NCBI GenBank assembly: GCA_963931925.1
Contig: OZ007573.1
Coordinates: 37,666,796 to 37,730,795, forward strand
Source of the DNA: Onchidella celtica
Taxonomy: Eukaryota > Mollusca > Gastropoda > Systellommatophora > Onchidiidae
Direction of reading: 5' to 3'
DNA: 64,000 nucleotides
Shown here: positions 1-64,000 of the stretch, one piece after another
Layout: each line of letters starts with the position of its first letter
How positions within the stretch are numbered: the stretch's first letter is position 1
Program-made: the position numbers and the translations under genes
The notes under the pieces: generated by a model
What the model was told of the DNA's origin: nothing
What the model saw: the letters and a program-made list of their open reading frames with translations, nothing else
The model's database searches: none

Positions 1-1530
1 CATTCATATAATTTTAACACATTGGTGTACAACTGATTCAAAGTGTGTGTGGAATTCTCAGGTAGACCTAGGTTGAAATATTGGGAATGTGAAGACAAAC
101 AGACCACCATTTCGCCCAGATTTAATAACCCGATATTCTCTGTTTTGAATATTATACTAGCATTGGCCCTGCTATTGCCCACGACAAACTGCTCATCACT
201 GTCAATTCAGAGTGATTATAACAGATCTGCTTCATTTTGCATGCTCCTTTACATTTATTTTGTCACTGTTTGTTTGTTTGCCTTAGATAAGTCTTACTGC
301 ATTCCCCTTGCATATTTAATGTCCTAGGCACCCTTTCAGCATTTGAGGTGAAGCTTGTCATGAAATGGCAGCAGTCTGTACACTGGTTAGTTTCATTTAA
401 GTAACTGTCCCATTGTGCAAATGATTATTGAGCATTTCAGACATCAGGAGACAGCATTAGAAGTTAAAGTTTTGCCAGCCCTCCAACAACCAGATAAATA
501 ATTAAGGAGGAGGGGGAGGTGGTCAAGGCCTGTTCTTTAGCAAGTGAAAGAGAGTACAGGCTTCATGTGTGTTCACCAAGCCTTATCAACTCAGTGTGGA
601 AAGCCTAGCAGAAGGAAGGATGGCATCATAGGCTCATGTGTAGGTGAAAAGGAGAACCGGAAGTGAAATCAGCAACATAAAGCAAACTCAAAAAAATACT
701 TCCCCACCTTCTTAAGTCTTGAAATCTAAAAACGGATCTCCTGCAGGTCGAATGGATGGCACCTGTAACATTTCACGCAAATCTGAGCTGTGTGATGCTA
801 AAAATCCTTAAGTTTTTTTATTATACAGATATGAATCTAGAACTAGCTGATCTAGTCTAGCTAACTCTGTGACATGTTGGCACATTCTGATCACTATGTG
901 GGTGGTATTTTTACTCATATCAGTCCTTTCAGAAATATGATTGTTCAGCATCGGTCAATAGTTTTCATATTTTGATCAACTTGTAAAAATACAATAACCC
1001 CCCAAAAATCTCACTATAGTGCACACAGTATAAGTTTTATTATTTATCCACAAGAGGTGACCACAAATTTTCCTTGGAAATATGACTGTTATTTATAAAC
1101 AGCAGTGTCCGGTGATAAATCTTTCACAATTTGTGATTCTAGATCTAGAATCTAGGTTACCTACATAGATCAATATTAAAGCCTAGACTCTATTCAAAAG
1201 TCGCTGTTATTCCCTCTAGGTCTGGCAAAGTTTTGATTGATTCTGTACTGACTTTCCAAGTGTGTTGTGTTTGAGTTTGGGTTCAGGTTTTATGGCGCGT
1301 CGGCATGACAGTGGCCAATTTGTGCCCATCTTAGCCTATCTAGGTACTCTGTCTATATTTCATATTCACAGTTTCATTAGTTTACATTTCGCAAGTGAAA
1401 TTAAATAATCACCTTTAAAATTTATTGCATTGGTAAAATTCTAAAAAATTGTTTTGTATAAAGTTGAAAGAGAGTCAAAGCTGCAGTCTATAAATGCATA
1501 CATGTATTTTGCAACATAAACAGTATGTAT
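1..1530. other. No gene recognised
   Basis: AT-rich, non-repetitive sequence. The only open frame (43-327, +) has 94 residues with two hydrophobic stretches, no recognisable motif and no codon pattern that sets it apart from chance. A TAGATC-rich spot lies near 1141-1160. I see no RNA gene, terminal repeat or transposase remnant. Confidence 0.5.
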
Positions 1531-1537
1531 ATTAGCA

Positions 1538-2665
1538 CATTACCTTAATTACGACTGCCGGGCAAAAACCTAGCTGTATGCAGTAAGGGCCGATGTGCAA
1601 TTTGTAGGTCATAGCTGCAGACTATAAAATATGCACTTAGCACTTTACCTTAACTACGACTGCCGGGCGAAAACCTAGCTGTATGCAGTAAGGGCTGATG
1701 TGCAATTTGTAGGTCATAGCTGCAGACTATAAAATATGCACTTTACCTTAATTATGACTGCCGAGCAAAAACCCAGCTGTGCACAATAAGGGCTGATGTG
1801 CAGTTTGTATGTAAAAGCTATAGACCATAAAATCTGTATGTTAGCACATTACCTTAACTACGACTGCCGGGCGCAAACCTAGCTGTACACAGTAAGGGCT
1901 GATGTGCACTTCAATGTATGTCAAAGCTGCAGACCATAAAATGTGTATTTTTAGCACATTACCTTTAACTACGACTGCCGGGCGCAAACTCAGCTGTACA
2001 CAGTATAGGCTGATGTGCTGTTTGCATGTCAAAGCTACAGACCATAAAATGTGTATTTTAGCACATTAACTTTAACTACAACTGCCGGGCGAAAACCCAG
2101 CTGTACACAGTCAGGGCAGATGTGCAGGTTGTATGTCAAAGCTGCAGGCCATGAAATATGTATTTTAGCACATCACCTTAACTACGACCGCTGGGCGAAA
2201 ACCCAGTTGTACGCAGCAAGGGCTGACGTGCACTTTGTGTGTCAAAACTGTAGCCTATAAAATACATACATGATGTACATGTATTTGCAACATAAATAAT
2301 CTGTAGTTCACACATTACCTTAACTACAACTGCCGAGCACAACCCAGCTGCACACAGTAAGGCTGATGTGCAGTTTTTTATATTTTGTCAAAGCTGCAGC
2401 CTATAAAAGGCGTATTTGCAATGTAAATTATAATGTGTATTTGACACTACCTTAACCATGACTACTGAGCAAAACCCAGTTGTACACAGGTAGGGCTAAT
2501 GTGTGCTTTGTAGGTCAAAGTGCAGCCTATAAAATAAGAATATGTACATGTATTTGCAACATAAATAACTTACTATATGCATTTAGGCACATTACCTTAA
2601 CTGTGACTGCCAAGCAGAGCCTAGCTGTGCACAGTTGGTACTTATGTGCAGTTTGTTTGTCAACT
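1538..2665. repeat. Tandem array, about ten diverged units of 105-145 bp
   Basis: Each unit begins near CACATTACCTTAACTACGAC, continues with TGCCGGGC, then CAGTAAGGGCTGATGTGCA, then AAAGCTGCAGACCATAAAA. Units start near 1538, 1641, 1741, 1846, 1956, 2062, 2169, 2309, 2444 and 2588. The first seven are about 102-110 bp; later ones grow to 135-145 bp by gaining an ATGTATTTGCAACATAAAT-type spacer that also precedes the array at 1500-1520. Small open frames across it are by-products of the period. Minisatellite; no protein is supported. Confidence 0.9.
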
Positions 2666-3900
2666 TAGCACACCTGAAGGTGAAGGATAAACCTACAAAA
2701 GGATGTATGACACATGTACATAGATTGATCCCTTTGTGCTTTCATGTCTGCACAACACTCCTATATTTTCCAACTACCGAGTACAGCCCCGAAGTAGAGA
2801 ATAATGGTGTTATGAGTGTGTTGATCATTTCAGTGACCTGTTGATCTGGCTTGTTTTTTCATTTTGATGACACAGCCTTTCTCAAATTTTGGGCCCCATG
2901 TGGTATTCAGACTACCATAACAAAAAATATGAGGGGGTGTGGGGGGGGGGGGGGGGGCATGTTTACGAAGAGAAAAACTATGCGAGGAAAAAAATCGTTG
3001 TTAAATTAAAAAAAAAAAGACTAATTTAAAACAAGGAAGCTAAAAAAAAAAAGGCCCAATTACTATAATTAACTTTAAAAAACAAGGAAAATGGACTTTG
3101 AAAAAAACAATGATGATGTTCTGACACTGCAAATTGAAGACAAATATTTTTTAGATGATAATGAACAAACCTGACGGTAAAAAAAAACCTCAATCATGTA
3201 AAACATCAAAAGAAGAAAAAAAATCCCTCAAGAGGGCATCGCAGGAGGCAGAGACTTACTGTTATGTCAGGTCGGCATATCCGATTCTTCAAGGTAACGC
3301 TGATGGTTCAGTTCAGAATTGTTTAAGTGTAATTGAAATTTTTGCAAGACACCACATATGATATAAAAAAAAACTTATCTGATTCTTACAAAGACCTACC
3401 ACTGCTCATACAGCTAGGACGTGCTTCAAATTTTGAAGGTGCCTTCCTTTCAACCTGCAGGAGGTTCTTTTTTAGATCTGAAGACTTGAAATGGCGGAAA
3501 AGAATTTCTTTCTGAGTTTGCATGGTGACACTTATTTTGCAATTCCCCCCCTCCCCCCCCCTTACACACAAAACCAAATTCTTTCTTATCCACGAACATA
3601 TGATGTTATCATTTCCTGCGCTGTGTTCACTATTAAAAACACAATGATCCGGGCAAAAATTATTGCCATTTCATGACAATCTTCGTCTCTAATGCTGACA
3701 GCATGTGTAGAGCATAAATGCACAAAAGGAATGCAGAATGACTTTTCTAAAGAGAAACACACAAACAACAACAACAGAACAACCCACTACACCACATAAC
3801 CCAGCTAGACTATACAGAAAACTCACGGGATTTTTGACAGGACCTAGCAATCCTCATACAACTTGGAGTTTCTTGAAATTTCGAAGATGCCTTTTTTTCA
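2666..3900. other. No gene recognised; G tract, A-rich sequence and a diverged 55-bp repeat
   Basis: A run of about 18 G lies near 2940-2958, followed by A-rich sequence to 3240 and a C tract near 3545-3562. A stretch near 3400-3475 recurs in diverged form near 3845-3910 (shared blocks such as CTCATACA, TTTGAAG and GCCTT), so part of this region is an imperfect direct duplication upstream of the Tigger remnant. Short open frames here match nothing I know. Confidence 0.4.
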
Positions 3901-3909
3901 CCCCGCAGA

Positions 3910-4450
3910 AGTTCGACAAGCCAAGGTGCTTAAAAAATATTCACACTCTTCCAGTGACTTACAAAGCAAACAAGAAGGCCTGGATAACTGGAGCTTTGTT
4001 TGAGGAGTGGATTTGCAAATTAGATAGAAAGTTTCTCTTGGAAGGGAAAAGTATCGCAATGATTGTAGATAACTGCAGTGCTCACCCTTGCATTCCAGGA
4101 CTACGAGCAATCAAAATGGTGTATCTTCCACCAAACACAACCAGCATCCTGCAACCATGCGACCAGGGTATTATACAAAACTTCAAGTGTTTGTACAGAA
4201 AGAGAGTCTTGAAGAGATTTTCATTGCTTCTTTTGAAGAATATGGAAGCGTGGACAGTTATTACAAAATGACCATATTAGATGCCATCAACTTTGCTGCT
4301 GCCTCATGGTTTGAAGTTAAACCAGAAACAGTAGCCAAGTGCTTTGAAAAAGCAGGTTTCACCATAGACAGAGATAATCAGCACATGGAACCAGAAGATA
4401 AGCAGACGAGCCTGTCTCAGAAGGTGGCAACCGGACCATTGGATGAATAA
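3910..4450 (+). pseudogene. Tigger/pogo-like (DDE_1) transposase, C-terminal half, frameshifted
   Basis: Frame one (to about 4211) reads KPRCLKNI, LPVTYKANKKAW, ALFEEWICKLDRKF, then IVDNCSAHP and LPPNTTSILQPCDQG, the block order of the Tigger/Jerky DDE_1 catalytic core with its second and third aspartates. After NFKCLYRKRVLKR the similarity jumps to another frame (about 4212-4450): SYYKMTILDAINFAAASWFEV, then PETVAKCFEKAGF, the usual helical C-terminus. So there is one frameshift near 4210, and the N-terminal half (HTH DNA-binding region and the first catalytic Asp) is missing. Dead copy of a DNA transposon. No terminal repeats were found. Family call strong, element boundaries unknown. Confidence 0.85.
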
Positions 4451-5983
4451 AGAGATGTTTTTCTCATTTTCTTTGAGAGTTATCTTTGCTGTCTTTAGTA
4501 TGAGTGTGCAGGAGAAGAATGAAAGTGATACATAAGACAAAATTGTGAGAATTCTTCGATTTGTTGTAGAAATATTGATGATTGAAGTTTGGCAAAACCA
4601 CCCACTGAGTCACCATAAAGTGGGACATCCCAGGGTGACCAAATGAATGCAAGTAAAAGTAATCAATATTCATGTCTTATACGTTTTTTCTTGGTCTGGA
4701 CCCGCTTTAAAGACTACTCTTTGATTTTCAAGCGACAGTCAATGAAAATTCGAACTATGGCAGAAATGTTTGGATAAAAAAAAAAAACACTGATCGATCG
4801 TTACAGGTTTTGTCAACAGAGTTTGTTTTTTTTACAAGGTCGTTTTGATCTCTAGTTCAAATTTGAAAGGTTGTAGAGTCAAACTCAATGATGAGCACAT
4901 CAATAGAAACCAAACTGAGTGGTTACATTGCATTTTGAACAAAGTTGTCATAGTGAATGGCTGTTTTTTAGCAAGATTGTTCATTTTTTGCCAGATCGTC
5001 ACGATCGACCATATCAATGGAATTTGAAACTAAATTTACTTTCCTCCGCTTGCGGATTCGAAACTGTATCACAACATGTTTCTTTCCACTCGAGAGACTG
5101 GCTTGGAAGGAAAGATAGTGCCCTCCCATCGAGAAGGTCAGTTAAAGATTTTTGTCAGCATTTTTTTCGATGTAGCGCTCGACAACATGTAACGATCGAC
5201 TTTGATTATAAGGGTTTTACTGTCAAATAAGACTTTTGAGTGGTTATGGACAGTCTAACATGCTTTTGACGAATGAAATCGAGTAAACAGTTTGGTTATT
5301 CCTCAATAATTGTCAGTTGTTTTTTTTCTGGAATAATGGACATGTTTGAAAGCTGACACAAGGGTAGATTTCAGTCAGCATCACGATCGATCATAAATGT
5401 CGACGGAAATTCATAAAAATCTCAGTTTTTGCTGTTTTATGCATTTTTACAAAATGAATAACTGTTCTACAAAATCTTGTGGCATTTGTGTGTATGATTT
5501 GCTGGTTGGGTACACTGTATAAGACTTTCTATGTCGATCGTTATCCTTCTCAGGCAGGACTAAAGAAAGTTGTTACAATACCTTGTCATCGTCACGATCC
5601 ACCAACAATTTGAAAAGAAATCACCACAAATGAAGATGATATGTTAGAAAAGCATTTTGAGGCTCATTCCAGAAGGTCACAAGACAGTGAATTGAAACAA
5701 GCTCACGTTCTTTCAATGTATGGGACTTTTCTTAAAATTTTTGTGTTGATCATTACATCCTGCAACCTGACAAAAATGGAATTTTAGTCAAAGTAATGAT
5801 CAACATTGAAATCCTGTGAGCTTGTTGAGTGTAACCTCATCATTATCATCACTAGTAAATGCACCCATTCTCCGAGCTGTGAGTGGCAAACAAAAGAAAA
5901 GAGATTGACAGACTGCAAAGACACGTTAGACAAATGCTGAGTTTTTTAAAACTATTAGCTTACCGGACAATCATGGTCGCAAA
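4451..5983. other. No gene; recurring CGATCG-bearing motif
   Basis: No credible coding frame. Variants of TCACGATCGAYCAT occur at about 4997, 5386 and 5590, with further CGATCG palindromes near 4793, 5194 and 5534. Two of the three are followed by an AATTTGAAA-type block. This may be a badly eroded repeat with a 200-400 bp spacing. Confidence 0.35.
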
Positions 5984-6208
5984 ACTTCAGGGGGAAGGTC
6001 TTCCCCCCGTCCGCGCCACTGACCAAAAAGTAAACAAACATAATTAATATGGTGACCTCCCCTCACCCGCGCTTTCATTCTTTCTTTCTTCTTTCTTTGT
6101 CCCATACAAATACTAAACCCCAACCATTTGATAAGCCCACTCATAAGTCCCCTCTTTAGTGTGTTTTCTTGACTGGCGCGGACGGGCGGAGGACCTCCCC
6201 TTCAGGGT
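5984..6208. repeat. Foldback (inverted-repeat) element, about 225 bp
   Basis: The arm at 5984-6022 contains GGAAGGTCTTCCCCCCGTCC then GCGCCA. Its reverse complement recurs at 6171-6208 as GGAGGTCCTCCGCCCGTCC then GCGCCA. The arms are about 38 bp and roughly 80% alike by eye, around a 150-bp core. MITE or other foldback; no target duplication could be assigned. Confidence 0.6.
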
Positions 6209-6807
6209 ATACACATCAAGCTGAGCACATGTCTTGTTTACTTTCAAGCAGGCCACGCTCAAAGGAAATGGCATATTCGATACTGTGTATCGGTTTTGCT
6301 CGCGCCCAGTAAAGAGGTTGAAGAATCGCCATCCATAACAATTATATAAACATACATTACGGCATCCATGCAGCTCGACAGGATAAAAAACAGTAGGCCT
6401 AGGCCTAGATATACCAAAATTGTGAGTATGTCGCTTAAAGGCCATGAAAATAAATGCTTAGACGTCATGCAGAAGTTTGCGCAAAATGACAGCCTTCGAT
6501 GCTGAGGTTTAGAAAGAAGAGGGGGGGGGGGGGGGGGGAATCTTTCCAACATATTCCATTATTCATTACTACCAGCTATAAGCACCCGTACCCATACGGG
6601 TTTGAAGTGTTTTATTCAAACCGCATCCTCCTCCTCCCCTCCCCTGTTCCCCACCCTTCCTCTTCGTACTCTGAATCTCCTTATCTTTTTTCCCCATCTT
6701 TCTCTTCTTCTTCTTCTTCACACACACACACACATGTAGGCCTATAAAGATGAACATAAATACTTTCACGCATTATTTGCACATAGAATTATAATGATAT
6801 TGTAATA
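6209..6807. repeat. Low-complexity stretch: G tract, CT-rich run, (CA)n
   Basis: A run of about 18 G lies near 6521-6538, then a C/T-rich run at 6628-6720 ending in a short CA microsatellite. Open frames on both strands (such as 6569-6769, -) are low-complexity translations. No gene seen. Confidence 0.7.
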
Positions 6808-9467
6808 TTAACCCTTTAACTGACATAGTCGCTACAAGTCGCCGCTATCGGCAGACTGGTACAGTCGCCGCAAGTCGCCGTAAACGCCCCCATCACACCC
6901 ACATCTGCTTTCCGCCGGTAGTCACATTATTACCGGAATGGTTTAGAACGAAACTAGAAAGTTCATGCTTTCCGGTAGTGTTTCTTCGATCGAAATCGGT
7001 TAAAATTTGGTGTTTGTGTGATTTTTTGAAGTTGGAACATAATTCTGGTGCCATGGAGGAACTTTTGCAGCTTTACCGTGAAGCAACAGGTAGGCTGTAT
7101 GATGGAAATACACATAATATCGTCGATTCTGTGCCCGAATCGAGTGAAAACTTAGAATCCGGTGGTGAATTAGACATCGGTGATGGAGGAGACACTGTTT
7201 CAAGTGCTGAGATTGTACCAGACAATGATAACAATGATACAACAGTGGACAACGAAGCTGAAAGCGATGTTGACAATGGCATACTTGTGGGAGGAGTTGA
7301 GAGTGACAGTGACAGTGATGGAGAGGAGACTGTTGACATTACTGATAATGAAGATGCCAGACAATGGAGTAATCAGGTGAATGGCAACACAGTCAGGGAA
7401 TTTTTACAAGACACAGGCCCAGTTCATGATCTGCCTGTTGGATCAGAGCCGCTTGACTTTTTTCATCTCCTGATTCCAGAACATGTGTTTGAAATGATTG
7501 CTGAAGAAACAAATAGATATGCTGACTTTTGTGCTCAAAAAACTGGTAAAAGGGATGAGAAGTGGACAAAAGTGGACAGTGCAGACATCAGGGTCTTTAT
7601 TGCCATAATCATTTTGTTTGGAATACACCAGCTTCCAGAAATTCCCATGTACTGGAGTAGCGACGATCGGCTCAACGTCCCTGGCATTGCCAATTGTATG
7701 GGTGTGGTTCGCTTCACTAAAATAAGCAAGTATCTACACCTGAATGATTCAGCTCTGTATATCCCCAAAGGAGAGCCTGGACATGACCCTCTGTACAAAG
7801 TTACTCCTCTTCTGGAAACTGTTTTAGAAAGGTACGTATTATCATATGCGGTAATTTGTAAAAAAAACAAAACACAAAAAAGCCTTACCTCTCAAACCTC
7901 ATCTTTGACTGCATTATTTATTCTTAGTTCAGCACAGAGCATGGTAAAATTACACACTGTTTGACTCTAATCTAGTCTGTTTGTCTATCAAGCATTTGCA
8001 TTATATAATATTATTTTTTTTTAGTAAAAAAATGACCACATCCTTGATACAAGCTAGAAATGTTTGACGTGTAATTTTTTCAACACTGATCTAGCATATT
8101 TTTTTCCAGCTATTCTATGTGTTCTCCTCTGTCTATTTTTCCATTAGCTTCCCAAGGTACTTTCAGCCATCACAAAAGATCAGCATCGATGAGGCTATGA
8201 TTCCGTTCAATGGGCGGCTCCTATTCAAGCAATATATTCGCGGGAAGCCCAACCCATGGGGCATCAAAGCATGGTGTGCTTCTGACGCCGCAACAGGCTT
8301 CTTGCTGAATTTCCAGATCTACACAGGCAAGAGTAATGAGCAAATGCCCCATGGACAAGGACACCATGTGGTGACTACTGTTGCAAGGAGATATCTGCAC
8401 AACAACTATCATTTTTTCTTTGACAATTTTTTTTCATCTGTTCGGCTTGTTCAGGACCTGCTGGACATGAACACCTACAGCTGTGGCACAATCCGCACAA
8501 ACCGTGTTGGATGGCCTGTTAACCTGCGGCCAGCACAGACAAAACACATAAAGAGAGGGGACACCAGATACATGGAGCGTGGAGAGATCTTGGGCACAGT
8601 CTGGAAAGACAAGCGTTTTGTCCACGTCATTTCCACAAATGCCAGCAACACCGATGTAACGGTCTCTCGTCGAACTGCGCGTGGTCTTCAGGATGTCAGC
8701 ATCCCTCACTCTGTCCACACCTACAATAAAGGGATGGGTGGGGTTGACATGTTTGACCAGCTTTGTTCATACTACACCTTTGGAAGAAAGTCCAGGAAGT
8801 GGTGGCGATATATTTTTCGCTTCGTGTTTCAGGCTGCCCTCGTGAACTCGTGGATTCTCTTCCGAGAATCAAACAGGCCACACACACGAAAACACAAGAA
8901 TATGGACCAAGTGTATTTCCGACTGGATATTTGCACAGCGTTGGTAAAAGGGAATATTAGGAAAGGCCGGAACACACTTCCGAGGCAGCCAGCAGCCGCC
9001 GGAGCAGCAACACTGAATCTTCAGCAGCATGAGCAGATCAAGATCGGCAAGAAGCTAGCCTGTCATTTATGCTCCAGAAACAAAAACTACCCAGGGAAAA
9101 GGAAAAGGGCACCAGAGACAGTCTATGGGTGTTCCCTGTGCAAAGTTAGGCTGTGTAAGGGCACATGTTTTGCCAAATTCCATGCTGAGTTGAGCCAGTA
9201 AGGTAGGCTGAATGTGTTGTTGCGTGTAATTTCCATTTCAAATTTTTTTAAAAAACATCTTCCAGTCTTCTGACGGTCATAAAAATTTGCATGTAATTGC
9301 ACACACCACTTGTCTGTTCTTGTGTGAAATTTCAGATTTTTTGGTGCATAAGTTTTCTGTGTGTGATTTTTTTCAATAGTTAATCATGTTTTTGCACAGA
9401 GTTATGTCCCTTCACCTGAAATTTCAGAAGGGTCTGCCTGAGAGGGCTGTGTCAGTTAAAGGGTTAA
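6808..9467 (+). mobile_element. piggyBac element 1, apparently complete
   Basis: Flanked by TTAA at 6808-6811 and 9464-9467, the target duplication typical of piggyBac. Left end CCCTTTAACTGACATAG (6812-6828) and right end CTGTGTCAGTTAAAGGG (9447-9463) are inverted copies with one mismatch in 17. A GTCGCCG-rich subterminal block follows the left end (6836-6885). The 2.65-kb interior holds one spliced transposase gene. No other element interrupts it. It looks whole, hence young or recently active; mobility is inference. Confidence 0.93.
7053..9201 (+). CDS. piggyBac transposase (two exons, about 607 aa)
   Basis: Cut-and-paste transposase of the piggyBac (DDE_Tnp_1_7) family. Exon 1 is 7053-7831, intron 7832-8156 (GTACGT...CCAAG), exon 2 8157-9201; the junction keeps frame and restores LETVLERYFQPSQK. 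I prefer the ATG at 7053 over the in-frame one at 6978 because it opens MEELLQLYREA. An acidic Asp/Ser-rich N-terminus (EAESDVDNG, SDSDSDGEE) precedes the catalytic core. The three aspartates are in ISIDEAMIPF, FFFDNFFSS and GMGGVDMFDQL. The C-terminus has the expected cysteine-rich zinc domain (CHLCSRN, YGCSLCKVRLCKGTC). Length is normal for the family. No stop or shift seen, so it could be functional. Confidence 0.93.
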
Positions 9468-9521
9468 TGTCTATCATGTTTGTAACGTTATTTTTACAAT
9501 AATATATCTTTTTGTTGCTAG

Positions 9522-9660
9522 GCGCTGTGTGCCTATGACTTATGACTTGTTGGAGAAGTGGGGCGAGGGAGACTTGACATTTACGTGCCGTATGTGTGCT
9601 TTTGAGAAGGGGGCCTACTCTGCTACAAAAGCTCTTGAGCGGCATGTATGTTTGTTATAC
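9522..9660 (+). pseudogene. Orphan exon resembling the MULE zinc-finger exon
   Basis: After an acceptor-like GTTGCTAG the frame reads RCVPMTYDLLEKWGEGD, TFTCRMCAFEKGAYSATKAL, ending LERHV then a stop. It is clearly related to the start of the big MULE exon at 27190 (RCVPMDLDLLATW, FLCRNCAFANGSYDITASL). In both, RC plus C-x2-C would complete a PHD-like finger begun in a preceding exon. No matching first exon is seen upstream; piggyBac 1 ends only 55 bp before. Either a stray piece of a related MULE or an exon of a host gene from which the MULE finger came; the former seems likelier. Confidence 0.6.
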
Positions 9661-9689
9661 TGAATACTCCAGTAAAGAGATCATCCGGG

Positions 9690-9895
9690 TCCTTTAGGGT
9701 GGGTATGGGAGGGGGTGTTAGAGGAAAGAGGGAGAGTATGAGTAGACAAAGAAGTGCGCATGTATGTGTGTGTTAGAGAGGGTGGGAGTGGGGCGGGGGG
9801 GTTATAGGAAGGAGGGGACATATGAGTAGTCAAAGAAGTGCGTGTGTGTGTGGGAGGGAGGGATACGAACTCTTTACACACACACACACACACAT
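9690..9895. repeat. Purine-rich duplicated block with (GT)n and (CA)n
   Basis: A GGGAGGGGG, GAGTAG, CAAAGAAGTGCG, TGTGTG series occurs twice in tandem (about 9700-9775 and 9781-9858) and ends in a CA microsatellite. Low complexity, no gene. Confidence 0.75.
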
Positions 9896-10084
9896 TGTGA
9901 TCATTATGTAGACACTCCGCGCAACATACGTTATGTGGACCGTTCATATCTTTAAAACTAATAAAGTAACAAATGTGATTTTAGATATGTTATTAAACAC
10001 TTTAAATCAATGCTGTATGCAAAATTTCAATTTCGAAAATCAATTTTTACGTCAACTTGTTTTTTTACTAGCATTGATGGGCAA

Positions 10085-10225
10085 CATCATTATCAGTGGC
10101 GTATGTTATTTCAGGATATCTCACGTTATTTGTTAAATAATAACATGTTATCTCATGTTATCTCAGGATATCTCACGTTATCTCATGTTATTTCAGGATA
10201 TCTCACGTTATTTGTTACATAATAA
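10085..10225. repeat. Short tandem repeats of GGATATCTCACGTTAT
   Basis: TCAGGATATCTCACGTTAT occurs three times, separated by TTGTTAAATAATAAC, ATGTTATCTC and close variants. The whole run is a local expansion of about 140 bp. No function is apparent. Confidence 0.8.
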
Positions 10226-10581
10226 CAACTGGAAATAAACTAGAAAAGACTACACTGGACAATTAATGAGTGGTACAAGAATAACTTTCAGAAGAAAAAA
10301 AAGACAATGTGGTAATATGGCCATAAGGTACATACCTTACTTTGCTTGGTAAATGTGATGTTTCATTCCTCTACAAGTTTTGGTTGATTCTAGTTCTTAT
10401 TTCATTGTCAAGAGTCACATAAAAAATTCACTTCTAACTTTAGTGTGCTGAGTGACCCTATCTTTGAGAGAGACTGGCTTGGGCACTGAAGCTACCTCTA
10501 AATCTGCCCTAGATCTATTATGTTCTTGCTCAATGTTGGGAGCATCACCATAAGGCATAGAGGGAGGAAGGCCTACAGCTG

Positions 10582-10705
10582 CGGGTAGCATAATTACCGC
10601 ATATCACTAAATATCACCGCACATCGCTAAATATCACCGCACATCGCTAAAAATATCACCGCACATCGCTAAATATCACTAAATATCACCGCACATCACT
10701 AAATA
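10582..10705 (+). repeat. Left terminal inverted repeat of the MULE
   Basis: Starts CGGGTAGCATAATTACCGC and then repeats a TATCACCGCACATCGCTAAA motif about four times. Matches the reverse complement of 32520-32596. The outermost 9-12 bp match poorly between ends; the inner 28 bp match exactly. Confidence 0.85.
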
Positions 10706-10776
10706 TTGGGGTGTATGCTTATATGACAATCTTATGCCATAATTTTGAATAGATCTAGTGGAACATTGGTGTTGGT

Positions 10777-10976
10777 TTGTTCCTATTGTGTGTACCATAT
10801 GCCATAAGAGTTAAACAGGGGGGGCAACTCCAGATGTCAGCTGGGCTAAGGCCACGCGACAACTGCGTGTGCGAGATGGGTCCTAAGCAGGCCCCACAGT
10901 ACCCTTGTGGAATTTGTGCTCAGGGTTGTGGTAACAACAGCATCGAGTGTTCATGTTACCAGAAATGGATTCACAG
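10777..10976 (+). CDS. MULE exon 1: first half of a PHD/RING-like zinc finger
   Basis: Open from 10777. Later in-frame ATGs exist and the true start is uncertain. It ends YPCGICAQGCGNNS then IECSCYQKWIHR at a strong donor (ACAG|GTAAGT, intron from 10977). The cut is inside an arginine codon, and the long exon at 27190 supplies the third base and RCV...FLCRNC. The joint product has C-x2-C, C-x1-C, H-x2-C, C-x2-C, a slightly irregular C4HC3 finger (C-x2-C is usual for the second pair). It sits 70 bp inside the left inverted repeat. A role in chromatin or DNA targeting is inference. Confidence 0.7.
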
Positions 10977-11544
10977 GTAAGTGTGTGTGTTTGTGTCCGA
11001 CTAGACAGGCTATTGCGTGTATGAGCTTTTTTCTTTCTCCCCTTTACACCCCTTTATTGGGGAATTTAGATCTAACAAACAGAGTGACGTCCCTTGTTTT
11101 GATTTTCAAACTTACAAATTGTTTGTAATAATTCATAACACTATGACACGCCTTATTCGTAACACAAATAATGACAAGAATATAAGAAAGCCAGTTTCAG
11201 AACACAACTTTCTTTTTCCAATTTCCTATAAATGACTTCAGCAAACTGAAAGTTGATTTCCAAGAAAGGGTATTCTGACAGCTGTATGCCAGATGAAGTG
11301 TAAAACAGGCGTGTGATAATAAAATTGCTTGTGCTGTTAGTTTGATTCCCATTTGTATATTTGGGGTGCGCTCTATGTGTCACAGGGCCGTTGTGACCGT
11401 TGTGTTATAAGCACTGTTCAGACAGACTCAAGATTAAGTGGTTTGTGTGTGTGTGTGTGTGTTTGTGCATGCACTTTCCTTGTGAAGAAACTATAGTTCT
11501 TTCCCAGCATTCAGTCTGGTCCCATAGCTTTTACAAGCCGTAGA
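10977..11544. other. MULE intron, unfilled 5' part
   Basis: AT-rich sequence with a short (GT)n run near 11443-11463. No coding or repeat homology seen. Begins with the exon 1 donor and ends where the SINE sequence becomes recognisable. Confidence 0.5.
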
Positions 11545-11723
11545 GGCGGTGAATTAATAATTCACCGTGTCAAGGGGGCAGTATAGGTAGGCGGAGCCCA
11601 TCTCTCTCCTACGGCTGACTTTAACCTTCTCCAACTTTCGTCAGGTACCCCTTTTACACCTGGGTGAGGTGAGGAAAGCAAGAGTAAAGTTTCTTTCCCA
11701 AGGACACAACGCCAGGTCGCGGC
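11545..11723 (-). repeat. tRNA-derived SINE, 3' part (split by an LTR insertion)
   Basis: Read on -, GACCTGGCGTTGTGTCCTTG then GGAAAGAAACTTTACTC is the kind of conserved central block found in many invertebrate tRNA-SINEs. It continues through the GTACCTGACGAAAGTTGG region. Its 5' tRNA-like head lies at 26961-27031, across the LTR element; the two parts abut once the LTR element and one GCGGC are discounted. The outer end is approximate. Confidence 0.7.
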
Positions 11724-11882
11724 TGTGTTGTACAGGATTTATAGGGCGTATTCTTTCTACTCTAGCCGTGACACGTGTTGTCTGTCCGCCATGTTGGTCA
11801 TCAAGTGCTTGCCGTTGGCGCTCCTCATTGCCAGGTTTATACAAGTTGCCACATTGCCTTGTGTGACTCAATTATCAGTACA
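11724..11882 (-). repeat. 3' LTR of Ty3 fossil 1
   Basis: 159 bp from TGTGTTGTACAGG to ATCAGTACA as read on +. Direct copy of 26802-26960 with three differences. Confidence 0.93.
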
Positions 11883-12083
11883 TCTCCCCCCTTCTGAAGA
11901 ATCTCGAAATTATATTGCAGATCCAGTATGCTCCTTGCTTACTGTAGTACTTCTCTTAACACTTGAAGAGTAATTTTACTGAAACAATGTAACACAAACT
12001 TCAAACAGTTTCATAACTAATTACAATAGGCTAAGTGCTACCATAATATATCCTTTATGGCTGCACCTTGAAAGCCACATTAA

Positions 12084-12326
12084 CTCTTTCCATACTGCAA
12101 TTCAGCCCAAATTAGTCCAAATGCGTCAGTCCGGGGGACCGATACATCGGCAAAAAGTACTCTCCTTGTTACCCCTGGGCATTTCAACGATACTGTGTCC
12201 ATCTAGCTTCCCAGTGTTTTTGTTGTTTGTGGTACAACCGATGCCACTATTACTGCACTTCAGCAGAAATTAGTCCAAATGCGTCAGTCGGAGGAACCGA
12301 TGTATCGGTGAAAAGTACGGAAAGAG
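12084..12326. mobile_element. piggyBac-type MITE, about 243 bp
   Basis: Bounded by TTAA at 12080-12083 and 12327-12330. The right end read inward is CTCTTTCCGTACTTTT; the left is CTCTTTCCATACT. Both halves carry AAATTAGTCCAAATGCGTCA and a GACCGATACATCGG-like palindrome. Non-coding. TTAA targets plus inverted ends point to mobilisation by a piggyBac transposase. Inserted near the 3' LTR of Ty3 fossil 1. Confidence 0.8.
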
Positions 12327-12330
12327 TTAA

Positions 12331-13218
12331 TATTCACATATGAGGCGCTTGGGCGCCTTGGCCTGTCGATTGGATCTTCTTAGGCCAATTCCCTTGGACG
12401 AACTTATCGCAGGGTGTGCTTTTGCAGGACTCAAAGTATGACCAGTCTTGTTTGTTTCAGAAGGACTGGCTGTTTTGTCTCCTCCTGCCTCTTTTGAATT
12501 TTCCACAAAAATCCTACGATCTATATGATCCTCTGTGGTTTCTGTCTCAACATCATGATCTGGAATATCATACTGAACTCCTTCTGGAACTCGGTAAAGA
12601 TGACGTCGATTTCTTCGCAACTCGCCTTGGTTTTCAGTCTTGACAATGTATGACCTTGGTGCTATTTTCTTTACAACTTCAGCTGGAGTTTTCCATTGTT
12701 TGTCCAGATCTGTTTTGCCAAGGACTGTGTCTCCTCTATCGAGTTCTGGTAGATGTCTTGCCCCATGTCGTTTGTCATAGTTTCTCTTATGGGCTTCCTT
12801 GGCCTTTCTGTCTCTCCTTTCCAGTTCTTTATGGTCTAACCCGGTATTATTCAGGTTTTGTGGCAAACATGGTAACGTGTTTCTTATTTTCCTGTTGAAA
12901 AGTAGTTCTGCAGGACTTATTCCCAGTTCCACCAATGGTGTGGATCTGTACGCAAGAATAGCGAGGAATATATCGTCTTGAGACAGTATTTCTTTTGCTG
13001 TTTTGACTGCTCTTTCTGCTTTCCCATTTGATTGTGGAAATCTTGGGCTACTTGTGACATGTCGAAAATTCCATTTCTTGGAGAATTGTACAAATTCATC
13101 TGATGTGAATTGTCTGGCATTGTCAGATACTACACAGCTTGGGATACCATATCTTGCAAAACAACACTTTAGTTTGCTGATCACTGTGAAAGAAGTTGTG
13201 TTGGGCAAGTACATAATC
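12331..13218 (-). pseudogene. Ty3 fossil 1: C-terminal part of integrase region
   Basis: On - this encodes the second part of the integrase catalytic core (CVVSDNARQFTSDEF, PQSNGKAERAVKTAKE) and the following C-terminal region, ending in a basic tail. The rest of pol lies beyond the Helitron. Fossil part; see the element entry. Confidence 0.88.
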
Positions 13219-13554
13219 TCTATATATCTATACTAATAAAAGAGAAACTTTACGACATTGCGCGCGCCTCTGTCGCTACTCCTCCGTTAATGTTGATTGT
13301 ATGGCCTTCAAATTTTATACAGTGCTTAGTATAGTCTGTGGTCGTGTCGCCGGCACATAAAATTTAAATACATTTGAGAAATAACAGAACGTTTGTTTCC
13401 GTTTTTGTGTTGCGACACATCAAATTTTCGGCAATTTTTTGTCATCGATTATAGTATTCTGTGCGCAAATTGCTTGAGCGATTACAGTCGCCGATTTTGT
13501 TGAATCGCCTCGCAATATAGCCGATTGTGCTAAACTGCCTCGGAATAGACCCCC

Positions 13555-13618
13555 AAATTACATGTCTTATCATGAGGACGCAGATCTACATGTCTTATCA
13601 TGAGGACGCAGATCTAAT
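13555..13618. repeat. 28-bp tandem duplication
   Basis: ACATGTCTTATCATGAGGAC plus GCAGATCT occurs twice head to tail in the Helitron 5' leader. Confidence 0.85.
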
Positions 13619-13864
13619 GATTTACGTGCACTGTACACCTTCAAGAATGCATTTTCTCATAATATTTCATCGACTGAAGTAATCAGACCTATTTAACTCA
13701 TGATGTTTTAAGCCAACGATTACCACCAACTTCCGCCGTCACACATTTTAAAACAGTGCACAACTGTGGTTAAGTTTCAACTTTGTTCTGATTAGTTTAC
13801 ATCTAGACTAGGTCTATATATCTGTGTTTTAGAATGTGTTTTCAATAGCCTATGCCTACAGTCT

Positions 13865-13970
13865 AGACTAGATCTAGGAAAGGAAAGATTCTGGATTAGG
13901 TCGGGAGATTGACGCCACAGTACAGGGCCAACGTTTCAAGCGGCAACGATTGTTGTACGTGGGTGGCCAT
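13865..13970 (+). repeat. Duplicate of the start of the Helitron ORF
   Basis: CTAGGAAAGGAAAG, GGAGATTGACGCCACAG and GGCCAACGTTTCAAGCGGCA here match 14106-14200, the first codons of the Rep protein. This copy has small insertions and lacks the ATG. The direct duplication (about 240 bp apart) also includes the AGTCTAGACTAGATCTA block upstream. Confidence 0.8.
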
Positions 13971-14102
13971 CACACATTTTAACTATTTAAAGCAGCGCCC
14001 AACAGCAGGACTTTCATTTCGTCGCTCAACAGCAAACCTTTTTGGCTTTGGTTAGGTTTCAGCTTTGTTCTAATTAGTCTAGACTAGATCTAAGTTTTTA
14101 AT

Positions 14103-17100
14103 ATGCCTAGGAAAAGGAAAGGGTCTGGATTAGGGAGATTGACGCCACAGGGCCAACGTTTCAAGCGGCAACAATTGTTGCATGTGGTTGGATCTGCTAC
14201 CACCAATGAAGATTCGGCAACTGAAGAAGATGGAATTGCCATGCAGTCTCTTCAAGCTATTCAGACAGTGCCTCAAGTGCCTGATGAGCTTGCTCAAGAA
14301 CGCCGTCCACAGGAAACGCCAGTCCCTGCCCCAGCTCCACACCCGCATGAAAGGCCACCCCCTGCCCTAGCTACACACCCGCAGGAAAGGCCAGTCCCTG
14401 CTCTAGATCCAGGAATTCCAATGGCTCTTAACTATGCACCACATGCATTTGTTCAAAGGCATAACAATGCCATTGGAGGGATGACAAAGATATGTCCCCA
14501 TTGTCATGCATCAAAATTTAAATTGGAAACTCCTGGAATGTGCTGTGGAAACGGTAAGGTAACTCTGACTCCTTATCCACCTCAAACTAAATATTTGCAC
14601 ACCCTCTTTCACCAGGAAACCCCTGACGCAGTACACTTTTTATCAAATATCCGGAAATACAACTGTGCTTTCCAGCTGACATCCTTCGGATGCAGTGAAA
14701 TTAATGTTCCAGGTTGGAATCCCCAATTCCGCATCCAGGGCCAAGTCTGTCATCGCATCGGTGGACTTCTACCAAATACAAATACTGACGCCAGTGTTGA
14801 CGCAAAATTTCTTCAGATCTATTTCATCGATGGGGAAATGTCTGAGGTAACTGCCAGAATGGGTGTTGTTGATGGTCTTCGACAAAACATTGTGAGGGCA
14901 ATTCAAGAGGAGCTTCATGCACACAATATTTATGTTCGTGAACTGAAAGCAGTGCATGAATTTGCATTACACAACAATTTGGAAAATTACCGCATCAGTA
15001 TTTCGAATCACAACCGTCCACCTGGAGAGCATGAAAGACGCTATAATGCCCCCGAGACGAGTGAGGTAGGTCTGCTTATGCCCAATGATCCTGTAGGTGA
15101 GAGAGACATCGTCTTGAGGACGCGTGATGATACCCTACAACGCATCAGTGAATTTCACCCTGCGTATGATACCATGCAATATCCCATACTATTTCCAAGA
15201 GGTACACATGGATGGAATTTGCAGATGAAATTCACAAACAATAACAAACTCACCATGCTGAAATTTTACAGCTTTCACTTTATGACACGACCAGGGAATT
15301 ACATTTTGCTCAGCAGAAGGCTACTGTAGCAATTTTTAGTTGATGTCTATGCCAAAATTGAAAGTGAACGCCTTTTTTACATTCGGCGTGAACAGGGCAG
15401 ACAGTTATGGTGCTCTGAGAGATACCTTCACCTCTGGAGATGGTGACCCTCGGAATGTTGGTCAACGTGTAATATTACCTTCGAGTTTCACTGGGGGACC
15501 CCGCTACATGTTTGAGCGACAGCAAGATGCAATGACATATGTCAGACAATATGGAAAGCCAGATCTGTTTATTACCATGACGACAAACCCCAAATGGAAG
15601 GAAATTCAGGACAACCTCTGTCAAGGACAACAAGCACATGATCGACCTGACCTGACTGTGCGCGTCTTCAGGCTAAAGCTACAGCATCTCATGGAAATTT
15701 AAAAAAATGGTGACTTCGGTACACTGCAAGCTTGGCTGTACTCCATTGAGTTCCAGAAGCGTGGTCTGCCCCATGCACATATTCTATTGTGGCTGACCAA
15801 GGACAGCAAGATAACACCGGAGCATTTTGATAAAGCAGTTGTTGCAGAAATTCCTGACAAGAATCAAGATCCTGAGCTGTACAATATTGTTACATCAAAC
15901 ATGATCCATGGGCCATGTGGTCAACAGAATGTAACAGCACCATGCATAAAAAATGGCACATGCTCTAAAGGATTCCCCAAACCATTTCTCCACCACACTG
16001 AAACTGGCACTGATTCTTATCCCAAGTATCGGCGGAGACATCCAAGTGATGGAGGCCATACCGCTGTCCTGCAATGTACACGAGAAGGAAGAAGAACAGA
16101 AACAGTGGTAGATAACAGATGGGTTGTCCCTTATAACCCTTGCCTTCTCCGTCAAATGAATTGCCATTTGAATGTTGAACTCTGTAGCTCTGTCAAGAGC
16201 ATAAAATATGTTTTGAAATATGTCCATAAAGGTTCTGACCAGGCAACATTCCAGGTAACAGACCAAGGAGAAAGGGATGAAGTCAGTGATTTTATCAATG
16301 CCAGGTATATTGGCAGTACCGAGGCAGCATGGAGAATTTTCCAGATGCCAATGCACGAACGTTACCCGCCAGTTATTCAGTTAGCCGTTCACTTGGAAAA
16401 TGGCCAACGGGTATACTTTACTGAGGATACTGCACAAGAGAGGGCTACAGCTGATCCACCAGCATCAACACTCACAGCCTTTTTTCAGCTCTGTCAGATA
16501 GACCCCTTTGCTGCTACTTTGCTTTATATAGATGTGCCACGTTTTTACACATGGGCCAACAAAACATGGAGTCGCAGGAAACGTGGAAAGCAAATAGATG
16601 GTGAGGATATTTTTGAAGCCGCAGCAATCGGTAGAATGTATACAGTTAGCCCCCGTCAAGGAGAGTGTTTCTTTTTGCAACTGCTGCTTCATCACGTGAC
16701 CGGTCCAAGGAGCTACAATGACTTAAAAATTGTGGACCAGAATGTGTACCCTACCTACAGAGATGCATGTTTGCAGAGAGGGCTTTTACTAGATGACAAT
16801 GTCCACCACTTAACTTTGGAAGAAGCATCAGTCAGTATGTTGCCCAAACAGATGCGTAGTCTGTTTGCGGTAATTTTGGTGCACTGCAACCCAAGCAACC
16901 TTATGGATTTATGGTCAAGGCATACTGAAACCATGTCAGAAGATTTTGCTCACAGTCTTGGTGCAGACCGCAATGATGATATTGTTCTTCAAGCTGCTTT
17001 GGCAGAGATAGAAGATATGGTGTTGGACATGGGAGGACTTCAGCTCACACATTATGGCCTTCCTCACCATGAAAGAGATGCTGTGCAGAGAGCTGGAGCG

Positions 17101-18176
17101 GACTACAGGCGGGAAATGACATATGACATCGTGAAGGAGAAGGAAGTCTCTGCGAGAAATATCCAGTTACTTAATACAGAGCAACGTATTGTCCATGATG
17201 AGTTTGTTACAGCTGCACTTAATTCTGAGAAAGGGTTGTTTTTCCTGGATGCGCCTGGGGGATGTGGTAAAACATTTCTTATCCACATCATTCTTGCATC
17301 TATAAGATCACAACGAAGAATTGCTATTGCCACAGCCAGCAGTGGTCTTGCAGCTACCCTCATTCCTGGAGGCCGCACTATTCACAGCACTTTCAAGGTA
17401 CCCCTTAACTTGACGCAGTGTGATGTTCCAATGTGTTCGATCAAGAAAGGAACTTCCCTCGCTAAACTCATCAAGGGCTGTTGTGCCATCATTGTAGATG
17501 AAGCGCCCATGAGTAACAAGTTGATTTTTGAAGCCCTTGACAGATCACTTCGTGACATCACAGGAAGGGAAGAAATAATGGGTGGAATTACTACTTTACT
17601 ATGTGGAGACTTCAGGCAAATATTACCTGTAGTGCGTGGTGGCACAAGGGCCAACATTGTGAACTCATGCTTAAAGATGTCCAATCTATGGCAGTATGTC
17701 AAGATTCGAAAACTTCAAACAAACATGAGAGTTCATCTTGGTGGTGAAGCAGAAGCTGGTCAATTTGCTGAATTCTTGCTTGATCTTGGCAGTGGTACAT
17801 ATCCATTGTGCAAGGAACCAGACAGCATATTTCTGAATTCATTTGGAACCACAGTATTAACTACAAATGACCTAATTACTTCTGTATATCCAGATTTTTT
17901 GCAGAACCATACTAGCTCATGGCTGGCAGAACGGGCCATATTGGCACCACTAAATGACACTGTAGCCACCATCAATGCCAGACTTACTCAAATGATGCCT
18001 GGGCTGTGCAAAGTTTACACCTCCTTTGATAGCACTGTTACGGAAGAGGAGGCAGTGCATTATCCCACAGAGTTTCTTAATTCAGTAGAGGTCGCTGGGC
18101 TTCCGTCTCACAAACTTACCATTAAAGTTGGGATGCCAGTTATGATTATGCGGTCTCTCAACCCACCACGTCTAAT
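14103..18176 (+). pseudogene. Helitron Rep-helicase, main part (frameshift and stop in Rep)
   Basis: Rolling-circle replication initiator fused to a superfamily 1 helicase. ATG at 14103 opens a basic, then proline-rich leader (MPRKRKGSG). A zinc-finger-like ICPHCHASKFK...GMCCGNGK and the Helitron-like-N region (HPAYDTMQYPILFP) follow. The frame changes between about 15300 and 15345, and a TAA lies at 15700-15702. The HUH motif is intact in FQKRGLPHAHILLWL (15740-15795). The helicase has Walker A DAPGGCGKT (17248-17274), Walker B VDEAPM and the GDFRQILPV motif. The coding is cut at 18176 by the hAT element; its end is at 22250-22616. Confidence 0.9.
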
Positions 18177-21100
18177 CTGGCCCCCCAGGAAATCGCGGCC
18201 TTGCGGCCGCAAGTGCAGCCGCGTTTTTTGCTGAGAACAGCAAGAAATTGCAATTTTTGCGATTATCTGCAGTTTCTTGCAACTTTATAGAAAACCAAGA
18301 AAATATATATTATAAATTTTATATTTAGTGACCAGTCAACGAAAATCGCCAAGAAATCGTCAAAGTGCCAAGAGTATAATTTAGTGCCGAACGCTTTCAA
18401 AAATCGCCAAATTTGGGTGATTTGGCACCAAAATCGCCAATCTGGCAACCCTGTTTCATAGGCCTCGAAGATTTCAGGCCTTCAGTGAAGTAGCGTAGTG
18501 GAAGGGGAAGGGAAATCACTCTAGCCTAATCAAAGTGTGTAGCCTAGCCTAATATGTGTACACAGACGACATTCGTTCATTGTTTAGTTAGTTCACTTGA
18601 GTAGTAAGCCAGCACTGCAGTAGACCTAGATCTAGATTTATCAGATATTCATCATGGACAAATTCTTACAGAAGAAACCGAAACACGGTGTTAAGACGAC
18701 GGCAATGGATCGTCAACGAGAGTTTGCCAAAGACACCTTTGTATCGGGTGATAAACGGCTATTGTATTGTAAATGGTGCAATATTGTTTTGGACCATCAT
18801 CGCAAGTCCAGTATTTCGGCACACTTCACAACTGACAAGCATAAGAAGAGGAAATTAGAGAACAGTGGTGAGAATTCGTCCACCCCAGCAAAGCTGCAGA
18901 CAATGATAACCCTTGCAGGGCCCAGCACTGTGGCATCGAAAGGTAGATCTAGATCTAGGTGTTTAATCTATCGTCTTAACATTTTATGTCCATAATTAAA
19001 TTTTAAAATTAGGTTAAGCCTAGATGTAGATCTAGAATCTACTTAAAAATAGATGATGATGTTCATTTTTCCATTCCTCAGGCTGTCCATTTTTTTTCTT
19101 CTAGACCCTACAGGGCAAACTTTGACAGCCGTGCTGTCCGATTTTTCAATTTTTTCTTCCTACAGGCCCATCCGTGCTGTCCGATTTTTCATTTTCTTCT
19201 TTCTACAGGCCCAGCCGAGCTGTCCAATTTTCTTTTCGTTTTCTTTCTACAGGCCCAGCCGCGTTGTTAGATTTTTCATTTTTTCCCTTCCAGATCCAGA
19301 AATGCTGTTCCATGATAAACTTATTACCTTCTCTAGCATAACCTTGCTATTAGTTGTTTTTTTTCCACTGTGCCCAAAGTATGATCTTACCTAGAGTCCC
19401 TAGCTAAATAAAGTTATAACTACGATAGATTCATAATAAATTGTATTAATTATACAATTTCAGAACGGACAGACATATGCCAAGAGTGGGTGGCGATGTG
19501 TGCAGCAGCAAACATTCCACTGTCCAAAACAGACCACCCTGCTGTTCAGCAGTTCTTAAAAAAGAGTTGTAAATGGCAGATCGATTCCTCATGCGAAACA
19601 GCTGCAGGAGTGTTATCTGGAAAGAGAATACAATGTGAGGGTCCTGGAAATCAAGAGCAAATTGCAAGATAAACAAGTGGCATTAATAACTGACGAAATG
19701 TCAGATGACAACTGCAGGTAAGCGGAAATTGCCATGAACGTAATGTACAGTAATTTTTTTTCATATCCAGTACCCTCTAGATCTACTATATGTTCATTGG
19801 ATTTGTCAAGAATTCCTTTGATTATTTATGTTAAAATCAAAAGCATGTTATCACACAAAATCATGGAGACCTACTGTAGAGATTCTACGATAAACAATAA
19901 ACATTTGTGGCTCTATATGAACGTCTTTCCATGTGTTTGTTTTTCACTATGAGATTAACAGTATCCTGGTGTTTCCTCTTTGTTTTTTTCTTTCAGATTT
20001 GTCTTGAATGTGCTAGCTGCTCCATTGGAGACAACTTCAGAGCACAAAATCAAAACATACCTTCTGGACACTGTTTATCTAGAAGCAACAAATCACATCA
20101 CTGTGACTCAAAGTGTTTTGAAGACTGTTCAACAATTTGACATCCAGTTTGACAATGTAAGAGTGATAAACACAGACAATGCATCATATATGCACAAAGC
20201 ATTCACTACCTTACATTCAGTCTTTCCAAATTCTGTACACATTACCTGCTTAGCACATGTAATGAACTTACTTGGAGATGCATTCAAAAAACCATTCAAA
20301 CAAGTGACTAAATTTGTGAAGAATATGAATGCACTATTCTTTCATGCCAATGCCAGGAAAGCAAGATATCAGAGCCACATTGCTTCTGTGATGAAGAAAA
20401 AAGCCACTATGCCTCCAAATCCAATTTCTACAAGGTTAGTCCGAAAGTAGTGAAACAGCTTTGGTGTTGTTTTTGTATCTGTCTCTGTTTACTTTTTCAT
20501 ATTTATTACCCGGCATTATAGACTCTTAACATGTGATAGTGGTAGTCATTTTTAGCTCACCCTTTATAATATCTTCTGTTCTCAATACATGTATTTTGAG
20601 AGTTTATTGGTCTTGCTTGAAAAATCGTCTTAAAAATAAATTATTTAATTTGAATTGTTCTTCATGTGTGGATTCTTGTTATTCTTTGCATTTTTCCTCC
20701 ACTGGGTTTGTAGATTTTGACTTTGACTATATTATATGTTAATGTGATTGTCTTTTCAATTTCAGAACTTTGTCCTTGTCTCCTGCATTTAATTTACCAG
20801 TAAATTTACTACAATAAAGCCATTTAATTTGTTTTGTCAAAATTTTCAGATGGAATTGTTGGTACGACGCTGTTGCTTACCATGTGGAGCACTTTTCTGC
20901 TTACAAGACATTTATGGAGAGAGAGATGGATTTGGCAAAATCAGCAGCACCAGATTCCTTGAAGGACCTGAAAGAACTGTTCCTGGATGACAAGACTTCG
21001 GCCCTACTCCTCCAGAAAATGAAATTTATCACTGAGAAAAGTGAAATGTTTGTTCAAGCATTGAATGTTTTTCAAAGTCAACAGCCATTGGCATTAAAGG

Positions 21101-22249
21101 TGTGATTTTTGTTCAAAGATTACTTCACATTATAATATACCGGTAATATTATTGATTTGTTTTTGAGTTTTTGTTATGTATGCCTTTCCATTTTTCACTC
21201 TTATTAATGCTTTTTATATAATACTTTTACTACTGCATGCCTACTAGAACTTTTTCACAACTTGGGTCTGACATTTTAATGACATTGAACATAATTTATA
21301 CATTCTTTTCCATACAAAATACTAATGTTCATTATTGTTATGGTCCCACTCCAACACCTTTGCTTTTTTCTACATCTTTTCTAGGCATGGCCAATGTTGG
21401 AGGACTTGCAAAGTCGCTTTTATGGCGGGTGCATATCCCAAAGAGAATGCTCCCAATTCTACCTGGACGACTTCACCCATGCTGAAAAAGTGGAGCTTCA
21501 AGACTTGTTTGGGCAGGCCTTTGCCCTTGCAGAGGCAAAGCTAGTGAAATACTTGACTCCTGAAGGACAGCCTGGAATCCAATTTCTGAAGGATATCCAG
21601 TTCTTCAATCCTAACAGATTAATTTTTTTTTCAGGAGCAGAAGATGTAACTTCATCAATTGCAATCAAAGAACTTCAGAATATTCCAGAAGATGAAATCA
21701 AGAAGTACATGACCAAGCTTGGTCCAAATGCTGTTCAAATGTCAGTATCATCAGTGAACCCTCATCTCTTCTGGGCATCAGTGACCGATGACCTTCCTAA
21801 CCTGGCTGCTCTTGCCAAGCCACTTATTTGTTCAACTGTGAATTCAGCTGATGCCGAACGCAGTTTCTCTCTTTATAACCTAATTCTTTCCCCCAGAAGA
21901 CGAAGTCTTAATGAGGAGAATATGAAGCGCCTTTGTTTTCTTGCCTACAATCAGTTTGTTGGCCCAGATTTTTAGATGTAATGATTTAATGAAATCTGGT
22001 CTGGACGTTCGATGTTCATTTGTGAGAATTTTATGATTGTTTGTTCTTTACAATGTAACACAATACATTGCAACTGTGTATTTTGTTTTATTAAATGTGC
22101 TGAAACAGGAAAAAATGTTTCATTTTTGTGATGGATGTTTGTTTGTATGCACCTAGAGAGGTTGCAATTTTTTTGCAATTTTTAGGGTGATAACATTGCA
22201 TTTTTTTGCGTTTTTTTTCTTTTAAAATTGCAATTTACCGCGGGGCCAG
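18177..22249 (+). mobile_element. hAT element with BED finger, about 4.07 kb
   Basis: Ends CTGGCCCC (18177-18184) and GGGGCCAG (22242-22249) are inverted copies. TCTAAT flanks both sides (GTCTAATC / GTCTAATG, 7 of 8), close to the 8-bp duplication expected for hAT. Removing the insert restores the helicase reading NPPR-LMNGTRC, which confirms the boundaries. TTGCAATTTTT motifs recur near both ends. It carries a five-exon transposase on +. Confidence 0.9.
18654..21975 (+). pseudogene. hAT transposase, five exons, one frameshift
   Basis: Exons 18654-18942, 19464-19717, 19997-20434, 20850-21099 and 21385-21975 all have GT/AG ends and compatible phases. Exon 1 is a BED-type finger (YCKWCNIVLDHHRKSS, SAHFTTDKHKKRK) resembling the CGGBP1 branch of hAT. 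Exon 2 ends with a DEMSDDN block holding the first catalytic Asp. Exon 3 has NTDNASYM and ITCLAHVMNL (second Asp and the C-x2-H of hAT). Exon 5 has the C-terminal dimerisation region (SADAERSFSLYN). In exon 2 the frame shifts near 19560 (after QFLKK); otherwise it is open. Probably recently disabled. Confidence 0.87.
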
Positions 22250-22616
22250 TCTAATGAATGGCACAAGGTGCACTGTCTGCAAATCTACCCCCAATGCTTT
22301 GATAGTGCAGATATCATCAGGACCGTATAAGGGGGAAACACATGCCATTCCACGGATAATTTTGCAGCCTTCTGACAGTGCATTGCCCTTCACTTTTCAA
22401 CGGCGTCAATTTCCCGTTCAGCCATGTTTTGCCATAACTATAAACAAGGCTCAGGGCCAGACTTTAAAAACCATGGGCTTGGATTTAACATCTCCAGTAT
22501 TCACACATGGAATGCTATATGTGGCACTGTCCAGGACAGGAACAAATAAATCTGTCTTTGTGTTGGCTGCGGAATATCAGACTCGCAACGTCGTCTATCC
22601 AGAAGTTCTACAGTGA
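22250..22616 (+). pseudogene. Helitron helicase, C-terminal end
   Basis: Resumes the helicase after the hAT insertion: LMNGTRCTVCKSTPNALIVQ, then CFAITINKAQGQT and MLYVALSRTGTNKSVFVLA, the last conserved helicase motifs (V and VI) of Pif1-like Helitron proteins. Ends with TGA at 22614-22616; followed by a roughly 95-bp 3' tail. Confidence 0.9.
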
Positions 22617-22711
22617 AGGTATGTCACAATAGTTAACCCATTGTCATCATCTGTCACTGTCACACTGCCTTTTCTTTCTTTCCTATTCCATTCGTAGAAC
22701 GGGTAATCAGG

Positions 22712-25700
22712 CTTGTCTGGAATAATAGTCTTCCAATACTAAGTATGATTTCTTTTGAAATTCACAAATGTCAACTCCCACTTTTTGAAATGGTCGGTCA
22801 GGTAGCATTGACGGTAACAGCGGTTCTTTCCTCTGTGTAGGTTTCTTTGTAATGCAGTGTTTACATCTTGATACCATTTCTTTGATTTCATGGCTGATTT
22901 GGGGCCACCACACACTTTGATTTGCTCTTTCTCGGCATTTTGTTATTCCAAAGTGACCTTCGTGGATGATTTCTTTTATTCCTTGTCTCATCCAGTCATT
23001 GAGTATGGAATAACAATCCTGTCTGTTCGTACCAAGATGCCATCCACTAAGCTGAGTTCTCCTCTGAATGGATACATACTCAATGCTGCAATTTTCACAT
23101 CTTCTCTGTATTCTGGCCATCCATGTTGGACATATTCCATCGTTGTGTTGAGGCATTCATCCATTCTGCTTTCTCTTCTAATCTGGTCTAGTTTTGCATC
23201 TGATACTGGCCATGATGACATAACCTCATACACATACTGTTGTACATTTTCTTGTAGTTCAGTTTCTGTGCTGATTTTTGATGGACTTCTGGACAATGCA
23301 TCAGCAACAACCATGTCTTTCCCAGGAATATGCACTGCTTTGACTTTAAATCTCATGAGTCTCATTAAAAGTCTCTGACATCTGATGGGGCACTCTATGA
23401 GGTGTCTGTTGTTGATCAATGGCACTAAAGGTTTGTGGTCAGTGTTGAGAACAAAATGTTCCATTCCAACCAAGTACTTCTCAAATTTTTCACAAGCCCA
23501 CGTAGCAGCTAAACATTCCTTCTCTATTTGGGCATACTTCATCTCTGCTTTAGTCAGTGTTCTTGAGCAATAAGCAACTGGTCTCCAACTTTCTTTGTGT
23601 TTCTGAAGTAGAACTGCTCCGAGTCCATAACTGCTAGCATCAGCACTCACTACAGTTTCCTTTTGCAAATCAAAAAATGCTAATGTGTTTGAATCTGACA
23701 GTAATTCTTTGACTGTTTCGAATGATTTCCTTTGATCGGCTCCCCAGTACCATGCTGAGTTCTTTTGTAAAAGTTGGTTCAACGGATTCAGTATTGTTGA
23801 GAGGTTCTTGATATACCTGCCAAGATACTGGACCATTCCTAGAAACCGTCTTAGCTCAGGAATATCTTTTGGCTCTTCCATGTTTTTGATATCACTAGTA
23901 TTGAACCCATGAAATTCGCGGGGGGGGGGGGGGGGGGGGGGGATAGCTATCATGTAAAGACATGATGAAAGGTGGACTTCAAGATCTAGATCTAGATCTA
24001 GAGCTAGCCTAGATATCTGTTAGTAGATATAGATTTAGATCTAGAATCTAGATCTATTATAAAAATTGAAAATCTTCATCAACGTACCTGAACAAATGGA
24101 TCATCACGAATGTTATGGATGGACTCGGCATGTTTTTGCCACACTGTCACTGCAGCAAGAACCACGAATGTTATGGATGGACTCGGAAGCACGGTTTCAA
24201 ATTTGGGGAACCGGACGTTGAGATCGCACGGTGGACCGCAAATTCAGTGACGTCATGCCACATAAAAACTCACGCCCGGATGGTATTTATTTGGAACAAA
24301 TGCAAATTTGCGTAGTTCAAAAAAATACTTACGGAGAGTGTTCAGCAATGAGTGTAGCAAGGAATCAACTTCAGACCAAAAGAAATTTGTATGCAAAATT
24401 TGAGCTCGATTGGTGCACAGATAGCCGAGCTACGGCTTTTACAAAAAAAGCGAGTTTTTTTTTTATAATAGATTTATTTTCTCTGGATCAGGCCTCACAC
24501 CCTTTTCTGAGATTATATGTCCGAGGAACTTGACTTCACTTTGGTAGTATGTACATTTATTTTCATTCAGTTTTAATCCTGCCTTCTGGAGCTTTTCTTT
24601 TACTATTAGCAATGTCTTTGTGTGGCTTGCTTCATCTTTGGTATGGATGAGCATGTCATCAAAATAAAATACGACTCCATCTATGTTCTCAAGTATTTTC
24701 TCCATCACTTTCTGGAATATTTCAGGTGCTGACGAAATTCCAAATGGAAGTCTTTTGAAGTAAAATCTTCCCATTGGTGTAATGAAAGTTGTAAGTTTTG
24801 CACTCTCTTCATCAAGTGGTATTTGTAAATAACCTGAAGCCGCATCCAGCTTCGAAAATACTCTTGAACCCTTTAGTTTGTAAATGATGTCGTCCATTGT
24901 TGATAAGATGTACCGTTCCCTTTCGACGTTTTGGTTGAGTTTCTTGAGATCCACACAAATCCTAATGTCTCCTGAAGGCTTTAAGACTGGAACCATGGGG
25001 GATACCCATTCTGTTGGTTCATTGATTTCTTCAATAATATCATTATCTTTCATCCTCTGGAGTTCTGATTCTACTTTCTTCATAAGGGGTATAGGCACTC
25101 TACGTGATACAGGTACAGCATAAGGCCTGGTATCACTCTTTAGTTTTATCTTCACTGGTTGACAGTTTACTTTGCCACACTGGGTTACACTGTTCACCAA
25201 CCTCACTAATCCCATGTGAATAGCCGTAGATCTGCTAAGGAGATTACAAGTTGTATTCTTGACTACATACATGTCCACTTTGCTGTCATTAACTTTTACT
25301 TTAAATCTTCCCAAAGTACAAATTTTTCCTGCTGGGCTCAGCAGACTTGCCTTTGATACATCAAGTGAAGGTTGACCTAGTTGTTTCCATGTCTGTTGAT
25401 TCAGAATGTTTACATCAGCACCAGTGTCGATCTTGAATTCTATCATTTCCCCCAAAATTTCAACATTGGTAGTCCAGGGTGGAACGTTTGAAACGACGGA
25501 GCCAATAAAGTAATCTGAACAATCCTCAAGTTCTTCTTGACCCTGTCTCAAATCTACTTCTTGGACTTGTTTTGGAGTAATTGGACTTGGTCTGTTGGAT
25601 TGTCTACTCAGTCGACACATTGATGCGTAGTGATTCTGTTTTTGACAGTTATAACATTTCTTGCCAAATGCTGGACATTTACCCCAGGCATGAGTTTGTC

Positions 25701-26463
25701 CACATTTAGTGCATTCTTTTGATGAGTGACCACTGGCCTGACCTTGATACTTCCTGTCATTAAAGCTAAATCTTGCTTCAGGTTTTGGGTCCCTGTACTT
25801 CTTCCCTCTGTGAGGCTTTTCTTTCCCTTTTTTCATTTTTACTGCATCTATTTGTGCACTTGCTTCATTTTGTGTCTTGATCAGTTCATGATTAAGAGCA
25901 ATTTCTTTGGCCTTCTCTAATGACAAGTCTTCTTTTAATTGTAGTTTCTGACATACTGATTTGTCTTTTAGTCCTATGACCAATCTATCTCTTATCTGTG
26001 TGTCTCTATCAGCAAATTCACAGTATTCTGCCAGCTTGTAAAGAATTCTAATAAATTCTTCAACTGTTTCACCCTCCTCTTGGATACGTTTGTGAAAAAT
26101 CGATCTCTCCCAAATTATGTTCCGCTTTGGAATGAAGTGTTCTTCAAACTTTTGTAGAACGCAATCAAAATCGTTTTTCTGTCCTTCATTTTCGAATGTA
26201 AAACTGGCAAAAATATCTTCAGCTTCTTTGCCCATCGAGTAGACTAGTGTCGCAACTTGGACTTCCCCACTGTCTTTGGATAATTTACTGGCTGTTCTGT
26301 ATCTGTTAAATCTCGTCCTCCATTCTTTCCACTTCGGATGCTGGAAATCTATAGGTTCTGGGGGATTGAGTTTAGGCATCTTGTTTCTAAATGTTACTGT
26401 TATTTTGACTGTAAGTTTCTTAATCTGCAGGTCACGGGTGGGAAACCTTCCAAATTTGGTCAA
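22712..26463 (-). pseudogene. Ty3 fossil 1: gag, protease, RT, RNase H, start of integrase
   Basis: On -, gag starts near 26379 (MPKLNPPEPIDF) and has a knuckle CYNCQKQNHYASMC. Protease KIDTGADVN, RT KRLPFGISSAPEIFQ and YFDDMLIHT, RNase H CDAS-like block and DHKPLVPLINN, then the integrase HHCC (GHFGITKC, CKHC) follow. Gag and pol appear to share one long frame. A 0.6-kb unrelated insertion (23891-24470) separates RT from RNase H, and the Helitron separates the integrase. Fossil part. Confidence 0.9.
23891..24470. mobile_element. Unclassified insertion of about 575 bp in Ty3 fossil 1
   Basis: Starts after the host block CCATGTTTTTGAT and ends at a T-rich run before AGATTTATTTTC. Contains a G run of about 24 (23918-23942), a (TAGATC)n patch (23976-24060) and a 21-bp direct repeat, ACGAATGTTATGGATGGACT plus C (24107 and 24163). 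The T-rich right end could be the tail of a - strand retroposon, but no tRNA-like promoter was found. No coding. Confidence 0.5.
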
Positions 26464-26786
26464 AACAAACTGGTGGTAAATCTAGATTAAATCTATAATG
26501 TCTAGATCTAGATCTAACCTATATCACTTCAACAGTGCTCGAACAGTTCTTGGTCTAGATCTATTATGCTAGAGTTAGTGGTTATTGTCTAGATCCAGCC
26601 CTAGATTAGATCTGCTCAGTAGTAAACTAACAGTCACAGTTCACACAGCACAGTGGCCCACGTGGGTAAAATGCAAGGTTAACACAACACTTCGTTCAGG
26701 ACCCGTTTGGTCCCTTTTAGGCTTTAAAGTATAGATCTATTGATCATCTAGATGTCCTAGAAGATGCTTAAAATTTCCGTCGATTT

Positions 26787-26801
26787 TCACTTCTGACACC
26801 A
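26787..26801 (-). promoter_or_regulatory. Primer-binding-site-like motif of Ty3 fossil 1
   Basis: TGGTGTCAGAAGTG on -, directly after the CACA end of the 5' LTR, the position and form of a tRNA primer site in Ty3-type elements. Confidence 0.8.
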
Positions 26802-26960
26802 TGTGTTGTACAGGATTTATAGGGCGTATTCTTTCTACTCTAGCCATGACACGTGTTGTCTGTCCGCCATGTTGGTCATCAAGTGCTTGCCGTTGGCGCT
26901 CCTCATTGCCAGGTTTATACAAGTTGCCACATTGCCTTGTATGACTCAATTATCAGCACA
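26802..26960 (-). repeat. 5' LTR of Ty3 fossil 1
   Basis: 159 bp, about 98% identical to 11724-11882. Followed outward by GCGGC, the target duplication. Confidence 0.93.
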
Positions 26961-27031
26961 GCGGCCATGGCTCGAACCCGGGACCTTAAGATCTCGAGCC
27001 CGAAGCACTAACCACTCGGCCATGGCACCTC
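26961..27031 (-). repeat. tRNA-derived SINE, 5' head
   Basis: On -, TGGCCGAGTGGTTAG (A box) and GGTTCGAGCC (B box) lie at tRNA-like spacing in a 5' GGAGGTGCCA context. Ser/Leu-type tRNA resemblance. Continues, across the LTR insertion, into 11723-11545. The internal RNA polymerase III promoter boxes are both preserved. Confidence 0.85.
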
Positions 27032-27189
27032 CTTTTTTGTACTCCAAGTTTTATAAAAACAGGGAGTACTTTACGATGGGAATGAGAAAAATGTCTGTGT
27101 GTGTGTAAACAAACATCATGTAGTTCTACTACTACTAGTAATACTACTACTGTCTACTAATGGCATGTGTTCATTTTGATGTTTTGCAT

Positions 27190-30100
27190 GCGCTGTGTTC
27201 CTATGGATCTCGATCTGCTGGCGACCTGGACCACCACTGAGGATGAGGTGTCCCTCAACTTCCTGTGTAGAAACTGCGCCTTTGCCAATGGATCTTATGA
27301 CATTACTGCATCGCTACACAGGCTGTTTGCTGCATCCGACTCCCAGCCTGAATCTGTTCTTCAGGCAGTTGTCTGTAGTGAGCGCCTGCTACTGCAGACT
27401 TACACAGTGGGCCTGCCTGCACAAAGAACCACCACCTCAGCAGTTCCTGGTGTTCGTGATGCGGTGTCAACAGAGATCCTTAGGAAGTTCTCCCCCATCA
27501 TGCTTGCTGACCACCTCCCACTTGCAGTCTTTGGTGATGGGAACTGCCTCTACAGGGCTATCTCAAGAGGACTTTTTGGACACGAGAACCACCACATGCA
27601 CATCAGACTACTGACTGCACTGGAGATCGCGGAGTATCCAGCGTACCACGATGCAGCCTCACCAGACTACATTGACCTCATCAGAGAGCCGACTTTAGTG
27701 AATGACCCCTACCCCAACATTCTGCGCTCTACCTGCAAGCAGCGGGGGTGGAGTGAGATTCTGCATCTGTATGCAGCCAGTGCAGCACTACAGAAGGCGC
27801 TGCTGTCCTACTGCCCACCAGTTCTCAGTGAACACTACCTAACCAGACCACTGTCACGTAAGGTCTGCGGACGAGGTGTGTCCTCAACAGCAACGCCAGT
27901 TGTCAAAATCATGTGGACTATGGGACACATGCCGAACACCCAGGATGAGTTTGTGCCTAGCCACTTCGTGGTACTGCACTGCCTTGCACCACCCAGGATG
28001 AGCTTTGTGGATCTCACTGATTCAAAACCCTCACATAGTGCTGCCAGGAAGACCTCTACCCTGCGACCAACCACATCTGATAAGGACACCTTCAGTAGGG
28101 ACTATTCTTTTAGTAAGCTGTCAGATTCACAAGCTGCCAGTGACAGTGAGCAGTCAGATTCACAAGCTGCCAGTGACAGTGAGCAGTCAGATTCACCAGC
28201 TGCCAGTGACAGTGAGCTGTCAGAGTCGCCACTTGGGGGAATCAAACCTACATCACCACCTGCTGCTGGTCCTTCTCCTGTGTTTACTGATGATACCCTG
28301 CCACCTTCCCCAGCTGGTAGTGATAGTGCACCCTCAGATCATATTAGCATGGACACTGACTATCCTACTGGCAGTCAAGGGTATGACTTGCCCATTCCTG
28401 GGAGGTTCCTGAGCATGCCAGATTTGGTGTCTGTCATTCAGTCTGAGAAAAAACACAAGTCGCAGCGGATACCAACTGGACTGAAGCAGAATAAGTATTT
28501 CTGCTTCGACAATACAGACAATATCGAACACCAACGCAATGGTAAACCAAGTTGCTTTTGGGATGATTGTGGTGCCTGGAAGGCTATTGCCACTAACAAA
28601 TCGTACGTGCTGCGTGGCGAATCAACACTGACTGAACTAAAACATAGACAGGGACAGTATGGACTCATGAAGAGACAGATGGTGGATGGCAAAAGCAAAC
28701 AAGTGTTCACTGTCCTACAGCAGCAGCCTCCACCTGAGCTCATCATCGTAGTCCACAGAGCATATGCTGTTCACACTGTCTCCGAAGACTACAAGCGGAG
28801 GATTTTTTGGATCGAAAAAAACCAGGATGACGCTGACAGTGACACAACCGCAGTAGCGGAGTATGTGGGATCTTTCCCGACTGCTGCCATGGATAGGATG
28901 GAGTCACGACGTGACAATGTCCCCATTCGAGACAGTAAACGGTTCACGGACGGTGTCAACGTGCCGAGTGGTCCACAGTCCCATAAGTCGCCATCACCAG
29001 CTGGCAGTGGCAGTGCATTCGCACATATCAGCATGGATACTGACTATCCTATTGCCAGTGGAGGATATGACTTGCCCATTCCTGGGAGGTTCCTAAGCAT
29101 GTCAGATTTAGTGTTGAACATCAACGCTGATATAAAAGAGAAGTCGCAGCTGATACCTACTGGACTGAAGCAGAATAAATATTTCTTCTTTGACAACAGT
29201 GACAATATGAAACGCCGACGCAATGGTCAACCAAGTCGCTTCTGGGATGATTGTGGTGCCTGGAAGACTGGTGCCACTAACAAATCGTACGTGCTGCGTG
29301 GCGAACTGTCTGAACTGATACATAGACACGGACAGTATGGACTCATGAAGAGACAGATGGTGGATGGCAAAAGCAAACAAGTGTTCACTGTCCTACAGCA
29401 GCAGCCTCCACCTGAGCTCATCATCGTAGTCCACAGAGCATATGCTGTTCACACTGTCTCCGAAGACTACAAGCGGAGGATTTCTTGGATAGAAAAACCC
29501 GATGGCACTGACAGTGACATGACAGCAGTAGCAGAGTATGTGGGCTCATTTCCAGGCCGAGCTCCCCATGGAAATACAAAGAGTACTGCACCGAAGGATT
29601 ATATTTGGATGCCACCCGCTGCAATGGATCGGATGAAGGAAGAGGCAAGGGACAATGCCCCCAGTCAAGTGTATAGGAAACTGATTTTGAACAGTGATGA
29701 TGTATTCAGTGCTCCAAGGTCCTACACTCAGGTGAAGAATGCCAGATACCGTCAGAAAAAGGAACAGTCGGCTACAGGAAACCGGGCCAACTTTGCTGGC
29801 CATGTACAGACAGTTGAGACCATGGTGCAAAGTCACCCATTTGTACAGTGGTTAGTCCATGCTAAGGGCAAGGTGCCTTCTATCATCTTGTACACAGAAG
29901 AACAAATGATAGACATTAAGCGCTTCTGCTGTTCTGGACCTATTGGAGCGACAACAGTTTTGGGATTTGACAAGACTTTCAACATTGGAGATGTGCATGC
30001 GACTTGTGCTGCCTTCAAGAACTTGGCAGTGACCCGATATGACATCAACGACCACCCGATCTTCCCTGGCCCCATGTTTTTACATGGCAACTCAGACTAC

Positions 30101-30922
30101 AGATCATACTGTGCCTTTTTTTCTCATCTGGCTGGAAAGCTCAACGATGCTCCTTCATCACCAATCATCGGCTCCGACGAGGAGCAAGCCATGAGGAAGG
30201 CTATGAAGACAGCCTTCCCAGACTCGCCAACGCTTGTGTGCTCACGGCATTTGAGAAAGAACTGCATGGATTACCTGAAGGATAAAGTTGGTGTGAATGA
30301 CAGGGACAGGTCTCGGATCGTGAACTCTGTATTCGCCAAGGACGGAATAACTGGGGCTGCTGACGACATTGTGTTTGCATACCGACTGGGTGAGACCAAG
30401 AAGATCTATGACGTGACAGGCATTGGCTTTGATCGATACTTTCAGGACCGGATTGTGCCACTTTTGCATGAAAACCTGAACACTCAGTTGAAGACATCTA
30501 CCTCCGGCCTGACAACATGGACAAACAACAACTGTGAACGTTTGAACGGAGTCCTGAAACACGCAGTCAACTGGAAACCACAGCCACTGACAGACCTGGT
30601 GGACACACTTTATGAAGTTGTTAAAGGGCAATACAAGGACTTGGAGATGAGTTTGGTTGGACAGGGAAACTACAGGCTGACAGAGAACTTTAGACACTTT
30701 GCTGTTCCCATTGCCATCTGGAATAACAAAACCACAGAGCAACGACGACAACACTTCCATCGTTTCATGCAGGCTATCCTGAAGAACAATTCTAGACTGG
30801 TCACTTCAACTGATGGACAGACGACAGTGATTGGTCCAGGAGTTGCAGGTGGAAAGAAGCCAGGGCAGAGGAAGAGGAAGAGGAAGAGGAAGAGGAAGAG
30901 AAATGCCAAGACAACTTATTGA
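27190..30922 (+). CDS. MULE long exon: zinc-finger half, OTU-like protease, duplicated domain, MULE transposase
   Basis: Open for 1244 residues; the frame itself runs from 27167. Residue numbers count from 27167. RCV (9-11) and FLCRNC complete the finger begun in exon 1. An OTU-like domain follows: FGDGNCLYRAIS (Cys127), later SHFVVLHC (His near 266). Then come three Ser/Asp-rich 11-mers (SDSQAASDSEQ), two copies of a 180-residue domain (28340-28880 and 29030-29560; LPIPGRFLSM, GLKQNKYF, FWDDCGAWK, GQYGLMKRQMVDG) and a MULE DDE core: Asp935 in GFDKTFN, Asp1004 in GSDEEQAM, CSRHLRKNC, Glu1124 in NNCERLN. A KRKRKRKR tail may be a nuclear signal. No stop. The acceptor reads GCAT, not AG, so splicing may be lost. 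Confidence 0.85.
28120..28222 (+). repeat. 33-bp coding minisatellite, three units
   Basis: Three in-frame repeats encode SDSQAASDSEQ and variants in the linker after the OTU-like domain of the MULE protein. Confidence 0.85.
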
Positions 30923-32400
30923 CTGTGACCAGATGGTTTGGTCTTGTACACAAGAAGTTTCTTTTCCGAATCGAGTACGGTACCGGTTTGAATGGTTATC
31001 GAGAGTGGGGGAATAGAATCCGGAATTTGAGGAGTTCTCGACGAAGAATCATTAGCAGACTTCGACATAGTGAACAAAATGCGCACTCACCTTTAGGCTG
31101 AACAAAAATAGGGAAGGCTAAACACACACAAGCCAAGACCTATCGGCCATGGTCAAGATTACACACACAAGCCAAGACCTATCGGCCATGGTCAAGATTA
31201 GAGTACCAAGATTTCCGCACATCCAGAGACACTTCCTATGAACTTCAATGCACTTCATACAAGTTTTTGTGGACAGTGTGGGACGTCTTGAGATGGCTGT
31301 TCGCAGTTAATGGGACGTTAAGCAAAATGTAATAATGTTGTGTTTGTCAGTTCATTTCTAGTCATATGGGAGAGTGCTCAAGCCCAGTTTGTGTTTAAAG
31401 CTTGTATTTAAAGCTATCCCAGTCTAGTCTCCATCAGTACATCTTCAAGACGCGATAATCATAAGTCAGGCCGAGGCTTACACACTGAATTATTTTGTAC
31501 ATGTAAACAAAGTGTTACCTTCGGTCAATGTCAGATCATGAAATACTTGCCCAATATCTAACTGGATATTCAACTCTTTTCAGCCTGCCTGAAAGTGCTC
31601 TGGGTTGATGTTATCTCTTCACATTGTAGTGCCTTGAACCGACAGGCCTGACTCTCACTTTTCTTTTTGTAGGAAGAGTAAATGCCGTGTTTAAGACTAA
31701 GAGGCATGTTTTTAATGCACATTTTATACAAAGTTGATTTAAACAGATGTCTTGTTGTATTTGTCAGTTCATTTCTAGTCCTATGGGTGAGTGCTCAAGG
31801 CCAATTTGTGTTTATACTGTCCCGTTTTAGCAACCTACTTCACTATTTTTTTCAATGTTTTTATTTTCATATCTGTGTTGTTGAAGTTGAATGGCCTATA
31901 GATGTGCTTTTAAACTTTTATACTAAGTCAGGTCCCACCCATTTCGGCTTGTTGTACACATTTTTGTGACTGTTACATCTGAACTTGCACTTGAATTTAG
32001 GGCTAAGTAAGCCTCATGTCTTTTTTAGGTGCCCTAGTCTTTTCTCTTGTCGATGATTTTCTTCTCAGTTGTATTTATGTTGTTATTTTGTTGCTTCTTT
32101 GGAGCTTTTAAGGGTTTTTTTCTTTCTAAGACATGGATTGTGTTTGTAATTCAAATTTAGTAATAATCATCACTCATCATATTCAAATTTTTTGTCCATG
32201 ATTTCTTTTTCCCTTTCCAGAAGGTCTTTGAAAAGATTATCATTTTTTGCACTTTTACTTTTAGTTGTTTATGTCAATTTGTTCCAACTAGGAGCAATTC
32301 TATTAGAATAAGAATTTGTTTCTAATTTTAATTGAATTCTGTTTTATAAATAACTTTTGGAAGGCATTTCTTGTTCTTTGGTCATTTACTAATGTAACAG
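30923..32400. other. MULE 3' region, non-coding with internal duplications
   Basis: No gene. ACACACAAGCCAAGACCTAT plus CGGCCATGGTCAAGATTA occurs twice in tandem (31122-31200). A 60-bp block with TCAGTTCATTTCTAGTC and GAGTGCTCAAG recurs at 31339-31398 and 31754-31813. The rest is AT-rich. Open frames such as 31682-31969 show no known motif. Confidence 0.6.
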
Positions 32401-32515
32401 GAGACAGAGAGAGAGGCAGAGAGAGACAGGGACAGAGAGAGACACACACACACAGAGAGAGAGAGACACACAGAGAGAGAGACAGAGACAGTCAGAGACA
32501 CACACACACACACCC
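32400..32515. repeat. (GA)n / (CA)n microsatellite
   Basis: GAGAGA and ACACAC runs alternate just inside the right MULE end. Open frames here are low complexity. Confidence 0.9.
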
Positions 32516-32519
32516 GATA

Positions 32520-32596
32520 ATTGGTGATATGCGGTGATATTACGCGATGTGCGGTGATATGCGGTGATATTTAGTGATATGCGGTAAATAGCCGGT
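32520..32596 (-). repeat. Right terminal inverted repeat of the MULE
   Basis: Reverse complement of the left end; GCGGTGATATTTAGTGATAT then GCGGTAA. Contains four GCGGTGATAT-type motifs. Followed at once by CCTACAGCTG. Confidence 0.85.
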
Positions 32597-33400
32597 CCTA
32601 CAGCTGAACTAGATCTAGAGTCGTTTCAGGTCAAACCGACCATCAGACAAAACCGGCCAATTCTTACTGCGATGTTTACTTTCGTTTCGTGTCGACTTAC
32701 TTTTAATGCTTGTTTTACAAAAAACATGCCACCGTCTTCTTGGATGCTTCTACTTCCGTTTTCAAGTGCGGCAGAGCGGGAAGTTACGAAAACTCATCGA
32801 TTTCAGTGAAATATCTGCAACATTTCTCCAAAACGTGAGTACTCCCTCCATCACTGTTCATTGCAGCCATTGACAGGAAGTCTCGTTTTAAGTGAGACTT
32901 GGGCTAACCATAAATAGATTTAGGTCAAACATGACTTCTATCCCCTTAATAGTAACATGGAAGCCACTTTATGTGGCTGGGCGGTGTTCACCTTCATTTT
33001 TGCCCACGTGTTGGGGTGGCCGGTTTTACCAAATAATTTTGTGGCGATTATGGTGAAACCGGCCATGATTAAATTTGTTTAAAAAATTAAAAATGGGAGG
33101 CATAAAGAGAGAGAAACCTGAAAAAGCAGCTTACAATTTGTTTCATCATCATCTACTTTTCTCCCTCCACACTCACTTCTTCATCCTTCTCATCCTCCCA
33201 CCCCCCCCCTCCTTTTCCCCCTCCCCCGGCTCATCATCATCACATCGTCATCTCCTTTTCCTCTGCGTCTTCCTCCTCCTCATCATCATTATCAGCATAA
33301 TCGTCGTCGTCGTCATCATCATCATCAAAAATCGTCATATTAGTGTGACTGCGAAGTGTTAGTTAGTTTATTTATTTTACTTTGTTACAGGGGCGCCACA

Positions 33401-35590
33401 ATGCCAAATCCTAGAGGCCCCAACCGCAGCTACAGTCAGGAGAATCTGGAAGCAGCGCTGGCTGCCATTAGGGCAAATACCATGTCCGTCAGGAAAGCTT
33501 CTGAAACATGGTCAGTGCCAAGGTCCACCTTAATGGACATGAGGGATGGGAAGTACCCAGTTAAGAAGATCCCTAACACTGTATTAACAGATGAGGAGGA
33601 GGGAAAGTTAATTGCCTGGTTGGTTGCCTGCGCCAAGGCAGGAGAAGGAAAGGACAAAGAGCAGCTATGCCTTGCTGTACAAAGCATTCTGAATGCAGAA
33701 GGGAGAAAGACTCCATTTAAAAACAACAAACCTGGATACTACTGGTATCAAAGCTTTATGGATCGCCACAAAGGCAAAGTGAGGGAGAGAAAGACCATGG
33801 TGTTGGGTCAGCAACGGGCGCAGGTGACGGAGGAGAAGATACGTGGCTGGTTTAAAAAGGCGCAGGAGATACTGATGGAGGATGGGATTGACATCACAAA
33901 AGTGCCCCCCTCCAATGTCTTCAACTGTGATGAAACAGGCTTTCCCTTTTACTTGGGGGGCTCAGTCGTCATCTCCGACCTCACATCGAAACACCCGTAT
34001 CAAGTGGGATCGGACAACAAGCACCAGGTCACTGTGCTTGGTTGCTGTTCAGCAGTCGGCAATGTACTGAAACCAACCATTCTGTTTCCAGGAGTGAGAT
34101 GGACCTGGCGTCCATGGGAGGACTTTGACGTCGACTACGCCCTCACCTCTAATGGGTGGATCAACAACTGCACTTTTATGAAATGGCTCCAGTATACGTT
34201 CCTCCCTGCTGTGGACCACCTTGAACGTCCAGTTGTGCTTTTCATTGATGGACACACAAGTCACCTCACCCAGGAAGTGTACGAATTCTCTGTGAAACAC
34301 AAACTAACAGTGTACACACTCCCTTCACACTCCTCACACATTATTCAACCACTGGACCTGGTTTTTTATGGGTCCTTAAAGGAAGAGTGGAAAAAGGCCG
34401 TGAGAGACTATAAAGCAATCTCAAGGCATGCTTCTGTTACAAAGCAAACATTTGCAGTGGTTTTTGCAGATGTTTGGTCCACAGCATACAGCAAAGACAA
34501 GATCATCCATGCCTTCGAGTCATCTGGTTTGTACCCGTGGCGTCCAGACAGGCCAGATTACTCGAAGTGCAGTGCTAGTCTTGTGTGGGGCAAGCCCCAG
34601 CAAACTAGCAATTCTAGTGCTGTCATCGAGGTGACAGAGGCCTCAACATCGGAAGATCCACCTTCTGTCCCCAGCCAGGTGCTACCAGATGATGCCCCCA
34701 TCTCTTTACCCCTGGCCTCAACATCAGAAGATCCACCTTCTGTCCCCAGCCAGCTGCTACCAGATGATGCCCCCATCTCTTCACCCCTGGCCTCAACATC
34801 AGAAGATCCACCTTCTGTCCCCAGCCAGCTGCTACCAGATGATGCCCCCATCTCTTCAACCCTGGCCTCAACATCAGAAGAGCCACCTTCTGTCCCCAGC
34901 CAGGTGCTACCAGATGATGCCCCCATCTCTTCAACCCTGGCCTCAACATCAGAAGAGCCACCTTCTGTCCCCAGCCAGCTGCTACCAGATGATGCCCCCA
35001 TCTCTTCACCCCTGGCCTCAACATCAGAAGAGCCACCTTCTGTCCCCAGCCAGGTGCTACCAGATGATGCCCCCATCTCTTCAACCCTGGCCTCAACATC
35101 AGAAGAGCCACCTTCTGTCCCCATCCCCTCACCCCCAACCTCAACATCACCACAGACTCCCCTAGCCACCAGCAAAGCAGCCTCTGACAGGGATGAAGCA
35201 AACCTGGCATTTTACACCTGCCAGCTAATAGATCACATTCTGGCATGTGGATGGACACCAGCAGATATGTTCCACATCCGCAGGCGCCAATTCCGGAACA
35301 TTATGGCCAATGAGAATGAGCCAGAATACAAGAAATACCTGGAGCTGTGGAGTAAAGTGGTCCCTCCGCCTACCTTAGACAACCTCCCCACTCCTACTTC
35401 CTTTGGACGAAAGTCAACTAGAGCTCCTCGTGCTCAACCCCCATCCTATGTGTCCCACATTAATTTCCTTCAAGGAGTTCCATGCAGCAAAAGAAAAGGA
35501 GGACAATGCAAAAAAAATGGCAAAAGAGGGGAGAAAGGCAGCAATGTTGAAGAAGAAGGAAGAAAGGGAGAAGAAAAAGTTGGAAGATAA
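33401..35590 (+). CDS. Tigger-like transposase (psq HTH, DDE_1), main frame
   Basis: Starts MPNPRGPNRSYS after an acceptor-like TTTGTTACAG. Opens with a psq-type helix-turn-helix (SQENLEAALAAIRAN, SVRKASETWSVPRSTL), then a CENP-B-type HTH region. The DDE_1 core has Asp in NCDETGF (near 33929), FIDGHTSH and SHIIQPLD, with TLPSHSSH as expected. A 25-residue repeat region follows (34641-35140). The main frame leaves the family sequence near 35460-35480 and stops at 35590; the continuing lysine-rich and PHD part is in another frame to 36065. So one frameshift. Without it the protein would be near 890 residues. Confidence 0.9.
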   Translation: MPNPRGPNRSYSQENLEAALAAIRANTMSVRKASETWSVPRSTLMDMRDGKYPVKKIPNTVLTDEEEGKLIAWLVACAKAGEGKDKEQLCLAVQSILNAEGRKTPFKNNKPGYYWYQSFMDRHKGKVRERKTMVLGQQRAQVTEEKIRGWFKKAQEILMEDGIDITKVPPSNVFNCDETGFPFYLGGSVVISDLTSKHPYQVGSDNKHQVTVLGCCSAVGNVLKPTILFPGVRWTWRPWEDFDVDYALTSNGWINNCTFMKWLQYTFLPAVDHLERPVVLFIDGHTSHLTQEVYEFSVKHKLTVYTLPSHSSHIIQPLDLVFYGSLKEEWKKAVRDYKAISRHASVTKQTFAVVFADVWSTAYSKDKIIHAFESSGLYPWRPDRPDYSKCSASLVWGKPQQTSNSSAVIEVTEASTSEDPPSVPSQVLPDDAPISLPLASTSEDPPSVPSQLLPDDAPISSPLASTSEDPPSVPSQLLPDDAPISSTLASTSEEPPSVPSQVLPDDAPISSTLASTSEEPPSVPSQLLPDDAPISSPLASTSEEPPSVPSQVLPDDAPISSTLASTSEEPPSVPIPSPPTSTSPQTPLATSKAASDRDEANLAFYTCQLIDHILACGWTPADMFHIRRRQFRNIMANENEPEYKKYLELWSKVVPPPTLDNLPTPTSFGRKSTRAPRAQPPSYVSHINFLQGVPCSKRKGGQCKKNGKRGEKGSNVEEEGRKGEEKVGR
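34641..35140 (+). repeat. 75-bp coding minisatellite, six units and a partial seventh
   Basis: Each unit encodes a 25-mer containing STSEDPPSVPSQLLPDDAPI. Units differ at a few positions (E/D after STSE, Q-V/Q-L, S-P-L/S-T-L). It lies between the transposase core and the C-terminal region, as a flexible spacer. Long open frames on - here are shadows of the period. Confidence 0.95.
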
Positions 35591-36065
35591 AGAAAAGAAG
35601 AGAGTAGAGAGAGAAAAAAAAAAAGCAGAGATGTTGGAGAAGAGGAAGATGGCAAAGAAAGGAAAGGGGAAGGGCAAAAAGAGAAAGTTGGTTGAAGGGT
35701 CTGAGTCAAGTTCAGAGGGTGAGGAAGAGAACGTTGTGTATGATGACCGGTCTGACATGGATATACATGAGTTGTGTGGCATGGCAGATGTGGATGAAAA
35801 TGAGTTGTGTGGCATGGCAGATGTGGATGAAAATGAGTTGTGTGGCATGGCAGATGTGGATGAAAATGAGTTGTGTGGCATGGCAGATGTGGATGAAAAT
35901 GTTTGTGCTGTTTGTGGAAGTGATAGAGACTTGAATGGATGGATTGGGTGTGAATGTGGAAGGTGGTATCACAGAGGCTGCACTGGTGAGAAGAAGGACA
36001 TGGTTTTGGCAATGAGTGATGATGAGATAAGAGTGTTTGAGTTTAAGTGTAGTATGTGTGCATAG
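35470..36065 (+). pseudogene. Tigger 2 C-terminus: lysine-rich coil, four 11-mers, PHD finger
   Basis: In the shifted frame the protein continues FHAAKEKEDNAKKMAKEG, a long Lys/Glu coiled coil, then four tandem copies of ELCGMADVDEN (35765-35900) and a PHD finger: VCAVCGSDRDLNG, IGCECGRWYHRGC, FKCSMCA (C4HC3). It stops at 36063-36065. PHD fingers bind histone tails in known proteins; in this transposase a targeting role is inference. The shift from the main frame makes it untranslatable from the ATG at 33401 unless the break is an assembly error. Confidence 0.85.
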
Positions 36066-37361
36066 AGAATCAGAATTAGTTTTTGTTTGAAGTTGAATTT
36101 GCCTATGTTCATGGCATTGTTGTGAAAACCTTTGTAATTTTAGTTCCCTAATAAACTGTTTAAACTTGATTTGGACTCTTTTTGTGGCATGAATGTGTTT
36201 GAATGTCTTCTTGAGTGAGAAATCTTTCTGAAAATATTTTTTCACTTCTTTATATGCTGGACTAAACCCCAAGAATAATGAAATCCTTGGCAGATATCTT
36301 GCAGAATATGACCATAGAGCTGTTAATCACCTTAACAAGAACGAACAACAACATTAGAACCGCATTTATGGCGTCCACAAAGGGTGGCCGGTTTCACCAA
36401 CATGAGTGGCTGGTTTGACCTCACTGCTCTAAAAGTGGCCGGTATGACCAAACCATCACTAATAGGCCGTCCCGCGGCTCGCGAGGAAGTGGGGTAAAAT
36501 GTCAGAAATCTGACCTCGGTGAAGAAAAACAAGTATATCTCAAAAACTATTGGAGGTAGGAAAAAAACAATGGTACCATTGGATTCAGCCATAAATTTCA
36601 CATAAGAAATTAGTGTTTTTATATTTTAGATCTATGTTTCCAGGCGACATTGATTTGATATTTGCTATCGAATCGATGGTTTCGCCGTGTCCACTCGGCG
36701 GCATTCACGAAGTGGGGTCAGAAAATGCGTTCGGCTCCTCTGGTGTCGTTTCATTGGTCAAAATAACCACGTGATTTGAATCGACGAGATCTTGACGAGT
36801 ATTTTGGTGTCTCCGCGGGATTTCTAAGTGGATTGTGACGTTTTCTGTGCTTAAAAACGTGACACAGTGCTTTTTTTCTACACGTTCCTGGATAATTTTC
36901 ACACCTCCGGTAAGTTGCCATGTTAAATTAATCACTTGTTGTTTAGATTCAAAAGGTTTTATTTAAATTCCATAAATAATTACTTCAGCGTGAATTTTTT
37001 TGCCAGCACATCTGTCGTAGTAAAATGTTGGCTTCGGCCGCCATTTTTTACCGGCGGGGTGAACGATATGCGACAAGACCGGAACAGCCAGCAAAATGGC
37101 GTCCCGGTAATTTCATTTTTCTGTTGCCTTATTTTCACACCGTAAATGGCTTTAATTTTTCACTTTTATTGCCTTTGAGAATGGATTAACATTTGAAATT
37201 ATATATTACAAGAATTACAATTCATCTAATATAAGTAGGCTCATGATTAATTATGATTTTACGTTAAAGAATGGTCTTAGCGGCTTTGACCCAAGGCGAG
37301 CATAATAGCGGAACAGCCAATGTTTGTGTCAGCTTCCCCGTAATTAGGACAGGCCCCCCCC

Positions 37362-37435
37362 CCTCTCTGTCTGTCTCTCTCTCTCTCCTTCTCCCCTTCC
37401 CCTCTCTTTCTCTCTCTCTCTCTCTCCTTCTCCCC

Positions 37436-37471
<36 letters not shown>

Positions 37472-37482
37472 TCTCTCTCTAC
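37362..37482. repeat. (CT)n microsatellite in the element A intron
   Basis: TCTCTC runs with a few CCTTCTCCCCTTCC breaks. Open frames on either strand here are artefacts. Confidence 0.95.
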
Positions 37483-37710
37483 TTTTGGCAAGTAGTACGA
37501 AGGTAGTGCTACTCTACTGTTGGCATTGGGTAATTTAAATACTCTCTCTCTCTCTCTTATAATTATGTATTTATTTATTACTTATTTATTTATTTATTTT
37601 TTTAAAAATTCATTTTCAAAAATTATTTATTCATTTTTATTTTTTATTTATTTTTTATTATAAATAAAAATTACGAATTTTTTTCTCTCTGATTTATTTC
37701 ACAGCCAACG

Positions 37711-40700
37711 ATGGCAATGAATGCTCAAGGCGCTGCAGACAACACCCCGAACCTAAGAGTATTGAACAGTGACGTAGCACACTTTGAGAATCCAGACGAA
37801 ATTATATCTTTTCTTCACACCAAGCATGGGGGATTCATCAACTGCAACCAAGAAACACTGCAAAAGAAAATTGATGAACTTAGACGAAAATTTAAAGACA
37901 TGAAGAAAAGGAAAATGACGAAGAAGCTGAAGGAGTTTGGTGACAAGGAATTTTGTCCGCCTGCTATTAAAGTGGCTGCAACTCTTGCAGTGGCACCTCG
38001 AGGACCTCCTATTTCGGAACTTTCCGCGCAACAAACTCAACAAACTCGTGTCATCAATGCTCAGTGTGAGAAAATTTCCGAATTGAAGGATGCAGTTGAA
38101 ATTACAACGTGTGCACTGAGAGAGGTGTCTGCAGAACACAATGCACTCTCGTTAGAAAGTAATGTGTTAAATCGGAAATATTCAGACCTTGAAACAGCTG
38201 TGAAAAAGAGCAAGCATGAGTATGCCCAACTGCAGGATAGAAACAGTTCACTCAAAGGAAAATATCATAAAATTTCACCTCGAAATGTTAACAAACGTCT
38301 GAAAAGGCGAGATGAGCAAATAAAAAGTCAATCAAAACTCTTGAATCTTTTCGAAGAAGAAAAATCTACACTTACAGAAGAAATACATTCACTGCAGCAA
38401 ACCAACAAAAAACTTCAGGACAAAAAATGTGCCCTCGCTAAGTGTAAGTCACGAAAAGCACGGAAGATTGTGAACCTGAAAAGTCTGGTTCAAAATGAAA
38501 GATCAAAATGTAGATTGTCCCAGGAGAAACTTGAGGAGGCAAAAGCTACACTACAGGAAGAGCAAGAATACATCAAGTACTTAGAGACAGGTGAAACAGT
38601 GCCTTCCTCAGTTTCAACATTTGCGAATGGCAAATTTAATCTAGAAATTAGAGAAGTGTGTATGCGTTTAATGACAGAGTGTAACGTCAGTATTAGAAAA
38701 TTGCCTAATGTGATGGATGTAACTCTTCAAAGATTTGCAAACTTCAATTTTGAGAAAATACCTAGCAAGTCTTCACTCCAACGGATGATGAATGAGGATC
38801 GAATTATTGCCAAAAGCCATGTGGCACATGAGCTGTTAAAGGACCACAATCCATGTGATGCAATTGGAAATGTAATACATCAGGATGCGACAACTAAATT
38901 CCATCACCACTACGAGGGGATCCAAGCTACAACTTCGTCTGGTACATCTCTAAGCATGTCTCTTGGAGAGGTAGCTGGGGGTGATGCAGAGTCCTACAAG
39001 GCCGCATTCTTGGATTGCGTAAACGATTTGGCTCTTGCCTGTAGTAGTGAAGATGATCAACTGAAAGACAAAATCATCACCAGCTTCAAGTTGTTTATGA
39101 ATGACAGATGTGCTGTCAACGGTGTATTCACAACCCAAATTGAAGAATTGCGCAAAGAACTTGTTCCAGCAGTCGTTAAGAACTTTGAAAATCTCAGTGA
39201 AGATGTCAAAAAGGAGATTTTATACATGGGCCATTTCGCATGCAGACTAAATCTTCTAGGAAACTTCGCCTCATCAGCTGACAAAGGCCTACAGTCGTTT
39301 GAGGATAGTGTACTGTGCGACAATGAAAATCAATGGGCATTTCAGGCAGATGAAAGTGGTACTCTACGCCTCATCAAAGCAGCAGCCAAGGCATTCACAG
39401 AAAGAGGGTGCGATAAAAGTGGAGTGAATGCTTATTTTGAAAGCTTTTTGCAAGAAAAAGGCAGGAAAAACTTTCTCATCACACATTATGGCCACAGATT
39501 TAATATTGTGTACCACAATGCAGCCGCCGTATTTTACCATCGCCAGGACATCATAGAATTTCTACGACAATGGCCTGAACCAAATCGGTTGCTCAAATGT
39601 ATTGCATATGATGCAGGCAAGGAAGTATACCATGCCGCATTGAGAGCCCTGGCTATTCTGGACAAAACCATCACTGGACCCTTTCAAGCGTTGCTTAACA
39701 CAATAGAGTCCATACTACAGCTCAACCCAGTCCTTAAGAGGACGCAAGAGACGTCGCTGTCCTGGTCCAACGATGGAACTCAAGCCCTTTCCTGTCCTCA
39801 AATTTTTGATGCACCATTGAAGCAAGATGAGCTGCTCAAAGAACTTCTCCTGGACTTCACTCCAGAATTCAACAGTCTGACTGCTGCAGTAATGGAGCTC
39901 GTTTCCCTCGAGATGCTGGTCCTTCTGGAACGACAAGCTGAACTCCAGTTACCTGGTGGCAAGCAGTCTGATAGTAGCTTGACAGACTACCAGAGAGAGT
40001 CAGCTACTAATGTGCCCTGTACAAACACCATCTCAGAGCGGGACTTTGCCAGCCTGGACAATCTGCTGCACACAAAACCATCAGCGAGTACTGGCACACT
40101 TGAGACCATCATTATGTGGCAACACAACAAAACTGGGCACTGGTTGTCCTCTCTGTCCCCAAAAGTAAAAGATATTGAAATGAAAAATGCTTTGACAAAG
40201 GCAGCAGCGATGAGAAAGATTCTGAACAACAGGAGGATGACGCTGAAGAAGGCATTACTTCAGAAGTTGCCTGACAAACAAGGAAAGAAAAAAGCAGAAG
40301 AAGAACAAACAGTTGACAACAAGCTGAAACTAAGTATGGCTGTCCAGGAATATGGTGGCGTGTGGACATTGGAAAATGTTGACGAACAGTTTGCTAAATT
40401 GCCAACTGTGAAGAAAGAAAGAGAAGCAGTCAAAGCGCAGTTGAAGTTTTATAAATCAGTTTTGGGGGCAAAGGGTGACAAAATCTTGTTTCAAGAAAGT
40501 TCCAAAGGCATCCAGTTTACTACTGAAGATATGTTTTCACACCTCAAACAAGTTATTGCCATCAACCAACATAATGATGCCAACACTGCGCCACAACATC
40601 AAACAATAAATCCAGCGGCTACCTCCAACATCGCTGAGGCAAAAAAAAAACCTTTTTGGCAAACTGTTGGAAGCAAGAAAACAAAGGAGCAACAAACAAC

Positions 40701-40767
40701 AACAGATCATGCTTCCAGAATTTATGGAAAATCCATGCTTGCTTGTAAACAAGAAGGTGGAGCATAA
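37711..40767 (+). CDS. Element A transposase-like protein, coiled coil plus RNase-H-like core (1018 aa)
   Basis: Opens MAMNAQGAADN seven bases after a good acceptor. Residues 60-300 are Lys/Glu/Gln-rich heptads (long coiled coil). The core then has VIHQDATTKFHHHYEGI, FMNDRCAVNG, GHFACRLNLL, NAAAVFYHRQDIIEFL and TISERDFASLDNLL. The two Asp blocks, a C/H block and a late SER-F block match hAT catalytic order, but spacing and motifs are far from standard hAT. I do not know a named family. Open throughout, but after residue 977 the A10 run (40641-40650) seems to have shifted frame: a conserved-looking C-terminus continues in the next frame. Related to element B. Function as transposase is inferred from the termini. 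Confidence 0.8.
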   Translation: MAMNAQGAADNTPNLRVLNSDVAHFENPDEIISFLHTKHGGFINCNQETLQKKIDELRRKFKDMKKRKMTKKLKEFGDKEFCPPAIKVAATLAVAPRGPPISELSAQQTQQTRVINAQCEKISELKDAVEITTCALREVSAEHNALSLESNVLNRKYSDLETAVKKSKHEYAQLQDRNSSLKGKYHKISPRNVNKRLKRRDEQIKSQSKLLNLFEEEKSTLTEEIHSLQQTNKKLQDKKCALAKCKSRKARKIVNLKSLVQNERSKCRLSQEKLEEAKATLQEEQEYIKYLETGETVPSSVSTFANGKFNLEIREVCMRLMTECNVSIRKLPNVMDVTLQRFANFNFEKIPSKSSLQRMMNEDRIIAKSHVAHELLKDHNPCDAIGNVIHQDATTKFHHHYEGIQATTSSGTSLSMSLGEVAGGDAESYKAAFLDCVNDLALACSSEDDQLKDKIITSFKLFMNDRCAVNGVFTTQIEELRKELVPAVVKNFENLSEDVKKEILYMGHFACRLNLLGNFASSADKGLQSFEDSVLCDNENQWAFQADESGTLRLIKAAAKAFTERGCDKSGVNAYFESFLQEKGRKNFLITHYGHRFNIVYHNAAAVFYHRQDIIEFLRQWPEPNRLLKCIAYDAGKEVYHAALRALAILDKTITGPFQALLNTIESILQLNPVLKRTQETSLSWSNDGTQALSCPQIFDAPLKQDELLKELLLDFTPEFNSLTAAVMELVSLEMLVLLERQAELQLPGGKQSDSSLTDYQRESATNVPCTNTISERDFASLDNLLHTKPSASTGTLETIIMWQHNKTGHWLSSLSPKVKDIEMKNALTKAAAMRKILNNRRMTLKKALLQKLPDKQGKKKAEEEQTVDNKLKLSMAVQEYGGVWTLENVDEQFAKLPTVKKEREAVKAQLKFYKSVLGAKGDKILFQESSKGIQFTTEDMFSHLKQVIAINQHNDANTAPQHQTINPAATSNIAEAKKKPFWQTVGSKKTKEQQTTTDHASRIYGKSMLACKQEGGA

Positions 40768-40942
40768 ATGCGTCGAAGATGGCGGAACAGCTTGGTTTGT
40801 TGGCACTGTTACAGGAATCAAACGGCGTCCTGTAGATCCCATCAAAGTATAGTACTTTATTAAATATGACGACTTTCCCGAAGATGAGTGGTTTTTTCCC
40901 CTTTTACAAGATCTCAAGAGGGGAGACCTCCTCATTCAGTAA
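40651..40942 (+). pseudogene. Element A C-terminal Tudor/SH3-like tail, out of frame
   Basis: In the frame beginning after the A10 run: NKKVEHKCVEDGG, AWFVGTVTGIK, then after a TAG (near 40850) YFIKYDDFPEDEW, FPLLQDLKRGDLLIQ and TAA. The pattern (basic strand, W-F-x-G-T-V, K-Y-D-D, F-P-L-L-x-D) looks like a small Tudor or chromo-barrel fold. The shift at the A10 run and this TAG would both have to be recent changes, so element A is nearly but not quite whole. Confidence 0.6.
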
Positions 40943-41940
40943 ATTCTCCAACAATCATGGACAGTGTCACTCATCGGAAACGTGTCGATAAAGACATGCA
41001 AATGTGAGTTAACATAATCTATATTTTTAACCTGTCTTTTTTTTTTTTACTCTACAGTATTGTATAGGTAAGCTACATGTGTCCAGCTGTTTGTAGGCCA
41101 ACTTATGAAGTATTTAAAAAAAAAAATTTTGAAAATCGGACCATTGGTTAAAAAGTTATCACTTTTTTTCTTTTTTTTTGGGGCGCGTAATTTATCCGAC
41201 TGTCGGCCATTTTGGCGGCCATCTTGGATTACATAATCGTGTTGTGAAAATATTGATTACATAATATTGCTCGTTTGAACATGTCGATTACAAAAATCTA
41301 TGGTTATAAAGGGCTTTTAAAGAACAGTAGAGATAAATTGCTATACATTAAATACTTATGTGGTTTCGGACTGTATTTTGGTGCCATTGCTTTATAAAGA
41401 CAAAGAGAAGAAAAACTGCGACACATAACATGCAATTTTTATTACTAAAAAAATTCATAAAAAATTTATTTGTTGTCCGATTTCAAAAAATTTTTAAAAA
41501 AATTGTTTCTCATGCTCTGTACTTTCTAACTATAGCTTCCAATTAGCTGTGTATTAATATAAAAAATTTGAGTGGGACACCCTATCACTAAGAATGTTTT
41601 ATGTTCAAAATGTGGATAATTTTTTTAAGATTGACAGGGTCAAAAGTTTGCCAGTTCACCTCAAACCGGCCATATGTAGTACTCATTTTACGACATAATT
41701 TTCCAGCATCAGTCTTATTTCTGGCCTGCAGTAGCAAGTTAACTGAAGGTAACGGAAAGAGTTACCGGTCGGATTGGCCTGAAACGACTCTAGAACTAAA
41801 TCGAGGCAGAGATTGACTACTGATATTTGCAGTACCAGAAATCTTACTGCATGCTGCCTGCATTGCGGTAGGAAGACTCTGGTTAGATCGAAAAATACGA
41901 CAGTTTCGCTCGTGAGCTTTAGATCGGTTGGCATGGTCCT

Positions 41941-42174
41941 TTAAACAACGCACACCACCACTGCCGTAGATCTACTTATCTCACACTTGCAATAACAGCA
42001 CCAAGCAAACCCATCTTTGTTGTCTATCTTACGGAAGTAATCTGAAAAATAATCGCCGTTGTCATCTTTCAACAACAACCAATCCCATCTAAACTTGTTC
42101 CTACACTCTAGATCAATGGCATCAACTGCTGTATCTCGTTCAACAAACTTGAGAAATCTTCGTGAACACGCCAT
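41941..42174 (-). pseudogene. Possible first exon with a zinc-finger start
   Basis: On -, an ATG near 42173 opens MACSRRFLKFVERD, then FRWDWLLLKDDNGDY, FRKIDNKDGFAWCCYCKCEI and a possible donor. W-x-W and C-x2-C after a short acidic stretch resemble the BED-like first exons of some animal hAT genes. No continuation was found on - towards 41800, where Tigger 2 ends. Could be a host exon or transposon debris. Confidence 0.35.
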
Positions 42175-42775
42175 GATGTTGTTTACAACTAAAAAATAAT
42201 AAGAGTTACTTCCCTTGCCTTGCATCTATTTTCCCACTTGGCTAAGGCTATTTTCGTGGGTCAGAGAATTTTCCTCTGAAACCTCGGAGATTCTCGGACT
42301 AACGATAGTGAAGGAAACTTGTCCGCCAGAGAATTTTCCTCTGAAAATTCGTCGTACAGATAGCAAACCAATGTCGTGACAATAGTATTAATGTAGTTGT
42401 GAAATTAACTGTTTTTATTCGTAGTTTTTAGGTTTCGATTTGTTACTGTTTGAAAAAACATATTATCAGTGTATAAAGAAAACAAAAACAACCTGATAAC
42501 TAAAAATAAGGATAGATTTAGTCCTAACTCTAGGAATTTACCCTCAAAATTCAACAACATGAAAAAATCTGAAATCAGAGAAAATCTGAAAGATTTACAT
42601 CCCTGCTTAGTGTTAATAAACAACAAGTTAACCGCAGTTCAGGGTGACCCCGATACATAGATCAGGTGGTTTCCATTTCAAACCTACACATTTTTCTGTG
42701 GCAGCCCGCCCTTGCCCCCACCCTCATCTCCCAATTTTACTCAAGTTAACTTCTGTATTATACATTATAGTATAC

Positions 42776-42812
42776 TAGATGAGCTACCGGGCATTGCCCG
42801 GAATAAACAATC
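42776..42812 (-). mobile_element. Helitron 3' terminus (non-autonomous copy)
   Basis: On - the sequence reads CCGGGCAATGCCCGG (a perfect hairpin), then TAGCTCATCTAG followed by T. A hairpin about 12 bp before CTRR and insertion next to T are the hallmarks of a Helitron end. The element should extend to the right; I could not find its 5' end, and no Rep or helicase coding is present nearby. Confidence 0.7.
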
Positions 42813-45149
42813 ATGTGCTCTCCCCCCCCCCCCTCTAGTATAATAAAAGTAATAAACTACAGTCTTGCTTCAGAACTCATGCGCACCGCAACATTACGCA
42901 CCAAACTGAATGCTTGATACGTTTACTTTTTATGACATGCACGGTACTATATATTACGAAACAAACATTCAAATATACAGATGTTACATAGCAATAAACA
43001 TTGTTATTTTTTTAAAATACATGCTTGAAGTAAACAACTTTTAATTATAGCCATCATCTTCCTTATCTCAATTGCCACCTTCCTGCCAAATTTAAGCCTG
43101 AAGAGTGTATAGTTTGGTCAGTTAGTCTTGCCAAAGGTTGCAAGTTACTGAAATATATAGTAGATACATATTTATATCCATAACAATTTTTTAGATCTAG
43201 ATAGACCTATTTTTTTAGACAATATACAAGAACGAGAAATTAATAGTATATAAAAATAATACAGGTGACACTCTGCTACTTGCAGTCACAAGCTATTTTA
43301 TTAAAACCAAAAGGGGGTTGACCATTGATTATTTTACTTACTATATTGTTACTTGCTTCTTACTAGGTACCACAAGTTGTCCGCCTCGTGCAGTTGAAAC
43401 CGGTCGCCAGCGGCGTGAAAAAGTAAAAATCACCCATTTTCAGCTCGTTACTACTTGTGATGTTTCCACTTTCTCTCACTAACTTTCTTCTGACACCAGC
43501 CGTGATGGGCACGGCACAAACACACTAAATAATCGACTATCTCTCTTCTATAAGTTATAACAAACGATATCTGTATTGCTTATATATATACAATAATTAT
43601 TAATTCATTCAATAATAATAGGAACATAGGTCATACAATTTCATGTGAATTTCGATGGAATGAAGTTGATGCAAATCAGTACATGATAATTAAAAGGCTC
43701 CGTAATATTTAATTTCTAGCACATTTTATAAAACACACGGGTACATTCAGCTTAAGGAAACCTCTCCTTTAGGGGTGTACGGCGCTATCTGGGCACTGGT
43801 TCTTCCTCTCTACTCTGGCTTGACTGCGCAGTTAGATCAACAGGTATCGGCAGGTACCAATAGGTCGGGAAACCAAGAAGCCACGATGTCGTTAATCAAA
43901 GGACAAGAAGTTGAGAAGCCAAGAAGGTGTTGTTCTTCCTCCTCTGTAGAAAAACAATCGCAACTTCCTAATCTACTGCTGGAAGGCATGACTTCCATAC
44001 TTACTCCATGACGGATATTCATCATTAATACCTTTAACCGCTGACACTGTTATAAGTCAGGCTGCAGCTCCCATACTCCATAGACTCCCATATAGGCAAT
44101 AGAATAAACGATCAATACAGTTTTAATGATATTTACACGTTCCCCACGAAGAATAACGCTCTCTCTAACAGACCCCATCCTATAAGGTTTCGTAAACATA
44201 TATATAACGGCGTTTCCGTGACTCTCTCAGAGGCAGTAGTTATACCAAAGTAAACCCACTAGATTTAGGTTCTACAATTATGAACATTAAGTAAAATACA
44301 CATACATCGTACAATTAACTTACCACTCAGCAACAGCTCAAATGCCGACAAGATACCAACGATACCACGCTCTGACAAAGGATGTTTGCGGGTTCCCTGA
44401 CCTTCCCCACTCACAAGACTAGTACAAAGTTACAGTTGCAGTTGTGGTCTCCTCTTCGGCACGAAGCTGGTGAGTGCTCTCAGCGGTCTGAAGTTGGAAG
44501 GAGCGTTCGGGGATTTATACCCAGTCAGGTAGCGTCCCAAGACGCTCACCGAGTGTACATTAGTTATCCTAATAGCCACCCCCGTCGACTCCACGTCAAA
44601 TACTATTGAAGCATCTCTACCCCCCAAGCAATTCCCAGGTGATCTGATCGTCAAGTACGGCGGTCAGGTAAACACTACCCTTTTCGGGTGTCAACGCTTT
44701 CCGTTGCATCCCGTACTTTCCCCCTCTGGCCTACAATAACTCTGTCTCCCCGCCGTCAACTATCTTCCCACGCTATTTATACCTTGCCAATCTGTGACCC
44801 TGTTACACTACTCAAAAACAATATAATCGATACCAATAAAAATTACACGCTTGAAAAGTTCGTTTTTTCGAGATTTTACTGATGTTACAATGGCGTGTGT
44901 GCTTTATTTCTGAAAGTTTTAATTCATCCCGCAATGAGGTCTCTTTTTGACATATTTTGCACCAGGCGACTGCAAGCGAGATCATCCGCTTCTCAGTATG
45001 TTGTATTCAAAACGCTGTCGCTTGGCCAAGAATTAAGGTATCGACTCAATTTTTTTGATACTGTACAGGGGAGATCACTGCCGCCATTTTAATACCACTT
45101 TCTTCGATGCAAACGACGTGTTCGTCAGTTGAAAAGTTTGACAGCTTGA
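42813..45149. other. No gene recognised
   Basis: AT-rich to 43400, then somewhat richer in GC to 44800. Frames such as 43775-44011 and 44382-44609 carry no motif I know. Part of the left side probably belongs to the Helitron whose 3' end is at 42776. No tRNA, rRNA or terminal repeats seen. Confidence 0.45.
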
Positions 45150-45337
45150 TAGAGTGCCTTCCCCAAATTTGTGAAACCCAAAAGTGGCATGGTTAAAAAG
45201 CCCATTCTTTCTTCTTTTAAAAGAACATAATCCTAAAACTATAACTGTTTTCTTGGTGAGGTGATTTTGTTCTCAAACGAAGCAACCCACACGAGCAATT
45301 CACGACCACGGCTGCGTCGGCCCGGACGAAGTAGGGG

Positions 45338-48300
45338 ATGGCTCTTCCAGTGACAAGCGAGCTCCCCCCATTAGCACAATCTGAGACGGAAAATCAGCAT
45401 TCTTTGGAAACTGTTTTAAAATCTTCAGTGGGTGAGTATTTTATTATTGTTTTTAAGCACACTGTGTGGTAACTTTACACATTTGATGTAAATGAAAATG
45501 GTAATTGTAGCTTTTTAGATTGTAACCCGCAGGTGGGATTTAGTACTGGTGACCTGTCATAACAGACACTGGAGTACGACAAGAATGAATCAAGTGTACA
45601 AATATTTAATAAGAAGAGTGGGCTAGGCCTGTGTGAAATATAATATCCAGAGAGACTGGACCTGGATCAAGATTTAGATCTAGATACTCTGTAGCTGTGT
45701 AGGCCTAGACTTGTCAAGATAATATAATTAAATTATAGATCTATATATTAATATCATATATTATATTATATATATATTAGAATCTAGAGACCTTCATCAC
45801 ATGGATCTTGGACTCTCACTGTCTCTACTCAGCTCTTTTACTACTATTAAATATTATACCAACTTTTAGTGACAGCAGTAGGCCTTTAAACTTTAATGGC
45901 TCATTTTGCTGAAATTATTTCCCCTTAATCCGATAGGGGGCGCGCAATAACTGGAGGTAAACAAACAGCAGCCGATCCCGGAAGTGACCGCTTGATTTGC
46001 CCTATACTGATGCTCCATGAAGTGATGGCTGCGCATAATAAACTGTAGTTTTCTCTCCAAAATGCCAGATTATTGCAGTGTTCCCTTTTGCAAAAATCAC
46101 GGTGGTTATCGGCACTGCCGCGATCCGTTCTTATTCCTCTGTAGCTCAGCACCAAAATAAAATAACTTTAAAAAAATGCCACATACCAATAATACCATTG
46201 AAAATAACACCTCTTTCAAATGTTATTTTTCAATTCCATGAAATTACTGTTATAACTTTAATATTATGAGCCCAAAGTAGTCACTATCGGACATTTTAAC
46301 GGCCAAAATCGCTAATCTGCGGGAGCTGAGTAACACCCATATATCGTTTCAAGATGGATCTGATCACACAGACTCAAAATTACAATTTACTGATATATAT
46401 TTGGATTACATTGAATAACTAACCTTTATTTTGGTATATTTTTGCCTGGGCTACGGAAAGACATTTGTTGTATGTGTATGTCAGTTTTATGTTTGTATGG
46501 AGTTTTTAAATTTGCGAAATTACGCATTTTTTGCTCCTAAATTAAGCTTCAATATGGCTGTTGATTTTGAAAATAATCATTTCCTTTATCCTTCTGTGGA
46601 TAGGCCTTCGAATAACCAATACAATGATGTGTTTCTTACTCCTGCAAGTCAATCTGTTGATTTTTTATAATGACAGTGAAAACTGATAAATTTTGACATT
46701 TTTGTCTCCCTTGTCAAAAAGTGAAATTTAATGTGGAGGCATTTTTGATTCAAATAAAAGACCACTTATTAATCATTTAAACCCTTGAAAAAATTTAGGC
46801 TTGTTGTCTGTATTAAATAGAATGTGTTTACAGTTTGGTATGTTTGCAGTGATAACACACCGGTGGTGTTTCATGAAAATTCAGATGATCATAACTTTGC
46901 CAAAATTGAGATACAGAGACAAATTTGGTGTCAACATTCTTAGGAAAGTGAGTTCTTTCAATTGGAAAACTTAATTTAAGTGTCTATACAGCGACTTTCC
47001 AAAATCAGTTTTGAGTACCTACTTTTAATCTCAATCTCTGCCTGGTTTCAGATTTCCCACCTAATTTGTTTGTATAATATTATTGCTTCTGTCAGTAAAT
47101 ATGTTTCGTTAATATCATTATCACTTTAAGTAATTGGTTAACGTTTAAGTCGGATCAATCATACAAATCACAATATAAAACAAGTTTTCATATAGTAAAC
47201 ACTAAGAAAACACACCCACTGTTCACTGGAGTATAATTTATTTCACTGCCAATCAGGCAGTATAGAAAGGCGATAGGTTATCGGGGAATTGCAAGCATAA
47301 AAAAGAATTTTTTTTGAAAAAGTATTTCAGTTTCAGGTAGGGCTACAACTCCGACTTTACAATTAAGAAATCACTTTGCATGGGAATATGATCCATAAGC
47401 TCATTTAATGAGATAATGGCTGATACCTAAAATCACATGATAAACACATTTAAAAAAAAATAAAGCTATGCACTGTGTATACAGCAATTTGCATCATAAG
47501 GCAAGAAAAGACCATAGCTGCACCTAATGTTGATCAAATCATGCTCAAGAATCCAAACAGATTTAAATAAATCCTCCTTGCAACGTTCGCCATATTGATA
47601 ACATCGAGTCGGATAAAGTGAAAGTGCTTGAAAGTATACCTCCACTTATGGAGCGCCACCTATGGTATTACGGCCCTTTCTGTTTGAGCAAAATGAGCCA
47701 TTAGATCTACCACAATTTATTACATTTTTATAGGGCCTTTTTTCTTATAATCCTAGATGATGAAACGTATGCTGCCCTCAGAGGTAATTTCTTGGCCAAA
47801 GGCAAGGGAAGTCGACTGACCATTCCTCCTCTGGATGCACCTTCTTACCGCACGTTTGTGCAGCTATATTTCCTCAGACAAGACGGGGGAACAACTTGGG
47901 AAACAGTGAGTGCCACCTATCTACAATCAACTTTTAATTTTTTGTTGCTGTACTAAACTGTATATTGGCACACGTATTTTTATTCTTGTTTTGTTGTTTG
48001 ACCTTTTAATATTTTTTTAAAGCAGATGAGGTGAAAACGGTGTGTAAAAGATATTTAGTTCCTAGTCCATGCAGGTTAAGTGTTTCCCTAACCCTTTCAT
48101 TTCGTTTTTTTTTAAGAGCAGTTGATAAAAGCAGTCACCGATTCACTCAGGTATCAGTACAGTGATGCACAATAATGAAGGCATTGTGACGACATGCATG
48201 TATATCATATAACAGACCACTGAACAGGTTATCCCTACCCTGTCGGGCCTGATAATTTCCATTTCTTTTTTTGTCTCTGTGTTAGGTGACTACATGGTAC

Positions 48301-49289
48301 CAATAGCTCTTTCCTGAAACAACCATCACCCCAGGGCAACTAGAGCATAAGATCAAGATGATAATGACATCTCTGTGGCAGACACTGGGTGACAAAGAGG
48401 AGATGCAGGCTGCTCTCAACACGACAGTGGACATAAATTTTTATCAAATATCCAAATACCTGTCAAGCATTGGTTTAAGACGATCAATTTTGTTAAGTAA
48501 CAATGATAACTTCATTTTGCCTGAGAATTTTGTTTTGACCAATCATGTAGTATACTCTCTGGAATTATTTAGATGCCGTGAAAGTCAAACAAAAGCTTTT
48601 TTTTGCAGATGGATTAATGTTTTTCTTTCAGCAGGGCAGGCCCAAAACAAACCAAACAGCTCTCAAATACTGTTCAAGTTGAGCAAAGTCATCAAAACAG
48701 TTAGGGGACTGCAAAAAAACAAGTCAACAGACAAGCTGAATGATTTTCTCTCAAAAGCATTCTTGGAATCGGTCTCAACTGCACGCCCCAAACCATCAGC
48801 ATCTGCAGATTCTGGTGATGCTTTGAAGTTAAGAAAATTGGAAGCTGAAAGCAGAAGCTTGACCCAAACGCTGCACAATAAGAAGGACACCATTAAAGAA
48901 CTGGCTTTGCAAGTTGAAGCATTAAAAGAAGAAAGGCAGTGTCTTCAGAAGGAGAAAGAATTGCTACAGGGACACCAGCAGATGATAAAGTCAGTATTAG
49001 CTGAGAAAAAAGACCTACAAAAATCAAATAGAAGAATCAAGACAGAACTGGACAACCTTAAGAGATCTAAATTATACAAAAGGAATCACTTGCTACAAAA
49101 GCAAACTAAGCAACAGAAATAAATAAATGATAATTTGGCTAAGGAGGTGCGTCAGAAAAGTACTGAAGTGGATTATCTTCAAGGAAAGATTCAAGAAACT
49201 GAAGAAACACAGAAGAGGCTTGCAGAAGCAGATGCTGTGATAACCAGTTTGAGGAAAAAGGTCAAGACCGAGCAGACTTTGAAGACAAG
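45338..49289 (+). pseudogene. Element B N-terminal exons and coiled coil
   Basis: Exon 1 (45338-45431) MALPVTSELPPLAQSETEN; exon 2 (47757-47905) DDETYAALRGNFLAKG...APSYRTFVQLYFLRQDGG; exon 3 (48286-49289) VTTWYQ, LFPETTITPGQLEHK, then FYQISKYLSSIGLRR and, from about 48790, a strong coiled coil (LKLRKLEAESRSLTQTL, VEALKEERQCLQKE). Splice sites are consensus and phases fit. In-frame stops occur at TAG near 48304 and TAA near 49120. The layout (N-terminal domain, long coil, then catalytic core) matches element A, but the N-terminal domain does not look alike. Could in principle be a host gene; kinship with A and the hAT-like start argue otherwise. Confidence 0.68.
45896..47701. mobile_element. 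Inverted-repeat element of 1.8 kb with a THAP-like start
   Basis: ATGGCTCATTTTGCT at 45896-45910 is repeated inverted at 47687-47701. The likeness continues at ATAGGGGGCGCGC versus ATAGGTGGCGCTC, about 50 bp in all. TA flanks both ends. Inside, on +, 46062 opens MPDYCSVPFCKNHGG, the first C-x4-C of a THAP zinc finger, which soon runs into a stop. THAP fingers occur in P-element-type transposases, so this may be a P-like derivative, though TA is not the P target. The remaining 1.5 kb is AT-rich without coding. Confidence 0.65.
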
Positions 49290-52239
49290 GTAAAAACTGT
49301 CATGATATGTACATCAAAGGGTTTAAGTATATCGATACTAATAGATATGATGATTACTTTGTACGATTCCGATTATTGCACACTGCTGAGATAGCAGTCA
49401 GGCAGTTAATAAATGTTGAGCAACATGGCCGAACGAGTCTGTTGATTGTTGTGTTATCCTGCGTTCAAACAACCCTACCCACAGTCAAAATAGTGGTTCC
49501 AGAACATGGTGTCAGAAAATTTCAAACGGGTAATACAGTGTGAAAGCAACTCTAGACTCTAGCAAGTCAAGATAGATCTAGAAATCTAGACAATAAGAAT
49601 CTAGATAGATCTAGAAATACAACAGACCACGAGGATCTTGACTGAAAAAAAAAAGAGGAAAAAACAGTCAAGGCCTAGATCTAGTTACAGAGCCATGTCA
49701 GAAGTGTTTCTTCCTCCTCCACCTTTATCTTTTGAGGGAAATGCTGGGGAAAATTTCAGAAAATGGAAACAGAAATACAACCTATACATGATGGCTACTG
49801 AGAGAGACAGAAAGTCGAAAGAACAGCAGTCGGCAACTTTTCCTCACTTGATCGGTGACGCAGGTCTAGAGGTGTTCAACACGTTTCACCTGTCTGTAGA
49901 AGACAGCAAAAACCCAGATATAATTCTGCAGACATTTCAAGAGTACTGTGAGCCAAGACGAAACATACTCTACGAAAGATATATATTCTTCAATAGGTCA
50001 CAGCAACCAGGGGAGAAGGTGGATGCCTTTGTCACTGACCTTAAGAAGCTCAGCGTTAGCTGTGAGTTTGGAGAGCTATCCAACAGCCTTGTGAGAGATC
50101 GAGTGGTATGCGGAATACAATCTCAACAGCTGAAACAAAGAATGCTGAGAGATAATACTCTCACCTTGGAGAAAGCAATCAGTCTGGCCCATGCCGAGGA
50201 GCAGACGGTTGTTCAACTGCAAACCATGGACCAAGGCACCAAACCTATTGACGCAGTCAAAAAACATAGGCCATGGGGCGACAAACTAAAAACAACATCC
50301 AAGCCTCCAGTCGACAAACCAGACAAGAAATAAGCCCCAAACCACAGCAGAAAGACATGTCGCCAGTGTGGAACGAGTCATCCACCAAAATCCTGTCCGG
50401 CGTACGGAAAAAAATGTAACAAATGTGGAAATGTGAACCACTTCGCCAAATGTTGTTACAGTAGAAACACAAAGCCAAGACATGTTCATACCCTAGAAGA
50501 TGATGATCCTCAAGAAACATTCTGGCTTGGGACACTCAAAACAATGAAGTACTCCACAGACAAGAACCCAGATGCATGGTTTGAAAATGTAGAAATAAAT
50601 GGACACCAAGTATCTATGAAGGTTGATACTGGAGCGGAGGTCAATGTCATACCATTGAAAACATGGAATGAGATCAAAGGTGGTCCTCTAAAAAATACCA
50701 AAGTCAACCTGAAGGCCTTTGGAAACACAGATATTCCTATTGAAGGTGTTGCGGAAACAAAAATGACAGTTGGCTGCAACAGCATAAGTGACAAAGTCTA
50801 TGTCACCACCGGGGACAGCTATGCAGTTCTGGGCCTCAAGGCAACTATGTCACTGAAACTGATTTCACCACCAGACAAGTGTTGTGAAACAGTGAGCGTC
50901 CAGAAAAGTACCATCACCAAAGAAACACTCATAAGTGAAAACAGTGATGTATTCGAAGGATTGGGATCCTATGAAAAGACATATCACATCACTCTGCGAA
51001 ACGATGCAGTTCCCGTAATTCACCATCCAAGACGAGTACCACCTGCACTGCACCAGCAGTTGAAGGCAAAGCTTGACGACATGGTAGCGTCAGGAATCAT
51101 TTGTCCAGTAGAAGAACCTACTGACTGGGTAAATAGCCTTGTTATCGCCCAGAAAGGAGACGGCAGCCTAAGATTGTGCCTAGATCCCAAGGAGCTGAAT
51201 GAGTACATTCAAAGAGAACAGTTTGAAATACCGACATTTGAACAGATCTCAGTAAGTCTAGGAGGAAAGAAGTTTTTCAGTATCCTCGATCAAAAGGACT
51301 CGTACTGGCAGATAAAACTGGACCAAAAGAGCTCATACTTGACTACATTTAACACACCATTTGGGAGGTTCAGATTCCTACGTTGTCCATTCGGTATCAG
51401 CAGCGCATCAGAGATACTACAGCAGAGAACTCATGAAACGTTTGGGGACATCAATGGTGTTTTTTGTCTTTCAGACGCCAACCAACGTCAAAGAAGTTCA
51501 AAGGTTGCTTGGGATGACCAATTTTCTTGCACCATTTATCCCAAACATGTCTCACTTAACAAGTCCTCTCAGAAACCTGATAAAAAAAAATGCTCAATGG
51601 CAGTGGGGACACGAACAAGACAAAGCCTTGAAGATGATCAAAGAGACATTATGCCGAGATCCAGTTCTCAAGCTGTATGACGCGAAGAAGAAAACCACAA
51701 TCCAATGTGATGCCTCATCAGAAGGTCTGGGAGCAGGTCTTTTGCAAGACAACCAGCCCATCGCATTTGCATCGAGGTCACTCACGGAAACTGAAAAGAA
51801 CTATGCGCAGATAGAGAAGGAAATGCTTGCTATAGTTTTTGCTGCGGAGCGTTTCCACCAGTACATCTATGGACAGCAAGTAGAAGTCATCAGTGATCAC
51901 AAACCGTTGCAGGTGATTGTTAAAAAGCCACTACACAAGGCTTCTCCACGACTACAACTCATGATGCTGAAATTACTACGGTACAACCTTGAGGTCAAAT
52001 ACCAACCTGGTTCACAAATGTTTGTCGCAGACACACTGAGCAGAGCTTTCCCTGTTACGGCACATGAAAACAGCAAGGCAGAAGAAAGTGCAGAGCAGAC
52101 ACTAAGAGTATTAAGTGCAACCGCATCAGCGGCATCTGGTGACGTGATTGATAGAGTCAGACAAGAAACGAGTCAGGACGAAACTCTGTCCAAGATACTG
52201 CACGGCTGTTTAAATCGCTTGGAAAGCAGTATTCTAGTT

Positions 52240-54330
52240 GCCGACCGAAATCCCCCGCCGACCTCCCGTGATGCGGTCATAAATCACCTGTCAGCTGTGT
52301 GCACATCCGTGACGGCATGCCATCCCTGGTCAAGCCTGCGTAATATGATTCCACCAATTTTCGCATACTTTTGCAGCGCGATATCTTCCGATCTAATAAT
52401 GCTATGGCACCATGCGAGATCTCATTTTAAACGTCAGGATTCTACCGACAGGGCGATATAACTTTTGTTGCTTACTTTTCAAGATTGTTGATTTTATCGG
52501 CTGATATTTCCAATGTGTGTTTTTTAGAGTTTGGAATTTGATTTTCAACATTAGTTCTCTTTGATCTTCAATATTTTGCGCGGGCCGCCTCTGATTTCAA
52601 TATAAATCAATATTTCGAAAGTGTAAAGGCTAACCTATAACCTATGCAAGTTTGGTGTATGTATAGGTTCTGTGTGATTTGTTAACGATTTTTGAAAACG
52701 TGCGACTCAATCGAGGCGCTTCTGTGCCAGTTTTTGTTTGTTTGCCGCCGGTTATTAGCAGCTTGTATGAAAAATATTGCAAAATAGAGCACCATGAAGG
52801 ACATATCCATGTTGAGCGCCTCCACAAACGGTGTCGGGCATGTGGTGAGGGGGGGGGGGGGGGGGGACGACACTTAGCAAACAGCAAAAACGGCAAAAGT
52901 GGAAACCAAAGAAGTGCAAGGACTTTGAGAATGACATTTTGCTTGCTTTCGTTGTATCCATCACCGGCGACTTGAATCATATTCATTCCTCAACTATTTG
53001 TTACTCGTGTTGGGCCATGATAGGAAACATCAAACGCCATGCCTTCAAAGGTAGTATTGTTAATGCAAGGAAGTTGGCCCAAGGAAGTTAACATTTATGA
53101 ACTGAATTTCAGCCACACACGAAGGCCGCAGATTGTGTATTACGTCCACAGTATTTAAAGACTAGTTTGCGGAGTAGACATGTTTCAAATGACTCCACAC
53201 CACATCAAGACAGAGACCATACAATAATTTCCACAGCAGCATGTTCAGCCACGACATTAGAGGACATAATCCCTTCGCCGATGACACAAAATTCAACATG
53301 TGAGGACATAGCACCAACACAAACGATGGCATGTACAATACAAGACGCAATCCATCATGGCATAATGGAAGCCACATCAGCTACATTACATGACACATCC
53401 AACCTATCAGTGATCTGTAGTACAACTTGCGAGGACACAACGCTAACAGAAAACACACCGTCATTTAGCAGTGGCCTTAATGAGGCAGAGTTGAGCGGCT
53501 CCCATATTGCTACATCAACGCCACACAAACCTATAAAGGTTATGATAGACAGCAACACCTCACCGGCATTTAAACTCGACAGGTTATTTTCCCAGTCATT
53601 CGAACTGTCCCCAACACGGCCACTCAGACAAGAAGAACATAAACTTCTCACATATTTTGAGCCCTGAGCCCTAGGTCAGGGCCCATCTGCTCACAACTAG
53701 ACAGCCTTGACTGGTTAAGTGCAGGCGTGACATGACACTGACAGTTAGGCGAACGGAAAATGATCGTCGAACTCAAATAACTCGAGACTGGATATCTATA
53801 CATGAATGCAGTCATGTGAGTTTTGAAATTTAACCTATCTCTCATGTTGTGTGACGATTTCATCTCATTCGATGGGAGCAATCATATCTAAGTTCATATC
53901 TGAAATTATGAACAATGTACTAATTTGAGGAAATATTGTATAACTTTGTGCCTCTATATCTCTATTACGATGGTGAATACATTTCTATGGTTCACTGTAT
54001 ACACTTACAATATATCGCAAAATTATTATATGTTTACAAAAATATGACCAATGGGCTGATTTGGGACTGAGCCTGCTTTGATTACCGATAAAAACAGCGA
54101 GTCAGAAGCGCTACACGGGCTCCGGGAAACCCCCCCTCGAATCAAGGTTGCTGACCCAGTTAACGAGTCGCAGCGGGGTCAGGTCACCGGTAGCGGGGAG
54201 CCCGCTCGACTGGGCTCGGCAACTAGAATACCGCCTCTTAACAGCCGTGACTGAAGTATGTGCAGACAGACAGATGGTTACCTTCTCAGAAGAATGACAG
54301 TGCAGCGATGAAAAAATACAAAAGTCTGCA
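52240..54330. other. Unclassified insertion(s) within Ty3 fossil 2
   Basis: Sequence unrelated to pol: AT-rich, a G run of about 20 (52846-52866), an open frame at 53167-53667, then a GC-richer block (54060-54250) with GGGCTCCGGG and CCCGCTCGACTGGGCTCGG. No terminal repeats or target duplication could be paired. May be more than one insertion. Confidence 0.45.
53167..53667 (+). CDS. Unrecognised Thr/Ser-rich open frame (166 aa)
   Basis: Not recognised. Rich in Thr, Ser and Ala with three loose repeats around CEDIAP, CEDTTL and TLEDII. The C-terminal part is more ordered (PHKPIKVMIDSN, FKLDRLFSQSFELSPTRPL). No signal peptide or membrane span. It may be a decayed element protein; real expression is doubtful. 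Confidence 0.25.
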   Translation: MRSRHVSNDSTPHQDRDHTIISTAACSATTLEDIIPSPMTQNSTCEDIAPTQTMACTIQDAIHHGIMEATSATLHDTSNLSVICSTTCEDTTLTENTPSFSSGLNEAELSGSHIATSTPHKPIKVMIDSNTSPAFKLDRLFSQSFELSPTRPLRQEEHKLLTYFEP

Positions 54331-54958
54331 ACATGGAATACTCTCCTGCACAAATGTTGATGGGACGATCATTGAACGATCTTGTCCCATCAGGAAAAAA
54401 GACAGAAAATAGTCACAAGTACAAGAAGATCCGAAGACAACTCCAACATAATCAAGTCAAAGCCAAGATACAGTATGATCGAACTGCAAGACCAAGACAG
54501 GATTTCGAAGTTGGAACTCCAATCACTGTCAAGACTGGCCAAGGAAACTGGCAAAGAGCAATTATTACTGACAAGTGTGAAACACCTCGCTCTTACATTG
54601 TCACAGCTCTCATTCGCCAGTCATCCACAGGACAGAGACATTTGATGAAGTCATGAAGAACAACAGCAACAAGAAGCAACGAAGTGACCTAGTCAAATCA
54701 CCAGCGACTAGTACGTCACAGGTCGAGTTCTCACACTCACCGCCCTGTCAGGATGTGCCTATGTGCAATCCGACACTCACTGGCACGACAGCAGTGAGCC
54801 AGACATTGGCACCAAACACAACTAGAAGTGGCCGAGTGATTAGAAAGCCCAACAAATATACATGTTAAGAAAATGAATCAAGGGCTATGTAAGGTCACAA
54901 CACAGACACAAACACTAGGCATTCTTTTACACCAATTATAATGGTGCAACAAAAACAA

Positions 54959-57450
54959 GACATATTCAGCTGAAAGTTCCTGGCAAAAATAAGTTCTCCG
55001 ACAGCATTAGGCTCGCATTCATGGCACTCCAAGGAGAGGCTAATGTTGCAGCAGAAAATGTGACCAAAGTCATTCAGATTGTGGCCAGACACCTGTTTAA
55101 CACAGAATTTTCAGATAAAGATTTGCCATCCCCTTCATTTGCCCTGAATTTTATGAGTGAAGCCCTGGTGATTTCAAATCAACAAATTGCAGAATCCCTT
55201 TTGTCCAGCAGCCACTTCATGTATGCCACAGATGGAACAAGTAGACAAAAAAAGCACTACCTTGAAAAGCATGTCCAACTAGACAATAGCAAGACTTTGT
55301 TCCTTGGCTACAATGAAATCCCATCTGATGATGCCCAAACTCTCCTAGACACATGCATAGAAGCCTTCAAAAACGTTACAACCTTGTACTGTTCAGAGGA
55401 TCCACATTTGAGTGAGGACAGCATTCAGAAAGAATTGATCCGCAAGTTGAAATGCCTCATGTTGGATAGAGCTGCTGTAATGAAATGCTTTGATGAAAAG
55501 GTGGCAGCTTATAAGAAAGACCTGTTAGGAGGAGATGTGTCCACACATTTCCTCTTCTGCAATGCGCACTTTCTTCTTGGGCTCAGCTCTGCTGCTACTA
55601 ATGCTGCCAACAACATGGAGGATTCTGAAGTCAAAGCAAGTGGTTCAAGTTTGGGACGAGATGCAAACTCCAGGTTTGCTTCATTTGCAAATGCGTCAGA
55701 GTCTGCCGTGAACCGCGCTATTGGTAGCACTGCAGAGGTTTTAGGCTCAAGGGGAGATGAGAAGAGCGAGGCCCGTGAAGAATGGCCTGGGTATTTGTCA
55801 TTGCAGGAAAAGCCTTTGTTTTCCATCTTTAGAAGCAACCAGTTCAACAACCTGTTTGAGAATGCAACTGCACTACTGCACCATCATGAGGATATTCAGG
55901 CATTCCTCACAGATTTCTGTTCCCATGCTAAGGGACCTTTAGCATATTATGTCATCACATAAGGGGAGGGGGGGGGGTCTCTTGAATGATGACAAGTGAT
56001 GACATGGGGGAGGGGGGTGTTGAGTCCAAAGATGATGTCATCAATGTGGTTTGGTAAAATTGAAAAAGAAGAACAAATATATAGATCACGGCTGTTCGAA
56101 ATGACCTGAGAGCGTGCGTTTAGTTTGCCGTGGCCAGGGGTAATAAATCTCGGTAGCCTGACAGGTGCAGGGGATTCCCCTAGGCGGCATGCGCTCGCAT
56201 CAGCGTCCCGCACTATCCAGGTGGTCTAGCTTTGATATCACATTCTTTCACCCCATTATTTCACTATCTGTGCTAAAGTCAACATTGTGTTGTGACCACT
56301 ATGTCTTTGTTCTGCTTTTTGTGTGTTTGATGATACAAATTATTCTGGTCTATTCGTCTTAGTTCTTTCAGAAAACACGTTTTACAAACGTGTATTTTCT
56401 TTAAAAGTTAAGGCATTGTTCATATTAATTAACCCAAATCTCAGTAATGAAGCCCACAAAATTAATAAAATTACATTCAAATGAAGCAGCATTCATTTAC
56501 ATTTACTATGTGAAAGTTTCCCATGACGCACACCTTTAGTAGCTGAGTTATGCAAAGATTTTCTCCATATCCTCTATAGATTTACGTTATTGTTATCGTA
56601 GTATGGAGCATTGTAAGGAAAAACACATGGTTTTTGAATGAACTGTGCAGATTATGCAGCGAAAGATGTTGACAAAACAAGAGAAAAATGAAAAATAGAA
56701 ACAGGCGATAGCTCTTATGTACAGACTTTAAATCTGACATTTTACTGTTTTTATTATTACTTAGAATGGGCCTCCTCTTTGTTTGAAGGGGGGGGGGGGG
56801 GGGAGATAGCCATTTGATGATATGTGATGATAAGTGGGAGGGAGGGGGGTCAAAATTAGTCAATTTTTGATGACATATTATGTGAACGGTCCCTAACCAA
56901 AAACTTGACAGCATCCTTTTGGATCTCAGAGATGACAACATTTTGGCCTTTTACTGCAGCCTTGGCATTTTACAATGAGATGTTCACCAGACCATACTGG
57001 AACGTAATGAAAATCACAAAACCTTATGGCCAGTTTCCCAAGTATGTCAAACTGATGGAAAAAAGCCTTCAGTTATGGATGTCTGAAGATTTTGACATAT
57101 TCTCATCTTCACCTGTGTTTGAAGACTTTGCCTTACAAAATGATTTCATCCTCCAGCATTTGAGAGCAGGCTCTTATGATGTCGGCAAAGTGAAAGCCTT
57201 CATCCAGCAAATCACAGAGCTCTATTTTGTTGTTTTCAGGCGACAGCTGTCTGATTTTCTAGATGGGGGTGTTTTTGGAGGCAAGATTGCCGAAGAAGTG
57301 CAGCAGATCCTTGATACCTGCCCGTTGACCAATTTGACAGTGGAGCGTCTCTTTGAAGACTTGGACTTTGACATGCACAAGAGAAGATATGCCACTCTCC
57401 ACTTATGTAGCAGTCTCACCATGTGGAAGCGCAACAAAACCTCATCTTAT
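54959..57450 (+). pseudogene. Element B transposase core (split by a MITE, frameshifted)
   Basis: First part (to 55931): HIQLKVPGKNKF, MYATDGTSRQKKHYLEKH, CLMLDRAAVMKCF, FLFCNAHFLLGLSS, ENATALLHHHEDIQAFLTDF. Second part (56897-57450): KLDSILLDLRDDN, then after a frameshift near 56970 FTRPYWNVM and CPLTNLTVERLFEDLDF, LTMWKRNKTSSYL. Block by block this matches element A (QDATTK, MNDRCAVN, YHRQDIIEFL, NTISERDFASLD, IIMWQHNKTGHWL). Two Asp, C-x2-H and a late ER-F block suggest an RNase-H-fold core of hAT kind. Excising the MITE restores SHA-NQKLDS in frame. Cut by piggyBac 2 at 57451. Confidence 0.78.
55932..56893. mobile_element. Harbinger-type MITE, about 960 bp
   Basis: The left end GGGACCTTTAGCATATTATG and the right end read inward GGGACCGTTCACATAATATG are imperfect inverted copies, both followed by TCATC. 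TAA duplicates flank it (55929-55931, 56894-56896), the TWA target of PIF/Harbinger. GATGAC-rich and G-rich blocks follow each end in mirror order. No coding inside. Confidence 0.85.
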
Positions 57451-59370
57451 TTAACCCATTCAGTCCCACATACGTGGAAATATGTTGCTATCGCTTCAGT
57501 CCCAGACCCGTTGAAATATGTTGTTTTAGACACAGTTTACTAGTTGCTATGTGACAGCGGAAGGGGGCGTCAGATCACGACAGTACCCAGATGACGGGAT
57601 GTAGGGTTAGTCAGAGGACGTAACTACGAAATATCAACCCCGTACTGTCATTGTGGTTGAAGTAATGAGAGCGTAAACATGGCCTTCAATTTTATCCACG
57701 GTTTGATAAATTCTCAGCCTGGGCCATCAAATCAAGATGATGAAAGTGACAGTTCTGATGAAGAAAATGAATCTGATGTATATCTAGACATTGTGCAAGA
57801 TATTGAAAGTGATAATGACAGTGATTCTGATGATGCTAGATCTAGTGGTGATGAGGATACGAGTGGTAGGGATAGATCTAGAGACGAGTTGGTGTGGTCT
57901 GAGGACCTTGAAAATGTGCAAGTAGAACATTTTGCTGAGCAAGTGGGCCCTAAAGATGGTATTGATCCAGATGACAATTTCAAAGCTTACAATTACTTCA
58001 CACTCATTATACCAGAAACTTTATTGGCAGATATTGTGACTCAGACAAACAAATATGCTCAAGAATGCATTGCGGCAAAAGCGGATCCAAAATGGAAACC
58101 CGTCACTCTCAGTGGCACCAAAGTGTTCCTGTACATCAATTACATGTTTGGAATTCATCAATTGCCCATGTATAGACAATATTGGAGCACCAATGAATTA
58201 TTGAATGTCCCTGCCGTTTCAAAAATGATGTCAAGAAATCGCTATGAGGCAATTTCGAGGTATTTCCACTTGAATGACAATGACAATCAGATTCCAAATG
58301 GTCAACCCGGACACGATCACATTTTCAAAGTGCGGCCTCTCTTTGACAGTGTGCTTTTGATGTCAAGAGAGATGATGAAGCCTGAGAGAGAAATAAGCAT
58401 TGATGAAGCTATGGTGGCCTTCACTGGAAGGCTTGGGTTCAAACAGTATATCAAAAACAAGCCCACGCCTTGGGGAGTAAAACTCTGGTGTGCGGCCGAC
58501 CCCCACAGTGGATACCTGTTCAATTTTGACGTTTACACTGGCAAAGCAACAGCTCCTCTGAGAAATGGACTTGGCCATCATGTGATCTTTTCCATGGGAG
58601 AACCATATCTTGATAGAAATCATTATTTCTTCTATGATAACTTTTTTACAAGTGTGAACTGGCAAGAGATCTGCTGGCACGCAAGACCTATTTGTGCGCC
58701 ACCATACGAACAAACCAGAAGGGCTGGCCTAAGGACCTGAAGAACTTGAAGAAAATAAAGAAATCTCCAACAGAGAATGGGGTCAGGATGAGGCAAGTTG
58801 GCAATCTTGTGGCCTGCTTTTTTATGGACAAACGACCTGTCAATGTTCTTTCCACCAACTCCAATCCTACAATGACAACCACCAGTCGTAACACACACCA
58901 GGGCGCCGTCGAGTATGATATTCCCACTCCAATCTCTACCTACAACCAAGGCATGGGTGGAGTAGATCTACACGATCAGCTCCGCTCTTACTATCCAGTT
59001 GGCAGGGGCAGCAGGAAGTGGTGGCGTTGTCTTCTCTGGTTTCTACTTCAGGTTGCAACCATCAATTCGTACCTGATCTACTCAGCCTTCGTCGACACCT
59101 CACCCGAAAAATCAAATCCCACTGCAGACTTGGAATTTCGAGTGGAACTGATGGAAGAACTCATGTCTGGAGTTTCTACCAGGAAACGTCGAGCCCTGGA
59201 TACCCCACGGGTGACAGGACTTGCAAATCCCGACCATGCTGCCCATCAGCCGACTCGCTTGGTCGGCCGACAGAAATCATGCTTTCAGTCCTCAAAGCAC
59301 AAGCGCCGAACAGCCATCAACCGGCCAGTTGAGATGTCCAATGGGTGTTTCTTCAGGACACCCTCTCCCA
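57451..59370 (+). mobile_element. piggyBac element 2, 3'-truncated
   Basis: Starts TTAA then CCCATTCAGTCCCACATACG. A near copy of TTCAGTCCCA...GAAATATGTTG follows 37 bp later (57459 and 57496), giving subterminal direct repeats. Transposase from 57679. No matching inverted right end with TTAA was found before 61000, and PIF/Harbinger sequence takes over near 59370, so the 3' end is lost. The family differs from piggyBac 1 in end sequence. Confidence 0.8.
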
Positions 59371-59381
59371 GTAAGATGTAG
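57679..59381 (+). pseudogene. piggyBac transposase 2, one frameshift, C-terminal zinc domain lost
   Basis: ATG at 57679 (MAFNFIHGLINSQPG) opens an acidic Ser/Asp-rich N-terminus, then the core: Asp in ISIDEAMVAF and YDNFFTS in the first frame. After NFFTS the family sequence moves to another frame near 58660 (LLARKTYL, CATIRTNQKGWPKDLKN) and continues with GMGGVDLHDQL, the third Asp, to 59381. The cysteine-rich C-terminal domain is only begun (RQKSCFQSSKHKRRTAINRP) and then ends abruptly. No intron, unlike piggyBac 1. Nonfunctional as it stands. Confidence 0.88.
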
Positions 59382-59830
59382 ACAACAGCCTAGAATTTGA
59401 AGTTGAAGACAGCGCTATGGGACCAGGCCTTGCCCCTCTGCCTTCAGATCGTGCTTCTACAATATCCACGGCTTCTGTGGGGTCTTTGCCGGCGGGAACA
59501 TCAGCAGAGAGAATTACAAGCTCAAGCAGTAAATCAAGGCCAGGAAAACGAAAGGCAGACGATGAACTACTCACGCTCGTTCGCGACCGCTTGCAAGTGC
59601 CAGATGAGGATGAACATGATGCTTTTGCCAAAACAGTGGCTTTCAAAATGAAGAAATTGAACAATAGACAATGCTTTATCGCTGAAAAACTCATAAATGA
59701 TGTGTTGTATGAGGCTGGGCTTGAACAATTAAGCACACAGTCATGTGTCGTACCACAGCCGTCCGTTGTCCAGTATGCTGATGATTCTAACCAAGAAGTG
59801 TATAGAACCTATCAGTATCACAAACTCTAA
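59381..59830 (+). pseudogene. MADF/BESS-type accessory protein of a Harbinger element, C-terminal exon
   Basis: The frame reads NSLEFEVEDSAMGPGLAPL, a Ser-rich linker, then DDELLTLVRDRLQVP, HDAFAKTVAFKMKKL, AEKLINDVLYEAGLEQL and stop at 59828-59830; AATAAA follows near 59915. The helical tail resembles the BESS-like C-terminus of the Myb/SANT (MADF) protein that PIF/Harbinger elements carry beside the transposase. The Myb/SANT N-terminal part is missing; piggyBac 2 sequence precedes it directly. Convergent with the transposase exon at 60119-60541. Confidence 0.65.
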
Positions 59831-60017
59831 TAAGAACTCACTTTCGAGATGAACATAATTTGTTAATTTTTTTAATTTGAAAAGAAAAGTGAGGAAAAAA
59901 AATACTGATAACAAATAAAGAATGTTTTTTTGTTCATCATTGTTAGTCTGCCTGTCTTTTTCTGGTGGTTTGCAATCAGGCCTGTATCAGTTACGTCTTT
60001 AACTAGGTTACATTAGC

Positions 60018-60018
60018 A

Positions 60019-60066
<48 letters not shown>
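60018..60066. repeat. (GTCT)n microsatellite
   Basis: Eleven or more GTCT units, then degenerate GTCC/GTCT. It lies where the missing second exon of the Harbinger transposase would be expected. Confidence 0.95.
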
Positions 60067-60067
<1 letters not shown>

Positions 60068-60118
60068 GTCCGTCCGTCCTTCCGTGCGTCCATTATTACG
60101 CTATATTATTTTACTTAC

Positions 60119-60541
60119 TTGCAAATAGTCATCTTTAAGTGATTCGGAAATCTGGTGACAAGTTTCTGGAGTAATCTGTCCCAATGCTTGAGGCGAGATC
60201 CTGGTGGAAAATTTCAAGTCTTCATAGCTGCAACCTGTCACTAGGAACCTTAATGTAGCCGTGAGTCGTTCGTGGGCGTTAATAGATTTTCTCAGCACTG
60301 TGTCTTCTTTTTCAATCAAAGGGTTCAACACACTCAAAAGCTCCACGTAAATATCTTCATCCATGCGAAGAAAATTTCTAAAGTCTGCTGGGTATAATCT
60401 CAGCTCTTCCAACAAGTCAGTATGATTACACTTAGGTCTTGCAAGAAGCCAATTTTTACTCCACAGCGATCTTTTCTTCTTTTTTTTCAACACAAGATTG
60501 AGAGCGCATAAAATAGCCAACTCGTCTCGTCTGGACACCAT
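60119..60541 (-). pseudogene. PIF/Harbinger transposase, N-terminal exon
   Basis: On -, ATG at 60541: MVSRRDELAILCALN, a KKKKKR run, then LLEELRLYPADFRNFLRM, LLSVLNPLIEKEDTV, NAHERLTATLRFLVTGCSYE and FSTRISPQALGQITPETC, the conserved N-terminal (HTH) region of HARBI1-like transposases. It ends DDYLQ at a consensus donor (CAA|GTAAGT). The nuclease exon with the DDE triad should follow below 60119, but only 290 bp with a microsatellite separates it from the BESS exon, so that exon is deleted. Confidence 0.85.
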
Positions 60542-60641
60542 TTTGGATCTGGTGTGCGCAAGTAAAACTGACGCAAATTCTGTGTAGTGTGTGGGCAAAG
60601 ATTTGAGCGATTTGGAATCATGTTTGTGCAAGTAGATTGGA

Positions 60642-61640
60642 TCCAATCTATTTGATCAATTCGGATTGCAGGTCTGTGGCCCGCTTTAAAACGGGAAGGC
60701 GTTTTGTTCATGCAGACATTCCTGTAATAAATATGGAGATATCCATGCCCACAGGCGTGTGGAAAGGTACCATCTATTATAGGGAACAGATCAGACCAGG
60801 ACGACACACCAACAATAGTGACACTACATCGACACCCGTAGACAACAGTAAGGACACAGAGGAAAACCTATCAGTAACACACACAGACAACAATTCCAAA
60901 CACAGGGCACGAATTAGACCAACATACAACAAACACTGTATGTACTTGCTCATCCACCTCTAAAACTAATTATGCAGGTGTGACCAGTCAGGGGACACAA
61001 ATAAGTCAGCCAAAAACACGAACAGGTGAGCGAGGTGCTACAACTAAACAGGTGTTCTGATCTGTTGGTACAAATAGAAGCAAAGGTCAAATTATTCTCC
61101 TCAATAGAAACCTTAGTTATGAGGGAATCAGACTGTTGTACTCTTCAGATCGGGTTTTAAGCATTTATATTAAAATACGGGACTCAGAATTTTGCATCTT
61201 CAACATATACAGCCCAATAATCAAAGCAACAAAAATACCTTTTTTAAACAAGTTGACCTAAATAATTTCTATTTATGATAATAATATAGTATGTAGGGAC
61301 TTTAATGTTGTCCCGGAAAATGACTTAGATATAGTGGCAGGAGAGCCGCATGATCAAAGGGAAACCAGCGAGCTGCAAAACATGATGGACAGGTTGGACT
61401 TGTTTGATGTGAGGCGCTTGTTTCAACGGACAGATAATAAATATAAAGATTACCAACCACCAAAATTTTTCGAGTATTTTGCTATTGGTTCTTAGTCAAG
61501 ATTTTAATCCCATGCCGAGTCCATAAAATTCGTTGTCTAAGATGACATGCCCACAGTGGTAGAACACCCAAAGCCCCTTTTCCCAATAATAAATTCAACA
61601 GACCATCACCACCTCGTTTTTTTGAGCTTTTTGGTTTGGT
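60642..61640 (+). pseudogene. LINE fragment: ORF1 end and endonuclease start
   Basis: 60642-60963 reads RFVHADIPVINMEISMPTG, GTIYYREQIRPGRHTNN, an ORF1-type tail ending at 60961-60963. Then from about 61095: ILLNRNLSYEGIRLLYSS, FCIFNIYSPI, CRDFNVVPENDLDIVAGEP, LQNMMDRLDLFDVRRLF, the strand order of an APE-type LINE endonuclease (GDFN is CRDFN here), with STDHHHLVFLSF near 61598-61640 as a likely end of the domain. Several frame changes and stops. No reverse transcriptase follows. L1/Tx1-like by feel; clade uncertain. Confidence 0.6.
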
Positions 61641-62141
61641 ACAACTTCACCTCATGAAATTTACCCATTTCCCAGCTGAGAAATCCAAACAATCAAGTGG
61701 CGTTGGAACCAAAGTCCAAATGTTTTATTTCAATTTAGTGGTATATTTAGGCTCCCAAATGTTTTGCAGAGTGCCACATAAAATGGCAGCATACCAGCTA
61801 CTCACTGCCAAAATCAGTGACTCAAAAGTGTTTAATCATTGCATTATCTTTTTTAGCACTGTTCCTACGGGAAGAATAATATTTGGTGGTTTGTAACCAG
61901 AAAGAGAAAGGTTTGTCAAGAATGCTGATGCTACTTATGATGATGATGAAGTTATTTAATGATAATTAAATTAAACATTTACTTCTAGTCTCCTAAATGT
62001 GAGATTACACAGGGTATTTTATGTTGAGTACAGTGGTATGCCCTTACCATAAGAAATCTGCCATGCACAGCCACTTATTCACAACTTACTGGTTTTGAAT
62101 TTGTTTTTTTTTATCTCTGATAATTATTTTTTTTCAACAGA
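61641..62141. other. No gene recognised
   Basis: AT-rich, with one 86-residue open frame (61636-61896) lacking motifs. The last 40 bp are a T-rich tract ending TTTTTTTTCAACAG, an acceptor for the MULE-like exon that follows. Confidence 0.5.
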
Positions 62142-63526
62142 CTGCCATTATGCATGCCAGCGTAAGATGACACAGGAGCAGGCAAATAATGCAGCACAGC
62201 TGACCAATCTTGGTGTCACCACTACCAGTGTGCACGCTCACTTGATGGAAACAACTGGGATAAAGTTCAGAAGAACAGACATAATCAATCCTGTTTTTAA
62301 GAAAAAGACAGATGAAAGGGGTGGAAAAACTTGAGGAAGAGACATGGAAAGTGCTGATAGATATGGCTGGTGAAGATGATTGGGCACAATTTTCAGTTGT
62401 AGGAAATCAAGACAAAAATGTTAGCTTCATATATTTTCAGACAACCTCAATGAGAAGCTACCTTTCAGCCTTTCCAAGTGTGGTGCTTGTTGATGGGACA
62501 TACTGTGTCAACAATTTACGTTACCCTTTGTACATTTTTATAGTTGTTGATAAAGATTATTGTGGGCATGCTGTGGCATATGCAGTGACTAAAAATGAAA
62601 CTGAAATTACACTGAGAGATGTCACCCAATTTGCTTCCCTGAATCCAGATGTTAAAGGTACAAAGACCTTCATTGGAGATAAAGATCAAGCAGAAATATC
62701 TGCAACGAAAGCTGTGATGCCAGAATCTAATATTTTACTCTATTGGTTCCATGTAGCAAAAACCTTTGAATACTACGTTCCGAAACACATCAAAGGCCTG
62801 GATGAGACGACAAAGATGGAAGCAAAGTCACATCTGAAGAGAATGCTGTTCACAGGTTATGAATATGTTTTTGGATATTCTTTCAGCCAGCTTCCTGATG
62901 ACCTCTGTAAGCACTTGCTTAGAGGGGAAGGAACACCAAGGAAGGAACAATATAACATAAAGCACACTTCAGATATTGCAACCTCACCATTTACAACACC
63001 AGAAAAGGCAGATCCCACAAAGAACACAATAGGTACATTGCCTTTCACAACCCCAGAAAGAGATGATAACGTCACAAGTAGCAGGACAACTACAACAACA
63101 CCAGAGCTTCCAAAGACATGTGCACCAATGATCAAAATGGACATATCAAAAAGATCTCCATTAATTGACCAGTCTTTAAATTTAGAGGAGGAGAAACTGA
63201 CTACACATTTAATCAAAAGAAAGCTAAAATCTTCTGAAGACCGACAGACACTGAAATGTAAAACAGGAGGCCCAAATCTTTCATTCACACGAATAATAAA
63301 CCCGAGAACACAAACAGAAAAGGCAAGCTCTACATCAAGATGGAAAAGGTTGAAACTTATGAGAAATGTTCGAGCTCATCTTTGTGGAGACACTGAAGGT
63401 TCCCGTGAATGCCAACACATTGCAGAACATAAATATTTAAAAGCAGACTCCAGAAAAAGAATATGTCGAGCTGTAAATAAGAAAGAAAAAGTTATTATCA
63501 CAAAAGAGGTATTTCTAGCTATGTAA
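62142..63526 (+). pseudogene. MULE transposase of the ZSWIM1/3-like kind, frameshifted
   Basis: The exon opens after the acceptor at 62141: CHYACQRKMTQEQANNAAQL, LGVTTTSVHAHLMETTG, RRTDIINPVF. The frame shifts near 62310-62325 and continues VEKLEEETWKVLIDMAG, then the MULE core: Asp in VVLVDGTYCVNNLRYPLYIF, second Asp in FIGDKDQAEI, and WFHVAKTF in place of the usual C-x2-H. This matches the transposase domain found in ZSWIM1/3-type proteins. The later part (KEQYNIKHTSDIATSPFTTP onward) is Thr/Lys-rich and unlike a SWIM domain. Stop at 63524-63526. Distinct from the OTU-MULE. No terminal repeats seen. Confidence 0.78.
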
Positions 63527-63569
63527 CAGGCAGTGCATCTGACACAATGACAAGACGACATCCAAAACA

Positions 63570-64000
63570 GACTTTTAAAATGGCATGGCACAGCATTTCC
63601 AAATGAGCACAAGGTGCGTGCGTACAGCAAAAGTATGACACGAAAATACACAGAAATCACAGAACAAAAATTTGTAGATGGAAAAGGTAGACCAGTAATA
63701 GCTCCATTAGCCTCAATAAAAAATGTGCCGGAGTTTGAGTCAGACCTTTGAAAAAGTATGCTAAAAATAAGCCGCTGACATGGTTCAATGGAACCATCCC
63801 AGAGGATGAAATCTGGGTCAAAGTCAGTGCCAACCACGGCAAGCAAAGTTTTAAAGTTGCGCTTCATGTGTGCAATGTGCACAAGAACAACTCTAAACAG
63901 CATACACATTTGATATCCATCGCAGAGGTAAAGGACACCATTCCAAATCTGCAATTATTTTTTTGCCGATCTTCGAGATCAAATACACGAGCCGCAGGAT
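63570..64000 (+). pseudogene. Unclassified transposon-like fragment at the window edge
   Basis: One frame reads FPNEHKVRAYSKSMTRKY, TEQKFVDGKGRPVIAPLASI, NVPEFESDL; another, after a shift near 63750, LKKYAKNKPLTWFNGTIPED, EIWVKVSANHGKQSFKVAL, SIAEVKDTIPNL, open to about 63960. From memory this W-x-G-x-I-P-x-x-E-x-W-V-K-x-x-x-x-H-G pattern recurs in multicopy proteins of molluscs and cnidarians; I cannot name the family. Frameshifted. May belong with the MULE just upstream or to a separate element. Confidence 0.4.

What the first reader, a model, noticed from the sequence alone, without database searches (positions are those of the whole stretch)
10572..32606. A Mutator-like element whose protein joins a zinc finger, an OTU-like protease, a duplicated middle domain and a MULE transposase
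Seen: one uninterrupted frame carries FGDGNCLYRAIS with a later SHFVVL (OTU-type Cys and His), two copies of a 180-residue domain, and a full MULE triad with CSRHLRKNC. Ends are inverted and flanked by a 10-bp repeat. Known: OTU domains cleave ubiquitin-like tags; MULEs in plants sometimes carry ULP-type proteases. Inference: the protease may protect the transposase or act on host chromatin factors. I do not recall a described animal element with this exact architecture.
Basis: partly seen in the sequence, partly recalled or inferred. Interest (0 to 1): 0.9.

Follow-up and report, generated by a model that had tools for sequence, protein, structure and literature searches.

The report
Jumping gene with built-in ubiquitin protease
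An animal jumping gene of the Mutator type makes one protein that joins the DNA-cutting enzyme to a domain folded like an enzyme that removes ubiquitin tags; related proteins in other animals have the same plan, so it is a real but little-described family rather than a one-off.

Summary

It is not unique: 17 of 23 relatives found join OTU to this transposase, some named Branchiostoma and Macrobrachium. OTU Asp, Cys and His are invariant in a 22-row alignment. OTU and DDE distances correlate (r = 0.77), yet each domain rejects the other's tree, so the parts have also been shuffled within the family. The OTU looks like a kept working part rather than a captured passenger. Dupeyron et al. 2019 already list one cnidarian MULE (MuDR-6_HM) with an 'Ovarian Tumour Gene'. 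New here: PHD half, defined ends, doubled middle domain, breadth. The window's own genome could not be searched.

The parts
10572..10581 (.). left copy of the 10-bp target-site duplication CCTACAGCTG
   Evidence: exact match to 32597-32606, directly outside the inverted ends
10582..10702 (+). 5' terminal inverted repeat with four ~20-bp sub-repeats (starting 10611, 10631, 10653, 10683)
10876..10976 (+). predicted exon 1: MGPKQAPQYPCGICAQGCGNNSIECSCYQKWIH plus a split codon, first half of a PHD finger; donor GTAAGT at 10977-10982
   Evidence: spliced with exon 2 it matches Pfam PHD over model positions 1-47 of 47, E 0.0068, 16.8 bits (below the cut-off of 24)
10977..27189 (+). predicted intron, now holding the nested insertions; the phase-consistent 3' end reads AT, not the canonical AG
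   Evidence: sequence; inferred from the PHD match across the join
11724..26960 (-). nested Gypsy LTR retrotransposon (159-bp LTRs 11724-11882 and 26802-26960, 3 differences; 5-bp duplication GCGGC at 11719-11723 and 26961-26965); not part of the MULE
14094..18234 (+). Helitron-type ORFs lying between the Gypsy ORFs (PIF1-like helicase and Helitron_like_N in 15703-18234; 14094-15329 has no Pfam match); not part of the MULE
27161..30922 (+). main coding frame, 1253 aa stop to stop (predicted exon 2 from 27190): half PHD - OTU - linker - middle domain x2 - MULE DDE
27191..27304 (+). second half of the PHD finger (RCVPMDL...FLCRNCAFANGSYDI)
   Evidence: alone it has no Pfam match
27356..28036 (+). 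OTU domain as modelled (aa 66-292); D126 (27536-27538), C129 (27545-27547), H268 (27962-27964)
28112..28224 (+). Ser-rich linker made of a 33-bp tandem repeat
   Evidence: TRF 3.4 copies, 95% matches
28340..28819 (+). middle domain, extra (first) copy, lacking the C-terminal stretch of the unit
29024..29575 (+). middle domain, copy 2, the one collinear with the single copy of relatives (to PHGN)
29789..30691 (+). MULE/Mutator DDE transposase domain; D937 (29969-29971), D1006 (30176-30178), E1126 (30536-30538), CxxH at 30239-30250
31122..31200 (+). 39-bp repeat, two identical copies, between gene and 3' end (a GA/CA-rich array follows at 32401-32508)
32521..32596 (-). 3' terminal inverted repeat with two diverged sub-repeats (32521-32540, 32541-32560)
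32597..32606 (.). right copy of the 10-bp target-site duplication

Best explanation
This is a once-mobile Mutator-superfamily DNA transposon whose single protein is PHD - OTU - middle domain (here doubled) - DDE transposase. Shown: ends, target duplication, OTU and DDE folds (predicted models), conserved catalytic-type residues, and the same fusion in most relatives found. Inferred: the middle domain(s) and the helical stretch after them bind the ~20-bp sub-repeats in the ends, the DDE domain cuts and inserts, the PHD finger docks the complex on histone tails, and the OTU domain acts in cis as a deubiquitinase, removing ubiquitin from the transposase itself (so it escapes degradation) or from histones and repair factors at the excision or target site. 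The OTU is a selected working part, not a captured passenger, although members of the family have exchanged parts. This copy is probably no longer autonomous: a Gypsy sits in its first intron and the expected splice acceptor lacks AG.
Against: No enzymatic or transposition data. The OTU alignment rejects the DDE tree (AU p = 0.017) and the DDE alignment rejects the OTU tree (AU p = 0.0004), so the two domains have not simply been inherited together; recombination within the family, or long-branch error, must be allowed for. P0017 has the OTU on a different MULE backbone. In Pfam scans of the 23 relatives only P0003, P0007 and P0010 clearly pass both the OTU and the MULE cut-off, and P0017 only at the OTU cut-off itself. 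The fold and DNA binding of the middle domain are not shown. Its two copies show only mild constraint (dS 0.157, dN 0.091). No second copy from the same genome could be examined.
Confidence: 0.57

Rival explanations
1. The OTU is a captured host gene fragment or passenger (Pack-MULE style), without a role in transposition.
For: Plant Pack-MULEs carry captured gene fragments (PMC6431247, passages); the OTU sits on another MULE backbone in P0017 and the OTU and DDE trees reject each other.
Against: The OTU is in frame at the same place in 17 of 23 relatives, and D, C and H are invariant in 22 rows, with OTU divergence close to DDE divergence (mean identity 0.36 against 0.40). A useless passenger would lose these residues.
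Confidence: 0.09
2. The ends and the coding region belong to different elements brought together by nesting; the frame is the gene of another element, or a host gene, between unrelated inverted repeats.
For: The region is a pile of nested elements; no second copy with the same ends and gene was seen.
Against: The pieces between the ends, on either side of the Gypsy, hold the two halves of one PHD finger, the OTU and the full DDE in one orientation, with a perfect 10-bp duplication outside; where Table 1 of Dupeyron et al. gives MULE duplications they are 8 to 11 bp.
Confidence: 0.08
3. A domesticated host gene derived from such a transposon.
For: Long intact frame; a near-identical transcript-derived protein exists; host genes derived from MULEs are known (PMC10027918, passages).
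Against: Intact ends and target duplication frame it as an element; the linker repeat differs in length (22 residues fewer in P0015); the predicted acceptor lacks AG.
Confidence: 0.05
4. The OTU works as a self-processing protease that frees the transposase from the PHD-OTU part.
For: GG occurs in 15 of 23 stretches just before the middle domain against 15 of 157 linker windows; some viral OTU-like proteases both deubiquitinate and process polyproteins (recalled).
Against: 8 of 23 stretches lack GG, including this protein's first copy; P0008's GG lies at a different place; the residues before it do not resemble the ubiquitin tail (LRLRGG, recalled); the motif may just be the start of the folded domain.
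Confidence: 0.08

Closest known systems
MuDR-6_HM (group 14 of Dupeyron et al. 2019, PMC6446971)
   Same: MULE transposase with an 'Ovarian Tumour Gene' motif, one ORF (Table 1); no other row of that table names it
   Different: There: Cnidaria, zinc finger '-', TIR none, TSD not indicated. Here: PHD finger over two exons, clear TIRs, 10-bp TSD, doubled middle domain.
Ginger1 DNA transposons (PMC2836005) and OTU-bearing Helitrons/Helentrons
   Same: Transposon protein fused to an OTU protease
   Different: Gypsy-type integrase or Rep/helicase instead of MULE DDE; in Ginger1 the OTU is C-terminal, and the one Ginger1 with a PHD finger in its Table 1 has Ulp1, not OTU
Mutator elements with a Ulp1 protease (plants, hydra, lancelet)
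   Same: Mutator transposon carrying a protease of the ubiquitin/SUMO-protease class (named in PMC2836005)
   Different: Ulp1 (SUMO) instead of OTU
Rehavkus
   Same: PHD finger in a MULE-like transposase and repeats before the 3' end (Dupeyron et al.)
   Different: 9-bp TSD; no OTU listed; here the repeats before the 3' end are short
Phantom
   Same: Animal MULEs, TSD 8-10 bp, sometimes a FLYWCH finger (Table 1); a bracovirus protein is the best viral fold match to the model
   Different: No OTU listed in Table 1; no FLYWCH match here

Membership tests
Mutator/MULE superfamily | MULE DDE domain with two Asp, Glu and CxxH | tested here: met
Mutator/MULE superfamily | 8-11 bp target-site duplication | tested here: met
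   10 bp, exact; range from Table 1
Mutator/MULE superfamily | terminal inverted repeats | tested here: met
   35 nt at 94% plus sub-repeats
Mutator/MULE superfamily | several copies with the same ends in the genome | not tested
   The genome search did not complete (13 tries)
OTU cysteine protease | OTU fold | tested here: met
OTU cysteine protease | catalytic Cys and His (and nearby Asp) | tested here: met
   D126, C129, H268 invariant in the 22 rows of A2
OTU cysteine protease | cleaves ubiquitin or ubiquitin-like chains | not testable with these tools
   needs an enzyme assay
PHD finger | Cys4-His-Cys3 zinc finger | tested here: inconclusive
   spliced exon 1 + 2: PHD model 1-47 of 47, E 0.0068 but 16.8 bits under cut-off 24; the spacing CSC before W-x-H is unusual for a PHD (recalled pattern)
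MuDR-6_HM group | same clade in the transposase tree | not tested
   MuDR-6_HM sequence not available here
Phantom | FLYWCH finger and Phantom-clade transposase | tested here: inconclusive
   no FLYWCH match at E up to 1, but FLYWCH is not in all Phantoms; no tree with Phantom sequences was made
Rehavkus | PHD, 9-bp TSD, minisatellite before the 3' end | tested here: inconclusive
   PHD likely, TSD 10 bp, only short repeats at 31122-31200 and 32401-32508; no tree made

The most novel reading that the evidence does not exclude
PHD-OTU is a self-contained 'chromatin docking plus deubiquitinase' module that animal MULEs share and swap (family DDE in 17 of 23 relatives, another MULE backbone in P0017, and OTU and DDE trees that reject each other), and which these transposons use to edit ubiquitin at the chromatin of their own excision and target sites; in some members the OTU may also cut the protein at a GG junction to free the transposase, and the doubled middle domain in this element would match its end repeats by reading two sub-repeats at once.
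Probability: 0.18. Interest if true: 0.75.

Novelty: new variant of a known kind. Interest (0 to 1): 0.42.

Why it matters
Unrelated transposon groups (Ginger1, Helitrons, Mutator) have picked up OTU or Ulp1 proteases, and Ginger's authors proposed that the ubiquitin pathway takes part in transposition. A family in which an OTU with invariant catalytic-type residues is fused to the transposase gives a direct handle: one point mutation in one protein tests whether deubiquitination is needed to transpose. It also adds MULE-type transposases in Branchiostoma (P0004, P0012, P0021), where Dupeyron et al. reported finding none, though the Ginger paper cites Repbase for a lancelet Mutator with Ulp1.

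Tried and rejected
Window's own genome for other copies: the same request was sent 13 times and never answered, so copy number and the ends-with-gene test are open. Viral contigs: 5 stretches matched a pattern, none encoded a relative. ARAGORN found no tRNA at 26900-27200, though the sequence beside the Gypsy looks tRNA/SINE-like to me (recalled pattern). Middle domain as a WRKY-GCM1/FLYWCH finger: no Pfam FLYWCH match, and the Cys of DDCG is Ser in P0021, so zinc binding by it is unlikely; one copy against the PDB by sequence gave E 0.54 or worse. The full-length model was poor in the OTU part (ten-residue blocks of pLDDT 34-65 over residues 71-260), hence the separate OTU model. Homolog searches scored only the 7988 and 7990 candidates sharing most words, so 23 relatives is a lower bound. 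Papers: 10 of 10 searches used; 8 papers opened. Among these 8 only PMC6446971 links a MULE to an ovarian tumour gene; other listed papers were not opened. Seen of PMC6446971: outline, abstract, passages and all of section 6 with Table 1; of PMC2836005, PMC6431247, PMC6875170, PMC11069148, PMC11943222, PMC5148889 and PMC10027918: passages only. The Phantom paper is not held; what I say of Phantom is from PMC6446971 or marked as recalled.
Full report
What was checked. The frame at 27161-30922 (+) is 1253 residues from stop to stop. Pfam places OTU (PF02338, 24.3 bits, cut-off 23.3) at residues 125-212 and MULE (PF10551, 27.7 bits, cut-off 27.6) at 933-1034; DUF7056 matches below its cut-off in the middle domain. 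Both main hits are only just above their cut-offs, so I tested them by structure.

Ends. CCTACAGCTG stands exactly at 10572-10581 and 32597-32606. Inside it the two ends align inverted (score 86; maximum 25 in 500 mononucleotide shuffles of one end). Both ends are built from a ~20-bp unit: four copies left, two diverged copies right; these are all 6 matches in the window at up to 3 mismatches.

Nesting. 11724-26960 is a minus-strand Gypsy retrotransposon with 159-bp LTRs (3 differences) and a 5-bp duplication GCGGC; between its ORFs lie Helitron-type ORFs at 14094-18234. The MULE proper is therefore 10582-11723 plus 26961-32596.

The zinc finger. Upstream of the Gypsy, 10876-10976 encodes MGPKQAPQYPCGICAQGCGNNSIECSCYQKWIH and is followed by GTAAGT. 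Joined in phase to 27190, where the main frame reads RCVPMDLDLL...FLCRNC, it matches the whole PHD model (E 0.0068, 16.8 bits, under the cut-off of 24). Four of 23 relatives show a PHD match: P0012, P0019 and P0023 as whole proteins at E 0.023-0.048, P0021 only when its N-terminal piece is scanned alone (E 0.0039, model 1-47); P0019 starts inside the finger. None passes the cut-off. P0009 begins with a stretch like exon 1. The dinucleotide before 27190 is AT, not AG, so this copy may not splice as its relatives do; without exon 1 the protein would start within exon 2 and lack half the finger.

The middle domain. In the relatives it occurs once; the window's second copy is the collinear one and the first is an extra in-frame copy. 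The two copies differ more in the first 94 codons (dS 0.24, dN 0.14) than in the other 64 (dS 0.05, dN 0.03), which suggests partial homogenisation. P0015, which carries a Trinity transcript name in EukProt and is 91% identical over this part, has the residues of the first copy and 22 fewer linker residues; its last residues do not match and I take them for an adapter artefact (recalled). The fold is predicted as mainly beta after a short helical start; its function is not known, and DNA binding is inferred only from its place before the DDE domain, where FLYWCH fingers sit in other MULEs (FLYWCH is listed in Table 1; its place is recalled).

Relatives. Three searches gave 23 proteins, a lower bound because the first two scored only the candidates sharing most words. 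17 of 23 have the OTU Cys motif and at least one motif of this DDE (counted: P0001-P0005, P0007-P0014, P0018, P0019, P0021, P0023). P0006 has the OTU His half and the DDE; P0015, P0016 and P0020 end before the DDE; P0022 matches the OTU part only (E 1.7e-6) and has no Pfam match; P0017 has an OTU 46% identical to that of P0003 but a transposase that BLASTP does not align with it beyond a weak stretch (E 0.23), while Pfam calls it MULE at 43.3 bits. Pfam's cut-offs are passed for both OTU and MULE in P0003, P0007 and P0010, and in P0017 with OTU exactly at the printed cut-off; the Branchiostoma proteins have MULE scores of 18.0, 18.4 and 23.1 bits, under the cut-off, and are placed by homology and motifs. 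Named sources are Branchiostoma (P0004, P0012, P0021), Macrobrachium (P0009), Elysia (P0018) and Mytilus (P0022).

Do OTU and DDE travel together? For the 14 sequences with both domains complete by motif (13 of the 17 relatives plus the window; P0009, P0010, P0014 and P0018 dropped), OTU and DDE distances correlate with r = 0.773 (0 of 5000 permutations as high), mean identities 0.36 and 0.40. Against this, the maximum-likelihood trees differ: the OTU alignment rejects the DDE tree (AU p = 0.017) and the DDE alignment rejects the OTU tree (AU p = 0.0004). So the domains keep similar pace, but parts have probably been exchanged between members, or the trees suffer from long branches. This fits P0017.

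Reading. Invariant catalytic-type residues at a constant place in a fast-diverging family argue that the OTU works for the transposon. Which ubiquitin it removes is not shown. I favour action in cis on the transposase or on chromatin at the ends, because the protein also starts with a PHD-like finger. A self-cleavage role is a long shot: GG precedes the middle domain in 15 of 23 stretches against 15 of 157 linker windows, but 8 stretches lack it and P0008's lies elsewhere.

What is known. Dupeyron et al. 2019 (PMC6446971, Table 1) list MuDR-6_HM from Cnidaria with 'Ovarian Tumour Gene', zinc finger '-', TIR none, TSD not indicated; no other row names it. The Ginger paper (PMC2836005, passages) reports OTU in Ginger1 and Helitrons and Ulp1 in Mutator elements of hydra, lancelet and plants, and suggests a role of the ubiquitin pathway in transposition. 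In ten searches of the library (listed under tried and rejected) I found no description of a PHD-OTU-MULE family; Repbase reports and subscription papers are not held. Verdict: observation confirmed; a new variant of a known kind; interest 0.42.

Noticed in passing
P0012 (PIN4, Branchiostoma lanceolatum): A protein annotated as peptidyl-prolyl isomerase NIMA-interacting 4 is mostly this transposon's OTU-MULE protein with a rotamase end: a gene model that runs through an inserted element, or a real fusion.
   Followed up: partly
P0017: PHD-half-like start and OTU of this family joined to a different MULE transposase: the OTU part seems to have moved between MULE backbones.
   Followed up: partly
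OTU and DDE alignments of 14 sequences: Each domain's alignment rejects the other's tree (AU p 0.017 and 0.0004): a sign of exchange of parts within the family, or of long-branch error.
   Followed up: partly
11724-26960: Gypsy element with nearly identical LTRs (3 differences in 159 bp) inserted in the MULE's predicted intron and holding Helitron-type ORFs (14094-18234): nested layers.
   Followed up: partly
26961-27030 and 11660-11723: The Gypsy seems to have landed in a short tRNA-like, SINE-like sequence (CATGGCTCGAACCCGGGACC...); ARAGORN finds no tRNA at 26900-27200.
   Followed up: no
33344-35590: Intact 748-aa frame of a pogo/Tigger-like transposase (DDE_1, HTH_psq) just right of the MULE, with a linker of near-identical repeats (ASTSEDPPSVPSQ...).
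   Followed up: no
8095-9201: piggyBac-like transposase frame (DDE_Tnp_1_7, E 9e-54) just left of the MULE.
   Followed up: no
27188-27189: The phase-consistent 3' splice site of the predicted intron reads AT instead of AG, so this copy may be inactive or use another site.
   Followed up: no
O92526 (Bracoviriform inaniti, BFVD): Best viral fold match to the full-length model (E 3e-10), in line with the MULE that Dupeyron et al. mention from a polydnavirus.
   Followed up: no
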